A DNA stretch of 64,000 nucleotides from Sulfurospirillum halorespirans DSM 13726 (lineage in GTDB: Bacteria; Campylobacterota; Campylobacteria; Campylobacterales; Sulfurospirillaceae). The translations under genes were made by a program, and so were the position numbers. This document shows, one piece after another, positions 1 through 64,000 of this stretch; the first letter of the stretch is position 1; each line of letters begins with the position of its first letter. Location of the stretch: NCBI RefSeq assembly GCF_001723605.1, contig NZ_CP017111.1, positions 2,046,001-2,110,000 of the forward strand. The letters are read 5' to 3'. The notes beneath the pieces were generated by a model that had not been told where the DNA came from, searched no databases, and worked only from the letters and a program-made list of their open reading frames with translations.

Positions 1-374
1 TCCTCTTCAAGATCGTACAACATCACCGCCGCAAGGTCGATCACATTGCCAGCTACTGCTGTTTTGGTCGCTTCAAAAAGCGTGTTAGCACTCGCATTTA
101 TTTTGGCTTCGCACAAAGGAAGAAAGGCTTTGGCTTTTTCGGAAGAGGCTTTTTTGAAATCCGCGTACAAATCATCGACGTTTAAAAGTTCTGCCATCGC
201 TTCGTACAAAGGAGCAGCATTCATGGGAGGATTTTGATTCATATCGAAGTTTTTGATCTGCTGATGGGCAATGGCATCAATCAAAAGCGCTTGTTCATCG
301 TTTACATGTAAAAGTTCACACACGCGTTTGGTCTGGTCATAAATACAGGTTAAACAGCGCTCTTGAATTTTCAT
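1..374 (-). CDS. DUF89 / ARMT1-like damage-control phosphatase family protein, N-terminal part
   Basis: Partial gene: it starts at the ATG complementary to 372-374 and runs off the left edge, so about 124 N-terminal residues are visible. It opens with MKIQERCLTC, a Cys-x2-Cys pair near the N-terminus, followed by a helical region with an NPPM segment. This is typical of prokaryotic DUF89 proteins, metal-dependent phosphatases thought to clear damaged phosphometabolites. The catalytic domain lies outside the window, so the family call rests on the N-terminus only. One copy of the iterated palindrome (302-311) is read here as Leu-His-Val. The gene follows rplS in the same direction, but a terminator-like hairpin separates them. 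Confidence 0.6.
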   Translation of the reverse strand, partial: MKIQERCLTCIYDQTKRVCELLHVNDEQALLIDAIAHQQIKNFDMNQNPPMNAAPLYEAMAELLNVDDLYADFKKASSEKAKAFLPLCEAKINASANTLFEATKTAVAGNVIDLAAVMLYDLEE

Positions 375-407
375 GTGATTCTTTTAGAAAGATTTGAGGA
401 AGGGGAA

Positions 408-443
408 AGAAGGAAAGGCAGTATCACCATTCGTGTTACTGCC
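408..443 (-). terminator. Probable rho-independent terminator after rplS
   Basis: On the minus strand GGCAGTA (443-437) pairs with TACTGCC (423-417), and an inner CAC/GTG pair extends the stem. A T-rich tract (TTTCCTTCTTT) follows. It sits 10 bases after the rplS stop codon and would end the ffh-rpsP-khpA-rimM-trmD-rplS transcript. Confidence 0.6.
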
Positions 444-452
444 CAAAAAGTA

Positions 453-809
453 TTATTTTCTAAGTTCTCTAATTTTTGCAGCTTTACCACGTCTATCTCT
501 AAGATAGAAGAGTTTCGCACGACGTACAACACCACGTCTAAGAACAACGATCTCATCAATACTATCAGAGTAGATTGGGAAGATTCTCTCTACACCAACA
601 CTGTTTGCACCGATTTTTCTTACCATGAAAGTCTCGCCCGTACCCGTACCACGTCTTGCAATACAAATACCTTCAAAATTTTGAACACGTTGTTTATCGC
701 CTTCAATAATTTTTACGGCAACTCTAAGTGTGTCACCTGCTCTAAAAGCTGGAACATTTTTCTCAGCAATTTGTCCTGCTTCAAAAGCTTCAATAAATTT
801 ATTTCTCAT
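453..809 (-). CDS. rplS: 50S ribosomal protein L19
   Basis: 118 residues, the usual length for bL19, which lies at the 30S/50S interface. It begins [10 protein letters not shown] and carries the conserved stretch around [10 protein letters not shown], then [10 protein letters not shown] and FPIYSDSID, and ends in a basic tail ([16 protein letters not shown]). The start has an AAGGAT ribosome-binding site. It is the last gene of a classic ribosome-maturation operon (ffh, rpsP, khpA, rimM, trmD, rplS), the order I recall for C. jejuni Cj0709-Cj0714. Confidence 0.97.
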
Positions 810-834
810 TAATTATCCTTTTTGTTCATTCATT

Positions 835-1527
835 CTAATGCTTCGCGCTAAAGCGAGAAAACAGATCGGGTCTGAAATATTTTGTCTTAGATTCAGACAT
901 TTTATTTTTTAAGCTTGTGATTTTAGCGTGGTTTCCCTTTAAAAACTCTGAGGGCACGGATTTACTTTCATAAATCGGCGGCTTTGAGAAACACGGCGCC
1001 TCTAAAAGTGGGCTCTCAAAACTCTCCATACTCAAAGAGTCCTCGTTTCCAAGAACACCTTTAATATTGCGACTAATCGCATCACTCATCACAAGACTCG
1101 GAAGTTCTCCTCCCGTTAAAACATAATCGCCTATGCAAAAAAGCTCATCGGCAAATGTTTCGATGACGCGCTCATCAATTCCCTCATAACGACCACTCAC
1201 AAAAACCAAATGTTTTTTCTTTGCGAGTCGTTTAGCATCATTTTGTGTAAAGAGTTTTCCAGAAGGTGTCGGGAAAATAATATACGCTTCAGGGGATGAG
1301 TGTTTGATGGAACGTAAAAGATCAAACAGCGGTTGAGGAAAAAGCACAAGACCTGCTCCACCACTGGCTTGATAGTCATCAACTTTACCATGTTTGTTCA
1401 GCGTATAATCGCGTGGATTAAAAAACTCAACACTCAAAAGCTCTTTGGCAATGGCACGTTTTAAAATGGAGTCTTCAAAATACGAAGCGATCAACCCTTC
1501 AAAGAGTGTCACATAGGAAAATCGCAT
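835..1527 (-). CDS. trmD: tRNA (guanine37-N1)-methyltransferase TrmD
   Basis: 230 residues, a typical TrmD length. SPOUT-family enzyme that transfers methyl from S-adenosylmethionine to N1 of G37 in tRNAs reading CUN, CCN and CGG, preventing +1 frameshifts. Visible family motifs are [10 protein letters not shown] at the N-terminus, [16 protein letters not shown], the trefoil-knot SAM-binding segments [12 protein letters not shown] and [12 protein letters not shown], and [16 protein letters not shown]. Its start overlaps the rimM stop by one base, so the two are translationally coupled. Confidence 0.97.
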
Positions 1528-2069
1528 TAAGAGTTCTCCAAAATTCCTAAACCATCTTTGCTTAGAACCTCTTTTTTCGCCTTGTCAAACGTTAGAATAT
1601 AACGCTCAATATAGGGCAAATAAAAGGTCTTAGAAAGCCCTTTTTTCACCAATGCCTCATCGGTTTTGATGACCAAATAATCAGTCGCTGCAATGCGCTC
1701 AATCTGATCCACTGTACCCAAAAGCGTTCCATCATCATCATCAATCACGTTTGCATCAATCAGGTCAAACCAAAAGAATTCACCCTCTTGAAGCGCACAC
1801 TCACTGATGGAATTTTCCTGTGTTGTCAGCAAAAAAGTATTGACCAATTTAGCGGCCGCTTCTCTGCTTTGATACCCAACAAACGAGATAAGACCACGCG
1901 CTTGATGAAACGAAAAGACTTCAAGTGTCTCACCTTTTTGTGTGGTAAACGTTTTGCCTTTTTTAAACTGTTCGGGAAAGTCACATTGGAGATGAAGTTT
2001 AAGCTCACCTTTCAGACCCACGAGTCGCCCGATTTGAGCGACTTCAATGAGGGAAGATGGGTTATTCAT
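1527..2069 (-). CDS. rimM: Ribosome maturation factor RimM
   Basis: 180 residues. RimM binds S19 and helps assemble the 30S head domain. The N-terminal beta-barrel part shows [16 protein letters not shown], the family hallmark, and the C-terminal PRC-barrel part has [10 protein letters not shown] and [10 protein letters not shown]. It lies between khpA (8-base overlap) and trmD (1-base overlap) in the rpsP operon, as expected. Confidence 0.95.
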
Positions 2070-2307
2070 CGTTAGCTTTGACAGTCACTCGATACGAGAT
2101 GCCATCTTTAGCTTTACATCCAGAGATAAGCGTCTTGAGTGAATTGATCATTTTGCCATCTTTACCAATCAACTTACCGGTATCAATTTTATCTGCATAG
2201 ATGACAACTTCACAAAATGTTCCATCAACATCGCTTCGCTCAACGCGGACACCTGCTGGATTGTCTACCAAAAGCTTGGCAAACTCTTCGAGAAATTTGT
2301 CAACCAT
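2062..2307 (-). CDS. khpA: KH-domain RNA-binding protein KhpA (YlqC type)
   Basis: 81 residues forming one type II KH domain with the RNA-binding GxxG loop in LIGKDGKMI. KhpA proteins bind RNA, often with KhpB, and affect cell division and small-RNA biology in Gram-positives; the role in Campylobacterota is less clear. It starts 2 bases after the rpsP stop and overlaps rimM, a conserved arrangement in many bacteria. Confidence 0.9.
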   Translation of the reverse strand: MVDKFLEEFAKLLVDNPAGVRVERSDVDGTFCEVVIYADKIDTGKLIGKDGKMINSLKTLISGCKAKDGISYRVTVKANDE

Positions 2308-2309
2308 GT

Positions 2310-2540
2310 TTATTTACCCGTGATTTTAGCAACCCTGTCACTAAGCTTTGCGCCAACACTTTTCCAGTATGAAAGTCTCTCCGCATCAAATTTGATGACT
2401 TGTGGCTCTGTTAATGGGTTGTAGTAACCAATCGTCTCGATTGATCCACCATCACGTTTTTTTCTACTGTCTGTTACGACGATTCTGTAAAATGGAGTTT
2501 TATTTCTACCCATTCGTGTTAATCTTACAACTGTTGCCAT
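2310..2540 (-). CDS. rpsP: 30S ribosomal protein S16
   Basis: 76 residues. It begins [22 protein letters not shown], diagnostic of bS16, followed by [12 protein letters not shown] and IGYYNPL. S16 binds 16S rRNA early in 30S assembly. The start has a strong AAGGAG site 9 bases upstream. The 85-base gap to ffh upstream holds a 34-bp perfect palindrome. Confidence 0.97.
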
Positions 2541-2580
2541 TTTTATGGTCTCCTTGAATTTGTTGATAGTTTTTTACAAC

Positions 2581-2614
2581 TTAGCTTTACATGTAAGCTT
2601 ACATGTAAAGCTAA
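2581..2614. repeat. 34-bp perfect palindrome made of two TTACATGTAA units
   Basis: TTAGCTTTACATGTAAG (2581-2597) is followed directly by its exact reverse complement (2598-2614). It contains two copies of the iterated 10-mer, at 2587-2596 and 2599-2608. It lies between the ffh stop and the rpsP start. No run of T follows on either strand, so it is not a standard terminator. As RNA it could form a long stem. Confidence 0.9.
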
Positions 2615-2625
2615 ACCGTCACACC

Positions 2626-3966
2626 TTAACGAAGATGTGCGTGTTTGCTTTGTGAGAGCATATTTTGAAGATCTTGCATTCCCTTTTTACCTGAGAACTT
2701 TTTCGCCATCTTCGCAGCATTTCCAAACTGCTTTAAGAAACGATTGACTTCCACTTGCGAAAGACCTGAGCCTTCTGCAATACGTCTTTTTCGACTGTTA
2801 TTGAGTAATTCTGGATCTTCACGCTCTTTTTTCGTCATCGAACCAATCATCGCTTTAATGCGTTTCATCTCAACCGAGTTTTCCATATCGACATCTTGAA
2901 GCTTGCCTGCCATTTGCGAAAGTCCTGGAATCATCCCAATGAGTGATTTCATACTTCCAAGCTTTTTCATCTGCTCCATCTGGTCTAAAAAGTCATTAAA
3001 GTTAAACTGTCCTTTTTTGATTTTTTGGGTCATTGCTTTGGCTTGTTTTTCGTTAATGATGCCACTGGTCTTTTCAGCCAAGGTTTCAAGATCGCCCTCA
3101 CCCATCAAACGACTGACAATTCGATCAGGTATAAAATGCTCTAAATCTGCAACTTTTTCGCCCACACCGATAAATCGAAGAGGAACATTGGTCTGCTCCG
3201 CAATACCAAGAGCAACACCACCCTTACCATCGCCATCAAATTTACTTAAAATGACCCCACTGAGTCTGATTTTTTCATGAAACGTCACCGCACTTTTAAC
3301 GGCATCTTGACCCGTCATAGAATCTGCTACGTAAAAGATCTCATCAGGAGTGAGCTCTTTTTTAATGGCTTCAAGTTGATCCATCAGCTCTGCATCAATG
3401 GCTAAACGACCTGCTGTATCGACTAAAACAACATCGTACAAGCCTTCTTTGGCTTTTTTCATCGCATTTTTAGCGATACTCACAGGATTTGCAGTCGCAT
3501 CCTCAAAGTAAAGATCGATCTCATTGGCAGAACAGAGTTGGCGCAATTGCTCAACCGCCGCTAAACGTTGAAGATCGCACGCAACGACTAAGACTTTTTT
3601 TTGTTTGAGTTTAAGATAATTGGCTAATTTTACGGTTGTGGTTGTTTTACCACTTCCTTGCAAACCGACCATCAACACGGTGGTTGGAGGCTTGGAAGCA
3701 AAAACAAACCCTTGATGTCCTGGAACGGTTAAAATTGTGGTTAAATTTGTTTTTAATGAGCGTAAAAAATTGACTTGACCAATTCCTTTTGCTTTCGTCT
3801 CCAACTCAACTTGACGCAGTAAATCACGTACAATTTTATGGTGAACATCGGCTTTGAGAAGCGCTTTTTTAAGGTTCTCTAGAGCACTTTTTAACGACTT
3901 TTCATCATCACTGAAACGTATTTTATTGATCGCTGATCGAAACGAATCGGTTAAAACTTCAAGCAC
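2626..3966 (-). CDS. ffh: Signal recognition particle GTPase Ffh
   Basis: 446 residues. Ffh binds signal sequences of nascent membrane proteins and, with 4.5S RNA and FtsY, directs ribosomes to the translocon. Domains in order: N domain (1-90), G domain with P-loop GLQGSGKTTT near 105, DTAGR near 185 and SKFDGDGKGG, then the methionine-rich M domain (about 320-430, including MEQMKKLGSMKSLIGMIPG) that holds the signal peptide and SRP RNA. It heads the rpsP-rplS group; a 34-bp palindrome separates it from rpsP. Confidence 0.97.
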   Translation of the reverse strand: MLEVLTDSFRSAINKIRFSDDEKSLKSALENLKKALLKADVHHKIVRDLLRQVELETKAKGIGQVNFLRSLKTNLTTILTVPGHQGFVFASKPPTTVLMVGLQGSGKTTTTVKLANYLKLKQKKVLVVACDLQRLAAVEQLRQLCSANEIDLYFEDATANPVSIAKNAMKKAKEGLYDVVLVDTAGRLAIDAELMDQLEAIKKELTPDEIFYVADSMTGQDAVKSAVTFHEKIRLSGVILSKFDGDGKGGVALGIAEQTNVPLRFIGVGEKVADLEHFIPDRIVSRLMGEGDLETLAEKTSGIINEKQAKAMTQKIKKGQFNFNDFLDQMEQMKKLGSMKSLIGMIPGLSQMAGKLQDVDMENSVEMKRIKAMIGSMTKKEREDPELLNNSRKRRIAEGSGLSQVEVNRFLKQFGNAAKMAKKFSGKKGMQDLQNMLSQSKHAHLR

Positions 3967-4241
3967 AAACTTATCCTTTAAAATCTATATAAAACGCTTT
4001 ACACGTCTTTAAAGCAAAGCTTCAAAAACTACGTTAACACTGGGTAATCTTTGGCAGAATGCCCGCGCACCTTTGGTGCTCACGCTATCACATCTACCTG
4101 CTTTTTTGCAAAGGAATGCAATTTTACAAAACAAATACTTTAAACTAAATTAAACCTTAAAACATAGTGACCTATTTAGAACTTCAGAATGCCACTTGAA
4201 GCCCATTTTCAGGGCTCATCAAAGGCTTAACTCTTTTTTTC
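3967..4241. other. Intergenic region upstream of ffh
   Basis: 275 bases with no convincing ORF. It should hold the ffh promoter and the end of the upstream pseudouridine synthase transcript. A small hairpin GCACC-TTT-GGTGC lies near 4069-4081, and AGCCC/GGGCT arms near 4200-4217 could form a weak hairpin without a T tract. The conserved 4.5S RNA core was not found here. Confidence 0.4.
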
Positions 4242-4970
4242 TCAAACGCTAAATTTAATAAAATCTTCAGGTTCTTTTGTCTGAAAAATATAGCCCAACA
4301 ACATAATTTTTGAAGCATGCAACATCAAACGTTTATGAGGACGTCCACCGTATTCAGTGTCACCCAAGATAGAAGCGCCGATGCTTTTTAAATGCACCCT
4401 GATTTGATGCGTTCGGCCTGTTTCGATGCGCACTTTGATTTTGGAGCGTTTGCCCTCATACATCAAAGGTTCAACATGGCTGATCGCCTCTTTGCCTTCA
4501 CTGCTGATCTTGCTGTAAGCGGTATTGCCTTTTTTGATCGTCATAATAGGCGCATTGATCTCCATGGCTTCCACGATTTTTGCTTCCACAATGGCTAAGT
4601 ACTCTTTTTGCACTTCACGCTTTTTAAACGCGATGACCGCTTTTTGGCGAAACTCATCGTCTTTGGTTAAGAGTAAAACCCCACTGGTTTCGCGATCAAG
4701 TCGGTGCAGAAGAGGCAATTTTTTGATCTCTGCAACCTCTTCTGAGGTCATGAAAGCTGGCTTATCCACTGCCATGATGAATTCATCTTCAAAAATGACT
4801 TTGATCGGTGCAATTTTTTCAACTTTAAATTTCGTACTCGAACTGAGCTCTCCACGTGCGACACTGACTTTTTTACCCGCAGCGTACACAACGCCACGAT
4901 CGATCAAATCTTTTGCCGCACGGTTTGAGATGCCTTCTTGCAAGGCTAATAATTTATAGGCTTTTTCCAT
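4242..4970 (-). CDS. RluA-family RNA pseudouridine synthase
   Basis: 242 residues. The N-terminal 50 residues look like an S4-type RNA-binding domain (LQEGISNRAAKDLIDRGVVY). The catalytic domain has the family motif HRLDRETSGVLLLTKDD, whose Asp is the catalytic residue, and later GRTHQIRVHL. It isomerises uridine to pseudouridine in rRNA or tRNA; the target site cannot be read from sequence. It ends a run starting at cheZ/U32 that matches C. jejuni Cj0700-Cj0708 order, and follows waaA with a 1-base gap. Confidence 0.88.
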   Translation of the reverse strand: MEKAYKLLALQEGISNRAAKDLIDRGVVYAAGKKVSVARGELSSSTKFKVEKIAPIKVIFEDEFIMAVDKPAFMTSEEVAEIKKLPLLHRLDRETSGVLLLTKDDEFRQKAVIAFKKREVQKEYLAIVEAKIVEAMEINAPIMTIKKGNTAYSKISSEGKEAISHVEPLMYEGKRSKIKVRIETGRTHQIRVHLKSIGASILGDTEYGGRPHKRLMLHASKIMLLGYIFQTKEPEDFIKFSV

Positions 4971-4971
4971 T

Positions 4972-6123
4972 TTAACTTCCTAATATTTGCTCAAGGAGTG
5001 GCGCAATGTCACTACGATGAGAGATAGCACTCTTGGGGTAATTCTCGATACTATCAAAAATGTTTTTTAGATCTTCAATGTTACATGTAATGCTATTTTC
5101 AACCGCTTCAAAAAGCACTTTCTGATTAAAAATAGACGCGCCACTAATGAGTTTGACTCCAAAAAAAGCAGGTTCTAGCGGATTATGTCCACCCACACCT
5201 TCCACAAAGGAACCTCCTAAAATCACAATATCTGCAATCGCATAGAGATTAATGAGTTCACCCATTGTATCGCACAAAATAACATCGGCATCCAACGTAG
5301 GCTGCTTCGATAAACACGCATAACGTTTGCCCTTATTTTGAGCATATTCGCTTAAAAACAGACCTACCTTTGAAAATCGTTCAGGATGCCTAGGAACGAC
5401 AATGAGCTGATCGTTTGGCAAGAGGTTCACATGCGATAAGATCAAAGCCTCTTCACCCTCATGCGTACTTGCCACAACCACAATGCGTTTACCCTCAGCT
5501 TTAGCATACGCATGACTCAGGGTGTACGTACCAAACATTTTGATATTTCCACTGACTTGAACCGACTTCGCACCCAAATGCTGAAGCCTTTGCGCATCTT
5601 GCTCACTTTGTGCCAAGACAAGATCGATATGGCTCAAAATCCAACGATAGACCCAAGCAAAACGCTGATACGAAGCATACGAGTGATCGGATATTCTAGC
5701 GTTCAGTAAAACGGTTCGCATCCCTTTGGCTTTGGCGACGATAAACAACAAAGGCCAAAGCTCTGCCTCCATCACGACCAATACCTTTTGCTTGCGTATC
5801 CAAAACGGTAAAAAAATCTCAAAAGGCAGATAGCGAACCTCCGCCTTTGCATGTTTACACGCTTCATGAAACCCTGTTTGGGTGATCACGCTCAGGCGAA
5901 TGGAAGATGGATCAATTTTCTCTATCAAAGGGCTAAGGGAGCGAACTTCACCAAAAGAGCACGCATGAAACCAAATGCCATCTTCTGAAAAAGAAGGATT
6001 GTTTTTCAAGAAAAAGCGTGCGGGAATCGAATCTTTGTATTTAGGCTTAAAGCGAAGGTACAGTAAATACGGCAACGCTAAGAGATAAAGAAGCGTTGCC
6101 AAAACGTAGTACAGAAAGTTCAA
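4972..6123 (-). CDS. waaA: 3-deoxy-D-manno-octulosonic acid (Kdo) transferase WaaA
   Basis: 383 residues. Inner-membrane glycosyltransferase that adds Kdo from CMP-Kdo to the lipid A precursor. An N-terminal membrane anchor (residues 3-25) precedes a GT30 domain with GIWFHACSFGEVRSLSPLI, TQTGFHEA, LWPLLFIVAKAKG, ARISDHSYASY and the C-terminal LGGSFVEGVGGHNPLEPA, all hallmarks of KdtA/WaaA. An iterated palindrome at 5081-5090 is read as Ile-Thr-Cys-Asn. It starts 3 bases after the Zn-ribbon gene. Confidence 0.95.
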   Translation of the reverse strand: MNFLYYVLATLLYLLALPYLLYLRFKPKYKDSIPARFFLKNNPSFSEDGIWFHACSFGEVRSLSPLIEKIDPSSIRLSVITQTGFHEACKHAKAEVRYLPFEIFLPFWIRKQKVLVVMEAELWPLLFIVAKAKGMRTVLLNARISDHSYASYQRFAWVYRWILSHIDLVLAQSEQDAQRLQHLGAKSVQVSGNIKMFGTYTLSHAYAKAEGKRIVVVASTHEGEEALILSHVNLLPNDQLIVVPRHPERFSKVGLFLSEYAQNKGKRYACLSKQPTLDADVILCDTMGELINLYAIADIVILGGSFVEGVGGHNPLEPAFFGVKLISGASIFNQKVLFEAVENSITCNIEDLKNIFDSIENYPKSAISHRSDIAPLLEQILGS

Positions 6124-6126
6124 AGC

Positions 6127-6849
6127 TTACGCCTGTGCTTCCTCTGCGATCTCTTTGTATAAAATACGACCACAATGTGGGCATGTCACGATGTCATCTT
6201 GTTTTAAAACACTGGCATACGTTTTGTCATTCATACGCATAAAACAACCGTAACATGCCTGTTTTTTCACAGGAACAACGGTTGTATTTTCCGCCCATTT
6301 ACGAATTTTTTGGTAAAACGTTAAGATTTTTTGACTCATCTGCACAACGAGTTCATCTTTGGATTGATACACATTTCTGCGTTCTTCTTCAATCGCTTGG
6401 ATCTGAGAATCAATGGAAGCTTTAATCTCTTCGGCTTCTTTAACCGCCTCTGCGATCTTCTCTTGCAATCCTGAGATATTGGTCTGTTTAAGATCAATAA
6501 TTTTATCTAAACGGTTGATTTCGTCATTGGCAAAATCACACTGCTCTTTTGAAATTTCCTCTTCAAGTTGAAGGGCTTTAATCTCTTTGGCTGTTTTTAC
6601 CAACGCACTTTTTTTGGTAAGATCTTTAAGTTTGGAAGAAAGTTCCGCAAGATGTGCTTCATTTTTTGCTTTTTTAAGTTTAGCGTCTGCAATGTCCGCT
6701 TGAAAAGACTCTGCTTGGAGTTTTAAATCTCTCTCTTTGTCTAAAGAAAGCTTCAACATTTTCTCAACTTTGGCGATACGTGGACCAAAATCGTCGATCT
6801 CTTTGTCTAACTTGGAAAGCTCAATTAACTGCTCTAAATATTTATTCAT
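6127..6849 (-). CDS. Coiled-coil C4 Zn-ribbon protein (HP0958 / FlgZ family)
   Basis: 240 residues. Residues 1-190 are an almost unbroken Lys/Glu-rich coiled coil, and the C-terminus holds a four-Cys zinc ribbon (CYGCF about residue 199, CPHC about residue 222). This matches H. pylori HP0958, which is needed for motility, stabilises RpoN and affects flagellin mRNA. The sigma-54 promoter before flgB in this window fits such a role, though that link is inference. It lies between the Nif3-like gene and waaA, as in C. jejuni. Confidence 0.85.
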   Translation of the reverse strand: MNKYLEQLIELSKLDKEIDDFGPRIAKVEKMLKLSLDKERDLKLQAESFQADIADAKLKKAKNEAHLAELSSKLKDLTKKSALVKTAKEIKALQLEEEISKEQCDFANDEINRLDKIIDLKQTNISGLQEKIAEAVKEAEEIKASIDSQIQAIEEERRNVYQSKDELVVQMSQKILTFYQKIRKWAENTTVVPVKKQACYGCFMRMNDKTYASVLKQDDIVTCPHCGRILYKEIAEEAQA

Positions 6850-6863
6850 ATTGGTTTTGTCCT

Positions 6864-7583
6864 CTATTTATACTCAAACGGATTTTTAGAATTTGACATT
6901 ATAGCCTTTAATGGCAAATTTTTCAAATATTGGGCTAAACACTCTGGGAAATAGCGCTCCGACTCAAAGTGCCCAATGTCAATTAATGAGAGATTATTTT
7001 CTTTTGCTTCCATCGCTTGATGGTACTTAAGATCACCGCTTAAGAAACAATCCGCTTCAATTTTGGAGATTAAATCTCCCCCTGCTCCTGTCGTAATCGC
7101 ACAACGCCCAACCCACTCTTTCGCTCGTACAATTCGTAAATTTTCAATGCCTAAAACATGCTTTACATGTAACGCCAAATCATCCAAACGTTGGTTCACC
7201 TCACAGTAGGCTACAAACTCGTTACTTTCGACGATTTCAAAGCCTAGTTTTGACGCCACAAACGCATTAAGATGCGAAAGATCAAAGTTCGTGTGCATCG
7301 CGATCAAACTAATTTTTTTTTGCACCATAATTTGAATCAGATTGGAAGGATATTTCGCAAAATTGAGCTGTTTTAAACTGCTAAAAATAAGTGGATGATG
7401 CGTTATAATCAGTGAATTTTCAGCTACCTCTTCTAACAGAGCGCTATCGACATCAAGGCTCAGATAAATTTGTTCTACCTCATCCTCACGACTTCCGATG
7501 AGAAGACCGCTGTTATCCCAAGATGCTTGCGTGGCAAAGGGGCTCAGTGTGTCTAAAAAATCGTACAGTGCCCCTACTTTCAT
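6864..7583 (-). CDS. Nif3-like dinuclear metal-centre protein (GTP cyclohydrolase I type 2 family)
   Basis: 239 residues from the ATG at 7583-7581, which overlaps the glyQ stop by one base; the upstream in-frame extension lies inside glyQ and is unlikely to be used. Metal-binding motifs of the family are present: SWDNSGLLIG near 25, ITHHPLIF near 68 and HTNFD near 104, plus FLSGDLKYHQA and DIGHFESE in the C-terminal half. The biochemical role of Nif3/YbgI proteins is unsettled. An iterated palindrome at 7163-7172 encodes Leu-His-Val. Confidence 0.9.
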   Translation of the reverse strand: MKVGALYDFLDTLSPFATQASWDNSGLLIGSREDEVEQIYLSLDVDSALLEEVAENSLIITHHPLIFSSLKQLNFAKYPSNLIQIMVQKKISLIAMHTNFDLSHLNAFVASKLGFEIVESNEFVAYCEVNQRLDDLALHVKHVLGIENLRIVRAKEWVGRCAITTGAGGDLISKIEADCFLSGDLKYHQAMEAKENNLSLIDIGHFESERYFPECLAQYLKNLPLKAIMSNSKNPFEYK

Positions 7584-8440
7584 TAACCGACCACTTCTTT
7601 GTATTTGACAGCACACCCTTTGGCAAGTTCACGAATTTTTAAAATGTAGTTTTGACGTTGTGTCACTGAGATCGCTTTGCGCGCATCAAGCACGTTAAAC
7701 GTATGCGACGCCATCAAACAGTAGTCATACGCAGGCAATGGCAAATTCTCTTCCAAACAGCGTTTGCACTCGACTTGCGCGTTTTCAAATTGATCAAACA
7801 GCATGGAAACATTGGCGATTTCAAAGTTGTATTTGCTAAATTCATATTCGCTCTGTTTATGCACATCGCCATAGGTGGTTACACCAAATTGGTTCTCATT
7901 CCAGACAAGATCAAACACCGACTCTTTTTCTTGCAAATACATCGCCAAACGCTCAACACCATAGGTAATCTCAACAGGAACAGGACTGCAAGGAATACCA
8001 CCTACTTGTTGAAAATAGGTAAATTGTGTCACTTCCATACCATCCAACCACACTTCCCAACCAAGACCCCAAGCACCCAGTGTGGGTGATTCCCAGTTGT
8101 CTTCGACGAAGCGAATATCATGTTTTTTGATGTCAAGTCCTAGCATCTCAAGGCTTTTTAAGTAAAGCTCTTGGATGTTGTCAGGACTTGGCTTAATGAG
8201 CACTTGGAACTGGTAATAACTTCCTAAACGGTTTGGATTTTCACCATAACGGCCATCTGTCGGTCTGCGGCTTGGGGCCACATAAGCTGTTGCCCAAGGT
8301 TTAGAGCTCAAGCTTCTTAAAAACGTTGCGTTATGAAAGGTTCCAGCACCGGCTGGCATATCATAAGGTTGAACAATCGTACAGCCTTGATCTTGCCAAA
8401 AAGATTGGAGGTTTAAAAGCATTTGACTAAAGGTTAACAC
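7583..8440 (-). CDS. glyQ: Glycine-tRNA ligase alpha subunit
   Basis: 285 residues, the usual size of the catalytic alpha chain of the alpha2beta2 bacterial glycyl-tRNA synthetase. Highly conserved segments are [67 protein letters not shown] and [11 protein letters not shown]. The beta subunit gene glyS is not in this window; alpha and beta genes are often unlinked in Campylobacterota. Its stop overlaps the Nif3-like start. Confidence 0.97.
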
Positions 8441-8465
8441 TATCTTTTCCTTTTACATGTAAAGA

Positions 8466-8954
8466 TTATTTTGAGGGTGGCGTATAGCCTTCAACGGCTT
8501 TATTCCACATCATTTTGTATTTTCGTTTGGTAAATTCCAGCTCGTCTTGTAACAATCCAAGCTGTTTGCTCAGTGTCTCGATCACTTTACGGTCTTCATC
8601 ACAAAGCTCTTGCATCGAAAAAAGAGCCTCTTTTAAAAAGCGGTTTTCACCTTTGAGCGCGTCTAGCGTCTCTTCTTTGGCATCCAAAACTTTTTCATGC
8701 AGGCTTAAAATTGCCCCCACAGTTTTTTCCACAAATTCAGAGCTTAGACTCACGGATGAACCTTCATACGTTTCATCTAGCACAATCCCTTTGGTCGCAG
8801 GAATCAGTGCTTGCGCACTACGGCTCACTTCCACAAAGCACTGTCCCTCTTCTTCTTTGCTCGTGAGTTTTCCCTCATCAATCAATGACCTGATGGCAGA
8901 AATATCCAAATTCATCAACCCGCTAAACTCTTCAATTTCCATCCAACTGTTCAT
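8466..8954 (-). CDS. Conserved Campylobacterota protein, probably DUF3972
   Basis: 162 residues. The N-terminal 45 residues look like a small helix-turn-helix-like module (WMEIEEFSGLMNLDISAIRSLIDEGKL), a central Ser-rich segment follows, and residues 75-150 are a long coiled coil. The position between purE and glyQ is the one I recall for C. jejuni Cj0703. The function is unknown; the HTH-plus-coiled-coil layout suggests a small regulator or scaffold, but that is only inference. The DUF number is from memory. Confidence 0.65.
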   Translation of the reverse strand: MNSWMEIEEFSGLMNLDISAIRSLIDEGKLTSKEEEGQCFVEVSRSAQALIPATKGIVLDETYEGSSVSLSSEFVEKTVGAILSLHEKVLDAKEETLDALKGENRFLKEALFSMQELCDEDRKVIETLSKQLGLLQDELEFTKRKYKMMWNKAVEGYTPPSK

Positions 8955-8965
8955 TGTTTTGCCCC

Positions 8966-9460
8966 TTATAGGATAATCTCAATCCCCGCAGAATCGGTTT
9001 CAACTTTTTTTGCTTTTAAAATGCGATCTTCTCTTAGTTTCGCCGCCAACTCTTCATCCGCAAGGGCTAGAATTTCCATTGCTAAATACGCACTGTTAAT
9101 AGCCCCTGCTGAGCCAATCGCCACCGTACCTACTGGCATACCGCCAGGCATCTGAACGGTGCTTAAAAGTGCATCCATGCCCTCCATAACGCCACCTTTC
9201 ATCGGAACACCAATGACGGGTTTTGTTGTAAGCGAAGCTACGACACCTGCTAAATGTGCTGCCATGCCCGCCGCGGCAATAAAGACTTTCGCCCCTTTGG
9301 CTTCCGCATTTTTGACATACTCATGGGTTCGCGCTGGACTTCTATGCGCTGAAGAGACGATGATCTCATGTAAGACGCCAAATTTTTCAAGTGTCTTTGC
9401 GCACTCTTCCATCACGGTATAATCACTTTTACTTCCCATTATAATAGAAACGAACTTCAC
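8966..9460 (-). CDS. purE: N5-carboxyaminoimidazole ribonucleotide mutase (PurE class I)
   Basis: 164 residues. PurE moves the carboxyl group of N5-CAIR to give CAIR in purine synthesis. Active-site motifs are clear: IMGSKSDYTVMEEC at the N-terminus, VSSAHRSPARTHEY near 36-49 with the catalytic His, AAAGMAAHLAGV and GVPMKGGVMEGMDALLSTVQMPGG. The gene is 3 bases downstream of the U32 gene and 11 bases before the DUF3972-like gene, so probably co-transcribed. Confidence 0.97.
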   Translation of the reverse strand: MKFVSIIMGSKSDYTVMEECAKTLEKFGVLHEIIVSSAHRSPARTHEYVKNAEAKGAKVFIAAAGMAAHLAGVVASLTTKPVIGVPMKGGVMEGMDALLSTVQMPGGMPVGTVAIGSAGAINSAYLAMEILALADEELAAKLREDRILKAKKVETDSAGIEIIL

Positions 9461-9463
9461 GTT

Positions 9464-10729
9464 TTATCCTTTTACTTTTGCTCTTAAAAATGTAAACCCT
9501 GGTAAGGTCGTTGGCAAGACAATCGCATTGACATTGCCGCTGTGAATCTCATCAAACACTTTACCATTCGGTGTTTGAAGCTTTTTAAAGGATATTTTCC
9601 AAAGCCCCTCTTCTTCAAAAATCGTGCCGATGTCATTGTCCATTGCTTCAATTGAAAGATGAGCTGGCATCACCAAATCATACTTTACATGTAAAGCCAA
9701 AACATCCTTACACAAACAGGTCGCACCATCTTCACTGACTTGAGCCACCACTTGGTGAGTGCCTTCACTAATCGAGTGCGCTAAGTTTTGGGTGTCGTTT
9801 TTCTCAAACGGACGGTTCACCAAATAACCATCGCTAAAGCCTCGGTTTTTTGTTGTATCGAGCTCTGCTGTGTATTTAGTCGCATCAAACTGGTTCGCGT
9901 AATAATCCTCAATCGCTTGACGGTACGTTTTTGTTGTAATGCCAACATAATACGAACTCTTGGTTCGCCCTTCGATTTTCAGTGAATCAATGACACCCGA
10001 ATCAAGTATCTCTTTGACATGCGCACTTAAATTGAGGTCTTTCGCATTCATAATGTGCGTACCCTCTTCACTCTCTTCAATGCGAAACAGCGTTCCACTC
10101 TCTTCGTTATGTGCGTAAAGTGTATAAGGGAAGCGACAGTCATTGGCACAGCTTCCGCGGTTTGAGACCCGTCCACTTTGTACGGAGCTAATCAAACAGC
10201 GACCACTGTAGGCAAAACACATCGATCCATGCACAAAAACTTCTAATTCTAAATGCGGCAGATGCTTTTTGATCTGCTCCAAATCTTTCAAACTCACTTC
10301 TCGCGCTGCGATAATGCGCTTCACGCCCATATCTGAATAGACTTCGGCGTCAAGGTAACTGAGCACATTGGCTTGCGTGGAGAGGTGAATCGGAATATGG
10401 GGTGCAATTTTATGCGCTAATTTAATGACACCTGGAGCTGCTACAATAAACGCATCCGGTTTCATCGCCGCCACACGCTCAATATGCTTTTCAAGTAAAG
10501 GAATCTGTGCATTAAACGGAAACCCATTCACGGTTGCATGCAGGTGTTTGCCTTGTGCGTGCGTGTAGTTGATCGCCTCTTCAAAACTCTCGTAGGTAAA
10601 CTCCTTGCCTGAGCGTATGCGAAGGGAGAAGTGACTAACTCCCGCATACACGGCATCTGCGCCATAAGCCAGCGCTATTTTTAACTTTTCAAAATTTCCA
10701 GCAGGAGAAAGCAGTTCGACGTTTGACAC
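9464..10729 (-). CDS. U32 family protein (YegQ/TrhP type, tRNA hydroxylation)
   Basis: 421 residues. Annotated widely as collagenase-like peptidase U32; the closest characterised E. coli type (YegQ/TrhP) helps make 5-hydroxyuridine at tRNA position 34. Typical segments are ELLSPAGNFEKLKIALAYGADAVYAG at the start, HATVNGFPFN, LEVFVHGSMCFAYSGRCLISS, and the Cys motif SNRGSCANDCRFPY, likely Fe-S ligands. IEGRTKSSYYVG follows. An iterated palindrome at 9685-9694 encodes Leu-His-Val. It starts one base after the cheZ stop. Confidence 0.88.
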   Translation of the reverse strand: MSNVELLSPAGNFEKLKIALAYGADAVYAGVSHFSLRIRSGKEFTYESFEEAINYTHAQGKHLHATVNGFPFNAQIPLLEKHIERVAAMKPDAFIVAAPGVIKLAHKIAPHIPIHLSTQANVLSYLDAEVYSDMGVKRIIAAREVSLKDLEQIKKHLPHLELEVFVHGSMCFAYSGRCLISSVQSGRVSNRGSCANDCRFPYTLYAHNEESGTLFRIEESEEGTHIMNAKDLNLSAHVKEILDSGVIDSLKIEGRTKSSYYVGITTKTYRQAIEDYYANQFDATKYTAELDTTKNRGFSDGYLVNRPFEKNDTQNLAHSISEGTHQVVAQVSEDGATCLCKDVLALHVKYDLVMPAHLSIEAMDNDIGTIFEEEGLWKISFKKLQTPNGKVFDEIHSGNVNAIVLPTTLPGFTFLRAKVKG

Positions 10730-11467
10730 CTATTTCTTTCCTAAACTAGCAATTAATGCTTCAATATCTTCACTGCTCACAACATCTTCCGTTGTCTCAT
10801 CGCCGTGAATATGCACTGCAGAACTGACACGTTTTGAATCATCTTTAGAGCCTTCAAACAGTGCGCTCATGTATTTAGAAAGGGCACGCATAACGTTAAT
10901 AACACGCTCGATTTTTTGGCGGTGAATATCTTGGTACTGCATAATGTCCATCGTCATCATGATCTCATCTTCTGCCATTTGGGCATTCATCAAAAGATCT
11001 TCGACGCGATCTTTCATCCCTTTGTTATCATCAAGCGCTTTTTGAAACTGATCGATTTTAGGAAATTTTGTCACCAACGTTTCAAAAAGTGTGATGTTGG
11101 TCTCAATCAGTTTAATGACCTCTTTGGCATTCGCTTCCGCGCTCATCATAAAATTACTAACGGTTTCAAGTTTGTCAAATACCTGAGTCGCTTTGATCTC
11201 AGAGTCTTTGGTCACGTCGTCAAGCTGATGCACCATTTTATGATCATCCGTTGGTGGTGGTGGAGGCCAAGACATCGTGGAGGATGGTCTGTATTCATGC
11301 ATCATTTGGGTTGCTGCTTTATCTTTTTCAACTTCTAAAGCCTCACTGTCCGACATTGCATCTTCGTCTGATTCTAGACTCTCTTCAATGGCACTTTGGG
11401 CAGGTGCAGCATCGTCCATTTCATCTAAATCGCCCGCCATCAAAGCATCAAGTTCTTCTTGCGTCAT
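10730..11467 (-). CDS. cheZ: Chemotaxis protein phosphatase CheZ (epsilon type)
   Basis: 245 residues from the ATG at 11467-11465, chosen because AGGAG lies 7 bases upstream; an in-frame TTG five codons earlier would overlap that site. The C-terminal half is a helical hairpin with MQYQDIHRQKIERV near residue 186, the equivalent of the E. coli CheZ motif whose Asp and Gln dephosphorylate CheY-P. The acidic N-terminal third (10-45) and a Pro-rich stretch (WPPPPPTDD) are variable. Its position next to the U32 gene matches C. jejuni Cj0700. Confidence 0.8.
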   Translation of the reverse strand: MTQEELDALMAGDLDEMDDAAPAQSAIEESLESDEDAMSDSEALEVEKDKAATQMMHEYRPSSTMSWPPPPPTDDHKMVHQLDDVTKDSEIKATQVFDKLETVSNFMMSAEANAKEVIKLIETNITLFETLVTKFPKIDQFQKALDDNKGMKDRVEDLLMNAQMAEDEIMMTMDIMQYQDIHRQKIERVINVMRALSKYMSALFEGSKDDSKRVSSAVHIHGDETTEDVVSSEDIEALIASLGKK

Positions 11468-11482
11468 AAGCTTTCTCCTCAA

Positions 11483-11558
11483 AATGACAAATTATGGTCT
11501 ATTATAGTGAACTTTTTATATAATTTAACTTTAAGACCCTGATACAAGGAAGCCTGCC
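11483..11558. promoter_or_regulatory. Divergent promoter region between cheZ and the PHP gene
   Basis: 76 bases. On the plus strand TATAAT at 11518-11523 lies about 30 bases before AAGGAAG, the ribosome-binding site of the PHP gene. On the minus strand TATAATAG (complement of 11500-11507 region) could serve cheZ. T-rich upstream DNA replaces a clear -35 box, as usual in Campylobacterota. Confidence 0.45.
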
Positions 11559-12338
11559 ATGATGATTGATTTACATAACCACACCCCTTTGTGCAACCAC
11601 GCAGATGGAAGCATTGAAGCGTATGTGCAAGCCGCCATAGAAAAAAAAATAGATGTTTTTGGCTTTTCCGATCATGCGCCTATGAACTTTGATGAGGCGT
11701 ATCGTATGGATTTTTCACAAATGGAAAATTATGAAAAAGATGTTTTACATGTAAAAGAAACCTACCACGATCAGATCCAAATTTTGCTCGCCTACGAGGT
11801 TGATTTTTTAGATGGATACGTTGATGAGCGTGTGCTGAAACGTCCTGTTGATTATTTTATAGGCTCTGTCCATTTTTTAGGCGCTTGGGGCTTTGACAAT
11901 CCCGAATTTATCGGAGAATACCGCACCAAAAACATTGATGAAGTGTGGGAACGCTATTTTGCAGCGATTGAAGCCATGGCAAAGAGCGGATTATTTGATA
12001 TTGTGGGGCATTTGGACTTGATTAAAGTCTTTAATTATCTGCCCAAAAAAGATGTCAGACTCATCGCAAAAAATGCCATAAAAGCGATTAAAAAAGCCAA
12101 TATGACCATCGAGCTCAACGCAGCTGGCTTTCGTAAACCTGTGGGTGAAGCGTACCCAAGTCATCCCTTGATGGAGTTGATCGCAGAACAGGATATTCCT
12201 ATTACTTTTGGATCCGATGCGCACACTGTTCAACATATTGGATTGCGCCAAGAAGAATTGCGTTTGATCGCAAAAGCATTTGGGTATAAAAAATGTGCAA
12301 CTTTTGAAAGCAGAGATCGAATATTGGTTAATTTTTAA
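11559..12338 (+). CDS. PHP-family histidinol-phosphatase (HisJ/HisK type)
   Basis: 259 residues. The PHP metal-binding motifs are seen in order: DLHNHTPLCNHADG at the N-terminus, FGFSDHAPM near 35, AYEVDFLDGY, SVHFLG, GHLDLIK and the C-terminal GSDAHTV. These match HisJ-type histidinol phosphate phosphatases (histidine synthesis). Specificity is not certain, since PHP phosphatases vary. Two ATG codons are adjacent; either could start. An iterated palindrome at 11745-11754 encodes Leu-His-Val. Confidence 0.8.
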   Translation: MMIDLHNHTPLCNHADGSIEAYVQAAIEKKIDVFGFSDHAPMNFDEAYRMDFSQMENYEKDVLHVKETYHDQIQILLAYEVDFLDGYVDERVLKRPVDYFIGSVHFLGAWGFDNPEFIGEYRTKNIDEVWERYFAAIEAMAKSGLFDIVGHLDLIKVFNYLPKKDVRLIAKNAIKAIKKANMTIELNAAGFRKPVGEAYPSHPLMELIAEQDIPITFGSDAHTVQHIGLRQEELRLIAKAFGYKKCATFESRDRILVNF

Positions 12339-12409
12339 GCACACTATTCGGCTTTATTTTCAGCTCAATCTGATAAAATTACTGAAATTTAAAATCTAGG
12401 AGTTACACC

Positions 12410-13840
12410 ATGGGTAAATTCGTTAACAGTGTTGAAGAATTTTTCAAATACTGTGCTGACAATGAAGTAGAATTTGTCGATTTTCGTTTCACTGACATGA
12501 AAGGAACATGGCATCACCTTACATATACTATGGAAGCAATTAGTGCTGAATCTTTCGCAAATGGTATTCCATTTGATGGCTCTTCTATCGATGCTTGGCA
12601 ACCAATCAACAAATCAGATATGCTCCTTAAGCCTGAAGCTGAAACAGCATTTTTAGATCCTTTTACGGCTGATTCGACGGTTGTTGTTTTCTGTGATGTT
12701 TTCGATATTTACAAAGGAGAACTTTACGAGAAATGCCCAAGAAGTATTGCGAAAAAAACATTAGCATACCTTGCAGAGACAGGTTTGGGTGATGTTGCAT
12801 ACTTTGGACCAGAAAATGAATTTTTCGTATTTGATGATGTTAAAATCAGAGATGAAATCAACTGTTCTTACTACGAAGTCGATTCAGAAGAAGGTGCTTG
12901 GAATAGCGCTAAAAACTTTACCGATGGTTATAACACAGGTCACCGCCCCGGTACAAAAGGTGGGTACTTCCCCGTTCAACCAATCGATTCTATGGTAGAT
13001 TTACGTGCTGAAATGGTACAAACACTCAAACAAATTGGTCTTGAAGTTTTCGTTGTTCACCACGAAGTTGCTCAAGCACAAGGCGAAATCGGCGTTAAAT
13101 TTGGCTCACTCATTGAAGCAGCTGATAACGTTCAAAAATACAAATACGTTGTTAAAATGGTAGCTCACCTTAACGGTAAAACAGCAACCTTTATGCCAAA
13201 ACCACTTTACGGTGACAATGGTAACGGTATGCACGTTCACCAATCTATCTGGAAAAATGGCAAAAACATGTTCTACAAAGCTGGCGAATATGCAAACCTT
13301 AGCGACATGGCACGTTGGTACATCGGTGGTATCTTAAAACATGCACGTAGTGTTGCAGCGTTTACAAACCCATCAACCAACTCTTACAAACGTTTGATCC
13401 CAGGATTTGAAGCACCTTCAATCCTTACCTACTCTATGCAAAACCGTTCTGCATCATGTCGTATCCCTTACGGTGCAGGTGAGAAATCGGTTCGTGTTGA
13501 GATGCGTTTCCCAGATTCAACGTCTTGCCCATACCTTGCATTTGCTTCTATGCTTCTTGCAGGCATTGATGGTATCAAAACAAAAGCTGAGCCTGTTGGA
13601 CCAATGGATGAAGATTTGTTTGAATTGACACTCGATGAAATTAGAGAAAAAGGTATTAACCAAATGCCTCATACCCTAAGAGGTTCACTTGAAGCGTTAA
13701 TCCGTGACAATGAGTATCTTAAACCGGTTATGACACCAGAATTTTTGGATACCTACCAACACTACAAATTTGAAACTCAAGTTTGGCCAGATGAGGCTAG
13801 ACCAACAGCGTTTGAATTCAAAACAATGTACTCTTGCTAA
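12410..13840 (+). CDS. glnA: Glutamine synthetase, type I
   Basis: 476 residues. Makes glutamine from glutamate, ammonia and ATP as a dodecamer. GSI motifs are present: [13 protein letters not shown] and FDGSSI (N-terminal), [38 protein letters not shown], and [19 protein letters not shown]. At the site where enterobacterial GS is adenylylated on Tyr, this protein reads [10 protein letters not shown] with Phe at residue 404, so it should not be controlled by GlnE-type adenylylation. The start has AGGAG; a TGATAAAAT extended -10 lies at about 12370-12378. A hairpin follows the gene. Confidence 0.97.
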
Positions 13841-13882
13841 TCATTTTATTTTAACACGCTTTTGGGGCTAAGCCCCAAAAGC
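13841..13882 (+). terminator. Hairpin after glnA, probable terminator
   Basis: GCTTTTGGGGC (13858-13868) pairs with GCCCCAAAAGC (13872-13882) around a TAA loop, 11 perfect base pairs, 18 bases after the glnA stop. There is no T run after the stem on the plus strand, so termination strength is uncertain. Confidence 0.5.
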
Positions 13883-14018
13883 TACGCTACGCTATGCACT
13901 AAAGCTTGCCTCTTCGAGGCAGAATTAAAATCTTCGTTCGCATTATTTCTCTTAACACTAAAAATGGTTTTTCATTGTTTTACATGTAAACGTGTTTGGC
14001 ACACACATCGAAGGGCTG

Positions 14019-14038
14019 AAAACCACGTTTCCGTGGCT
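14019..14038 (-). terminator. Rho-independent terminator after mrcA
   Basis: On the minus strand CCACG-GAAA-CGTGG (14036-14023) is followed directly by TTTTC. It lies 12 bases downstream of the mrcA stop codon. Short stem but correct orientation. Confidence 0.55.
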
Positions 14039-14049
14039 TCCAAAGTATA

Positions 14050-15975
14050 TTAGAACATCAAACCACCCTCTTCTTTTAACTCCTTGGTGCTGCTCTTTGG
14101 AAACGGGGAGACGTCGGTAAAAAACTCTGTCGTACCATCAACTTTTCGGGCATTGACACCTTCTGGCATCTTAAATTCACGTGTGGTTTCAGGATGCAGT
14201 TCCACATACTTTGTCATAAAATGTTTAAATGCAGGTGCGGCTGAACGACCTCCCGTTTCGCCTTTTTTAAGTGGGGTATTGTTGTCATTACCATACCACG
14301 TGAGCACTTCAATATCAGGAGAAAAACCACAGAACCAGACATCCACACTGCTATTGGTGGTTCCTGTTTTTCCTGCGATTTCAATACCTGGTACTTGGGC
14401 ATTTCGACCCGTTCCGCGCTTAACGACCTCTTTCATCATATCGATCATCAAATAACTCTGTTTGGGTGAAGTAATGGTCTGACTTTTGGTCTCATAGATT
14501 TTCTCAACGCCTTGACGATTGATCACTTTTTTAACCATTAATGGCTCTGTTTTCACGCCGTAATTGGGGAACATAGAGTAAAAGCTACTGTATTCCAGTG
14601 GCGAAATACCAAAACTTCCTAAGGCAAGCGTCAAATCCATCGCAATATTTTTAAAACCATCTTTTTTGAGCTCTTTGTAGACACTGTCCATTCCTAAAAG
14701 CGATAAAAGGTTGATCGTAGCAAGGTTCCGCGAATGCACCAACGCCTCTTTGAGTGTGATCAACCCCTCAAAATCATTTTCATAGTTTTTCGGTTTCCAC
14801 TCTTCATCGGTTTCACTGTTCACATAGGTACGCGAAATATCAGGGATTTCAGACAGTGGTGAATAGCCCCAATCCAAGGCTTTTTGATACAAGAAAGGCT
14901 TAAAGCTTGAACCGGGTTGACGCTTGCTTTGCGTTGCTCGGTTAAAACTGCTTTTTGAATAATCAATGCCACCCACAAGCGCTAACACATTGCCCGTGTT
15001 GTTTTCCATAACGACCATCGCACCATTAAGCTCTGTTGCATTGGCATCTTTTCCCAGGCGAGAAACCATGCCTTTGTACCCAACATTAAGGGATTCGTGT
15101 GCGAGTTGTTGCATCTTAAGATCAATCGTAAGGTAAATTTTATACCCACCTTTTTTAATATCGTCGTACTCAGAAGCTAAGCTTTTAATCACTTCATCGA
15201 CCACATAAGGGGCACGATTGCGTGTTAAGGTCTCATCATACACCATTGGATGCTCTAAGGTTGCTTTGGTGTATTCAGCCTCGCTGATCCAGCCCAGTGA
15301 GTAGAGACGATTGACGACTTGGTTGGCCCGGCTTAGGGAGAGATCCATATGTTTTGTCGGATCATACGAACTAGGCGCTTTGGGAAGTCCCACTAAAATC
15401 GCGATCTCTTTGATGCTGAGTGCGTCTAAATTTTTATTAAAATAGCCGTGTGCCGCGGTTTTAATGCCGTAATAACCGTGCCCAAAATAGACATGATTAA
15501 AGTAACGCTCTAAAATCTGCTCTTTGGTCAATGCGGCTTCAACCGTGTAAGCAAGAATCGCTTCGTTGATTTTACGGGTCAATGTTTTTTGACGGGTTAA
15601 AACGGTATTTTTGATGAGCTGTTGGGTGATCGTACTTGCCCCTTCAACCAGTTTCATGGCGTGAATATCTTTGATCAGCGCTCTAAAAATCGCTTCAATA
15701 TTAATACCATTGTGCTCAAAAAACGAGGTATCTTCTGTGGCAACCAGTGCTTCAATGACACGCGCAGGAATGTCGTGATACGCAACATAAAGTCTGTTTT
15801 CATCATCAAAAAGATTGGCAACAAGATCGCCATTGCGATCGTAAATTTGTGTAGTTAATTTTGGGTTATAGTCAATAATCTTATCGGCATCAAACCTAAT
15901 TTGTGCGTATAAAAAGATAATCGCCATCACTGCTGCAAATCCAAGCATGGTTAAAATGGTTATAATGTATTTCAC
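14050..15975 (-). CDS. mrcA: Penicillin-binding protein 1A (bifunctional transglycosylase/transpeptidase)
   Basis: 641 residues. One N-terminal membrane anchor (3-25). The GT51 domain has EDTSFFEHNGIN with catalytic Glu81, EGASTITQQLIKN near 111-123, and RYFNHVYFGHGYYG. The transpeptidase domain has SxxK at Ser356-Lys359 (RQPGSSFKPF), an SRN motif (HSRNLATI) and KTG (AGKTGTTNSS). It polymerises and cross-links peptidoglycan in the periplasm. Its start overlaps the end of the ABC ATPase gene by 4 bases. Confidence 0.95.
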   Translation of the reverse strand: MKYIITILTMLGFAAVMAIIFLYAQIRFDADKIIDYNPKLTTQIYDRNGDLVANLFDDENRLYVAYHDIPARVIEALVATEDTSFFEHNGINIEAIFRALIKDIHAMKLVEGASTITQQLIKNTVLTRQKTLTRKINEAILAYTVEAALTKEQILERYFNHVYFGHGYYGIKTAAHGYFNKNLDALSIKEIAILVGLPKAPSSYDPTKHMDLSLSRANQVVNRLYSLGWISEAEYTKATLEHPMVYDETLTRNRAPYVVDEVIKSLASEYDDIKKGGYKIYLTIDLKMQQLAHESLNVGYKGMVSRLGKDANATELNGAMVVMENNTGNVLALVGGIDYSKSSFNRATQSKRQPGSSFKPFLYQKALDWGYSPLSEIPDISRTYVNSETDEEWKPKNYENDFEGLITLKEALVHSRNLATINLLSLLGMDSVYKELKKDGFKNIAMDLTLALGSFGISPLEYSSFYSMFPNYGVKTEPLMVKKVINRQGVEKIYETKSQTITSPKQSYLMIDMMKEVVKRGTGRNAQVPGIEIAGKTGTTNSSVDVWFCGFSPDIEVLTWYGNDNNTPLKKGETGGRSAAPAFKHFMTKYVELHPETTREFKMPEGVNARKVDGTTEFFTDVSPFPKSSTKELKEEGGLMF

Positions 15976-16667
15976 TCTCTAAAACTCCTTTGTCTAAATC
16001 CAGACGCCAAAAGCTGCTTCGTGTACGCCTCTTTTGGATCGTTTAATATCTGCTGGGTCAAACCAGACTCAATGATTTTCCCGTTTTTAATAATACCCAC
16101 TTCATCGCATAAATGCTCAATCGTTCCAATGTCATGCGTCACAAAAAGCAGATCAAACCCGCACTCTTTTTGAAGCGTTGCGATCAACTCCAAAACCGTG
16201 GTTTTACTCTCTTCATCCAGTGCCGTTGTTGGCTCATCCAAAAGCAGTAACCTTGGCTCAATGCTCAGCGCCATCGCGATGATGAGGCGTTGTAACTGCC
16301 CACCACTGAGCTCTGAGGGAAAGCGGTCCAAAAAGTCCACATCCAAATTGACCATGCGCAGGTATTTTTGGGCTCTCTCAAGTGGTGCCATAAACTGCTT
16401 TTCGATTTTGGTGAGTGGAGAGAGCGCTGTAAAAGGGTTTTGAGGCACAAAAGCGATGCTCTCTCCTCGTTTGAGCTCATAGCTGGCATTGTACGACAGT
16501 GTGCTCTTTAACTCATGCGGTAACATGCCCAAAAGTGCTTTGAGTGTCAAACTTTTTCCACTACCACTCTCCCCAATCAGCGCAAACGATCGCGCAAACG
16601 AAAAGCTTACATGTAAAAGGGTTTTAGCTTTATGTTGAATCACAAGCTCTTTACATGTAAAGCTCAA
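15972..16667 (-). CDS. ABC transporter ATP-binding protein, orphan (oligopeptide/nickel importer type)
   Basis: 231 residues from a TTG at 16667-16665 that overlaps the preceding stop (TTGA); a GTG at 16694 is the alternative. Walker A is GESGSGKS near 38, the signature is ELSGGQLQR near 130, Walker B is LLLLDEPTTALDE, and the switch His lies in LFVTHDI. Layout and the DPKEAYTKQLLASG tail resemble Dpp/Opp/Nik ATPases. No permease or binding protein lies nearby, so partner and substrate are unknown. Two iterated palindromes (16607-16616, 16651-16660) are read as Leu-His-Val and Phe-Thr-Cys-Lys. Confidence 0.8.
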   Translation of the reverse strand: MSFTCKELVIQHKAKTLLHVSFSFARSFALIGESGSGKSLTLKALLGMLPHELKSTLSYNASYELKRGESIAFVPQNPFTALSPLTKIEKQFMAPLERAQKYLRMVNLDVDFLDRFPSELSGGQLQRLIIAMALSIEPRLLLLDEPTTALDEESKTTVLELIATLQKECGFDLLFVTHDIGTIEHLCDEVGIIKNGKIIESGLTQQILNDPKEAYTKQLLASGFRQRSFRE

Positions 16668-17755
16668 AATGACCCCTTGTGGATAAGAGAACACAACACA
16701 CGAAGCTGTTCTACACTTTCACCCAAACGAGGGATGATGCGCAAAATGGGCTTTGGAACGGTGGGTGGGCGAATCGCTCCGACCAAAAATCCCTCGTCGA
16801 TCAAGCTTTGCTGAACACCCAACGCATCCGCTCCAGCAGATAAAGGATACGAGCAAATCAGTCCATCCATTTTAACACCTACACATTCATCCACAACCTT
16901 TTGACGCTCAGCAATATCGGCTTTGAGTTTAGCTCTGTTTTTAAGAATGTACAGCAACCCTTGATAGCCTAGGGCAATATCAAACAAAGAGGGTGCTGTG
17001 GTATAAATAATCGCTTTAGCACGATTTTGTAAAAATTCAGCAATATGCTGTGAACATAAAATATACGCACCATAACTTCCGAGCGCTTTTCCAAGGGTTC
17101 CCATTTTGATATGGTTGGCTTTGGGGGTAATGTGAAAGAGATCAAACACACCTCGAAGATTTTCACCGACAACGCCCACACTGTGTGCTTCATCGACAAT
17201 TAAAATCGCGTTATAACGATCGGCTATCTCAAAAATATCAGGATTTAGAAGATCGCCACTCATCGAATAAATGCCCTCAACCGCGATAATAATGCGGTTG
17301 TGGTTGTGCGTGTTAATCAGACTCTCTAAATGATTGGCATCGTTGTGGTTAAACATCAACACTTCCGCATCGACCGTTTTAGAAGCGACCATGCCACTCG
17401 CATGATACTCTTCATCCAAGATCAAAAGATCACGTTTGCGTGGTAACGCTTCAATGAGTGAAAAATTGGCTAAAAAACCACTGCCGCACACAAGAGCGGC
17501 TTCAAAACCGTTATGGCGCATTAAAAATGCTTCAAACTCTTCATGAATAGGATGATAGCCATTGACCAAGATAGACGCCTTGGGCGCGTGGGTTTTATAC
17601 ATCGAAACTTGCGCCACAGCGCGTTCAAAAAGGGTGTGATTTTGTGCAAAACCAAGGTAGTCGTTCGAGCTAAAATCCACCAAAGATTCATCGTAAAGCT
17701 TACGGCTTCGGTAGCGATTGGCTTTGGTGATGGCTTGAAGTTCGTTTTGATACAT
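16664..17755 (-). CDS. PLP-dependent alpha-oxoamine synthase family enzyme (BioF-like)
   Basis: 363 residues. Fold-type I PLP enzyme. Motifs of the AONS/KBL family: VDFSSNDYLGFA near 27, CGSGFLANFSLIEAL, EGIYSMSGDLLNP, the cofactor Asp in ILIVDEAHSVGVVG, and the Schiff-base Lys in MGTLGKALGSYGAY. The family joins an acyl-CoA or acyl-ACP to an amino acid; BioF (pimeloyl plus alanine to 8-amino-7-oxononanoate, biotin synthesis) is the best guess. No other bio gene is in the window, so the substrate is not proven. Confidence 0.8.
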   Translation of the reverse strand: MYQNELQAITKANRYRSRKLYDESLVDFSSNDYLGFAQNHTLFERAVAQVSMYKTHAPKASILVNGYHPIHEEFEAFLMRHNGFEAALVCGSGFLANFSLIEALPRKRDLLILDEEYHASGMVASKTVDAEVLMFNHNDANHLESLINTHNHNRIIIAVEGIYSMSGDLLNPDIFEIADRYNAILIVDEAHSVGVVGENLRGVFDLFHITPKANHIKMGTLGKALGSYGAYILCSQHIAEFLQNRAKAIIYTTAPSLFDIALGYQGLLYILKNRAKLKADIAERQKVVDECVGVKMDGLICSYPLSAGADALGVQQSLIDEGFLVGAIRPPTVPKPILRIIPRLGESVEQLRVLCSLIHKGSF

Positions 17756-17757
17756 GG

Positions 17758-18312
17758 TTACTGGGGTAAAAAGGGCAGGAGTTTTTCAACGCTGAGCCCC
17801 ATGGCGGTACTTTCCAGCCCCACCACCTCTTTGATGTAAGATTTGCAAAAGCCTTCCACCATGCACGCTCCCGCTTTACCCTTCCACTCATCGCTTTCTA
17901 AATAATCCTGCAGTGCTTTGGGCTCAAATGGCAAGAAAAGATAGTCCGTTGTGGAGAGATCAATAAGCTCAATCGTTTTGGATTTGTAAATCATACAGCT
18001 CAAAATGCTCACCGTGTTGCCACTTTGTGCCTCTAAAATGCGCTTGGCATCGGTTTTATCTTTGGCTTTACGCAAAATCTGCCCATTCGCCGTGACCACG
18101 GTATCGGCGCACAAAACAGGCATTTCCAAGTCGTACTGCTCAAGGTAACTTTGCATTTTTCCCTTGGTTGCATGGTAGACAAAATGTGCGGGATCAGCGA
18201 TGCGAAGGCTCTCCTCGTCAAACCCAGCATCTCGTTGGATGAACGGAACGCCAAACTTAGTAAGCAGTTCTGCGCGCGTAATGGAAGAGGAGCCAAGCAC
18301 GATCGTTTGCAT
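17758..18312 (-). CDS. maf: Maf-family nucleoside triphosphate pyrophosphatase
   Basis: 184 residues from the ATG at 18312-18310, which has GAGG upstream; the in-frame extension overlaps the previous gene. Maf proteins hydrolyse dTTP/UTP or modified NTPs. Motifs seen: LGSSSITRAELLTKFGVPF at the N-terminus, DESLRIADP, VLCADTVVTANGQILRKAKD near 70 with the catalytic Asp, and KGKAGACMVEGF plus VVGLESTAMGLSVEKL at the C-terminus. It sits 2 bases before the BioF-like gene. Confidence 0.88.
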   Translation of the reverse strand: MQTIVLGSSSITRAELLTKFGVPFIQRDAGFDEESLRIADPAHFVYHATKGKMQSYLEQYDLEMPVLCADTVVTANGQILRKAKDKTDAKRILEAQSGNTVSILSCMIYKSKTIELIDLSTTDYLFLPFEPKALQDYLESDEWKGKAGACMVEGFCKSYIKEVVGLESTAMGLSVEKLLPFLPQ

Positions 18313-18313
18313 C

Positions 18314-18814
18314 TTAATAGCCTCGTAAAATGACGCCAAAATAGACCGAGATAACGGCTAAAAGCAGATTGAGAGGGATAAGATACTTCACCATCAAGAT
18401 CACATTTTCCTCGACCTCGATGTAATTCTCTTCCTCTAAACCTTTTTTGGCTTTAAGGTATTTGAAGTACATATAAATAAAATTAAAGGCGATAAACGTC
18501 CACAGAGCCTCTTTGGTATGTACCATCACATAGGTGGTCGGATTGCCCGCTTTAAAGCCAAGCCCGATGTGCATAAACACCGATGTTATGATGATAATCA
18601 GCAACACAGGCACTAAAAAAAGAATGTAACGTCGCATCATTTTAATGCAGCTGTTAAATTTTATCTTCTCATCAGCGACATCTTCTTCCACAGGCTGAAT
18701 CACAAAACGCATCACGAACATACTTCCAATCAGAAGTGCTGAACTGATCACATGCAGAAAAACGATGATTCGGCTAAAGTCCCCAAAGATCTCTATGAAA
18801 AAATCGCGCATCAT
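18314..18814 (-). CDS. Conserved four-helix membrane protein, unknown function
   Basis: 166 residues with four predicted membrane segments (about 15-37, 60-83, 98-117 and 140-163) and short charged loops rich in Glu and Lys. The first segment carries FLHVISSALLIGSMFVM, where His20 could bind metal or haem; this resembles CopD-like or DUF2214-like four-helix proteins, but I do not recognise the family with confidence. It starts one base before the alaS stop codon region and precedes maf, so it is probably co-transcribed with alaS. Confidence 0.6.
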   Translation of the reverse strand: MMRDFFIEIFGDFSRIIVFLHVISSALLIGSMFVMRFVIQPVEEDVADEKIKFNSCIKMMRRYILFLVPVLLIIIITSVFMHIGLGFKAGNPTTYVMVHTKEALWTFIAFNFIYMYFKYLKAKKGLEEENYIEVEENVILMVKYLIPLNLLLAVISVYFGVILRGY

Positions 18815-21361
18815 TTAGCCTTGAAGAACGGATTGTGCATAGGCAAGGGCTGCTGATTTTGCCTCTTCGATTTTAGAAGCATCTTTCCCTCCTGCTTGCG
18901 CAAAATCATCTCTTCCGCCACCACCGCCACCAACGATCGGTGCGATCTCTTTAATCCACGCACCTGCTTTAATCGCAGCATTTTTAACACCTGCTGCGAT
19001 CAATACTTTGTCGTCTTTGACTTGCAGTAAAAGCACTGCAACGGAGCTTTTTTCATTTTTAAGATCATCAATGCGCGCTTTAATATCGCCAGCGCCCAAC
19101 ACGTCGACAATGAGCTCAACACCGTTTACATGTAAAGATTCTACCGGCTTTCCAGCGTTCGCATTGAACGATTCGACTTCGGTTTTAAGGGTTTTGATCT
19201 CTTCTTTGAGACGATTGATGCCGATAAGTGGATCTTTGTGTTTCACACTCTCTTTGATCGTTTCAAGTTCGCTTCTCAAGCTTTGCGCATAAGAAAGTGC
19301 CGCACTGCCACAAATCGCTTCAATACGACGTACTCCTGCACTGACACCGCTCTCTTTTTGGATAAAAAAGCTTCCGATATTCGCCGTATTGCTCACGTGG
19401 GTTCCGCCACACAGCTCAACACTCGCATCACCAAAGCTGACCACGCGCACTTCATTACCATATTTTTCGCCAAAGAGCGCCATCGCACCACTGTTTTTAG
19501 CCTCTTCGACATTCATCAATTTTGTTTGACCTGCAACGCCACTCGCGATGACACTGTTCACAAACGCTTCAACCTTTGTGATTTCTTCAAAACTCAGTGC
19601 TTTTGGATGGGAGAAGTCAAAACGAAGTCTGTCTTTTTCGACCAAACTTCCAGCTTGACTTACATGCTCGCCTAAAATCTTGCGAAGTGCGCTGTGAAGC
19701 AAGTGCGTTGCGCTGTGATGTCTTTCGATTTCGAGGCGTGAGACATCCACACTGAGGCTTACCTCATCGTTTACATGTAAAGGTTTTTCGAGTTCCACGA
19801 GCGAAAGGTTAAGGTCGAAAAATTTCTTCGTATCGAGCACTTTTCCATACCCTTCAATGACACCCTCATCGCCACTTTGTCCACCGCTCATCGCGTAAAA
19901 TGGGGTTTGTTCAAACATGACCCAACCATTTTCGTCTAAACTTTGAACCTCTTTGAAGTTTTCATCTAAGAGTGCTAAGACTTTGGTTTTGGCCTCTTTT
20001 TGCGTGTACCCAACAAAAGTATTGAGACCAAATTTTTCAAGAAGGGGTTTAAATTCACCTTGGGTTGCTTTATCGCCACTGCCTTTCCATGAAGCTTTTG
20101 AACGTGCTTTTTGCTCCGCCATTAAACTCTCAAACTCCGCTTCGTTAACGCTTAACCCTTTTTCTCTGAGCATATCCGCGGTGAGATCAAGAGGGAAACC
20201 GTAGGTGTCGTAAAGTTTAAACGCGACTTCACCGCTGAACATCGTTTTGGTATTGGGGAGTTCTTTTTCAAAGAGTTCCAGTCCTGAAGCGATGGTCGTA
20301 AAGAAGCTCTCTTCTTCATTTTTGATCTGCTCAGCGATGACCTCTTTTTTAGCGACAAGGTACGGGTACTGTTTGCCCATAAGCGCACACAAAGTATCAA
20401 GAAGTTTATACATAAATGGTTCACGAAGCCCTAGTAAATAGCCGTGTCTAACCGCACGTCTTAGGATGCGTCTGAGAACATAGCCACGCCCCACGCGACC
20501 AAAGGTTGTGCCTTGGGCTACAAGAAAAGAGACAGCGCGAATGTGATCGGCGATAACGCGGTAACTTGCACCCGTTTTATACGCATACGGTTTTCCGCAA
20601 AGCTCGGCAACTTTGTCCGTTAATGGGATAAAGAGTGAAGAGTCATAATTGCTGAAAACGCCTTCTTGCACTGCCGTAACACGCTCTAAACCCATACCCG
20701 TGTCGATAGAAGGTTTAGGAAGCGGATGAAGCACACCAGAAGAGTCTCGCTCGTACTGCATAAACACAAGATTCCAAATCTCTAAGAAACGATCACCATC
20801 GCCGCCCATATAATCCTCAGGCGTGTTAAAATTCTCAGCCCCTTGATCGATGAAGATTTCGCTACAAGGGCCGCAAGGTCCCGTATCGCCCATTTGCCAG
20901 AAGTTGTCTTTATCACCAAAGCGCATAATGCGACTCGCATCAATGTGTTTTTTCCAAATCGCTTCTGCCTCATCATCGCTCTCATGAACAGTCACCCAGA
21001 GTTTATCTTTAGGAAGTTTAAGCACTTCGGTCACAAATTCCCACGCGTGAGAGATGGCATCTTCTTTAAAGTAATCGCCAAAAGAGAAGTTTCCAAGCAT
21101 TTCAAAAAAAGTATGATGGCGCGCTGTGTAGCCGACGTTATCAAGGTCATTGTGTTTTCCACCTGCACGGATGCACGTTTGACAGGTTGTCGCACGCGGA
21201 GGGTTTGGACGAGGGATTTCGCCTGTGAAAACACTCTTAAAAGGAACCATGCCTGCATTGGTAAACAGAAGCGTCGCGTCATCGGGCACAAGGGGAGAAC
21301 TCTCGATAATCTTGTGACCTTTTTGTTCAAAAAACTTTAAAAACTCAGCTCTAACATCCAT
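18815..21361 (-). CDS. alaS: Alanine-tRNA ligase
   Basis: 848 residues. Charges tRNA-Ala. The catalytic domain begins with [29 protein letters not shown] and has [22 protein letters not shown] and [10 protein letters not shown]. The editing domain shows [13 protein letters not shown] and CGGTHVSNT, whose His and Cys bind zinc and clear mischarged Ser/Gly. The C-terminal C-Ala domain has the Gly-rich [15 protein letters not shown]. Two iterated palindromes (19126-19135, 19771-19780) encode Leu-His-Val at variable positions. Confidence 0.97.
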
Positions 21362-21457
21362 ACTATTGTCCTAGTTTTATTATAAAAATTTATCTATTTT
21401 AACGAAAAAACCTAAAGGTTATTATTAAAGCCCCCAAAAACCGTATGAAAGAGAGGC

Positions 21458-23410
21458 CTACAACGTACACTTTTCACTCAGACGATACCCCACAATCCAC
21501 CAACCCAGAACGACGATAATGGCACCTAAAAAGCCATTGAACGTCAGAAGGCAGAAAAGTCCCATAATGATCGCGATCATACCCAAGATATAGCTTCCAG
21601 AGAGCACACTAAAGATAGCAATGACAATGCCTGAAAGCCCTACGTAATTGAGGTAAATCACCTTGCCTAAAAGCGTTCTAAATTGACAGATAGGAAGCAG
21701 AGGATCTGCCGCGCACACAGCCACCCACGACTCTTTGACATAGACACCCTCTTTCATTGCCACAATAGCACCTGCGGCTACAATCAAAATCAAAAGTGTT
21801 CTAAAAAGACCGCACAATTTCGAGGTGGAAAGCCACAATGTTGAGCCCAAAACCATCACTAAAATGACCCAATTCAGTGCAAAATCATTACGCGCACTCT
21901 CTTGAACTAAAACCGCTAAGGCACTTAAAAACAAGATCAACCCACTCGCTTTTTCCATCAAACCATTAAGCTCTTTACGTTCGGTTGAAAAGTAAATGAC
22001 CGCATACACCACAGCGATGATGCCCAGCGTTCCTAGCTCAAAGTTCAGATACCGCCCATCAAACGCTAAAGAGAGTGTCATCACAAGCACGATGCTGATG
22101 CTAAACAGATGCAAAACATCTTCCCAAAACGTTTCACCTTTGGGTTCACTGAGCGTTATAACGCTTATAAAACGCGCCATCGAACCTCGCATCGTGATCT
22201 CTTCGGCGATGAGAAAGCGCACCAGTTTAAGCCACAGTAAAAAAGCGACACTCAGACATAAAATCGCCCACGCCTCTTCCAAATTATTGCGCGAAACGAT
22301 CCAATAGGCATTGGCTTGCCATGTGAGTGCTACCGAACCACCAAAGAGCGTTGTAAACCAGTACGGCGCTTTTTTGCACGAACATGTCGGCACGCCCCAA
22401 AGCCAAATCAAACCAACCAGACTGAGCGCACAACTGCTGATGAAAAGCCACAACGCATTGGGAAAGTTGGAGACAAAACCATGCAAGATGTGCTTATCGG
22501 CGCGATCGGCATCAAACAGACCCCAAAAACCGCCCACAGCCCCTTCACTCATACGTTTCCACGGTTGGTCAAATGCTTCGATAAAATTGTACTTCCAGCC
22601 ACTCTCTTCCGCCATTTGGACAAAACCACGCGTGAAGATGGCTTGATTGACCGCACTTGGGTAGGCACCTTCTCGCATACGCCCTTCACTTGGCCAGCCT
22701 GTCTCACCGATGACGATCTCTTTATCAGGGATTTTTTGTTGCATCAACTCACGAATATTCTTTACATGTAAAAGCGCTTTTTCCACACTGATGGGCTTAT
22801 CTTCCCAGTACGGCAAGATGTGAATCGTCACGCGATCGACCGCAGGTGCGACCTCGGGATGCTTGTTCCAAAACTCCCACACATCGGCATACGTGATGAC
22901 CATATCGGGCAATGCTTGTTTTACTTCTTGGATATAGCCTACCAACTGTCCAGCACTCACATCGCGTCTTAACAACGCTTCATTGCCCACGACAACGGTT
23001 TCGACAATGTCTTTGTTCTCTTTGGCTAAACGAATCGTTGTGTCGATCTCTTTTTTCGTCAACGCCGCATCACTGCTCACCCACGCACCCAGCCACAGTT
23101 TCAGCCCATGTTTACGCGCAATCTCGGGTAACTCTTCAAGCCCAACGCTCGAATACGAGCGAATACAACTCGTAATCGTCGCCAAATGCGCCAAATCTTT
23201 GTCCATCTGCTCGGTCGAAGGACGAAACCCTTTAGGAATATCCATCGGTGACTCATTTTTGCCAAAAGGGGCATACGAGAGGCATTGCAGTTTGACATTG
23301 GAATCAAGCGTAATCAGGCTCGAAGAAGGCAAAGCCATCCAAAACCAAAAAAGCCCCAATGTGGCAAACATCGCAAGGTAAAAAAGGATCATTTTAAACG
23401 TGTGATTCAT
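21458..23410 (-). CDS. Membrane-bound glycoside hydrolase family 17 protein (beta-glucan enzyme)
   Basis: 650 residues from the ATG at 23410, preferred because GGAG lies 9 bases upstream; the longer form starts inside that site. An N-terminal anchor (8-27) is followed by a GH17 barrel (about 40-310) with acid/base Glu144 in VVGNEALLRRD and nucleophile Glu236 in VIGETGWPSEG. About nine membrane segments fill residues 320-645. Proteins of this layout are annotated as beta-(1,3)/(1,6)-glucan synthases or transglycosylases, acting outside on periplasmic glucans. No GT2 glucan synthase is adjacent. One iterated palindrome encodes Leu-His-Val at 22762. Confidence 0.75.
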   Translation of the reverse strand: MNHTFKMILFYLAMFATLGLFWFWMALPSSSLITLDSNVKLQCLSYAPFGKNESPMDIPKGFRPSTEQMDKDLAHLATITSCIRSYSSVGLEELPEIARKHGLKLWLGAWVSSDAALTKKEIDTTIRLAKENKDIVETVVVGNEALLRRDVSAGQLVGYIQEVKQALPDMVITYADVWEFWNKHPEVAPAVDRVTIHILPYWEDKPISVEKALLHVKNIRELMQQKIPDKEIVIGETGWPSEGRMREGAYPSAVNQAIFTRGFVQMAEESGWKYNFIEAFDQPWKRMSEGAVGGFWGLFDADRADKHILHGFVSNFPNALWLFISSCALSLVGLIWLWGVPTCSCKKAPYWFTTLFGGSVALTWQANAYWIVSRNNLEEAWAILCLSVAFLLWLKLVRFLIAEEITMRGSMARFISVITLSEPKGETFWEDVLHLFSISIVLVMTLSLAFDGRYLNFELGTLGIIAVVYAVIYFSTERKELNGLMEKASGLILFLSALAVLVQESARNDFALNWVILVMVLGSTLWLSTSKLCGLFRTLLILIVAAGAIVAMKEGVYVKESWVAVCAADPLLPICQFRTLLGKVIYLNYVGLSGIVIAIFSVLSGSYILGMIAIIMGLFCLLTFNGFLGAIIVVLGWWIVGYRLSEKCTL

Positions 23411-23650
23411 ACAGCAGCACTCCATCTTTAATAGTTGCGCGATTATACTAGAAATGGGTTTAAGGGTTTACATGTAAAAGTAGAAATTGGCATGGATAAA
23501 GATATATCAACACGTATTAACCTATTCTTGAAATAAATTGAGAGTTATAAAAATGTTAGTTCTTAATTATCTACAAGCAGAATCCATTTCTTTACCACAG
23601 TTTCAATTTTAATAAAAAGAAGTTTTAGTAAACTATTGTTGATAAGCCCT

Positions 23651-24307
23651 TTACTTGTAGTGAGAGCTCACAACAACCAAGCGATAACCGTAGTTTTGTG
23701 TCTCAATACTCTTTTCACAAAGCTTAGTACGCAAACGCTTTACTAAAGAGCGTAGTCCTGCGATTCCCACATCTTCACCTTCCCATACATACTGTTCTAT
23801 ATGCTCGATTGAGACAATAATATTGGGGGTTTTGGCTAATAATGCCATCAGCCGACGCTCTTTTAATGTAAGCTTCATCACTTCATTAGATGCGTCATAA
23901 AGTAGTTCATCCTTAGGGTCGTAGCTCAAGCCATCCTGTAATTTTAAACGCTCATTGGCAGAGCAAAGCAGGTCAATTTTACGCTCCAACTCATACATGT
24001 AAAAAGGTTTTTTTAAGTAATCATGGCATCCAGCAATGTACGCTTTTTGAATCGTTTCTAACTCGATATTAGCACTGATGATGATAGCAGGCGTCCTTTT
24101 TTCACGCTGACGTATCTCTTTAAGAAGTGCTATTCCGTCCATCGTAGGAACATGAATATCCAGTACAAAACAATCGTATCCATGAGCACTTTCAAAGAGC
24201 GCTGTTTCACCATCATCAAACCAATCAACCGTATGACCCTTCTCCTCTAACATCTCTTTGATAATTTCGGCTAAATTGACATTATCTTCAAGCAATAAGA
24301 TTTTCAT
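23651..24307 (-). CDS. OmpR-family response regulator of the dms-linked two-component system
   Basis: 218 residues from the ATG at 24307, which has AAGGAG upstream and overlaps the kinase stop by 20 bases; the longer in-frame start lies inside the kinase gene. The receiver domain (1-118) has Glu7/Asp8, phospho-acceptor Asp50 in CFVLDIHVPTMDG, and Lys in YLKKPF. A winged-helix DNA-binding domain follows (125-218) with LTLKERRLMALLA and IAGLRSLVKRLRTKL. It probably binds the 11-bp direct repeats upstream of dmsA; that target is inferred. Confidence 0.88.
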   Translation of the reverse strand: MKILLLEDNVNLAEIIKEMLEEKGHTVDWFDDGETALFESAHGYDCFVLDIHVPTMDGIALLKEIRQREKRTPAIIISANIELETIQKAYIAGCHDYLKKPFYMYELERKIDLLCSANERLKLQDGLSYDPKDELLYDASNEVMKLTLKERRLMALLAKTPNIIVSIEHIEQYVWEGEDVGIAGLRSLVKRLRTKLCEKSIETQNYGYRLVVVSSHYK

Positions 24308-26480
24308 AGCTTTTCTCCTTCGCTCTTGGAAGCTCAATACACACCTGCACACCTTGAGTTAAAGGCTCTAATGTGATTTTACCATTCATCTTACTTTCAA
24401 TAATCAGCTTTGCCATATACAAGCCAAATCCATCGCCTTTCGTTTTTGTCGTAAAAAAGGGCTGAAAAAGGTTGAGTAATATCTCTTGACTTATACCAAT
24501 ACCATTATCTCGTATATAAACACCAACACTTTCGTCAAATTCGTGCAAATCAATACGTATATGACCTTTGGATACAAGCGCTTTTGCTTTCGCTTCTAAA
24601 ATCGCATCTTTCGCGTTGTTAATGATATTGACAATAACCTGTTTAAACTCATTAGGGTATCCCCAAAGTGTATTACTTTTAGTGAGATGATTTGTATACT
24701 TCACTTCAATGGAGTCATACTTCATAGAATAGGATAGCAACGTAAGAACATCCTTGATACCTTGGTCAATATCAAAGGCTTTTGGCTCATTGGAAGGTCG
24801 TATAAAATCACGAAATCCATCAATTGTCTCGCCCATATAAATTGTTTGGGACATAATTACCCCATAAAAATTTTGAATGTCTTTACTGGTGAGTTTTCCT
24901 TTTTGATCATAATGGTGCATTTTATGAGCAACCGCTGAGAGCTCAACCAAAGGTACTTTCCATTGATGGACGATGGATGAGAGCATCTCCCCAATTTCGG
25001 CAAGTTTTGATTGTTGGATGATAAATTGGGTATTGATTTCGAGTTGCTTTTTTTCTGTCACATCAGTGATTACTGCTACAATACCGCCATTTTTACCACC
25101 TTCATCAAGAAAAATTTGACTACGCAATCGATAGGTTCGCTCTTGCCGCATAAATTCTATTTCTTGAAGTTCAAAAAGTTGCTCTTTTGTGGGCATATGA
25201 CACAAGACCGTGAAAACATCGCAAATACTACGCCCAACTATTTGATCGAGTGAAAGTCCCACCATGGTACAAAAAGAATCATTGCATCCTTTGATGTACC
25301 CTTTGATATCAATCCAAAAAATGGAACTTCTAATATTATTCAGAAGGACTTGTTCCAAATAACTTTGTGCTGCCAATTTTTTTTCCATCCTTTGACGCTG
25401 ATAGATGTTAATGATGGCTAAAATAAGTGAAATTAAGATAAAGGGAAAAAAGATAAATGCATACTCTACAAGCTGTCTGTGCTCTTCAAAAAAACTTTTG
25501 GGTGGATTAATAATCGTAGCTTCTTTGGGGAGCCTTGATCCATCAATGTTATATTTTTGAAGCATCTTATAATCAAATATCCATTCCGAGGGTACAACAA
25601 GCGGTTTTGATGCATCTATTTTTTGACCATCAAGATATGCTAAGGTCAATTTAGCAACAGCGACACCATTGGTATATCCACGCAATAAATAACCACCAAT
25701 AATTCCTTCAGAAAGCAAAACATCACTAGCGGCAAATACAGGTGCCAAAGAAGCTTTAATCACATCACTTACTTTGTAATAAGGAATGTAATTCCCATGA
25801 TTATCACGCAGTAAAGTCCCTAACATCACTGCACTATGAGGAGGTAAATGGGCAAGATCATCAGTTATTTTTTCAAGATCTCCCTCTAAATTAATGGTTG
25901 TATGAATACCCTGTGCTTCTAATTTTTGTGCTTCTTCTTGGAAAATAGAATTGATAGACATAGAATCTTTAGTTTTGTCGCTAATAATATAAACATTTTT
26001 TAAGTGCGGCATAACATGTTTTAAAAACTGCATATTAATTGCAACTTCTTTACTCTCAAAAACAAGAGGGATTTTTTCTTGTTTAATACGCTCTACATCA
26101 ACACCCGGCATACTTTTTTCAATACCACAAAAGAAGATAGGAACATTTGGGAAAAGTTTATCTTTATTATTTAAAACAAATTTTACCGCAAAATCATCAA
26201 CAGCAATCACGGCATCAAACTGTTGATATTTAAGTTTTGCAACAAATAAATTGTAAAGAAGAATCAAATATTCAGGATCTTCATTCTTTTTGGTATCCAT
26301 ATACTCCGTTGTGAGCTGATATTCTTTAAAAGGGGCTAAAACATCTTCAACACCTTGAGAGAGATGATCACTCCAACGAATACCTTTATTATAAGAGTGT
26401 AAAAGCAAAATATGTTTACTAGCGGCCTCAAGGCTTAGTGTACACATACACCATAAAAAAAGAAACAACCATGGTTTCAT
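24288..26480 (-). CDS. Sensor histidine kinase with periplasmic substrate-binding-protein-like sensor domain
   Basis: 730 residues. Signal peptide (1-19), a periplasmic domain (about 20-335) resembling ABC substrate-binding proteins (HILLLHSYNKGIRWSD, AVIAVDDFAVKFVL, FCGIEKSMPG), one membrane helix (about 337-358), a PAS domain (about 370-480), then a kinase core with His505 in SSIVHQWKVPL, an N box (VNIINNAKDAI) and G boxes (VYIRDNGIGIS, GDGFGLYM). The H box lacks the usual Arg (HQWRxPL type). It is divergent from dmsA, so it likely senses a DMSO-type electron acceptor; the ligand is unknown. Confidence 0.9.
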   Translation of the reverse strand: MKPWLFLFLWCMCTLSLEAASKHILLLHSYNKGIRWSDHLSQGVEDVLAPFKEYQLTTEYMDTKKNEDPEYLILLYNLFVAKLKYQQFDAVIAVDDFAVKFVLNNKDKLFPNVPIFFCGIEKSMPGVDVERIKQEKIPLVFESKEVAINMQFLKHVMPHLKNVYIISDKTKDSMSINSIFQEEAQKLEAQGIHTTINLEGDLEKITDDLAHLPPHSAVMLGTLLRDNHGNYIPYYKVSDVIKASLAPVFAASDVLLSEGIIGGYLLRGYTNGVAVAKLTLAYLDGQKIDASKPLVVPSEWIFDYKMLQKYNIDGSRLPKEATIINPPKSFFEEHRQLVEYAFIFFPFILISLILAIINIYQRQRMEKKLAAQSYLEQVLLNNIRSSIFWIDIKGYIKGCNDSFCTMVGLSLDQIVGRSICDVFTVLCHMPTKEQLFELQEIEFMRQERTYRLRSQIFLDEGGKNGGIVAVITDVTEKKQLEINTQFIIQQSKLAEIGEMLSSIVHQWKVPLVELSAVAHKMHHYDQKGKLTSKDIQNFYGVIMSQTIYMGETIDGFRDFIRPSNEPKAFDIDQGIKDVLTLLSYSMKYDSIEVKYTNHLTKSNTLWGYPNEFKQVIVNIINNAKDAILEAKAKALVSKGHIRIDLHEFDESVGVYIRDNGIGISQEILLNLFQPFFTTKTKGDGFGLYMAKLIIESKMNGKITLEPLTQGVQVCIELPRAKEKSYENLIA

Positions 26481-26624
26481 CTAGTTCCCTAAAATTTTTT
26501 TCATTATAACGTTCTTCTTAATATACCCCTCTTAAAGTTATTTTCATCATCAAACCTGACAACTTTTTGACAACTTATTTTTATAAGATTACTTTTATAA
26601 AACTATAAATTTCAAGGAGACCCT
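26481..26624 (+). promoter_or_regulatory. dms promoter region with tandem 11-bp direct repeats
   Basis: TGACAACTTTT (26557-26567) is followed at once by TGACAACTTAT (26568-26578). Two direct repeats one helical turn apart are typical OmpR-family binding boxes. TATAAA-like -10 elements follow at about 26594-26608, and AAGGAGA at 26614-26620 is the dmsA ribosome-binding site. The divergent kinase/regulator operon starts on the other side, so one site could control both. Confidence 0.6.
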
Positions 26625-29033
26625 ATGTATGAAATTAGTCGGCGACGATTTTTGCAATGGAGTGGTGCTTTAGGCGGAGGACTTGCAAGCAGTGCAATTT
26701 TACCGCTTCCATCCATTGCTGAAGATGTAAAAACAGTTCCATCTTCAAAAAAATACGATTCAATCAAATGGGCAGGTTGTACTATCAATTGTGGTAGTAA
26801 ATGCCCTGTTCGTGTTTTTGTCAAAGGTGGGAAGATTGATCATATTGAAACCGATAATACAGGTGGTGATGAGTTTGGCTCACATCAAGTAAGAGCATGC
26901 CTAAGAGGACGATCAAATCGTTATCGTGTGTACAATCCAAACAGGCTTTTATACCCACTCAAACGCATTGGCAAACGAGGCGAAGGAAAATTTGCTCGTA
27001 TATCGTGGGATGAAGCCTTAGAAACCATTGCTACAAAAATGAAAGAAGTTAAAGAAAAATACGGCAATGAAGCGATTTACTTAAACTATGCGACAGGAAC
27101 AACCGGTGCTATTATGAACCGTTGTACCGCTGGTCCTTGGGTAAGACTTCTTTCACTCTTTGGTGGGTACCTCAACTATTATAACAGCTACTCGACAGCA
27201 CAAATCACCGATGGACTGAACCATTTTTATGGCACAAGCAGAGGCAGTGATATTATGAATATTGAATACGCAAAACTTGTAGTCATGTTTGGTAATAATT
27301 CTGTCGAAACAAGAATGAGTGGTGGTGGTACAGGCTATGCGTATAAATGTGCTCTGGAACGAGGTGGTGCTAAAATTATTCATATTGATCCACGCTATTC
27401 TGATAGTTTAGTCGGAGCCTGTGATCAATGGATTCCAATAGTCCCAGGAACCGATGGTGCACTCATTGCTGCAATGGCACATGTTATGATTAGCGAAGAC
27501 CTTCACGATAAAGAATTTTTGAGCAAATACTGTGTCGGATTTAGCTCTGATACACTTCCTGAGGGAACATCTGAAAACAGCTCTTATGAAGATTATGTTA
27601 TGGGTAGAGGGGAAGATAAGACCGAAAAAACACCTGCTTGGGCGGAGAACATTACTAAAATATCTGCACAAACTATTATTAACCTCGCACGCGAAGTCGC
27701 TACGACAAAACCTTGTTTTATAGCGCAAGGATGGGGTGCACAACGCCAATCTAACGGTGAACAAGCTGCGCGTGCTATCGCAACACTTGCCGCCATGACA
27801 GGAAATATTGGCTCTGTTGGTACCAATCCTGGTACAAGAGAGCATACAACTGGATGGATTGAACCCGCATCGTTACCGTATAAAAATCCTATCAAAGATG
27901 CTATTCCTTGCTTTCTATGGACAGATGCTATTGTTAGAGGTAAAGAGATGCGTGACATCACTGATGGTGTACGAAAAACAACTCAACTCAAACAAAACAT
28001 AAAATTCTTATGGAATACAGGCGGAAACTGCCTTATCAACCAACACAGTGATGCCAACAAAACCGCTAAGATTCTCGAGGATGAAAGTTTATGTGAATTT
28101 ATTGTTGATGTGAATGTTACACGAACATCAAGTAACCGCTTTGCAGATATCATTCTTCCCGATGCCACGCCGCTTGAACAAGAAGATTTTGTGCGTTCAA
28201 GTGCTGGTTATTCGAATGACAGACCGTATATTATCTATTCACAAAAAGCGATTGAGCCTTTGGGCGAAAGTATGCCAATTTATGATATGTGTACAAAACT
28301 CGCTGAAAAATTGGGTGGAGAAACACTCAAAAATGCTTTTACCGAAGGTCGTACTCAAGTTGAGTGGTTAGAGCATCTTTGGGATGTAAAATTTAAAGAT
28401 AAAGAAGGGATACCGACCTTTACGCAAATGAAAGAGATGGGTATTTTAAAATTGCCTCGCTATAAAAAGCCTTTGGTGGGATTTGAAAAATTTGTTCAAG
28501 ACCCTATTGCTAATCCGCTTAAAACGCCCACGGGCAAAATTGAAATTTTCAGTACAGCACTTGATAAAATGGCAAAAACATGGATTTTGCATGAAGGTCA
28601 AGCAATCACGCCTCTTCCTATCTTCACAGAAGCGAAAGACGGACCACTTGATCCTGCACGCAAAACATACCCACTTCAAATATTTGGTTACCACTACAAA
28701 GGTCGTACACACTCTAGCTTTTGGGAGAGTGCACCTATTCGTGAAATCAATCCAGATGAACTGTGGATAAATCCTGTTGATGCTAAAGAGCGCCATATTA
28801 AAACAGGAGACAAGGTCCTTGTTTACAACCAATATGGCACGATGAGTATCGTGGCTAAAGTAACTCCCAAAATCATGCCAGGCGTGACTTCATGTCCACA
28901 AGGTGGTTGGTATAAAACGGAAAATGGCATTGATGTTGGTGGATGTATCAATTCACTGACCACACATGAACCATCAGCGATTGCCAAAGGCAATCCTCAA
29001 CACTCCATCTTGGTTGAGATTAAAAAAGCGTAG
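26625..29033 (+). CDS. dmsA: DMSO-reductase-type molybdopterin oxidoreductase, catalytic subunit
   Basis: 802 residues. A twin-arginine signal (SRRRFLQWSGA, 5-15) indicates export of the folded enzyme. Cys52, Cys56, Cys60 and Cys92 match the [4Fe-4S] site of DmsA. RACLRGRSNRYRVYNPNRLLYP and GKRGEGKFARISWDEAL are DmsA/YnfE hallmarks, and Ser190 in SYSTAQI corresponds to the Mo-ligand Ser of E. coli DmsA. C-terminal molybdopterin-guanine-dinucleotide motifs follow. It should reduce DMSO or a related S- or N-oxide; the exact acceptor is not proven. Confidence 0.9.
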   Translation: MYEISRRRFLQWSGALGGGLASSAILPLPSIAEDVKTVPSSKKYDSIKWAGCTINCGSKCPVRVFVKGGKIDHIETDNTGGDEFGSHQVRACLRGRSNRYRVYNPNRLLYPLKRIGKRGEGKFARISWDEALETIATKMKEVKEKYGNEAIYLNYATGTTGAIMNRCTAGPWVRLLSLFGGYLNYYNSYSTAQITDGLNHFYGTSRGSDIMNIEYAKLVVMFGNNSVETRMSGGGTGYAYKCALERGGAKIIHIDPRYSDSLVGACDQWIPIVPGTDGALIAAMAHVMISEDLHDKEFLSKYCVGFSSDTLPEGTSENSSYEDYVMGRGEDKTEKTPAWAENITKISAQTIINLAREVATTKPCFIAQGWGAQRQSNGEQAARAIATLAAMTGNIGSVGTNPGTREHTTGWIEPASLPYKNPIKDAIPCFLWTDAIVRGKEMRDITDGVRKTTQLKQNIKFLWNTGGNCLINQHSDANKTAKILEDESLCEFIVDVNVTRTSSNRFADIILPDATPLEQEDFVRSSAGYSNDRPYIIYSQKAIEPLGESMPIYDMCTKLAEKLGGETLKNAFTEGRTQVEWLEHLWDVKFKDKEGIPTFTQMKEMGILKLPRYKKPLVGFEKFVQDPIANPLKTPTGKIEIFSTALDKMAKTWILHEGQAITPLPIFTEAKDGPLDPARKTYPLQIFGYHYKGRTHSSFWESAPIREINPDELWINPVDAKERHIKTGDKVLVYNQYGTMSIVAKVTPKIMPGVTSCPQGGWYKTENGIDVGGCINSLTTHEPSAIAKGNPQHSILVEIKKA

Positions 29034-29044
29034 AGGGAAAAATT

Positions 29045-29698
29045 ATGGAAAAAAATAAACATTTTGGATTTTATCTTGATCAAACTCGTTGTGTGGGATG
29101 CCGCACATGTCAATTAGCCTGTAAAGATTACCATGATTCACCCATCGGTGTCAGTTACCGTCGTGTGAGTGAATACGAAGGTGGAAGTTGGATTAAAAAT
29201 GAAAACAACCTTTTACAGCCTTTCAATGTTTTTGTCTATTACAGTTCCATCGCATGTAACCATTGTGATGATCCTGCATGTACAAAAGCGTGTCCCACAG
29301 GAGCGATGCATATGGGAGATTATGGCATTGTTGATGTCGATACGAGCAAATGCATCGGGTGTAAATCCTGTGCAATGGCTTGTCCTTATGGCGCACCTCA
29401 ATTTAATGCACACACAGGACATATGAGTAAATGCAACGGCTGCCAAGAGCGCTTAGATGAGGGAATGATGCCTATTTGTGTTGATGCCTGCCCTTTCCGT
29501 GCTATTGAAGCGGGTCCTATCAGTGAATTGCGTGAAAAACACGGTCAAATCGCTAGTGTTGCTCCATTGCCAGCCTATGAAATTACTCGCCCAAATTTAT
29601 GCATCAAACCTGAAAAAAATGCTCAACCATCTAACAAAGGCAATGGAACTGCTCATCTGCCACAAACTCTTTCGGAGGTCTCTTATGACATTGTCTAA
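29045..29698 (+). CDS. dmsB: DMSO-reductase-type iron-sulfur subunit
   Basis: 217 residues. Four Cys clusters for [4Fe-4S] centres are visible: CVGCRTCQLACKD (17-29), CNHCDDPACTKACPTG (about 76-91), CIGCKSCAMACPYG (about 106-119) and CNGCQERLDEG...CVDACPFRAIEAG. It moves electrons from the membrane subunit DmsC to DmsA. The last 14 bases overlap dmsC, whose GGAGG site lies in the dmsB 3' end. Confidence 0.93.
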   Translation: MEKNKHFGFYLDQTRCVGCRTCQLACKDYHDSPIGVSYRRVSEYEGGSWIKNENNLLQPFNVFVYYSSIACNHCDDPACTKACPTGAMHMGDYGIVDVDTSKCIGCKSCAMACPYGAPQFNAHTGHMSKCNGCQERLDEGMMPICVDACPFRAIEAGPISELREKHGQIASVAPLPAYEITRPNLCIKPEKNAQPSNKGNGTAHLPQTLSEVSYDIV

Positions 29699-30545
29699 TA
29701 TTATCATAGGCGAATTGCCACTGGTATTTTTTACTGTTGTTGCGCAAGCTTCCGTGGGTCTTTCATTAGTATATGCCCTTTGTACAAAACTCAGCTCTAA
29801 TGCTAAAATAGACTCACGTAAAAACTTTGGTGCACTCTTTTTGGCTTTGACATGTTTTGGTATTATCGCTTCGGTCTTTCACTTAGGTGATCCTTTGCAT
29901 GCTCCGTATATGATATTCCGCATGGCAGGATTTACTCAAAATGGAACATGGATTGTTTCATGGTTACCTTTAGAGATTTTAGGTATTGGCATTATGGCAT
30001 TTCTTGGTATCCTTGTTATGTTACGAGGCTCCTTAATAGCTATTTATGCGCTCCCTTTTGTGGGCTTTTTGACACTGTTTGCCATGAGTGGTATCTATGG
30101 TTCTATGGCACAAATTGTTCCAACATGGAGCTTTGGATTAACCTTTTTATTGTTCTGTGCATCTGCTTTGCTCTTGGGTGGATTTACCTATCGTGCATTT
30201 TTTGCTGAAGTGACTAAAGAAATTGCACTTTCATCATTGGTAAGTATAGGTGGATTTGTTTTATTTGCACTGGCACTGCTTCTTTACACGCTCCATAATG
30301 CGGAAGTCCACATTGATGCTATTGCAAATGTATTTGGTTTAATGCATGGCTACTATGGTTGTTTTGTAGGTGGTGGACTCATCTTAACAGGTCTTGCACT
30401 GATGCTCAATATCTATCAAGACTTACTTCCAGACTGCTTTACATGTAACATGTCAAAGCTCTCTCTTGCCATTGTTTTTGTAGGCGTTTTGGCAACCCGT
30501 GTTGCTTTTTACGGGCTGATTACAACGCATTTTTTTATTGGATAA
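29685..30545 (+). CDS. dmsC: DMSO-reductase-type membrane anchor subunit
   Basis: 286 residues from the ATG at 29685, chosen because GGAGG lies 7 bases upstream; an in-frame upstream extension is only dmsB read in another frame. Eight predicted membrane helices. DmsC oxidises menaquinol and anchors DmsAB. The helix I-II region ASVGLSLVYALCTK and the conserved SVFHLGDPLHAPYMIFRM with His are as in DmsC/NrfD-like anchors. A palindrome copy at 30439-30448 is read as Phe-Thr-Cys-Asn in the last loop. Confidence 0.88.
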   Translation: MTLSNIIIGELPLVFFTVVAQASVGLSLVYALCTKLSSNAKIDSRKNFGALFLALTCFGIIASVFHLGDPLHAPYMIFRMAGFTQNGTWIVSWLPLEILGIGIMAFLGILVMLRGSLIAIYALPFVGFLTLFAMSGIYGSMAQIVPTWSFGLTFLLFCASALLLGGFTYRAFFAEVTKEIALSSLVSIGGFVLFALALLLYTLHNAEVHIDAIANVFGLMHGYYGCFVGGGLILTGLALMLNIYQDLLPDCFTCNMSKLSLAIVFVGVLATRVAFYGLITTHFFIG

Positions 30546-30555
30546 GGAGTCTAGG

Positions 30556-31191
30556 ATGGATTATACAACACTAAGCCTTGCCGCAAATGTTTTTGCACAA
30601 TTCCTAGCGTCATCTCCTGATGCTAAAACATGGCAAATGCTTAAAGAAAATCACGTTTTAGAAGAGTGGTTTATACATACGCAAACACCAACATCGGAAC
30701 AAGGAACAATGTTATGGAAACGCTCCCATGGTGAGGAGAGTAGCGATACGATTGCGGCTGATTTTACACGCCTTTTTCTATGCGATGAAGAATTTTTGAA
30801 AGCACCACCTTATGCGTCCTTTTACCTTGAATCATCGGGTGAAATTTTTACACAAGAGAGCGATGATGTCCAAGCGGTTTATGATGCGTTTTCATTTAAA
30901 ACGACACGGCTAACACAGGAGCCAGCCGACCACATCGCCACTCAATTGGAATTTTTAAGTTTACTGCTTAAAAGTGCGGCACAAAGTGATGCTTTTGCAA
31001 AACATATTAGCCGGTTTATAGCGATACATTTAGCCTCTTGGATGACATCATGGGCAGTGGATGTACAAAACAATGCACAGTCCTTATTTTATAGAGGTTT
31101 GGGATACCACATCCAAACCTACTATGAACTTTTAATTGAAACATTTCAACCTAATGTTGTACCACGCATTATCCATCGTAAAGCTTCATGA
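30556..31191 (+). CDS. TorD/DmsD-family molybdoenzyme maturation chaperone
   Basis: 211 residues from the ATG at 30556 (AAGGAG 8 bases upstream). All-helical protein with the family feature of a Phe/Tyr-rich central region: TRLFLCDEEFLKAPPYASFYLESSGEIF. These chaperones bind the twin-arginine leader of the catalytic subunit and hold it until the Mo cofactor is inserted. It is the last gene of the dms operon, directly before a strong terminator. Confidence 0.82.
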   Translation: MDYTTLSLAANVFAQFLASSPDAKTWQMLKENHVLEEWFIHTQTPTSEQGTMLWKRSHGEESSDTIAADFTRLFLCDEEFLKAPPYASFYLESSGEIFTQESDDVQAVYDAFSFKTTRLTQEPADHIATQLEFLSLLLKSAAQSDAFAKHISRFIAIHLASWMTSWAVDVQNNAQSLFYRGLGYHIQTYYELLIETFQPNVVPRIIHRKAS

Positions 31192-31192
31192 T

Positions 31193-31222
31193 AAAGTGGC
31201 AAAGAACCTTGCCACTTTTTTT
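31193..31222 (+). terminator. Rho-independent terminator of the dms operon
   Basis: AAGTGGCAA (31194-31202) pairs with TTGCCACTT (31209-31217) around AGAACC, followed by TTTTT. It starts 2 bases after the chaperone stop codon. Confidence 0.9.
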
Positions 31223-31310
31223 ATATCTAACAAAATCATATAACTTTTATACTTCAAACCTCACGGAATAGTTCTTGTATAACCCTCTTCATCACACAAA
31301 AAGGATACAC

Positions 31311-31871
31311 ATGTCGATTTTGCAGTTTATTAAAGAGAATAATTTAGCGTGGCAGCCTTCTTTCAACGGCGAGATAGGTAATGGACTCGTTGGATACCGA
31401 GGCGCTTTGATCGTTGAAGAGGGAAAACAGCTCTCACCTGATCGCATCTTGCCGCCCAAAGTGCAAGCGAAACAAGTTTTGTTAGTTGCAGATGAGGCTA
31501 ATGTCACTTTTTTCTCCGCTGAATTAGAGAGTATTTTGCATTTTGAAGCCTTTTTTGAGCGTTACAAAGCGTTTTTTACCCCTGCAACCTTGGTCGTGCT
31601 GTATGTCACCGATTTGGATAAAAATGGTACATTTACTTATGAAGGTGTCACGATTCATGCGTACTCTTTGGCAGAAAGCTCTGTTTGGAATGAACTGTTA
31701 GACCTCTCAGGACTCGATAAAAGTGAACTTAAAAAACTCGACAACAAGAAGAAAATCGAAGTGCTGTATGAAGGACTTTTGAAGACCGATTGTGCGGCAA
31801 AAGCGATGAGTTTTGCAGAGATACTCAGCCATAAAGGTGAAAGTTCCAAAAAAATCATGGGTGCTGTGTAA
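31311..31871 (+). CDS. Conserved-looking soluble protein of unknown function
   Basis: 186 residues from the ATG at 31311 with AAAAGGA upstream; earlier in-frame codons start at a TTG before that site. No signal peptide or membrane segment. Mixed alpha/beta composition with three hydrophobic strands (GALIVEEG, AKQVLLVAD, ATLVVLYVTD) and a Lys/Ser-rich C-terminus (DNKKKIEVLYEGLL). I do not recognise the family. It stands alone after the dms terminator and does not look like part of that operon. Confidence 0.6.
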   Translation: MSILQFIKENNLAWQPSFNGEIGNGLVGYRGALIVEEGKQLSPDRILPPKVQAKQVLLVADEANVTFFSAELESILHFEAFFERYKAFFTPATLVVLYVTDLDKNGTFTYEGVTIHAYSLAESSVWNELLDLSGLDKSELKKLDNKKKIEVLYEGLLKTDCAAKAMSFAEILSHKGESSKKIMGAV

Positions 31872-31935
31872 CTGCTTTTTTAAAGCGCACTCTGTTTGAT
31901 TTCATGCTACACTCTTACATGTAAAAGGAGTGAGC

Positions 31936-32100
31936 ATGAAAATCAAACAACTCTGTTCTCTTAAAAAAGAGGACGTCAAAATGTACGCCAAAAAGATCAT
32001 CAAGATCGTCTCAAAACCCAAATTTATCTGCGAAAAATGTGCTCGTGTCTCTAAAGATGAAAAACATTTATGCCATGCAGTGTCGCTTAAAAAGCTCTAA
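31936..32100 (+). CDS. Small 54-residue Cys-rich (probable zinc-binding) protein
   Basis: Short gene with a good AAGGAG site 6 bases before its ATG. The product is basic in the first half (MKIKQLCSLKKEDVKMYAKK) and has FICEKCARVSKDEKHLCH in the second, so a CxxC pair followed by Cys and His could bind zinc. The coding potential is supported by the start signal and Lys-rich composition. Its stop overlaps the convergent DUF1566 gene by 4 bases. A palindrome copy (31915-31924) lies just upstream. Function unknown. Confidence 0.65.
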   Translation: MKIKQLCSLKKEDVKMYAKKIIKIVSKPKFICEKCARVSKDEKHLCHAVSLKKL

Positions 32101-32579
32101 CGCACCAACCGCACGGCACCACTATAACTTTTCGTATGAGCATCAACAACACCATTCATAAAATCAATCGTATAAAAAAGCGTTGGAATCACGTCGTCAC
32201 CCTCAAGGTAAACGGACGAAGTTAGATAATTCGCACCCTCGCCTGTGTCGTGTAGTTTTCCAAATAGTGCGCTATTGATGACGGGCGTTTTACAGCGTTC
32301 ATCTACCAAGCTCAAAAGCTCATCAACGCTCGGAACTCTCCATCCGTTGCCCAAAGAGCGTGCGTATGCTTCTGCTTCTTTGCGCCTTATAAGTTTTATT
32401 TCACCGACACATCCTTTGCCTTTCTGCCACTCTTCGCCAAAGGAACAACGCTTCCAGATTAATTTCGATTTTGTATCAATGACTTCGCCCTCTTTTGCGG
32501 TGAAAGTGCTCGTGTTAAAGGAACACTTCGCCATTAAACTCAGGGTTGAAATCAAAAAAATAATGACATATTGTTTCAT
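32097..32579 (-). CDS. Exported DUF1566 (Lcl C-terminal-like) domain protein
   Basis: 160 residues. An N-terminal signal sequence (MKQYVIIFLISTLSLMAKC, lipobox-like end LMAKC) precedes one DUF1566 domain: VIDTKSKLIWKRCSFGEEW, EAEAYARSLGNGWRVPSVDELLSLVD and a C-terminal GAVRLVR. These domains occur in surface or periplasmic proteins and are related to the FGE/C-type lectin fold region; the function is unknown. Four Cys in the domain could form disulfides. The start overlaps the SDR stop by 4 bases. Confidence 0.78.
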   Translation of the reverse strand: MKQYVIIFLISTLSLMAKCSFNTSTFTAKEGEVIDTKSKLIWKRCSFGEEWQKGKGCVGEIKLIRRKEAEAYARSLGNGWRVPSVDELLSLVDERCKTPVINSALFGKLHDTGEGANYLTSSVYLEGDDVIPTLFYTIDFMNGVVDAHTKSYSGAVRLVR

Positions 32580-33262
32580 GGATAGACCATCTTTTTGGAA
32601 ACGCCGCCATCGACCACAAAGTCACTGCCTGTGATAAACCCATCTTCTCTCTCCAACAAAAAGCGCACAAGCTCAGCGATGTCACTGGGTTTGCCAACTC
32701 TGCCGCTGGGATGCCACGCGTGCTCAGCTTTAGTTGGCTCATAGGTTTCATCGGTGTTGATCCACCCAGGGCTGATGGAATTGACACTGACGTTTCCTGC
32801 CAACGAGAGGGAAAGCGCATGAGTGAGAGAAACTATGCCACCTTTGGATGCTGAATAAGGCTCCGTTCCCGCTTCGGACATAGACGCACGGGTTGACGCG
32901 ATATTGATGATATGACCGTGTGTCAACAGAGGCGCAAAGGCTTGTGAAAGAAGATACGGCGCAGTAAGGTTGAGCGCGATAATTTTTTCCCAGTCCTGCA
33001 AACTCTGCTCGTTCAGAGGTTTATGAATAAACATGCCTGCATTATTGATAAGTCCATAAAGCGCTGGTATCTCATTTTTTATCTGCGTTATCGTTTCAGC
33101 AATCGCGTCACTTTGGCTAAGATCGCAACGGTAAAAGTGGCTGAAAAAGGTGTGAGAAGGAGTTTCTTGGTCGATAGCAATGATCGTATAGCGTTTATAC
33201 AGTGCTTGTGCGATCGCTTTTCCAATGCCGTGTGATGCACCTGTAATCATGACATTTTGCAT
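32576..33262 (-). CDS. Short-chain dehydrogenase/reductase (SDR)
   Basis: 228 residues, Rossmann fold. Cofactor motif TGASHGIGKA near 7-16, NNAGMF near 79, catalytic Ser in NIASTRASM, YSASKGG with catalytic Tyr and Lys near 145, and SPGWINTDE. A classical SDR, probably NAD(P)H-dependent; an acidic residue after beta-2 (AIDQET) hints at NAD preference. Substrate cannot be told. Upstream AAGGAATAGGG is the ribosome-binding region. Confidence 0.88.
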   Translation of the reverse strand: MQNVMITGASHGIGKAIAQALYKRYTIIAIDQETPSHTFFSHFYRCDLSQSDAIAETITQIKNEIPALYGLINNAGMFIHKPLNEQSLQDWEKIIALNLTAPYLLSQAFAPLLTHGHIINIASTRASMSEAGTEPYSASKGGIVSLTHALSLSLAGNVSVNSISPGWINTDETYEPTKAEHAWHPSGRVGKPSDIAELVRFLLEREDGFITGSDFVVDGGVSKKMVYP

Positions 33263-33366
33263 CCCTATTCCTTTAAAATTTCAGTACAAAAACATACCAT
33301 AGGATGACTTAATCGGCACAATTTTTGCTTGCATTGAGCATGTAAATTTTCTAAGAGGGGCAATCT

Positions 33367-34008
33367 ATGGAAACGTCTACGCGGTATCAAACCAATGTGA
33401 GTTTTATGAAACAACTGCAAACAAACAGCGACCGAACAGCGATGCAATCGCCTTACAGTGAGGATTTTGAAGCCATATACCAAGAGGCAGCTCAAAGTGA
33501 TGTCAAACTCTCTACGGCTAAAGCATTTTTGAGTAATCTAAGTGAAGATGATCTCTCAACCTTGCAACACTACACGGGTCTGGCTAATGCGATTGATGTC
33601 AATTCATTGAGCGATGAAGGCGCTTACAATCTTCTCATGCACGATGCTGAAAAATATGACTTTAATGGCGATGGGATGGTGCAAGATGGCATTGCCAACA
33701 AAAGCTCCACTATCCCTACCACTATGAGTGATGCGATGAAAGCATCTTACGTCAGTGCGCTCAATTCCTTAGATGAAAGCGAACGTTTTGATGCGATGAC
33801 CGCCGTTACATTAAATTCTGCGACAACAGCACTTTTATCCGTAGATGGAACAGCAAGCAGTGCAACATCAACACCGCTGACCTACGATGTACTTGCTGCT
33901 CGTATCAATGCGGTTCTTCATCCTACACAAGGGGCGTATACATCGCCTGAGATAAAAGAGACGATTGCAAAATTTTGGGAGAATTTTCAATCTTCATACA
34001 ACGCCTAA
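33367..34008 (+). CDS. Unknown soluble protein with an EF-hand-like calcium loop
   Basis: 213 residues. RBS AGAGGGGCA 7 bases before the ATG. The centre holds DFNGDGMVQDG (about residues 97-107), which matches the DxNxDGxxxDG calcium loop. Residues 1-95 are helical and polar, and residues 140-180 are Ser/Thr/Ala-rich. No signal peptide or membrane segment. Residues SEDFEAIYQEAAQSDVKLSTAKAFL look like a helical pair. I do not recognise the family; a flagellar, adhesin or calcium-responsive role is only a guess. Confidence 0.6.
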   Translation: METSTRYQTNVSFMKQLQTNSDRTAMQSPYSEDFEAIYQEAAQSDVKLSTAKAFLSNLSEDDLSTLQHYTGLANAIDVNSLSDEGAYNLLMHDAEKYDFNGDGMVQDGIANKSSTIPTTMSDAMKASYVSALNSLDESERFDAMTAVTLNSATTALLSVDGTASSATSTPLTYDVLAARINAVLHPTQGAYTSPEIKETIAKFWENFQSSYNA

Positions 34009-34090
34009 TCGCTCCAGCGCTTTTTACATGTAAAGCACTCTTTAGCAACTCTAAAGTACAATAGAATCTATTTTATGGAAAAGGTTCACT

Positions 34091-35026
34091 ATGAAAAAAG
34101 CGCTTGTCCTTCTCAATATGGGAGGTCCTAATAACCTTGATGAAGTCAAAGTTTTTTTATCCAATATGTTCAATGACGCCAATATCATCACCATCAAAAG
34201 TGCTCTTTTACGCCGTTTTATCGCTTTTATGATCACCTCAACGCGTACCAAAAAAGCCCAAGCCAACTACGCAAAACTCGGAGGTAAATCGCCTTTAGTC
34301 GGCTACACCAAACAACTGGTTGCAAAGCTACAAAGCGCACTACCTGCTTTACATGTAACCTTTGCGATGCGTTACACGCCTCCCTTTTGCGATGCGTTGA
34401 TTGAGGAGCTCAAAGCCAAGGGAATTGAAGAGGTTATCGTGTTGCCACTGTATCCGCACTACTCGACCACGACGACCAAGTCTTCGGTGGAAGATTTTAT
34501 GAAAGTGGCGAAAGCATTGGGATTTCAAGCGCGTATCCGCGTTATTGATCGTTTTTTTGAAAACGAAAGCTACAACCGCCTTTTGGTGCAAAAGATCAAA
34601 GAAGCGTTAGGCGAGAATGACCCAACAAAGATGGAGCTTATCTTCTCCGCGCACTCTCTGCCTCAAAAAATCATTGCGAATGGCGATCCGTATGAGAGAG
34701 AAATCAGTTTACATGTAAAGCTCGTTGAGCAACTGTTGCACGAAGAAGGTGTGCAGTTTAAAGCGGTGCATTTAGCGTATCAGTCGAAGCTTGGACCGGT
34801 TAAATGGCTTGAGCCTTCGATGGAGGAAAAACTCTCAACGCTTGAGAATAAAAACGCGCTTATTGTTCCCATCTCATTTACGATCGACAATTCTGAAACG
34901 GAGTTTGAGCTAAGCCAAGAGTATGCAGAACTTGCTCACCGCCTTGGATTTGAGCGCTATATCGTGGCAAAATGCCCCAATGATGATGAGGCGTTTGTGG
35001 AGTGCATTAAAGGCTTAATTGACTAA
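34091..35026 (+). CDS. hemH: Ferrochelatase
   Basis: 311 residues. Inserts Fe2+ into protoporphyrin IX, the last step of haem synthesis. Family motifs: LLNMGGPNNLDEVKVFLSNMF at the N-terminus, MRYTPPF, LPLYPHYSTTTTKSS near 120, the catalytic His in FSAHSLPQKII near 190, AYQSKLGPVKWLEP, and a conserved acidic helix near the C-terminus. The end overlaps the convergent ftsI gene by 4 bases. Two palindrome copies (34349, 34709) encode Leu-His-Val. Confidence 0.95.
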   Translation: MKKALVLLNMGGPNNLDEVKVFLSNMFNDANIITIKSALLRRFIAFMITSTRTKKAQANYAKLGGKSPLVGYTKQLVAKLQSALPALHVTFAMRYTPPFCDALIEELKAKGIEEVIVLPLYPHYSTTTTKSSVEDFMKVAKALGFQARIRVIDRFFENESYNRLLVQKIKEALGENDPTKMELIFSAHSLPQKIIANGDPYEREISLHVKLVEQLLHEEGVQFKAVHLAYQSKLGPVKWLEPSMEEKLSTLENKNALIVPISFTIDNSETEFELSQEYAELAHRLGFERYIVAKCPNDDEAFVECIKGLID

Positions 35027-36804
35027 GGCGTATTTTGAATCTCGGCTGATGGGGTTAAATAGCCGTTATCGACCAGTTTCTCGATAATCTCTTTAAAAAC
35101 AGGCACCGCACTTTGCGCCGCGAAATACGCCTGTTTTTTCTTCGCTTCGCGTACCAGTACCCCAACGGTGTATTTGTTCTTTTTATCGTTGACAAAACCA
35201 AAAAAGGAACCATTGTAAATTCGCACATACTCGCCATCTTCGGCGATGTGTGCCGTTCCTGTTTTACCTCCTACTTCCAAACCTTCCATTTTCGTTCCCG
35301 TACCCGTACCTTGTTGAACGACTTTAATCAAAATCTTCTGCATACGTTTTGCCACCGAAACAGGAATGACTTGTACCTCAGGAACTTTTTCAGGGAACAG
35401 CTCTTGCCCTGTGGGAGAGACCAGTTTTTTCACCAAAGAGAGGTTGAGGAGCCTTCCATTGTTATTAAACGCGTTGTACGCCTTGATGACTTGCATAAAC
35501 GTCGCATTCATACCATAACCATAGCCAACGGTTGCTTTGTAAATCGGCGAATTAAAGCGGTTAAGAGCAGGAATAACACCCGGATTTTCAAACGGAAGAT
35601 CGATGCCACTTCTGACTGAAAATCCAAAATCTTTAAGCCCTTGATAAAACTCTATCGGATCAAGCTTCTGAGCGATCTGCGCCGTTCCAACGTTACTGGA
35701 GTAGACGATGATGTCTTCCGCACTGATTTTATCGGCTTTATGGGTATCTTTGATGACTTTGGTTCCCAGCTTATAACTTCCGCCATAGACATTGACGATG
35801 TCATACGGATTGATTTTATTGGCTTTAAGCAGTAGTGCAAACGTAATGGATTTCATAACGGAGCCTGGCTCATAGATGTACTCAATCGCTGAGATATTAA
35901 GCGCACCATAATCTTTCTTTTCAATTAAATCAGGATTAAAACGATTGCTCGACGCCAAGGTGATAAACTCACCCGTTTCACTGTTAATGACCGCCGCAAT
36001 AATCTCTTTGGCTTCAAGGTTTTTTTGATATTTATCTAAGACATTTTCAATGATTTTTTGCATTTTTAAAGAGAGGGTTAAATGCACATCATACCCATCA
36101 AAACGACGCGAAGAGATACTGTTACCATCTAAAATAATCGCATTCGAGATGTCACGCGCCCCAATGACTAAAGAGTCTTGCACCGAGGAGAGTTTATCTT
36201 CGTAAAAGCGTTCGATGCCTTTAACCCCTGTCGTTTTTGTAATATTTTTCTGCTCCATCTTCTTCACGTAGCCTAAAATAGGCGTTACTGAATCAACGGA
36301 CGGATAGAGTCTGTCTTCGCCGCTTTCAATGACGCTTAGACCGTGTAAAAAAGCGACACCTGTTTTTGGGTCTTCATAGCTTTTAAAAACTCCTAGTTTG
36401 TAAAGCTTTCGTGAGAGCTCTTGAAGGTATTTGGCACTCTTGGAGTCAATGCGATAAGACAATACTGTACTGCCGACATTGGCATTTAACGTTGCAGCAA
36501 CGGCTTTGGGATCATCGCCACTGTAAAGCGAATAGAGTTTGACAAAGAGGTCAAATTTTTTGGGATCAATGTTGCGTGTATCTACAAGGGCTTTGTAGAG
36601 TTTTTGACTTGTAGCGATTTTGAAGCCATCGGAACTGATGATATTACCACGAAGGGCGTGGTTGATTTCACTGTGTTCTAATTTTGGGAGCCTTCGATCA
36701 ATCGTTGCCCAATAAAAAAGGGTTCCAAGAAAGATGAGAAATCCAATAAGGACAACAACAAAGAGAAAGAGGATTTTGATTTTTTTTGCGTCAGATTGTT
36801 CCAT
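35023..36804 (-). CDS. ftsI: Septal transpeptidase FtsI / PBP3-like class B penicillin-binding protein
   Basis: 593 residues. N-terminal membrane anchor (11-33), a dimerisation domain (about 45-230) and a transpeptidase domain with SxxK at Ser315-Lys318 (YEPGSVMKSITF), SSN (YSSNVGTAQIAQ) and KTG (VGGKTGTAHIAEDG). It cross-links septal peptidoglycan together with FtsW. The gene lies 14 bases behind fliE in the flagellar rod operon, the same arrangement as C. jejuni pbpB (Cj0525c), so division and flagellar genes may share transcription. Confidence 0.9.
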   Translation of the reverse strand: MEQSDAKKIKILFLFVVVLIGFLIFLGTLFYWATIDRRLPKLEHSEINHALRGNIISSDGFKIATSQKLYKALVDTRNIDPKKFDLFVKLYSLYSGDDPKAVAATLNANVGSTVLSYRIDSKSAKYLQELSRKLYKLGVFKSYEDPKTGVAFLHGLSVIESGEDRLYPSVDSVTPILGYVKKMEQKNITKTTGVKGIERFYEDKLSSVQDSLVIGARDISNAIILDGNSISSRRFDGYDVHLTLSLKMQKIIENVLDKYQKNLEAKEIIAAVINSETGEFITLASSNRFNPDLIEKKDYGALNISAIEYIYEPGSVMKSITFALLLKANKINPYDIVNVYGGSYKLGTKVIKDTHKADKISAEDIIVYSSNVGTAQIAQKLDPIEFYQGLKDFGFSVRSGIDLPFENPGVIPALNRFNSPIYKATVGYGYGMNATFMQVIKAYNAFNNNGRLLNLSLVKKLVSPTGQELFPEKVPEVQVIPVSVAKRMQKILIKVVQQGTGTGTKMEGLEVGGKTGTAHIAEDGEYVRIYNGSFFGFVNDKKNKYTVGVLVREAKKKQAYFAAQSAVPVFKEIIEKLVDNGYLTPSAEIQNTP

Positions 36805-36818
36805 GTAAACGGCAAAAC

Positions 36819-37115
36819 TTAAATCTGTGTCTTCGAGATCTCTTTATAAGCACTGAGGGCTTTATTACGAATTTCTAACATCATTTTCATACTCGTTTCT
36901 GCTTTGTTAATAGCAATAGCTGCTTGGTGCAAATCTTTGACTTCGCCCGTCGCAAGATCTGCCATTGCTTTGTCACCTTTGACTTGGGTGTCGTTAATCT
37001 CTTCAAGAGAATCTTGTAAAATTTTTGAAAAATCACTACTGGTGGTATCAGTCTTCGCAACCGTAGTATTGGATGTATTGGTTAATGCTGTAAGCGTATC
37101 AATTGTACTGGCCAT
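36819..37115 (-). CDS. fliE: Flagellar hook-basal body protein FliE
   Basis: 98 residues. FliE joins the MS ring to the rod. The C-terminal part shows the family pattern FSKILQDSLEEINDTQVKGDKAMADLATGE...DLHQAAIAINKAETSMKMMLEIRNKALSAYKEI, split here around residue 58. Five bases downstream of flgC. Confidence 0.93.
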   Translation of the reverse strand: MASTIDTLTALTNTSNTTVAKTDTTSSDFSKILQDSLEEINDTQVKGDKAMADLATGEVKDLHQAAIAINKAETSMKMMLEIRNKALSAYKEISKTQI

Positions 37116-37120
37116 TTACC

Positions 37121-37615
37121 TTATCCTTTTAAAATATCAATCGCACTTTGTGCAATGGATTTTGCACTTTGAAATGCGGAAACGTTTGCTTGGTATGCGC
37201 GAGTTGCTTCAACAAGATTGGACATCTCAATGACAGGATTAATGTTCGGATAAGCGACATAACCCTCTTCATTGGCATCCGGATGGGAAGGCTCATATTT
37301 GTATCTAAATTCACTCTCATCGCGCACGACTTTATCCACTTTAACACTCATTATAGCAGGATTGGCATCCTCTTGCAAGAATGGGTCATCCAAGGGGTTT
37401 TCGTACTCTAACATGTTGTTATCACTGGCAATTTTGGCATTCAAGGTTTTTTTAAAATCAACCGCTTTAAAGACAACATCTTTACGTTGATAAGGTCCAC
37501 CTTCACTCGTACGTGTTGTATTGGCATTGGCGATGTTAGCGCTGATCACATCCATACGAAAACGTTGTGCAGAGAGTCCGTAACTGCTAATGTCAAAACT
37601 GCTTAAATATGCCAT
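37121..37615 (-). CDS. flgC: Flagellar basal-body rod protein FlgC
   Basis: 164 residues. Proximal rod component. The N-terminal motif ISSYGLSAQRFRMDVISANIANANTTRT and the C-terminal EMSNLVEATRAYQANVSAFQSAKSIAQSAIDIL are diagnostic for rod proteins, and VAYPNINPVIEM is FlgC-specific. Nine bases after flgB. Confidence 0.95.
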   Translation of the reverse strand: MAYLSSFDISSYGLSAQRFRMDVISANIANANTTRTSEGGPYQRKDVVFKAVDFKKTLNAKIASDNNMLEYENPLDDPFLQEDANPAIMSVKVDKVVRDESEFRYKYEPSHPDANEEGYVAYPNINPVIEMSNLVEATRAYQANVSAFQSAKSIAQSAIDILKG

Positions 37616-37624
37616 GGTATTTCC

Positions 37625-38059
37625 TTATATTTTAGACGAATATTCAATAACGCTTTTAAAAATCAAACCATTTTTTTGTAGCCCTGATGCAAGCGCGTTA
37701 AACATCATTGCATTTTTACCCAACTCCGATGTCTCTACATCTAAATCGACCGTATTGCCATCATTCCTGGCCATGTGTCCGTCTCTTAAATAAACGGTTG
37801 ATTGGGTGCTATCAAAACCGCTGGTTCCACTAAGGTGTGACGCATCGGTTTGCGCCATTTCGAGCTTCGTTGCAGCGCTGTTTTCACCATAAATGGCTTT
37901 TTTCTTCTCAATCAAGGCTGTTTCAAAATCAACATCGCGTGCTTTGTAAAAAGGGGTGTCGATGTTAGCAATATTGCTTGAAACGAGATCTTGTCTCAAA
38001 GCTCTTGCGCTAAGACCTGCTTCTAAAAGTGTATTTGATTTAGAGGTCACAAAGCCCAT
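37625..38059 (-). CDS. flgB: Flagellar basal-body rod protein FlgB
   Basis: 144 residues. Proximal rod protein nearest the MS ring. Has ARALRQDLVSSNIANIDTPFYKARDVDFE at the N-terminal side and GNTVDLDVETSELGKNAMMFNALASG at the C-terminal side. First gene of flgB-flgC-fliE-ftsI, preceded by AAGAAAGG and a sigma-54 promoter. Confidence 0.95.
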   Translation of the reverse strand: MGFVTSKSNTLLEAGLSARALRQDLVSSNIANIDTPFYKARDVDFETALIEKKKAIYGENSAATKLEMAQTDASHLSGTSGFDSTQSTVYLRDGHMARNDGNTVDLDVETSELGKNAMMFNALASGLQKNGLIFKSVIEYSSKI

Positions 38060-38090
38060 TTTTCGCCTTTCTTGATGAGATACTTTATGT

Positions 38091-38108
38091 AAGCAAATTG
38101 TATTCCAA
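38091..38108 (-). promoter_or_regulatory. Sigma-54 (RpoN) promoter of flgB
   Basis: Minus-strand sequence TTGGAATACAATTTGCTT has the GG (-24) and GC (-12) elements exactly 10 bases apart and matches the consensus TGGcacN5TTGCw well. It lies about 32 bases before the flgB start codon. This agrees with the RpoN/FlgSR control of rod genes known in C. jejuni and H. pylori. Confidence 0.8.
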
Positions 38109-38181
38109 TTTACGTCATAATGAGGTTTAATCTATTTTAATGTACAATCACAAAAATCCCAAAATCATACACTAAGAAACC

Positions 38182-39342
38182 ATGGAAACAGATAAAATAC
38201 TTTTTTCACTTTGCAGCTTTGCCATCTTCGTAGGCATTGTTTTTTCACTGTCTCTGCCCGTGTTCACGACACTCTTCTTTGACTATTCTGAGTACCATTT
38301 TTTTATCCGACAATTTGCTGTTGGCATGATCTGCATCACCATTATGTGGGCGCTTTCACAAATTGATCCTGACAAATTTCTCATCCATATCGGCTTTACC
38401 ATTTTTTTCAGTTGCCTTTTTTTGATGGGCGTGATGCATTACCTCCCCGAGTCCTTAGTCACCTCCGCAGGTGGCGCAAAACGGTGGATCAGGCTTCCTG
38501 GATTTTCACTCGCACCCGTTGAGTTTTTCAAAATTGGTTTTGTCTACTTTTTGGCGTGGAGTTTTGCACGAAAACTCAATAACAATAAAAAAACACTCAA
38601 AGAAGAGATGACGCTTATTTTGCCTTATTTAGCCGTTTTTGTCTTGGTCATTTATTTGATCGCCGTTATGCAAAATGACCTCGGACAAGTGGTGGTTCTC
38701 GCACTCACCCTTGCGGTTATGGCATTTTTTGCAGGAACCAGTCTACAACTTTTTATGCTTGCGATGTTAGGCTCTATTTTTGTCTTTCTGATCGCTATTT
38801 TTAGCTCTACGCACCGTATTATTAGGATTAAAACATGGTGGGCAACGATTCAAAATATGGTTCTCTCGCTTTTTCCTGAAAATATTGCAGCAGTCCTTCG
38901 TGTGGAAGATGCCCCTGAGCCATACCAAATCTCACACTCACTCAATGCGATTAAGCACGGTGGACTTTTTGGTGAAGGCATTGGAAACGGTATGTTTAAA
39001 CTAGGCTATCTCAGTGAAGTGCATACCGACTTTGCGCTTGCCGGCATTGCTGAAGAGCTTGGAGCGCTTGGCGTAACGATTCTTACGCTTGTGATCATCA
39101 CCATTATTTACCGCATCTTTAAAATTGCGAGTCGAAGCGTCAATAAGGTCTACTATCTCTTCTCTTTAGGCATCGGACTTTTAATTGTTTTCTCATTTTT
39201 AATGAATGCGTATGGTATTACCTCCATTACGCCAATCAAAGGTATTTCCGTTCCCTTTATCAGCTACGGAGGAAGCTCCATCTTAGCGCTCTCTGTAGGC
39301 ATTGGAATGGTGCTAATGATCAGCAAAAAGGCAAAATTATGA
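38182..39342 (+). CDS. ftsW: FtsW/RodA-family peptidoglycan polymerase (probably FtsW)
   Basis: 386 residues with about ten membrane helices. SEDS-family glycosyltransferase that polymerises septal lipid II. Conserved segments: SAGGAKRWIRLPGFSLAPVEFFKIGFV, MQNDLGQVVVLAL, GEGIGNGMFKLGYLSEVHTDFALAGIAEELG and the C-terminal GISVPFISYGGSSILAL. Coupling to murG (4-base overlap) favours FtsW over RodA. The start codon has only a weak ribosome-binding site; TGTACAAT near 38142 is a likely extended -10. Confidence 0.88.
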   Translation: METDKILFSLCSFAIFVGIVFSLSLPVFTTLFFDYSEYHFFIRQFAVGMICITIMWALSQIDPDKFLIHIGFTIFFSCLFLMGVMHYLPESLVTSAGGAKRWIRLPGFSLAPVEFFKIGFVYFLAWSFARKLNNNKKTLKEEMTLILPYLAVFVLVIYLIAVMQNDLGQVVVLALTLAVMAFFAGTSLQLFMLAMLGSIFVFLIAIFSSTHRIIRIKTWWATIQNMVLSLFPENIAAVLRVEDAPEPYQISHSLNAIKHGGLFGEGIGNGMFKLGYLSEVHTDFALAGIAEELGALGVTILTLVIITIIYRIFKIASRSVNKVYYLFSLGIGLLIVFSFLMNAYGITSITPIKGISVPFISYGGSSILALSVGIGMVLMISKKAKL

Positions 39343-40376
39343 TCGCGATAACAGGAGGAGGCACAGGTGGGCATCTTGTGATCGCACGTGCCATTAAAGA
39401 AGAGCTCAACAGACGTGGTATCAAACCCATTTACATTGGCTCCACAGTAGGACAAGATCAAGCATGGTTTGAACACGATGCTGGTTTTGAAAAAACCTAC
39501 TTTCTTGAGAGTCAAGGCGTTGTCAATAAAAAAGGGGTTCGTAAGCTCCTTGTTCTCTTCTGCATTCTTCGTTCCGCCTTTACATGTAAAACACTTTTTA
39601 AAAAACATCAAATTGATGCTCTCTTCTCTGTAGGTGGCTATTCAGCAGCTCCTGCCTCTTTTGGCGCACTTATGTGTGGTATTCCTTTGTACATTCATGA
39701 ACAAAATGCGATTCAAGGGAAACTCAATTCGCTTCTACGCCCGTTTTGCAAAGCTTTTTTTAGCTCGTACGATCAAGCGGCAATACAAACGAGTTATCCT
39801 GTGAGTGAAGCCTTCTTTGACATCGCCAAAGAGCGCAAAGAGCTCAAAACCATCATCTTCCTAGGAGGAAGCCAAGGTGCATCGTTTATCAATGCGCTTG
39901 CTCAAAAAATGGCACCCTTGTTGCACCAAGAAGGTATTTCCATTATTCACCAAACAGGGCAAAAGGAGTTTGAAGCGATGAAAGCATTTTACGCTCATGC
40001 AGGCATTCCTGCCGATGTGTTTGATTTTTCCAAAGAAATCCCTACAAAACTAGCCTGCGCTGATTTTGCCATCAGTCGCTCAGGTGCAAGTACCCTCTGG
40101 GAGCTTTGCGCGGCGGGTGTACCCGCTCTGTTTATTCCCTTACCTCATGCAGCCGCCAATCATCAGTATTTTAATGCGAAAGCACTCGCCGATCAAAACG
40201 TAGCGCTCATCCTTTCACAAAGCAGTGAATGGGAGCCCAAAGCGCTTTTAGAGCAGATCCAACAGCTTGATCTTCTTAGCGTGTCGCAGCGCTTAATGCA
40301 GATGATCCAAACAGGGGGAGCCAAAGAAATTGTCGATATCATGTTACACCCCAAAACAAAGGAGAAACCATGCTAG
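39339..40376 (+). CDS. murG: UDP-GlcNAc:lipid I GlcNAc transferase MurG
   Basis: 345 residues. Makes lipid II at the inner face of the membrane. Donor/acceptor motifs: IAITGGGTGGHL at the N-terminus, FSVGGYSAAPASFGALM, IHEQNAIQGKLNSLL, FLGGSQGASFIN, and ISRSGASTLWELCAAGVPALFIPLPHAAANHQ. Overlaps ftsW by 4 bases and the GNAT gene by 7. A palindrome at 39580-39589 encodes Phe-Thr-Cys-Lys. Confidence 0.96.
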   Translation: MIAITGGGTGGHLVIARAIKEELNRRGIKPIYIGSTVGQDQAWFEHDAGFEKTYFLESQGVVNKKGVRKLLVLFCILRSAFTCKTLFKKHQIDALFSVGGYSAAPASFGALMCGIPLYIHEQNAIQGKLNSLLRPFCKAFFSSYDQAAIQTSYPVSEAFFDIAKERKELKTIIFLGGSQGASFINALAQKMAPLLHQEGISIIHQTGQKEFEAMKAFYAHAGIPADVFDFSKEIPTKLACADFAISRSGASTLWELCAAGVPALFIPLPHAAANHQYFNAKALADQNVALILSQSSEWEPKALLEQIQQLDLLSVSQRLMQMIQTGGAKEIVDIMLHPKTKEKPC

Positions 40377-40828
40377 AAAATCTTATCGTTCGTATTGCAA
40401 CCAGAGATGATGCCAAAGAGATCGCAACATTTAACGTTCTTTTTGCCAAAGAAACTGTCAATAAAAATGTTCCTTTAGCCCTCACCACCGAAGGTGTTCA
40501 TCAAGTCTTTGCAAAATTCCATAATGGGTTTTATATTATTGCCACCATTGAAAATGTCATTATTGGATTGGCTATGATCACGAGAGAGTGGAGTGATTGG
40601 AATAACGGTGCTTATTACTGCATTCAGAGTATTTTTGTCACGGACCATGAGCATGAAAAAGAGATTCACGATGCACTTTTAGATAAAGCAAAAGTATTAG
40701 CCAAAGAGCATTACGATGTATGTGGCATCAGACTTTATGTGCATAAAGACGATAAAGCAACCCAAAAATCTTATGAAGAGTTAGGGTTACAAAAAACAAA
40801 ATACCGATTATTTGAAGAGACGTTTTAA
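40370..40828 (+). CDS. GNAT-family N-acetyltransferase
   Basis: 152 residues with an AGGAG site. The N-terminal VRIATRDDAKEIATFNVLFAKET is the beta1-alpha1 region of GNAT proteins, FYIIATIENVIIGLAMI is beta2-beta3, and IQSIFVTDHEHEKEIHDALLDKAKVLAKE covers the acetyl-CoA-binding region. RLYVHKDDKATQKSYEELGL ends the fold. It is the third gene of the ftsW-murG operon, but its substrate is unknown. Confidence 0.82.
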   Translation: MLENLIVRIATRDDAKEIATFNVLFAKETVNKNVPLALTTEGVHQVFAKFHNGFYIIATIENVIIGLAMITREWSDWNNGAYYCIQSIFVTDHEHEKEIHDALLDKAKVLAKEHYDVCGIRLYVHKDDKATQKSYEELGLQKTKYRLFEETF

Positions 40829-40903
40829 TCACATCAATAACACAGTGTATCTGAAAATGGAAAGTGCTCTGAATATCTAGTGAGGAGTTGACTTTAAACG
40901 AAG

Positions 40904-40980
40904 TGGTGCGCCCGAAGGAATTCGAATCCCTGACCTCCGGTACCGCAAACCGATGCTCTATCCAGCTGAGCTACGAGCGC
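40904..40980 (-). tRNA. tRNA-Arg, anticodon GCG
   Basis: 77 bases including an encoded CCA. All arms pair: acceptor GCGCTCG/CGGGCGC, D stem GCTC/GAGC, anticodon stem TCGGT/ACCGG with loop TTGCGGT, and T stem AGGGA/TCCTT with loop TTCGAAT. U33 fixes the register, so position 34-36 reads GCG (codons CGC, and CGU by wobble). Most bacteria use ACG (read as ICG) for this box, so G34 is notable. Confidence 0.93.
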
Positions 40981-41048
40981 ACATTTCTCTTTTGAGGTCG
41001 GTATTATAGCTTAGCTAATATAAATTATGTATTAAAAAAAGAGCCAAA

Positions 41049-41927
41049 ATGTCATTTAGCGTTCAAAAATCTCTCAAAACATCCCTAAAAAGTTCCTGGA
41101 CAATCCTAAAACTGATTGTTCCTATTTACATTTTGGCGGATGTTCTCTTTTATTATAACCTTCTCTCTCACATTACGTTTATCTTCAAACCGCTTGTTTC
41201 ACTTTTGGGGCTTCCTCAAGAGGCAGCACTTGCCATTGTCAGTGGTCTCTTCCTCAATCTTTATGCGGCCATTGCGTTTGCAGCACCACTGGGACTTGAC
41301 GCTAAAGAATGGACGGTTTTGGCTCTCTTTTTAGGGATAGCCCATGCTCTTATTGTTGAAACAGAGATTATGAAACGATTAGGACTTTCAAGAATCTACT
41401 CCATTCTTTTACGACTAAGTGTGGGGTTACTTGTCGGCGGACTCACCTCAAAACTTCCTCAGAGTTGGTTTTCAAGCGAGATTTTCAAAGAGACAATAAC
41501 CCCCGAACATCCTGTCTATCAATCGCTTTTTGATCTGTTGCAAAACTCGCTGTACGAATCCCTTTCGCTATCACTTAAAGTCATTGCACTGGTAACACTG
41601 CTCATCTTTTTTCTTGACTTCATTAAATCACTTCCTATCATTGAAAAGCATTCACACAAAGTTAACAGTGGTTTTTCGATCACGGTAGGTGTGATTTTAG
41701 GAATTACGTATGGTGCAGGTATTTTGATTTCAGAATATGAAAAAGGTGTTTTACAAAAAAAGGAAATTCTTTTTATTGGAACCTATTTAATGATCGCTCA
41801 TGCGATTATTGAGGACACACTTCTTTTTGTCATTTTTGGGGCAAATCCTTGGCTTATCGTAGGATTACGTTTAGCTTTTGCAACATTGATTGCTTATTTA
41901 ATCGTAAAATATTCTAAATTTACTTAA
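41049..41927 (+). CDS. Membrane protein with nucleoside-recognition (Gate) domains
   Basis: 292 residues with about eight membrane helices in two similar halves. Each half carries the Gate motif: IFKPLVSLLGLPQEAALAIVSGLFLNLYAAIAF (about 46-78) in the first and a diverged copy after residue 200. Gate domains occur in FeoB, nucleoside transporters and SpmA/YjiH proteins. The conserved HALIVETEIMKRLG follows each half-type motif. It is probably a small-molecule transporter; substrate unknown. Confidence 0.72.
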   Translation: MSFSVQKSLKTSLKSSWTILKLIVPIYILADVLFYYNLLSHITFIFKPLVSLLGLPQEAALAIVSGLFLNLYAAIAFAAPLGLDAKEWTVLALFLGIAHALIVETEIMKRLGLSRIYSILLRLSVGLLVGGLTSKLPQSWFSSEIFKETITPEHPVYQSLFDLLQNSLYESLSLSLKVIALVTLLIFFLDFIKSLPIIEKHSHKVNSGFSITVGVILGITYGAGILISEYEKGVLQKKEILFIGTYLMIAHAIIEDTLLFVIFGANPWLIVGLRLAFATLIAYLIVKYSKFT

Positions 41928-42312
41928 ACTCTTGCGTGTATACAATATCTAACAACTCAATAAAATTTGCAGGATCACTGTAGCCTGCAAATTCATCTAT
42001 AATGCTAAGATCACGTGGTGATAAAATCAAATTAGTAGGAAAATACTTTACATGTAAAGCTTGTGGCAATGTTGGGTCTTCTCCATTAATGCTTACATGT
42101 AAATAGTTTTTAGCAATGTGCTGATTAAATTTTGGTACATCAAAAATATCTTTTTGCATCTTAATGCAATACGGACATCCCTCTTTTTCAATACTTAAAA
42201 GAATGAGTTTATTTTCCCTCAGCGCTTTTTGACGCTCCATTTCTAAAAATTCAGCTTTTAAACAGAGTGTACTTAGCATAACCATCATTGCAATTTGAAA
42301 CCATTTTTTCAT
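41920..42312 (-). CDS. Periplasmic thioredoxin-fold protein
   Basis: 130 residues from the ATG at 42312, which overlaps the EamA stop (ATGA); the longer ORF reads through EamA in another frame. Signal peptide about 1-20, then a thioredoxin domain with the redox motif Cys46-Pro-Tyr-Cys49 in KEGCPYCIKMQ and the cis-Pro loop YFPTNLIL. Resembles SoxW/DUF255-like thioredoxins that reduce or form disulfides in the periplasm. Palindromes at 42048 and 42093 both encode Leu-His-Val. Convergent 8-base overlap with the Gate gene. Confidence 0.82.
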   Translation of the reverse strand: MKKWFQIAMMVMLSTLCLKAEFLEMERQKALRENKLILLSIEKEGCPYCIKMQKDIFDVPKFNQHIAKNYLHVSINGEDPTLPQALHVKYFPTNLILSPRDLSIIDEFAGYSDPANFIELLDIVYTQEFK

Positions 42313-43199
42313 TGACGAATCACTTTCTTTTTTTGTTGAATCAATAAGCCCATTATAATAAAAATCAACCCAATAAAGGTAGAAAAGAGAATAGTCTCGC
42401 CTACAAAAAAAGCGATAAAGAACAAAGACAAAAAAGGAGAGATAAAAATAAGATTTGCAATTTTTGCAGTATTTGTGCTTAGTTTCATCGCTTGTAACCA
42501 TAAAATAAAGGTAATCCCCATCTCAAAAACCCCAATATACAGTGACCCTAAAAAACCATAGAGGTTGAAGGTGAGAGGATGCGACGTTAAAAGCGCATAG
42601 AGTAAAATAGCAGGAACACCAAAAAGAAAATTGATAAAAAGACCAACCAGTGGGTCTACATGTAATTTAGTATTGTAAAGCCAATAGAGTGACCAAAGAA
42701 CGGTCGAAAAAAGCGCTAGGAATACACCTGTGATGCTTGTGAACGAAAAATTCCAAAGATCACCATGCGTCGAGATGACTAAAACGCCACAATAACACAT
42801 AAGCCCTGCTAGAAAATCATAGAGACTCAATTTCTGTTTTAAGATAAACACAGACAGATACGTCAATGTCAATGCCCATGTATAATTAATAGGCTGTGCC
42901 TCTTGGGCAGGCAAAAGCTCATACGCGCGAAAAAGGATTAAATAGTAGATAAACGGATTGATTAAGCCTAACAATGCAAGTTGCAAATAGATTTTTTTTG
43001 AATAAGTTAAAAGAGTGTAAAACTTTTTTTGATACACCATAGCAGTAAAAAAGACGCATAATGAAAAAAAAGAAGCATACAGAAGAAGTTCTAACGCATC
43101 AAAATGGGCTAATGTCAGTTTAAAAGCACTCGCAACGGTTGACCAAAGGAGAACAGCAGAAATAGCAAATAAATAAGCTTTTGATTGATTTTTTTCCAA
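42309..43199 (-). CDS. EamA/DMT-family transporter
   Basis: 296 residues with ten hydrophobic helices in two EamA repeats (about 8-140 and 150-290). Typical starts of repeats are seen: AYLFAISAVLLWSTVASAFKLTL and ITGVFLALFSTVLWSLYWL. Substrate unknown; family members export amino acids and other metabolites. It starts 56 bases downstream of the 5S rRNA gene on the same strand. A near-palindrome TACATGTAA (42657-42665) is present. Confidence 0.85.
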   Translation of the reverse strand: MEKNQSKAYLFAISAVLLWSTVASAFKLTLAHFDALELLLYASFFSLCVFFTAMVYQKKFYTLLTYSKKIYLQLALLGLINPFIYYLILFRAYELLPAQEAQPINYTWALTLTYLSVFILKQKLSLYDFLAGLMCYCGVLVISTHGDLWNFSFTSITGVFLALFSTVLWSLYWLYNTKLHVDPLVGLFINFLFGVPAILLYALLTSHPLTFNLYGFLGSLYIGVFEMGITFILWLQAMKLSTNTAKIANLIFISPFLSLFFIAFFVGETILFSTFIGLIFIIMGLLIQQKKKVIRQ

Positions 43200-43255
43200 G
43201 GAAGACCGCCTTTGTATAAGACGAAATGAAAGAATAAGGATGTAGAAGAATCACG

Positions 43256-43373
43256 GAACTGGCAGCGACCTACGTTTCCATCCCAGTAAGGGAAAGTATT
43301 ATCGGCGATGAAGAGCTTAGCTTCCTGGTTCGAAATGGGACAGGGCGTTTCCTCTTCTCTATAGCCACCAGAA
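43256..43373 (-). rRNA. rrf: 5S ribosomal RNA
   Basis: About 118 bases on the minus strand, from TTCTGGTGGC to GCCAGTTC. The highly conserved loop segment CCCATTTCGAACCAGGAAGCTAAGC is recognisable (given here as CCATTTCGAAC and GGAAGCTAAGC parts), and the terminal helix pairs. End positions are estimated to within a few bases. Last gene of the rRNA operon. Confidence 0.92.
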
Positions 43374-43395
43374 TCGTGAATTAAATGGTAAAAAT

Positions 43396-43452
43396 AGGGG
43401 TCAGTTGTTAAACTTTAATACCTTTAGGTTTAAAGTTTTGCCCTGACTCCCA
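43396..43452 (-). other. Stem-loop in the 23S-5S spacer
   Basis: AAACTTTAA (43410-43418) pairs with TTAAAGTTT (43430-43438), and GGGGTCAG (43397-43404) can pair with CTGACTCCC (43444-43452) with one bulge. A long imperfect stem between 23S and 5S is probably an RNase III-type processing site. Confidence 0.5.
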
Positions 43453-43562
43453 TCAGATTACCGCTTAATTCACCATTCTATTGGTGAGTTTTAGTATTGT
43501 CTAGTCAACAGAACACTTTACACTTAATAAGGAAGTGAAATAGCATTATCATACGTAATAAT

Positions 43563-46473
<2,911 letters not shown>

Positions 46474-46795
46474 TATTTGTATTCTAATGCACATTTCACT
46501 CCCTTATTAAATGTAATTAAACATTAAACAAGTTGTAAATTGTTTTTTTTGCGTTTTGTTGACTTTGACAATAATAAATTAAATAACATCTTTATGTTCT
46601 TTCATCAGATAGCAAAGCTATCTTAAAGAACCAAACCTAAAGCACAACGCAAAGCGTCGTATTCTAAATTGTAGAACATAAACTTAGACTAAAAAGTCTA
46701 ATATAAAAACAATACAAATTGTTCTTATATTAGACGTTGTGTCTTCATTCTCACTAACAATGTCTCTTGGCAATCTTTCACCATCTCTTAAAAAA
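46474..46795 (-). other. tRNA-Ala to 23S spacer with processing stem
   Basis: 322 bases, AT-rich, no gene. The clearest structure is a long stem at 46696-46735: GTCTAATATAA then AACAAT, loop ACAA, and ATTGTT then TTATATTAGAC, 17 pairs with one mismatch. A small GATAGC/GCTATC hairpin lies at 46608-46622. These are probably 23S precursor processing elements. Confidence 0.5.
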
Positions 46796-46871
46796 TGGTG
46801 GAGAATAGCGGGATCGAACCGCTGACCTCCTGCGTGCAAAGCAGGCGCTCTCCCAGCTGAGCTAATTCCCC
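46796..46871 (-). tRNA. tRNA-Ala, anticodon TGC
   Basis: 76 bases with encoded CCA. Begins GGGGAATTAGCTCAG, anticodon loop TTTGCAC reads TGC, T loop GTTCGATCC. In the rRNA spacer one base from tRNA-Ile, the common bacterial Ile-Ala pair. Confidence 0.97.
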
Positions 46872-46872
46872 A

Positions 46873-46949
46873 TGGTGGGCTTAAGAGGACTCGAACCTCT
46901 GACCTTACCCTTATCAGGGGTACGCTCTAACCACCTGAGCTATAAGCCC
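46873..46949 (-). tRNA. tRNA-Ile, anticodon GAT
   Basis: 77 bases with encoded CCA. Acceptor GGGCTTA/TAAGCCC, anticodon stem TACCC/GGGTA with loop CTGATAA giving GAT, T loop TTCGAGT. Lies between 16S and tRNA-Ala. Confidence 0.97.
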
Positions 46950-47036
46950 CTTTTTCATTCAATCTCTCAAAACTAAATAAGCTTCCCTAGCTATGCTCGC
47001 CGGAGCACCATTGTGAGATAGTGCCCCTATACTCTA

Positions 47037-48547
<1,511 letters not shown>

Positions 48548-48799
48548 TTTATGAAGTGTCTTCATTTGACTTAAAGTATCTCTTTTTTAGTAAAGAGTTG
48601 ATAATCTCTTTTTTCGCGTCACTGACTAAGGTCGCTTATTTAGATTTCAAAGATTGAATTTGACATTGTTAAAATGGTAATGAACTTGAAGCAAATCCCC
48701 TACTTTGGGTGCTTCTCTTTAACCCCGTTCTCTCAAACGAGGACGAAATTATATATCCATACACCTTAAAAGAAGATTAAACCATTTTAGGGATATTGA
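48548..48799 (-). promoter_or_regulatory. rRNA operon leader and promoter
   Basis: 252 bases without a gene. On the minus strand a perfect TATAAT (complement of 48748-48753) lies about 200 bases before the 16S 5' end, with T-rich DNA upstream in place of a clear -35. The stretch between holds AT-rich leader RNA with likely antitermination and processing sequences that I cannot resolve. Confidence 0.5.
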
Positions 48800-49483
48800 T
48801 TAGTAATTTTGGGAAGAAATATAGGTGTAGCCTGTTTCTGGTTTTATGGTTATTGTTACGTTTTGATTGCCATTTGTAAGCGTTATGTTACAATCTTGAG
48901 ATATTAATCTATCTGCTAATGGATAAGGAGATATAAAACTATGAAATGTCCCTTTCAAAGGTCGACCTAAATAATCAAAAGCTATTCTTGTACTACCAGA
49001 TAATTGACAACTATTTGATAGTGTAACACTCTGGACACTATATTTTTTTTTGATATTAAGTTCGCTAGTCAATCTTTCTTCTGATGAATTATCAAATGTT
49101 GAATAACTTGTACCTATTAGGTATAGATTACTGTTTAGAGGGTTCTTCGCAACACTGACACTTGTATATGTACTATTCGCTTTAGGGCTTCCTTGATACT
49201 GATTCGTACTAGATGGGGTATCAGAAAGTATTGAATACGATATAGTATTATTAGCTGTAAGGGACAACAACAATTGCCAACGTCTTTTATACCATGATGA
49301 ATCATTCGGATCAAACTTATCATCCTGCATCGCAAGATGTTGCGTATACCTAATATGACTAACAACTTGATCAGCAGCTTCTCGAAGAGGATTGCGTTGA
49401 AAGCTTGATGCTGCGAAATACGATAAAATGCCTACGACAACAATGACAAATACCAGTTCAAGCATCGTAAACGCTTTTTTCAT
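48800..49483 (-). CDS. Type II/IV pseudopilin-like protein
   Basis: 227 residues. N-terminal class III signal: short basic leader MKKA, then FTMLELVFVIVVVGILSYFAAS with Glu at +5 of the mature part, so a prepilin peptidase could cut between Ala4 and Phe5. The remaining 190 residues are a polar beta-rich globular head with many Ser, Thr and Asn and two Cys (CQL, DCN) that may form a disulfide. Family members form the pseudopilus for secretion or DNA uptake. Located 15 bases behind the GT39-like gene. Confidence 0.8.
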   Translation of the reverse strand: MKKAFTMLELVFVIVVVGILSYFAASSFQRNPLREAADQVVSHIRYTQHLAMQDDKFDPNDSSWYKRRWQLLLSLTANNTISYSILSDTPSSTNQYQGSPKANSTYTSVSVAKNPLNSNLYLIGTSYSTFDNSSEERLTSELNIKKKYSVQSVTLSNSCQLSGSTRIAFDYLGRPLKGTFHSFISPYPLADRLISQDCNITLTNGNQNVTITIKPETGYTYISSQNY

Positions 49484-49498
49484 CTTCTTGTCCTCTTT

Positions 49499-50689
49499 TT
49501 AGTTAACGCGGTAGAGATAAAAAGTCTTAACGACTTTACCATAATAGGCAATATCAATCTTCTCATGCCCTTCTTCTATTTCTGGTTGAGTTGTGAGTTT
49601 ATAATTTTTACCTTGGCCTATGCCATAAAACTTCAGTCTTAGAGCCATTTTATCATCTTTCATCATCACCTTTGTGACGTCTTTAGCTTTGAGTGCATCA
49701 GCTAGCTCTTTTGCAATATTGTATTTAATAGCAAAATGCTTTGTTGGTTCGTCCATCAGTGCGTAGAGTGGTTTATTGAGAAAGATAAGCATCGTGTTAA
49801 ACACCAAAGAGACAAGCACGAGTCCAAAGAAAAACGTATGAAGTTTACGAAAAGCTGGAAGCCTGACACGATAGCTGTTGAAAAAGACTTTCACCATTAA
49901 GGGAACCGAAAGCACGACAAAGGGAGCAAAATCTTCAAGCAACAATCGTTGTCGCATAGAAAGAAGCAAGGATACGATAAGCGAGAAGAAAGAGATATAC
50001 CATAAAAGTGTTTTTTCCTCTTTAATCAAAATGCGGTACATCGCGTAAACAAAATATAAAAAGAGTAATGGTGAAAAAATAACCGCATAAACACCCAAAG
50101 TATCAACAAAATACCCTTTTGGTTTTCCCCCTATATCAAACCCATACAGGTACATGGAGGCGCTAAATAAGATAAGCGTTAAGATCAAAAGATCGGTTTT
50201 GCGTTGAAAAAGGGCATAAATGAAAAGAGCAATGAAAAAAATACTAAACGAGTTATCGATAAAAAGAGCAGCGATAAGCACAAAATGTGAAGCGATTTTG
50301 TACTCTTTGAGGTATAAATAGGTAAATAATAAACTAAATAAAATAAGTACAATGCCACTATTGACCAAAAGGGCAACACCATTTACCCCGGGCAAAAGAG
50401 CGTAAATAGCAACCGAAACAATACGATCTACCCGTTTTTTTAAAAAAAGTTTGCCTATTTTATAGAGCAAAATAATAGATATAAGATGAAAAAGAATAAA
50501 AGGCAAGCGCAATGCAAAATCATTTTGCCCAAAAAGTTGTGTTGAAGTAACGGCTAGGTAGTGAACAAGATTGGTGCCATAAAAAAACGTATTGGCTTCA
50601 TCATAGCTAATAGAGATGCTCTGCGTACCATAGGAGAGCAACGCACCACTGAGAACAAGAATAAGGAGTAAAAAAAGTCTTTCTCTCAT
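49499..50689 (-). CDS. Polytopic membrane glycosyltransferase-like protein (GT39/ArnT type)
   Basis: 396 residues with about ten membrane helices. The first periplasmic loop holds SISYDEANTFFYG, where an acidic pair (Asp-Glu) after the first helix is the usual catalytic site of GT-C enzymes, and FGQNDFALRLPFILFHLISIILLYKIGK matches the ArnT/PMT second-helix region. It probably transfers sugar from a lipid carrier; donor and acceptor are unknown. Its start overlaps the amidotransferase stop by 4 bases. Confidence 0.7.
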   Translation of the reverse strand: MRERLFLLLILVLSGALLSYGTQSISISYDEANTFFYGTNLVHYLAVTSTQLFGQNDFALRLPFILFHLISIILLYKIGKLFLKKRVDRIVSVAIYALLPGVNGVALLVNSGIVLILFSLLFTYLYLKEYKIASHFVLIAALFIDNSFSIFFIALFIYALFQRKTDLLILTLILFSASMYLYGFDIGGKPKGYFVDTLGVYAVIFSPLLFLYFVYAMYRILIKEEKTLLWYISFFSLIVSLLLSMRQRLLLEDFAPFVVLSVPLMVKVFFNSYRVRLPAFRKLHTFFFGLVLVSLVFNTMLIFLNKPLYALMDEPTKHFAIKYNIAKELADALKAKDVTKVMMKDDKMALRLKFYGIGQGKNYKLTTQPEIEEGHEKIDIAYYGKVVKTFYLYRVN

Positions 50690-51255
50690 AGTTTTAAAAA
50701 GTTATTTAAGATGGCATGTCCGTGCTCACTCAAAATGGATTCTGGGTGAAACTGTACGCCATAGATCTGTTTGTCTTTAATTTGCAGTGCCATAATCTCA
50801 TGATCGTCCGTGCTATACGCGGTTGGAACGACTACGTCAGGCAACCCTTCTTGCTCAACGGTCAATGAATGATAACGCGTTGTCGTAAACATTTCAGGAA
50901 GTCCATCAAACAGACAGCTGTTGTGAAGTTGTTTCGTAATAGACGTTTTGCCGTGCATCATGCGTTTAGCACGCACTACTTTACCACCAAAGGCTTGCCC
51001 AATGGCTTGATGCCCTAAACAAATGCCTAGAATGGGGATTTTGCCACCAAAGTATTTGATGACATCTAAGCTCACACCTGCTTCATTTGGCGTTGCAGGG
51101 CCGGGAGAGATAATAATTTTTTCTGGGTGTAATGCCTCGATCTCTTCGATACTCAGCTCATCATTGCGAATCACTTTAAGATCAGCCCCGAGTTCTAAGC
51201 AATACTGCACAATGTTGTAGGTAAAACTGTCGTAGTTATCTATCATCAATACCAT
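50686..51255 (-). CDS. Anthranilate / aminodeoxychorismate synthase glutamine amidotransferase component (TrpG/PabA)
   Basis: 189 residues from the ATG at 51255; an upstream TTG would add six residues, and a later ATG three codons on is also possible. Class I glutaminase with MIDNYDSFTYNIVQY at the start, SPGPATPNEAGVS, catalytic Cys in ILGICLGHQAIGQAFGG near 80, RYHSLTVE and the catalytic His-Glu in QFHPESILSEHG. It supplies ammonia to a TrpE or PabB partner that is not in the window, so tryptophan or folate use is undecided. Confidence 0.88.
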   Translation of the reverse strand: MVLMIDNYDSFTYNIVQYCLELGADLKVIRNDELSIEEIEALHPEKIIISPGPATPNEAGVSLDVIKYFGGKIPILGICLGHQAIGQAFGGKVVRAKRMMHGKTSITKQLHNSCLFDGLPEMFTTTRYHSLTVEQEGLPDVVVPTAYSTDDHEIMALQIKDKQIYGVQFHPESILSEHGHAILNNFLKL

Positions 51256-51613
51256 TTGTCTTTTTTCCCTCAAATGCTCCGATTTTCAGGAGCTTTTCTA
51301 TGTAATACACCTTGTTAAAAACCTAGGTTTCTACCCTATTTCTACACGAAAGCGTAAAGATTGATTATTGTATCAATTTTTGTGTTGTTTTAAAATTAAG
51401 ATGCTAAAGAGTTGGAAGAAATAGCTGGCAGAAGAAAAAAACGCTCGGACCGGGCAATCCGAGCGTTGGTCTTAAAAATTGGTAGGTTCTACACAAAAAG
51501 GAGGTATGTGTCTTACATGTAAAAGTATAGACGCTTAGCTTAAACAAGATATGAACCATTCGTTAATAAAACCTAAACCTATAAACATCGTTCACATTCT
51601 TTACATGTAAAGC
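51256..51613. other. Intergenic region between lplT and the amidotransferase gene
   Basis: 358 bases without a supported gene. It holds a strong minus-strand terminator (51434-51467) and two palindrome copies (51513-51522 and 51601-51610). A GGAGG followed by a 10-codon reading frame at about 51490-51528 on the plus strand exists, but there is no support that it is translated. Confidence 0.5.
51434..51467 (-). terminator. Rho-independent terminator of the aas-lplT operon
   Basis: AACGCTCGGA (complement arm, 51440-51449) and TCCGAGCGTT (51458-51467) form a perfect 10-bp stem around an 8-base loop. On the minus strand it is followed by a T-rich run (TTTTTTCTTC). It lies about 150 bases after the lplT stop. 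Confidence 0.85.
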
Positions 51614-52876
51614 CTAATCAATCCGTTTATAGATCACCCAAGCGATCCAAGTTGCGATGATTCCTGTGCCAATGGCTGCTGCCAAAAAGACTTCAGGGAT
51701 TCGCCATGAAGCGTCCAATAAAACCATCGTAAGCACCGCACCAAGAACCATAAACAGAGCGTTTAAGATGTTGTTGGCGGCGATGATGCGTGAGCGAAAG
51801 GCGGGGTCACTTTTGCTTTGCATGATGGCGTAAAGCGGTACGCTAAAGAGTCCGCCAAAAAGGGCTATGAGCGTTAAGTCAATAAGGATGTGCCAAAAGG
51901 TGCTATTTGAAAAAAGGTCTTCGACCGGTACAAAGCTCGAAGAGGTCAGCGCAAAGTCGATTCCAAAAAACGCCATGCCCAACGCACCTAGTATGATCAA
52001 AGAAGGGCGAATGGTATGGTGGCTGAGTTTCTCGCAGAGAAAAGAGCCCACGCCGATGCCGATGGTAAAAAGACTGAGTAAGAGCGTTACGGTCGTTTCA
52101 TCGCCCACTAAAACGATTTTGACAAAGGCAGGAAACTGCGAAAGTAAAAGTGCGCCGTAAAGCCAAAACCATGAAATGGCGATGATGGAGAGAAACACCG
52201 TTTTGTTTGCGTAGGCAAGTTTGAGTGTTTGTGCTGTTTGGGCGAAGATATTGTACGAAAGACTCATCTGCGCACTCAACGAAGGTGCTGTGGGAATGTA
52301 GCGACTGCACATGTAGCCAAGGAGTGCGATTGCCATGCCCATTATGCCTGCGATGATGCCGCCATATTCGGAAGCAGCGATAAATCCACCGCCAAGCGTT
52401 CCAAGTAAAATAGCGCCAAACGTTCCAGACTCGACCAACGCGTTTGCCATGACCAGTTCATTTTCACCCATGTGTTGGGGAATGATGGCGTATTTGATGG
52501 GTCCAAAAAGCGTTGAGTGCAACCCCATGCCAAAAACCACAACCAACAGCAGGCTGAACCAGTGCATGTAAAAACCAAGGGTGGCGATGCTCATCAAGCC
52601 AAACTCCAAAATCTTGACAAGGCGTGCTAAAGCGGCTTTGTCGTATTTATCCGCGAGGGCTCCTGCAAGCCCTGAAAAGATGAAAAAAGGCACGATAAAT
52701 ATTGCCCCAATGAGTGGCGCTAAAATCCCCAAGGGCAAACTCGTCCATGATGCTGCGTGAAACGTCACCAAAATGGCGAGGGTATTTTTGAAAATGTTGT
52801 CGTTAAACGCACCTAAAAACTGCACCACAAACAAAGGTGCAAATCGCTTTGTTTTTAAAAGATAAAAGGAGCTCAT
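51614..52876 (-). CDS. lplT: Lysophospholipid transporter LplT-like MFS protein
   Basis: 420 residues with about twelve membrane helices. N-terminal FAPLFVVQFLGAFNDNIFKNTLAIL matches LplT, and GLAGALADKYDKAALARLVKILE is the MFS loop 2-3 motif. LplT flips lysophospholipids inward so that Aas can re-acylate them. Its start overlaps the aas stop by 4 bases, as in the LplT-Aas pair known from other Gram-negatives. Confidence 0.88.
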   Translation of the reverse strand: MSSFYLLKTKRFAPLFVVQFLGAFNDNIFKNTLAILVTFHAASWTSLPLGILAPLIGAIFIVPFFIFSGLAGALADKYDKAALARLVKILEFGLMSIATLGFYMHWFSLLLVVVFGMGLHSTLFGPIKYAIIPQHMGENELVMANALVESGTFGAILLGTLGGGFIAASEYGGIIAGIMGMAIALLGYMCSRYIPTAPSLSAQMSLSYNIFAQTAQTLKLAYANKTVFLSIIAISWFWLYGALLLSQFPAFVKIVLVGDETTVTLLLSLFTIGIGVGSFLCEKLSHHTIRPSLIILGALGMAFFGIDFALTSSSFVPVEDLFSNSTFWHILIDLTLIALFGGLFSVPLYAIMQSKSDPAFRSRIIAANNILNALFMVLGAVLTMVLLDASWRIPEVFLAAAIGTGIIATWIAWVIYKRID

Positions 52877-55008
52877 GCTATCTCGCTTGCCATGGATTTT
52901 AAAGTGACATAATCGGTCTTGCCCGTGCCCAAGAGCGGAAGTACTTCCACATGGACGATCTTTCTTGGTACGGCGATTTCGGGGTAACCGTTGTTTTGCG
53001 CACTTTTTTGCAACGCTTCGCGGGTTAAGTTTTTATCGGTTGTAAACAGCACGATCGCTTCGCCTCTGGCGACATCAGGGATAGATGAGCTTGCATGTAA
53101 AAAGCCACTGGAGGTCAACGTCGCTAGTTTTTCCACGGACTCTAGGGAAATCATCTCACCTGCGATTTTAGCAAAACGTTTGACACGCCCTTTGATCTGC
53201 ACAAACCCAGCCTCATCAATGCTCACGATGTCGCCTGTGTTGTACCAGCCCTCGCCTGCTTCGGAGGTCGGCTTTTCCAAAATGCCCGGTTTTTCAGCAC
53301 GCAAATACCCGCTCATCACATTGGCACCTTTTACATGTAAAATTCCGCCCTCCTCGATGCCAGGAACGGGAATCAGTTTATGCTCAATGCCCGGCAAGAT
53401 CTGCCCCACCGTGCCTTTTTTGTACGCCATCGGTGTATTGACCGCGATGACGGGCGCTGTTTCGGTTGCACCATACCCTTCAAAGATGCGCAAACCAAAC
53501 TTCTCAAACCAAAGCTCGCGCACGTTTTCAGAGAGTTTTTCAGCCCCAGCGATGACATAGCGTACTTTATAAAAGTCATACGGATGCGCGTGTCGTGCAT
53601 AGTTGTGCAAAAAGGTACTCGTACCTAACAAAATCGTGCAAGACCTGTCATACGCGATCTCAGGAATGACACGGTAATGAAGCGGCGAAGGGTACATAAA
53701 AAGGTGCATTCCTCTAAAAATCGGAAGCAGTGAGCCTGCGGTTAGACCAAACGAGTGGAAAATCGGCAGGGCGTTGAGCATTTTATCTTCCGTGGAAAAA
53801 TCAACGATAGAGCTAATTTGAGCGATATTGGCAAGCAATGCTTCGTGGGAGAGCACCACCCCTTTAGGTTTTCCCTCACTGCCTGAGGTAAATAAAATCA
53901 CCGCAGGCTCTTTTTCATCTTGCAAGGTTGTCGCAAGGCGTGGAAAGTGAATCGCGTAGAGCATGAGCCACAGTTTATCCACCAAGCGCATCGATGCTTT
54001 CAACTCTTCGAGGTAGACAATGCGAACACCGTGTAATGCTTCTAATTTAGGAGCGAGTTTGGCTTGCTCCACAAAGGCTTTTGAAGTAACGATGGTCTTA
54101 ATTTCAGCCGCAATACACGCGCTTTGCAAACCATCCACACCTGCTGTGAAATTGAGCATAGCAGGCACTCGTTTCATACCTGAAAGCCCTAAAACAAGAG
54201 CAAGTGAAGCAACTGCCGTTGGCATCAACACACCCACCGCTTCTTCTTTTTGGGTCAAAGGACTTATCAGTCGTCCTAAACCTAGCGCCATTTTAAGAAG
54301 CTGCGCATAGGTGTATTCTATCTGCTTGATGTCTTCCACGATGGCTTTGTTTTTGCCGTGCGTTTCAATCGCCTCTAAAAACGTGCCAAAAAGATCGTTG
54401 GCAGGACGTGCGTCAAACGAACACTCTTGCATCAAACGTCGTATCGCTTCACCTGAGAGAAGACGTCTTTGGTGCGATGTTCCCTCATGCGGAACATTGA
54501 GTTTGGTTGGCGTGCAGTAATGGAGCGTGATCTGTGGAAATAGTCTGTGCGGATAGGTTTTTGGCATACGAGAAAGCGTGCTAAACGTCGCACCTTGAAT
54601 CATCACAGGCACCACCGTCGCATTGGCTTTTACCGCGACAAACGCACTTCCTTCATAAATCTTCATCAAACTGCCCGTCGTGGTAATGCGCCCCTCAGGG
54701 AAAATCACCACAGGACGTCCGCTCTCGACCAGACGAATCACCGCCTTAATTGCCATCGGATTGGACGGATCAACGGTGAGATGATCGGTGAGTAGCAAAC
54801 AGAGTCGCACAAAAGGGTTTTTGGCGATTTGCGTGTTGATGATAAACACAGGAGAAACGGGCAACATCACGCCTAAAATCAAGCCGTCTAAAAACGATTG
54901 ATGGTTGGCGATGATGAGCATCGGCTCAGCTCGGTTGGCTGTAAAATGCCCTTGAACACGAATTTTAAATAAAAAACGAAGAATGATGCGAAGTGCTGTT
55001 TTGATCAT
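52873..55008 (-). CDS. aas: Bifunctional acyltransferase / acyl-ACP synthetase Aas
   Basis: 711 residues. The N-terminal PlsC-like domain (1-200) has the HX4D motif at His36-Asp41 (NHQSFLDG) and FPEGRITTTGSL. The C-terminal AMP-forming ligase domain (about 215-711) has ILFTSGSEGKPKGVVLSH, GYGATETAPV, YNTGDI and the GTGKTDY Lys motif near the C-terminus. It activates fatty acids and re-acylates lysophospholipids at the inner membrane. A palindrome (53331-53340) encodes Leu-His-Val, and a near copy lies at 53091-53100. Confidence 0.92.
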   Translation of the reverse strand: MIKTALRIILRFLFKIRVQGHFTANRAEPMLIIANHQSFLDGLILGVMLPVSPVFIINTQIAKNPFVRLCLLLTDHLTVDPSNPMAIKAVIRLVESGRPVVIFPEGRITTTGSLMKIYEGSAFVAVKANATVVPVMIQGATFSTLSRMPKTYPHRLFPQITLHYCTPTKLNVPHEGTSHQRRLLSGEAIRRLMQECSFDARPANDLFGTFLEAIETHGKNKAIVEDIKQIEYTYAQLLKMALGLGRLISPLTQKEEAVGVLMPTAVASLALVLGLSGMKRVPAMLNFTAGVDGLQSACIAAEIKTIVTSKAFVEQAKLAPKLEALHGVRIVYLEELKASMRLVDKLWLMLYAIHFPRLATTLQDEKEPAVILFTSGSEGKPKGVVLSHEALLANIAQISSIVDFSTEDKMLNALPIFHSFGLTAGSLLPIFRGMHLFMYPSPLHYRVIPEIAYDRSCTILLGTSTFLHNYARHAHPYDFYKVRYVIAGAEKLSENVRELWFEKFGLRIFEGYGATETAPVIAVNTPMAYKKGTVGQILPGIEHKLIPVPGIEEGGILHVKGANVMSGYLRAEKPGILEKPTSEAGEGWYNTGDIVSIDEAGFVQIKGRVKRFAKIAGEMISLESVEKLATLTSSGFLHASSSIPDVARGEAIVLFTTDKNLTREALQKSAQNNGYPEIAVPRKIVHVEVLPLLGTGKTDYVTLKSMASEIA

Positions 55009-55009
55009 G

Positions 55010-55318
55010 TTAGTTTCCGTGTAGATAATTTAAGACATTGCTAAAGGTCGCTTCTAAAAGCGGTTTATTGACCCAAAACCAGACCTCTTTGCCGATTTTC
55101 TCGCTTAAAAGCACTTCGGCTTGATGGAGAATTTTGAGGTGATGCGAAACAGTGGTGCGCGCCAAAGGCGAGACTTCAGCGATTTGACCTGCGTTGAGAC
55201 GCTCACCATCTTCAAAGAGTAAAAGAATTCTTTGACGATGCGCGTCGCCTAAAGCCATAAAAATGGCAGACATCGGTTTCCATTCAAGCGGTAAATCTTT
55301 CGCGTATTCCATTTGCAT
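55010..55318 (-). CDS. ArsR-family transcriptional regulator
   Basis: 102 residues; the ATG at 55318 has AGGA 8 bases upstream. Winged-helix ArsR fold: MALGDAHRQRILLLFEDGERLNAGQIAEVSPLARTTVSHHLKIL with a recognition helix ending in HHLKIL and a wing in EVLLSEKIGKEVWFWVN. Given as separate parts: ALGDAHRQRILLL and TTVSHHLKILHQAE. There is no obvious Cys metal site. It lies one base before aas, so it probably autoregulates and controls aas-lplT, perhaps in response to fatty acids; this is inference. Confidence 0.85.
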   Translation of the reverse strand: MQMEYAKDLPLEWKPMSAIFMALGDAHRQRILLLFEDGERLNAGQIAEVSPLARTTVSHHLKILHQAEVLLSEKIGKEVWFWVNKPLLEATFSNVLNYLHGN

Positions 55319-55474
55319 CTTATATTCCTAAATGTTTAAGTTTATCAACATAATAATCTTTTTTGTCTTAAGTATTTCTTAGAAAATGGTGGGATTGGTC
55401 TTTACATGTAAAAATAAATTCCTCATTGATTATTCGAAACTGTCTGAGTTTTATCCTATTTTTGACAATATATC

Positions 55475-56389
55475 TTATCTTTTTTCTTCAAGAGTAAATT
55501 TTAGATAAAAGTTTGTACGCACAGTATTAAAATCCATTTTCTGATCTAATGGCGTTCGATGATTGGTGGTAATAATGTCAATCGTATTCTTTAAATTCTG
55601 AGTGGCTGGTTCTGAAAGTGTGTATCTATATGTGTCATTCAATTTTGACCACATTGTTGAAAAGACAAAAAATTTAAAAAATATTGCACATACGATCATT
55701 AACACGGGGATCGTATGAATTAATTTTGCATCATTCTTTAAGTATTGTCTTAGCATCCAATAAAAAATAGCACTATAAAAATAAAGGACAAAAACAATAA
55801 AAATTTTATTGATATTACCTACAAAACAACCATTGCAAGGCAAGTACAAAATACTTATCGGAATTATTTTAGTTTGAGATGTTATATATAATTGCAACTC
55901 AATATTTCCATCCAGTTGCTTGATAAATGCTATTTGTTCATCCAAACTTACGCCAACATCGTATGTATCAAACATCGTAATACGAGCGAAAGGCATCAAT
56001 ACTAAAGATTTTTCAAATTGAATTTCGACGAATGAAGATGGAAAATAGTGTTTGAAATGCGCGTTTGATTTTATATGCTTTTCTAAAATAAAACCTTGAT
56101 AGATAGCACTTATCACGAACCCAACATAAAGTGCCACAACGCATAGAATAGCCCACTTTGAAAATAAAAGCGACATCTTAAAAAACCACTCTTTTTTACT
56201 ATAAAGGATCAAAAAGAACAGTGAAAAACAAAATATTCCAATATTTATGATAAAAAGATAATTAGCATTATTTAACGCGATACATAAGATATTAAAAGCA
56301 CATATTGCTACCAAAAGAGCCATAAAGTGTACTAAACGTTGAAGAAATAAATTATTCTTAAACCCATAGAAATAGCTTTTATAAATCAT
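55475..56389 (-). CDS. Integral membrane protein of unknown function
   Basis: 304 residues. Predicted membrane segments near 15-35, 42-62, 78-100 and 185-210 and 222-245, with a soluble domain (about 105-180) between and a polar tail. Composition is AT-rich with many Phe, Ile and Lys, unlike the neighbours. No recognised family; flanked by palindrome copies at 55402 and 56525. It may be a recently acquired or lineage-specific gene. Confidence 0.55.
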   Translation of the reverse strand: MIYKSYFYGFKNNLFLQRLVHFMALLVAICAFNILCIALNNANYLFIINIGIFCFSLFFLILYSKKEWFFKMSLLFSKWAILCVVALYVGFVISAIYQGFILEKHIKSNAHFKHYFPSSFVEIQFEKSLVLMPFARITMFDTYDVGVSLDEQIAFIKQLDGNIELQLYITSQTKIIPISILYLPCNGCFVGNINKIFIVFVLYFYSAIFYWMLRQYLKNDAKLIHTIPVLMIVCAIFFKFFVFSTMWSKLNDTYRYTLSEPATQNLKNTIDIITTNHRTPLDQKMDFNTVRTNFYLKFTLEEKR

Positions 56390-56540
56390 ATTTTTTCCTT
56401 TTAAAGTGATCAGGTAAAATATTTAACTTTCGTAAACATACTCTTAAAGAGAATAGAGGGTTAAACATTTTTTTGTTTTTGTCATTTTAACGTATACACC
56501 ATCGTTTTCTTGATTTTTTAATCTTTACATGTAAAGCAAA

Positions 56541-57527
56541 TTACTCCAACTGCAAAATTTTCCGATAATTGGAATAAATAGGATTATTCGCAGGAAAATA
56601 GACCAACATCGCTTTGGCATAACGATCAAACACATTTCTCTCAAGGGCTATGCAAATGCGTTTTAAAAGTGCTATGTCGTAACTGTTCCATACCGTCGTA
56701 AACGGCACGGGGTAGTCGCTTCCAAAGAGCAATTTGGGGTGAATGTCGCTCTGTGCGCTGAGATGGCGCAACACTTTGGCGCGCACGGGTGTCAGAAGCG
56801 CTGAAACATCGGCATAGAGATTATCGTGTGTTTTGAGCATCTCAAGCAAGGTAAAATAGTCATCGTTAAAGCGTTTTGGATTGGATGAGAGTGCTTTAAA
56901 GATGTGGCGTGGTTCGTAACTGAGTGCCATATGTGCGCAAATGACCTTCACGCCCACTTCTAACGGTTGGTGTAGCATCTCGATGCTCTCGCAGATTTTA
57001 TCGGAATGCACACTGCTCTCGCTTCCCACATGAATGATCAATGGCAGATCCAGCGCCGCAAGCTTTTCAAAATAAGGACGATACCGCTCTTCGCGCGTAT
57101 CAACACCCCAATAATTTTGCAAAAATTTTGCCCCTTTAAAGCCTAAAGCGTGGTACTTTTCGATCAACTCTAGCGCGTCGGGTCGTTTGGGATTGATGGA
57201 GAAAAAAGGGATGATGAGCTCTGGGAACTGCTCATACAACGCCGCCACATCTTCATTGCTCGCACAGACGGTTTTGTCTTTATGAAGAACATTTCCTTCA
57301 TCATCAACCTTTGCATCGACGCCAAAAAGTACGATTTTTTCAATATGCTCTGAGGTTTTCACCGAGTTCATTAGCGCATCAGTGTAGGCTTTGTACGGCT
57401 CTTTTGCAAGGGCTTTGGCGTCAATGCCAAACCTTTTAGCAAAAAAGCGTAAAGCAACTTTGTCATAAACTCGGTTGAAGGAGACTTCACTGCTGAGCAG
57501 ATGAACATGTGTGTCGATTGTTTTCAT
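56541..57527 (-). CDS. Metal-dependent amidohydrolase (Amidohydro_2 family)
   Basis: 328 residues; AGGAATAT precedes the ATG. TIM-barrel hydrolase with metal motif DTHVHLL at the N-terminus, GFKGAKFLQNYWG, LIIHVGSESSVHS (second His), ICAHMALS and LLFGSDYPVPF with the catalytic Asp. The family covers decarboxylases and lactonases; substrate unknown. It follows citXG with 78 bases between, so it may be read with the citrate lyase operon, or from its own operator-like promoter. Confidence 0.8.
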   Translation of the reverse strand: MKTIDTHVHLLSSEVSFNRVYDKVALRFFAKRFGIDAKALAKEPYKAYTDALMNSVKTSEHIEKIVLFGVDAKVDDEGNVLHKDKTVCASNEDVAALYEQFPELIIPFFSINPKRPDALELIEKYHALGFKGAKFLQNYWGVDTREERYRPYFEKLAALDLPLIIHVGSESSVHSDKICESIEMLHQPLEVGVKVICAHMALSYEPRHIFKALSSNPKRFNDDYFTLLEMLKTHDNLYADVSALLTPVRAKVLRHLSAQSDIHPKLLFGSDYPVPFTTVWNSYDIALLKRICIALERNVFDRYAKAMLVYFPANNPIYSNYRKILQLE

Positions 57528-57537
57528 TTCTATATTC

Positions 57538-57558
57538 CTAATATCTTAAACATATTAG
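57538..57558. promoter_or_regulatory. Inverted repeat upstream of the amidohydrolase gene
   Basis: CTAATAT (57538-57544) and ATATTAG (57552-57558) form a perfect dyad, extended outward by TATTC/GAATA with one offset base. It lies 11-31 bases before the start codon, overlapping the ribosome-binding region, so it could be an operator or an RNA hairpin. Confidence 0.45.
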
Positions 57559-57605
57559 AATATTAATACAGTGAAGCTGAAAAAATTCTGAAAAAAAAAG
57601 CTCTT

Positions 57606-58955
57606 TTAGAGCTCTTTTACGATGTGCGACACCAACCACGTCATCGCTAAAAGATCGGCACTACCACCGGGTGAGAGGTTTTTTGAGGTCATATCGGTGT
57701 CTAATTCACACAAAAAAGTGTCTAAATTTTTTGCGTTTGGTTTTACATGTAAAAGCGCTTGGGCTTTGGTTTTAGCGTACTCAAGCCCGTCAACGCCACC
57801 TCGTGACCAAAGTGTGCTGTCATCCAGTTGGGACATCAGCAACAGCAGGGTTTTTTTAAGCGCGACTTCTTCGCCCTCTTCTGCTTTGCATGTTTGAAAA
57901 AAAGGCAACGTGTGATCAAAAATAATCTCAAAGCCACTCTGTGCGATGCCACGAATGCCACTGCTTCCTGTCTCATAAAAAAAGCGTGCGCCTGCACTGT
58001 TGGGTTTTACATGTAAAAGATCGTCCTCGACCAAATTGGCGCACAAGGCTTGCATTTGGGCTTGTAAACATTTACATGTAAAGCGCTGATCGCTTGCTTT
58101 GAGACGTCCGATGGCACCGCAAAAGACGGCGAGACAGAAGATCATTCCTTTGTGCGTATTGACCCCTTTTGTGGCTTCAAACATCGCTTTTTCGCAGGCG
58201 ATGCCGATTTCACGCAGTCGTACAAAACTCTGTTTGGCATCTTCATGAGCGTGGGTTTGCGCGGTTTCAATCCACTGCATCACAAACGGTTTGATGGCGT
58301 GAATGCTCGCGTAAAAGGTGTGAATATCCATATCGCGGTGTGCGCCGCTGTTGGCTTGGTCGACCAGACCCGGTTTGGGAGTGAGCTTGACTTCGGTTTT
58401 CATCGCGCGTTCGCACCACAAGGCAATCGAGTGGGCAAAGGCATGTTTTTCGACTAAGTGTTTGATATGAGCATTCAACTGCGCATAGGTGTGTTTTTGA
58501 GACCGCGCACAAAGCTTTGCTTCCTCTTCGCAGACAAAACATTTTCGTTTAGCAAGTCCAAGCGCACTTCGAGAGAGAATAGCCCCCGCAGAATCGAGAA
58601 CATCGATATCCATCAAACGACCGAGTGGATGGCTGTTTTCGATTTTACATGTAAAGGCTTTGAGCACCTTGGCTTCGGCTTTACATGTAAAAAAAGATTC
58701 CGCACCGCTTGGGGAAAGTTGGCTCTCGCATGCCAGCAGTTCGATGCCCTCGTTTTCAAGCATCTCAAGAAGTGCTTGATGGGCGATTTCATGCACGACA
58801 ATGGCTTCATGCGAGAGTTTGATGAGGCTTGGAATGTTGATGGAAAGAGAAATCAGCGATGCCAAAGGGTGGCGGCTTAAAAGCATTTTTTGCTTCCGAG
58901 CACGCTCCTCTTTGGCGTGTAAAATCGCGTCAAGCGTCGTTGGTTTATCTATCAT
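57606..58955 (-). CDS. citXG: CitX-CitG fusion: citrate lyase prosthetic group transferase / triphosphoribosyl-dephospho-CoA synthase
   Basis: 449 residues, two enzymes in one chain. Residues 1-170 are CitX (LLSRHPLASLISLSINIPS, HPLGRLMDIDVLD), which attaches the prosthetic group to CitD. Residues 175-449 are CitG (LTPKPGLVDQANSGAHRDMD, GVNTHKGMIFCLA, GLEYAK), which makes 2'-(5''-triphosphoribosyl)-3'-dephospho-CoA. Fused citXG genes are known elsewhere. Five palindrome copies lie in this one gene (57743, 58007, 58072, 58645, 58681), the highest density in the window, coding LHV twice and TCK three times. Starts at the citF stop. Confidence 0.9.
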   Translation of the reverse strand: MIDKPTTLDAILHAKEERARKQKMLLSRHPLASLISLSINIPSLIKLSHEAIVVHEIAHQALLEMLENEGIELLACESQLSPSGAESFFTCKAEAKVLKAFTCKIENSHPLGRLMDIDVLDSAGAILSRSALGLAKRKCFVCEEEAKLCARSQKHTYAQLNAHIKHLVEKHAFAHSIALWCERAMKTEVKLTPKPGLVDQANSGAHRDMDIHTFYASIHAIKPFVMQWIETAQTHAHEDAKQSFVRLREIGIACEKAMFEATKGVNTHKGMIFCLAVFCGAIGRLKASDQRFTCKCLQAQMQALCANLVEDDLLHVKPNSAGARFFYETGSSGIRGIAQSGFEIIFDHTLPFFQTCKAEEGEEVALKKTLLLLMSQLDDSTLWSRGGVDGLEYAKTKAQALLHVKPNAKNLDTFLCELDTDMTSKNLSPGGSADLLAMTWLVSHIVKEL

Positions 58956-60455
58956 TTATGCCAATTGGCGAACAACGTCGATAATGGAACCATCGCGATA
59001 GCGAATGACCGCAACGACTTTATCCGTATATTTGATCTCAGCAGGCTCACCGCAGAGTGCAATCGCGCGCGCATACAGCTCTTGCATCTCCACGATTTGA
59101 AGCCCTGCTTTTTTGAGGCGTGCTTTGAGCTCCACATTTTTAGGATTGACCGCGATGCCTTGATCGGTCACGACAACATCCACGCTACACCCCGGTGTGA
59201 CGATGGTGTTGACCCGTTTGGTCACCGTTGGAAGGCGTCCGCGTGTGAGCGGTGCTACGATGATGGAGAGTTTCGCTTCCGCCGCCGTGTCACTATGACC
59301 TCCCGAAGCGCCTCGTAAAAAGCCTTTGGAGCCTGTGATGACGTTGACGTTAAAGTCAAGGTCGACCTCAAGGGCGCTTAAGACCACGATGTCAAGCTGT
59401 TTGATCGCCGCACCTTTGGAGCTTGGGTTGGCATATTCGTTCGCGCTAATCTCGATGTGATTTTTGTTTTCACCCAACGATTTTGCGGCAAATTCATCGA
59501 AACTTTGCACATCAAGAAGCGTTTTAATGAGACCGCGTTTAAGCATATAGACCATCGTACCCGTGATGCCGCCCAGTCCAAAACTCGCGTGAATACCCTT
59601 CTCTTCCATCTTTTCACTCAAAAAGACCGTCGTTGCCAAAGAGGCGCCACCCGTTCCTGTTTGGATGCTAAAACCCTCTTTGAAAAGCCCTGAATGTTCG
59701 ATGAGTTTCGCCGTGTGGCTGGCGAGTAAAAGCTCTTTTGGATTGGTCGTCATACGCGTCTCACCCGCACCAATTTTGGAAGGATCACCTACCTCATCGA
59801 CTAAAACCACCGCGTCGACTTGGTCTTGATGAAGGCTAGCAGGCACATTGGGGTACTCCTCCAAAGACTCGGTAAGGACGATCACATACTCTGCATACTG
59901 CGCGTCGATCATCGCGTAACCGAGTGAGCCACATTTTGAGCGACCCGAATAGCCATTGGCATTGCCAAACGCGTCACACACAGGCACACCTAAAAAGGCA
60001 ACATCGATTTTAAGCTCGCCCGATTGGATTAAGTGTACACGTCCACCGTGTGAGTGAATTTGCACCGGTTTTTCCATGAGCCCTTTAGAGATCGCTTCGC
60101 CCAGTTTACTTCGAAGTCCAGAGGTATAGATCTGCGTAACCACGCCGCTTTTGATGTGCTCGATCACAGGATCGTTCACAGAAGCGAGTGAACTTGACGC
60201 CAAAGTCAGGTTTTTAAAGCCCATTTTCGCGATGACATTCATCACGTTATTAATCAAAAGATCGCCACCGCGAAACGCATGGTGAAAGGAGATGGTCATG
60301 CCATCTTTCAAACCTGAGCGTTTTATGGCTTCTTCGATGCTCTCACACAGCTTTGCCCTGCGGTCTTCACCCTTGGTTTTTGCTTTACATGTAAAGAAAG
60401 GCGCATTGATGGGTGTTAACGCTTTTGTGTCGAATTGTTTTTGTATATCTTTCAT
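58956..60455 (-). CDS. citF: Citrate lyase alpha subunit (citrate CoA-transferase)
   Basis: 499 residues from the ATG at 60455 (AGGAGAAGA upstream, ATGA overlap with citE). Exchanges the acetyl-acyl-carrier for citrate to give citryl-ACP. Conserved segments: DGMTISFHHAFRGGDLLINNVM, GVVTQIYTSGLRSKLGEAISKGL, GRSKCGSLGYAMIDAQYA, TGTGGASLATTVFLSEKM and GVDVVVTDQGIAVNP-like SVDVVVTDQGIAVNP. A palindrome at 60385-60394 codes Phe-Thr-Cys-Lys in the variable N-terminal region. Confidence 0.95.
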   Translation of the reverse strand: MKDIQKQFDTKALTPINAPFFTCKAKTKGEDRRAKLCESIEEAIKRSGLKDGMTISFHHAFRGGDLLINNVMNVIAKMGFKNLTLASSSLASVNDPVIEHIKSGVVTQIYTSGLRSKLGEAISKGLMEKPVQIHSHGGRVHLIQSGELKIDVAFLGVPVCDAFGNANGYSGRSKCGSLGYAMIDAQYAEYVIVLTESLEEYPNVPASLHQDQVDAVVLVDEVGDPSKIGAGETRMTTNPKELLLASHTAKLIEHSGLFKEGFSIQTGTGGASLATTVFLSEKMEEKGIHASFGLGGITGTMVYMLKRGLIKTLLDVQSFDEFAAKSLGENKNHIEISANEYANPSSKGAAIKQLDIVVLSALEVDLDFNVNVITGSKGFLRGASGGHSDTAAEAKLSIIVAPLTRGRLPTVTKRVNTIVTPGCSVDVVVTDQGIAVNPKNVELKARLKKAGLQIVEMQELYARAIALCGEPAEIKYTDKVVAVIRYRDGSIIDVVRQLA

Positions 60456-61339
60456 TGATCTTCTCCTAAAACGCCCGATGCACGCGCTAAATCCATAATC
60501 CACTCTGCTCTTAAGATGACCGGTGCATCCACCATTTTTCCATCAAGAGAGATAACGCCAAGCCCACGCTCTTTCGCATCTTTGGCTGCTTCAAGCACCT
60601 CTATCGCCCAGTTGATATTTTTCTGACTCGGTGCAAAGGCACTATGAAGCCATGGGATTTGATTGGGATTGATGAGGGATTTGCCATCAAAACCAAGCCC
60701 TTTGATGAGATCCACTTCGTGCATAAAGCCTTCTTTGTCTTTGACATCCGAAAAGATGGAGTCAAATGCACCAATTTTAGCCGCACGCGCCGCCAGTAAG
60801 ATTTGGTTACGTGCCGCCATCAGCTCGTGTCCTTCTTTGGTGCGTTGCGTATGAAGGTCACGTACAAAATCTTCCGCTCCTAAAGCAATGCCCATCATCC
60901 GCTTAGAACTTCGTGCGATGTCGACGGCATTGACCACGCCGAGTGCGCTTTCAATAGCGGCTAGAAGCATCGTTTTTTTCGTTGCACCTATCTTGGTCTC
61001 GATACGCTCAATCTCACGCTCCATTTCTAAAACATCTTCGACCGTGTCGGTCTTTGGAAGCCTTACGATGTCCACGCCTGCTCTAATGACCGCTTCAAGA
61101 TCGAGCAGTCCAAACGGAGTGTCAAGAGGATTGACACGCACAGCAGTTTCAATATCTTTGTAGGTAAAATGCTGCAACGCATGAAATACCATCATGCGTG
61201 CCGAGTCTTTTTCACTGAGTGCCACGGAGTCTTCAAGGTCAAACATCACCGTGTCAGGCTTGTAGATAAACGCATTACAGACCATGCCCGTGTTTGAGCC
61301 TGGTACAAAAAGCATACTTCGTCTTAGTTTTGGTTTCAT
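60452..61339 (-). CDS. citE: Citrate lyase beta subunit (citryl-ACP lyase)
   Basis: 295 residues from the ATG at 61339 (ATGA overlap with citD). Cleaves citryl-ACP to acetyl-ACP and oxaloacetate. HpcH/HpaI-type aldolase fold with RRSMLFVPGSNTGM, VMFDLEDSVALSEKDSAR, VRVNPLDTPFG, DIVRLPKTDTVEDV, AAIESALGVVNAVDIA, GIALGAEDFVRDL and SLINPNQIPWLH. Confidence 0.95.
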   Translation of the reverse strand: MKPKLRRSMLFVPGSNTGMVCNAFIYKPDTVMFDLEDSVALSEKDSARMMVFHALQHFTYKDIETAVRVNPLDTPFGLLDLEAVIRAGVDIVRLPKTDTVEDVLEMEREIERIETKIGATKKTMLLAAIESALGVVNAVDIARSSKRMMGIALGAEDFVRDLHTQRTKEGHELMAARNQILLAARAAKIGAFDSIFSDVKDKEGFMHEVDLIKGLGFDGKSLINPNQIPWLHSAFAPSQKNINWAIEVLEAAKDAKERGLGVISLDGKMVDAPVILRAEWIMDLARASGVLGEDQ

Positions 61340-61632
61340 AATACACTCCAATCAGGCTCAGCTTCGCCCAAAGCTCTTAAAATGGCGGTTTGAACGCGCG
61401 CTTTGATCACATAATCAAGTGCGCCTTTGTCTTGAACGATAAGCTTCACACCCTCTACGCCCATCGCCATCGCTGTTTCCAACACAAGGGCTCTGATCGC
61501 ATCGCCGTAAATCTCTTCAACACTGCTTTCTAACTCAATTTCAATGCCTTTCACATCCACAGGAATCACGCGTACAAACGCATCACTCGACTCCAGTGTT
61601 CCTGCGTGGGCAGTCTCTAGCTTTTTGCTCAT
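61336..61632 (-). CDS. citD: Citrate lyase acyl carrier protein (gamma subunit)
   Basis: 98 residues. Carries the phosphoribosyl-dephospho-CoA group on a conserved Ser in AHAGTLESSDAFVRV (Ser15 region). The rest has EIELESSVEEIYGDAIRALVLE and a C-terminal ARVQTAILRA. Overlaps citC and citE by 4 bases each. Confidence 0.93.
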   Translation of the reverse strand: MSKKLETAHAGTLESSDAFVRVIPVDVKGIEIELESSVEEIYGDAIRALVLETAMAMGVEGVKLIVQDKGALDYVIKARVQTAILRALGEAEPDWSVL

Positions 61633-62648
61633 TTTTCTTCCTCTTTAGACATCATGTGTGCAATCAACGCGTACGTTGTCGGAGGTACCAACGGGAGGAT
61701 CTCTTCCAAACGATTGTGTTGCATTAATTTTCTGACTCTCGAAGCCGAAATTGGCTCACCACCATACTCAATACGCCCTAACTCAACCACCTCAATGGCT
61801 GGAAATTCACTCGGGCGAACCAGTAATTTTTTCATCTGTTGGTTATACTCATTCGTCACGGCACATAACGGCTCTTCTCCCACAAAACGGTGCGTAATGC
61901 CCAGTTGTGGCGCTAGATGATTTCTAAAAATATTGAGATCCAGCTCCGTATAGAGTGAATCAATCTGACGCTTGTCCTTAATAAAATAAGTCGGAAACGT
62001 CGCTTTAGAGATAATATAGTCAGAACCCTCATGTATCGTGAGGTTTTCAAGGTCCACTAACCCTTCGCAAATCAGTCTGTAGCGATCTTTAAAGGTAAAA
62101 AAGGAAGCGTCTTCCTTCACCACAAATAGATGCACCCAATGCGACCTTTCACAGGCTTGCTCGACTAAAAAACGGTGCCCTAACGTAAACGGGTTGCAGT
62201 TCATCACGATGCTTCCAACCACGTCGCCCGTATGTTTATACTTTCGCAATCGTTTTTTATACAGATCAATATTGTAGCTATTCTCCATCAAAATGACCTG
62301 ATGATGCGCCTGCTCAATATACTTAAACCCACACGACTCAAACACCTCCTGATAATCTGGTTTCGTAAACAAAAAAAGTTCATGCCGTCCTTCACGAAAC
62401 GCCACTTTCAAAAGCTCGCTCATCAGACTCAGCGCCAAACCTTCGCCGCGCAAAGACTCATCGAGCGCGATGTTTTTAAGCACTTTCCCGCTCACTCCTC
62501 CGCACGCTACGATGCGGTCATCCTCTTTGGCAACCACAAACACTTCGATATCCTCAGACATCTCAAGATCAACACTGTCTAAAAAATCCTTCACTTTTTG
62601 CCATCGCACGATACTCGTGTGTGGCACTTCAGAGAAGACAAAACTCAT
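61629..62648 (-). CDS. citC: [Citrate (pro-3S)-lyase] ligase
   Basis: 339 residues. Acetylates the CitD prosthetic group with ATP and acetate, activating the enzyme. The N-terminal 130 residues are a GNAT-like domain (DDRIVACGGVSGKVLKNIALDESLRGEGLALSLM), and the rest is a nucleotidyltransferase domain with IVMNCNPFTLGHRFLVEQA (HxGH-type site) and SASRVRKLM. Overlaps the permease gene and citD by 4 bases each. Confidence 0.93.
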   Translation of the reverse strand: MSFVFSEVPHTSIVRWQKVKDFLDSVDLEMSEDIEVFVVAKEDDRIVACGGVSGKVLKNIALDESLRGEGLALSLMSELLKVAFREGRHELFLFTKPDYQEVFESCGFKYIEQAHHQVILMENSYNIDLYKKRLRKYKHTGDVVGSIVMNCNPFTLGHRFLVEQACERSHWVHLFVVKEDASFFTFKDRYRLICEGLVDLENLTIHEGSDYIISKATFPTYFIKDKRQIDSLYTELDLNIFRNHLAPQLGITHRFVGEEPLCAVTNEYNQQMKKLLVRPSEFPAIEVVELGRIEYGGEPISASRVRKLMQHNRLEEILPLVPPTTYALIAHMMSKEEEK

Positions 62649-63700
62649 CGGTCCTCTTTGGGGCGAAGGTATTTGACAAATACGGGTGCAACACTCATCA
62701 CCAAAAACATTCTCACAATGTGATGAAGCGCAACATACGGTAAATTCGCTGCGATAATGATCGCTATCAAATTCATCTCCGACTGACCGCCTGGTGAGAA
62801 GGCTAACAAAATCGAGATCAGTGGAAAATCGGTCATCTTAGAGACAATAAAGACAAACACGGCTGAAATCATCGCTAAAATCACAAAATACCCCAGCGTT
62901 TGCATGAAAATTTTTGTAATTTCTTTACATGTAACGCCAACAAAGACAAACCCAACGGTCGTTCCAAGTATCAGCTGAATGATCTTAATGATCTCATTGG
63001 GTGGGCGCGCATGCACGATGCCCGAACCATAAACAACCGCCCCTAAGATCATAGGCCCTAGCATGGTTCCACCCGGTATTTTAAGCTTCAAAGCACCCCA
63101 CCAGCCCACCAGCGCACACACGGTTAGGATGAACATATCGTGAGGATCACTCTGTAAAAATGGCTGAGTAATGCTGACTCTGCCATCCAGTGAGACATGC
63201 GAGAGGGCTTGAATGATGAAAGGAAGCGTAAAAACAATGCACAACAGCCGAACGGATTGGGTCATTGTCACTTTATACACATTCGCACCCGTCGCTTCTG
63301 CCAACGTTACCATTTCCAAAAGACCACCGGGCATCGAGCTAAAATAGGCGGTCATCTTATCAAACTTCAACCACTTCCAGTAGTAAATCATCCCGCAAAA
63401 CGTGATAATCAAGACAAACGGTAAGATCAGAACAATGCTGGAAACAAACTCTCCTAAGTAGTGCAAAATCGTAGGATTAAAGGCACTACCGATGGTAATA
63501 CCAAGCACCGCGCGTGCAGGGGCTGAAAACATTTTAGGCGTTCGAAGGGGGATTTTGGGAAAACGACTCGCAATGGCAATGGCAACAATCGAGCCCAAAA
63601 GCCATGGGAGGGGTACATTGATAAACGAGAAAAGTATGGCTCCTAGAATCCCTATCAAAAGTGATGCTACGACAGGTAAAAAGCCTTTAAGCCATTGCAT
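62645..63700 (-). CDS. AbrB/AmoA-family membrane permease coupled to citrate lyase genes
   Basis: 351 residues with about ten to eleven membrane helices in two repeats. Family motifs: NVPLPWLLGSIVAIAIA near 28-44, YFSSMPGGLLEMVTLAEATGAN near 118-139, and in the second half PPNEIIKI and LAFSPGGQSEMNLIAI. The paired SMPGG / SPGGQSEM motifs define PF05145. Some relatives are called ammonia monooxygenase or regulators, but they are membrane proteins. ATGA overlap with citC makes it the first gene of the operon, so it may move citrate or a related carboxylate; that is inferred. Palindrome at 62925 codes Val-Thr-Cys-Lys. Confidence 0.78.
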   Translation of the reverse strand: MQWLKGFLPVVASLLIGILGAILFSFINVPLPWLLGSIVAIAIASRFPKIPLRTPKMFSAPARAVLGITIGSAFNPTILHYLGEFVSSIVLILPFVLIITFCGMIYYWKWLKFDKMTAYFSSMPGGLLEMVTLAEATGANVYKVTMTQSVRLLCIVFTLPFIIQALSHVSLDGRVSITQPFLQSDPHDMFILTVCALVGWWGALKLKIPGGTMLGPMILGAVVYGSGIVHARPPNEIIKIIQLILGTTVGFVFVGVTCKEITKIFMQTLGYFVILAMISAVFVFIVSKMTDFPLISILLAFSPGGQSEMNLIAIIIAANLPYVALHHIVRMFLVMSVAPVFVKYLRPKEDR

Positions 63701-63930
63701 TGAATATCCATTAAATGATCTTTGTTTTTCAGATTTATAGTAGCCTTTTTTTCATTAAGAATAACTAAGATAGAAGAAGCTCCGAAATGGCTATTTATGG
63801 GCATTTTGTGCATAAAGTTTGGTCAAAATTAAACCAAGCTTTTTTGCTCTAAACCCAACCCTTCTTTTAAGGAAAACACAATCAAGCGGTGGCATAACAC
63901 CACCGCAATTACGCATTGTTCTACGTCTGT
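63701..63930. other. Region between the porin-like gene and the citrate lyase operon
   Basis: 230 bases without a gene. GCGGTGG (63886-63892) and CCACCGC (63900-63906) form a 7-bp hairpin 25 bases after the upstream gene's stop, a weak terminator for minus-strand transcription (only a TTGATTGTGTTTTCC tract follows). The operon promoter should lie between there and 63710, but no clear -10 stands out. Confidence 0.45.
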
Positions 63931-64000
63931 TTAGAACTTATAAGAGGTCTTAACTCTAAGCTCCTCATCGTTGCCATCTTTACCCTCTTTTTCATACTGG
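63931..64000 (-). CDS. C-terminal end of a probable outer-membrane beta-barrel protein
   Basis: Only the last 23 codons are in the window. They read as acidic and polar residues (YEKEGKDGNDEEL) followed by the final strand RVKTSYKF and stop. A C-terminal aromatic Phe on an alternating strand is the usual assembly signal of outer-membrane porins. It is on the same strand and upstream of the citrate lyase operon, so it might be the matching porin, but the family cannot be identified from this fragment. Confidence 0.5.
   Translation of the reverse strand, partial: QYEKEGKDGNDEELRVKTSYKF

What the first reader, a model, noticed from the sequence alone, without database searches (positions are those of the whole stretch)
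302..62934. A 10-12 bp palindrome, TTTACATGTAAA, is iterated about every 1.8 kb
I counted 35 exact TTACATGTAA by eye, against roughly 0.2 expected from base composition. The copies are spread over unrelated housekeeping genes and intergenic DNA on a chromosome with no mobile elements. Being a perfect palindrome, it has no orientation, unlike chi or KOPS sites. It resembles the cyanobacterial HIP1 repeats in density and behaviour. Possible roles are a DNA uptake or recognition mark, a methylation site (it contains CATG inside ACATGT), a nucleoid-protein site, or the product of a biased mutational or repair process. I know of no described role in Campylobacterota. Extrapolated to a genome of 2.5-3 Mb it would mean over a thousand copies.
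Basis: partly seen in the sequence, partly recalled or inferred. Interest (0 to 1): 0.88.

Follow-up and report, generated by a model that had tools for sequence, protein, structure and literature searches.

The report
Genome-wide palindrome centred in bent DNA
A short mirror-image DNA word occurs about 1,500 times around one sulfur-bacterium chromosome, is kept at the same places in related species, and sits at the centre of about 300 letters of rhythmically patterned, probably bent DNA, which suggests an unrecognised way these bacteria shape their chromosome or mark their own DNA.

Summary
The invariant core is TACATGTA with graded flanks (YYY-core-RRR). It occurs across the family of Sulfurospirillum and patchily in the Sulfurimonas family; the other Campylobacterales families sampled are at background. 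Sites are held in place: 50 of 57 aligned cores are identical between two species at 77.5% DNA identity (7.4 expected), but 2 of 39 in a motif-poor relative. One-mismatch copies are not in excess; density between genes is over fourfold that in genes. New here: AT content around sites oscillates every ~11.25 bp, phase-locked to the palindrome's centre, out to ~160 bp on each side, with a positive mean in 22 of 22 stretches. At 39 places decayed in the motif-poor relative it is not detectable there. An orphan adenine methyltransferase of NlaIII type tends to co-occur but is neither necessary nor sufficient. Best reading: the dyad of a DNA-bending or wrapping complex, a chromosome-architecture element comparable to cyanobacterial HIP1. 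Main rival: a palindromic DNA-uptake sequence. The binding protein was not identified.

The parts
302..311 (.). TTACATGTAA, intergenic
2587..2596 (.). TTACATGTAA, intergenic, paired with the next copy (12 bp)
2599..2608 (.). TTACATGTAA, intergenic
5081..5090 (.). TTACATGTAA in ORF 4972-6123 (-)
7163..7172 (.). TTACATGTAA in ORF 6864-7616 (-)
8453..8462 (.). TTACATGTAA, intergenic
9685..9694 (.). TTACATGTAA in ORF 9464-10729 (-)
11745..11754 (.). TTACATGTAA in ORF 11559-12338 (+)
13980..13989 (.). TTACATGTAA, intergenic
16607..16616 (.). TTACATGTAA in ORF 15972-16694 (-), pair 44 bp apart
16651..16660 (.). TTACATGTAA in ORF 15972-16694 (-)
19126..19135 (.). TTACATGTAA in ORF 18815-21361 (-)
19771..19780 (.). 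TTACATGTAA in ORF 18815-21361 (-)
22762..22771 (.). TTACATGTAA in ORF 21458-23425 (-)
23468..23477 (.). TTACATGTAA, intergenic
23994..24001. TACATGTA core only; listed as intergenic by the greedy gene call, although ORF 23651-24352 (-) spans it
30439..30448 (.). TTACATGTAA in ORF 29478-30545 (+)
31915..31924 (.). TTACATGTAA, intergenic
34024..34033 (.). TTACATGTAA, intergenic
34349..34358 (.). TTACATGTAA in ORF 34091-35026 (+)
34709..34718 (.). TTACATGTAA in ORF 34091-35026 (+)
39580..39589 (.). TTACATGTAA in ORF 39339-40376 (+)
42048..42057. TTACATGTAA, pair 45 bp apart; listed as intergenic by the greedy gene call, although ORF 41920-42501 (-) spans it
42093..42102 (.). TTACATGTAA, second copy of that pair, same caveat
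42657..42664 (.). TACATGTA core only, in ORF 42309-43199 (-)
51513..51522 (.). TTACATGTAA, intergenic
51601..51610 (.). TTACATGTAA, intergenic
53331..53340 (.). TTACATGTAA in ORF 52873-55008 (-)
55402..55411 (.). TTACATGTAA, intergenic
56525..56534 (.). TTACATGTAA, intergenic
57743..57752 (.). TTACATGTAA in ORF 57606-58955 (-)
58007..58016 (.). TTACATGTAA in ORF 57606-58955 (-)
58072..58081 (.). TTACATGTAA in ORF 57606-58955 (-)
58645..58654 (.). TTACATGTAA in ORF 57606-58955 (-), pair 36 bp apart
58681..58690 (.). TTACATGTAA in ORF 57606-58955 (-)
60385..60394 (.). TTACATGTAA in ORF 58956-60503 (-)
62925..62934 (.). TTACATGTAA in ORF 62645-63700 (-)

Best explanation
TACATGTA with graded YYY/RRR flanks is the dyad of a chromosome-architecture site. 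A symmetric (dimeric) DNA-binding factor recognises the 14-bp palindrome, and the DNA for about 150 bp on either side bends around it or forms the apex of a supercoiled loop; AA/TT recur on the same helical face as the dyad every ~11.25 bp and G+C half a turn away. About 1,500-1,800 such sites, one per 1.6-2 kb, would set the path of the nucleoid or of supercoils. The orphan adenine methyltransferase, where present, probably modifies the CATG at the centre and could tune binding, but it is not the driver. Shown: the palindrome, its abundance, its conservation, its decay in one lineage, and the phase-locked AT pattern. Inferred: bending, the dimeric factor, the role in supercoil or nucleoid organisation, and the CATG target of the enzyme. 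The factor itself was not found.
For: Phase-locked ~11.2-bp AT oscillation around sites in G000 (n=283): amplitude 0.085 at 9-40 bp, falling to 0.022 at 130-160 bp, each reached by 0 of 200 random sets; also in sites deep in ORFs (n=165) as far as 160 bp and in non-coding sites (n=78) as far as 130 bp. Left and right flanks separately give z 10.2 and 11.7 over 20-160 bp; 22 of 22 stretches have a positive mean (smallest 0.002); AA/TT in phase with the dyad, GC/CG half a period off. Seen also in G002 (n=100), in G006 with G001 (n=80) and in a pooled set of ten further genomes of the family, four of them of the same genus (n=84), 0 of 500 random sets each. Of 21 control palindromes the largest amplitude is 0.027 against 0.065. 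At places aligned between G000 and G002 (n=57) the pattern is present in both (0.043 +- 0.007 and 0.034 +- 0.007); at those aligned to motif-poor G009 (n=39) it is 0.035 +- 0.011 in G000 and 0.004 +- 0.009 in G009. Positions conserved: 50 of 57. Core one-mismatch copies at chance: 138 observed, 135-191 expected by three models, beside 342 perfect cores. Density 1.94 per kb between genes against 0.45 in genes, ratio 4.3 to 4.9 under three gene-call rules.
Against: No binding protein was identified, and there are no binding or topology data. The chromosome has a background ~11.25-bp AT periodicity anyway (0.0050 far from sites, 0.0102 near them), so sites may settle in phase with it rather than shape it; that G009 has less of it (0.0029) is one genome. 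The loss of the pattern in G009 rests on 39 places and about 2 standard errors, and the second pair, G002 against G009 (n=20), shows no clear pattern in either (0.011 +- 0.014 and 0.001 +- 0.011). In the Sulfurimonas family the pattern is weak (0.013 +- 0.005, n=57; at 10.5 bp reached by 160 of 500 random sets, n=49). Helical phasing of site pairs is only suggestive (G000 p=0.011; pooled p=0.023; G002 alone p=0.77). One paper argues that genomic periodicity in general does not serve DNA bending (PMC7537859, abstract and section 16).
Confidence: 0.45

Rival explanations
1. A palindromic DNA-uptake sequence: competent cells of this clade take up DNA carrying TACATGTA (perhaps methylated at CATG), and transformation keeps re-importing perfect copies. 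Dialect flanks and lineage losses follow changes in the receptor.
For: Density, intergenic excess, placement 7-22 bp after stop codons (25 of 64 tandem intergenic sites) and close pairs that can fold as hairpins resemble uptake signals as I recall them. Flank dialects over a conserved core: T at the first flank position in Sulfurospirillum, C favoured in G025 and G034 (16 and 12 sites). Patchy gain and loss in 200 genomes of the Sulfurimonas family. In Campylobacter jejuni uptake requires DNA methylated at RAATTY by CtsM (passages of PMC10046745 and PMC8627207), so a modified palindrome as uptake mark has a precedent in the phylum.
Against: No excess of one-mismatch cores, whereas near-misses are common for known uptake signals (recalled). 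Phase-locked flanks reach 130-160 bp, longer than any uptake motif that I know. ComEC is found in 77 of 80 genomes tested, motif-rich or poor, so presence of the channel does not separate them. No uptake data.
Confidence: 0.27
2. A by-product of methylation-linked repair, as Elhai proposed for HIP1: an orphan CATG methyltransferase and a repair bias create and protect TACATGTA without selection for a function.
For: The D12 methyltransferase co-occurs: 23 of 36 genomes with a strong match are motif-rich against 16 of 164 without in the Sulfurimonas family (within genus g20 12 of 20 against 11 of 87), and 13 of 13 Sulfurospirillum genomes with over 1,000 copies have a match, one of them (G012) in two pieces. 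Two genomes with lower counts have a damaged copy: G435 (144 cores) with a stop at codon 57 and G429 (90 cores) with only a C-terminal remnant beside tsaD. CATG is shared by the alternative palindrome TATCATGATA of G033. In G002 the two near-miss classes at the C of the core are few (2 against 8.2 and 2 against 14.6).
Against: Motif-rich genomes G154, G388, G410, G414, G336, G035 and G013 have no full-length copy, and G154, G388, G410, G336 and G035 no PF01555 enzyme either. Of the best 80 related loci in named genomes (a capped list) only four, all Campylobacterota, hold three or more cores. Intergenic excess and the long flank pattern are not predicted. In G000 near-misses at the C are not depleted (C to T 11 against 13.3).
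Confidence: 0.12
3. Preferred DNA gyrase sites: the wrapped enzyme acts at these places, downstream of genes, and the pattern reflects gyrase wrapping.
For: The E. coli gyrase motif also has phased ~10-bp G/C variation and gyrase acts downstream of transcription units (PMC6379681, abstract and passages). Sites here are densest between convergent genes, 2.82 per kb, and least dense between divergent genes, 1.33 per kb.
Against: The gyrase motif is 130 bp with a 36-bp central region between two periodic 47-bp arms (PMC12393610, passage); here periodicity is strongest from 9 to 40 bp and runs to ~160 bp. An invariant 8-bp core is not a gyrase trait that I know of. Motif-poor relatives also need gyrase (recalled).
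Confidence: 0.1

Closest known systems
HIP1 (GCGATCGC) and alternate HIPs of cyanobacteria
   Same: An 8-bp palindrome about once per 1-2 kb across a chromosome; associated with orphan methyltransferases of an inner sequence, with exceptions (PMC4390886, abstract and section 18 part 1); maintenance by selection and a possible role in chromosome structure have been argued for HIP1 (second-hand, PMC6604393 passage).
   Different: Unrelated sequence and phylum, AT-rich, graded flanks with dialects, no excess of one-off copies (one-offs are common in many cyanobacteria, PMC4390886 section 13), strong intergenic excess, and phase-locked ~11.25-bp flanks to 160 bp, which I have not seen reported for HIP1.
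DNA uptake sequences of Neisseria (DUS) and Pasteurellaceae (USS)
   Same: About one per 1-2 kb, intergenic excess, close pairs forming hairpins, dialects over a conserved core (known systems recalled, not tested here).
   Different: Palindromic, no near-miss excess, long phased flanks; no uptake role shown.
CtsM and its RAATTY mark in Campylobacter jejuni
   Same: A palindrome with m6A made by a methyltransferase in the same phylum, needed for DNA uptake (passages).
   Different: RAATTY is a short common word (28,482 sites in a C. coli genome), not an enriched long palindrome; the relation of the enzyme found here to CtsM was not tested.
E. coli gyrase motif and BIME/REP elements
   Same: Phased G/C content, preference for regions behind genes.
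   Different: Aperiodic centre and shorter extent; no invariant palindromic core that I know of.

Membership tests
Highly iterated palindrome (HIP) class | Palindromic octamer massively over-represented genome-wide | tested here: met
   342 TACATGTA in 564 kb of G000; order-1 expectation about 1 per 100 kb; 1,496 TTACATGTAA genome-wide
HIP1 proper | Sequence GCGATCGC in a cyanobacterium | tested here: not met
   Core is TACATGTA; relatives are Campylobacterales
HIP class | Methyltransferase for an inner sequence present in the genome | tested here: inconclusive
   NlaIII-type D12 enzyme associated but absent from several motif-rich genomes; CATG target inferred from ICEA-family neighbours in other genomes and recall that NlaIII cuts CATG
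HIP class | One-off copies common | tested here: not met
   138 one-mismatch cores in G000, 135-191 expected
DNA uptake sequence | Raises uptake of DNA by competent cells | not testable with these tools
   needs transformation assays
DNA uptake sequence | Carrier has the transformation channel ComEC | tested here: met
   77 of 80 genomes, rich and poor alike, G000 among them
DNA uptake sequence | Excess of near-miss copies (recalled) | tested here: not met
Gyrase cleavage motif | 130 bp: a 36-bp central region between two 47-bp periodic arms | tested here: not met
   Periodicity strongest at 9-40 bp and present to ~160 bp; gyrase description
Restriction-modification site | Restriction enzyme beside the methyltransferase | tested here: inconclusive
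   None recognised by eye among ORFs of at least 60 aa in L080, about 1.3-1.5 kb on each side in G000, not scanned with profiles; ICEA-family neighbour in G088, G040, G392 and G402
Nucleoid-protein binding site | Bound by a protein in vivo | not testable with these tools
   needs footprinting or ChIP

The most novel reading that the evidence does not exclude
A sequence-specific, nucleosome-like registration system of a bacterial chromosome: ~1,500-1,800 palindromic dyads per genome fix the phase of the ~11-bp AA/TT rhythm of the surrounding ~300 bp, so that the long-known but unexplained genomic periodicity has, in this clade, defined nucleation points recognised by one factor, possibly tuned by m6A at CATG.
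Probability: 0.25. Interest if true: 0.95.

Novelty: new variant of a known kind. Interest (0 to 1): 0.86.

Why it matters
Highly iterated palindromes have been a puzzle of cyanobacteria for decades. A second, unrelated case in a distant phylum, with motif-rich and motif-poor close relatives, gives natural knock-outs to compare, and the phase-locked flanks give a physical hint of what such an element may do to DNA. If it is an uptake mark instead, it would be the first palindromic enriched one that I know of. Either way a genus with cultured strains becomes a test bed.

Tried and rejected
Rejected as chance or local. Orphan methyltransferase as sole cause: rejected because of motif-rich genomes without it and carriers without the motif. 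A clean split into orphan enzymes (motif-rich) and restriction-modification copies (motif-poor) does not hold: ICEA-family neighbours occur in motif-poor G088, G040 and G392 but also in G402 (247 cores), and G392 and G402 also lie beside tsaD; motif-poor G075 and G331 have TPR-protein neighbours and stay unexplained. An alternative enzyme in motif-rich genomes without it: PF01555 and PF07669 gave no common candidate. ComEC presence as a separator: uninformative. Phage records matching window 2000-12000: none in 'near' mode. Regular helical spacing of site pairs: weak. Terminator role: some close pairs can fold as hairpins, but about two thirds of sites lie in ORFs. G000-G006 alignment gave almost no overlap. 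Passages of two Sulfurospirillum papers (PMC8865925, PMC7755780) showed nothing on the motif or on methylation.

Mended on checking: I first took G211 and G402 as genomes with a stop inside the methyltransferase; one search shows that the stop reported there (and in G387, G024, G032, G026, G042) is the last codon of the match, and that only G435 of the eight checked is interrupted. I lowered the repair rival from 0.13 to 0.12 for that. The first extraction of methyltransferase ORFs read the wrong strand for minus-strand loci and was redone.

Limits: gene calls are greedy ORFs, and three of the window's cores classed as intergenic lie in ORFs of the plain list; the intergenic excess holds under looser rules. 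The methyltransferase association is not corrected for phylogeny. 'Motif-rich' in f16 is a rule of my own (at least 90 cores and at least 2.5 times the reversed word); a 'strong match' is over 300 bits. Controls for the flank pattern were random positions and 21 palindromes, plus six others of which three have under 20 sites. Only 564 kb of the 3.03-Mb genome was read. The loss in G009 is inferred from other genera of the family having the motif; no tree was built.
Full report
What is there. The window holds 35 exact TTACATGTAA and 37 copies of the inner 8-mer TACATGTA. The genome, one contig of 3,029,840 bases, holds 1,496 TTACATGTAA and 4 of the word read backwards. In 564 kb of it that I read (the window plus 500 kb of stretches) there are 342 TACATGTA, 61 per 100 kb, where an order-1 Markov model gives about 1 per 100 kb. 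Around the core the half-site is pyrimidine-rich: over 91 sites the first flank base is T in 92%, the second T in 72%, the third C or T in 73%. So the unit is YYYTACATGTARRR: a strict core and graded flanks, as one expects for a site read by a symmetric protein.

Where it occurs. In 24 genomes of the genus the 10-mer runs from 49 to 1,496 copies; in 44 of the family (f1), from 6 to 1,496. In 298 genomes of the order, families other than f1 and f16 have 0-10 copies each; f16 has six genomes with 31-367 and the rest at 0-10. The 8-mer in 200 genomes of f16: genera g79, g80 and g81 have 406-1,768, g53 has 99-1,151, the large genus g20 runs from 8 to 848, and the other genera have 3-58. Names: contig 2 of G005 carries its methyltransferase hit from base 1692, as does plasmid pSDCE1 of Sulfurospirillum diekertiae, so I take the genus to be Sulfurospirillum; contig 1 of G197 has the length, 311,531, of a Sulfurimonas sp. 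RIFOXYD12_FULL_33_39 contig, so I take f16 to be the family of Sulfurimonas. I recall, without a call, that the contig lengths of G006 and G002 equal the genomes of S. multivorans and S. barnesii.

Dialects. G025 and G034, of other genera of the family, favour C instead of T at the first flank base (16 and 12 sites). G033 has TACATGTA at background (2 against 1.5) but TATCATGATA, with the same CATG centre, at 10 against 0.3 expected in 120 kb. Plasmid pSDCE1 has 14 cores in 39.9 kb, fewer than the 24 that the G000 rate gives (p 0.02), only 4 of them in the TTACATGTAA form, and carries its own methyltransferase of the family below.

Maintenance. Aligning G000 with G002 over 101 kb at 77.5% identity, 50 of 57 aligned cores are identical (7.4 expected from the mean identity); core identity is 0.96 against 0.74 in the flanks at 10-30 bp. 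Read the other way, 49 of 55. With G001 (82.3%) 27 of 34, and 27 of 29 the other way. With G009 (79.9%, 49 copies of the 10-mer) 2 of 39 are identical, 6.5 expected, core identity 0.73; G002 against G009 gives 2 of 23, 3.3 expected. Since other genera of the family have the motif, G009 most likely lost it and its sites decayed. One-mismatch cores in G000 number 138; models give 135 (order 3), 183 (order 1) and 191 (order 2), so there is no excess beside 342 perfect ones. G006 has 34 (30-44 expected), G001 31 (24-36), G002 48 (60-94, that is fewer), G009 149 (115-162). On little sequence, some genomes with lower counts look somewhat above expectation (G010 1.72, G013/G035/G021 1.37, G281 1.30, G211 1.26, G022 1.25, G017 1.24).

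Placement. By a greedy ORF call, 226 of 342 sites lie in ORFs (0.45 per kb) and 116 between them (1.94 per kb). Between genes the density is 2.82 per kb for convergent, 2.10 for tandem and 1.33 for divergent pairs, and 25 of 64 tandem sites lie 7-22 bp behind a stop codon. Looser gene rules give a ratio of 4.5 and 4.9 instead of 4.3. Gaps below 50 bp are in excess, 22 against 8.0, and some close pairs can fold as hairpins. In ORFs one reading frame dominates, 152 to 62 to 12.

The flank pattern. Symmetrised AT content around sites oscillates in phase with the centre of the palindrome. In G000 (n=283) the amplitude at 11.2 bp is 0.085 at 9-40 bp, 0.046 at 40-70, 0.035 at 70-100, 0.035 at 100-130 and 0.022 at 130-160, none reached by 200 random sets; at 160-200 bp it is 0.010, reached by 37. 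Sites deep in ORFs (n=165) show it as far as 160 bp and non-coding sites (n=78) as far as 130, so it is not a product of protein helices alone. Each flank by itself gives z above 10 over 20-160 bp, 71% of sites are positive, all 22 stretches have a positive mean, AA/TT peak in phase with the dyad and GC/CG half a period off. Of 21 other palindromes the largest amplitude was 0.027 (86 sites), against 0.065. G002, G006 with G001, and a pooled set of ten other family genomes (four of the same genus) agree, with best periods 11.4-11.6 and 0 of 500 random sets each; f16 does not exceed random at 10.5 bp with 49 sites (160 of 500), and with a fixed-phase test has 0.013 +- 0.005. At the 57 places aligned to G002 the pattern is present in both species; at the 39 aligned to G009 it is 0.035 +- 0.011 in G000 and 0.004 +- 0.009 in G009; for 20 places of G002 aligned to G009 it was not clear in either (0.011 +- 0.014 and 0.001 +- 0.011). 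The chromosome has a general 11.25-bp AT autocorrelation, 0.0050 far from sites and 0.0102 within 160 bp in G000, 0.0048 and 0.0086 in G002, and 0.0029 overall in G009.

The methyltransferase. G000 has a D12-class adenine methyltransferase (327 aa, PF02086; G000:C1:2740751-2741722, outside the window). No restriction gene is recognisable by eye in the 1.3-1.5 kb on either side; a CheY-like gene (named by recall) lies next to it, as in G001. The family search finds a match in 33 of 44 family genomes, three of them fragments or weak (G009, G034, G012), and in all 13 Sulfurospirillum genomes with over 1,000 copies, G012 included. In f16, 58 of 200 genomes have some match and 36 a strong one; 23 of these 36 are motif-rich by my rule, against 16 of 164 without (odds ratio 16, Fisher p 3e-11, phylogeny not corrected; within g20 p 3e-5). 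In 17 of 33 f16 loci examined it lies near a tsaD gene and in 16 near a Tpx-like gene (Tpx named by recall). ICEA-family neighbours lie beside it in G088, G040, G392 and G402, which, with my recollection that NlaIII of that family cuts CATG, is the ground for inferring CATG as target.

Interpretation. A symmetric core with graded flanks, conserved position, and a rhythm of AA/TT and GC centred on the dyad and running through genes and gaps alike is best read as the centre of a bent or wrapped nucleoprotein structure. Long phased flanks, in my judgement, are not predicted by an uptake signal or by a repair bias. The gyrase motif is phased too, but shorter and with an aperiodic centre (passages). 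HIP1, the nearest known thing, has been linked to chromosome structure from its distribution (as reported in PMC6604393; the original was not held), and Elhai notes HIP1-rich genomes without the CGATCG methyltransferase (PMC4390886 section 18), as here. The uptake rival stays open because Campylobacter has a methylation-marked uptake system.

Print search. Full-text searches for the word itself (15 of 18 papers listed), Sulfurospirillum with palindrom (14 of 14), HIP terms (25 of 2,298, 5 of 10, 3 of 3), methylome terms with genus names (15 of 247), CtsM terms (12 of 501) and uptake terms with genus names (12 of 132) listed no paper that, by title and start of abstract, describes this element; a word search of the Elhai paper finds neither ACATGT nor these genera. 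Only open-licence papers are held and most lists were cut, so this is weak evidence of absence.

Noticed in passing
L013-L015, L037-L039 (G033): A related genus has TACATGTA at background but TATCATGATA enriched (10 against 0.3), and also ACCGGT (32 against 8.7) and GATATC (74 against 33), in 120 kb.
   Followed up: partly
L462 (plasmid pSDCE1) 1692-2732 and 20494-21355: A Sulfurospirillum diekertiae plasmid carries its own methyltransferase of the same family and 14 TACATGTA with looser flanks, four inside that gene and five in or beside a LexA-family gene.
   Followed up: partly
L116 3-1496, L118: In two Sulfurimonas-family genomes (G366, G197) an Eco57I-type methylase gene lies directly before the D12 methyltransferase and tsaD.
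   Followed up: no
L019, L040, L041 (G135), L044 (G181): GATATC is about threefold over-represented in some Sulfurimonas-family genomes (65 against 20; 27 against 7.5).
   Followed up: no
window 40904-40980 and 46796-46949: tRNA-Arg, and tRNA-Ala and tRNA-Ile side by side; 44300-46700 matches 524 plasmid records of many genera, as ribosomal RNA would. No TACATGTA lies between 42664 and 51514.
   Followed up: partly
L359: A 12.2-kb stretch of a viral-collection contig, 29% GC, with six TTACATGTAA.
   Followed up: partly
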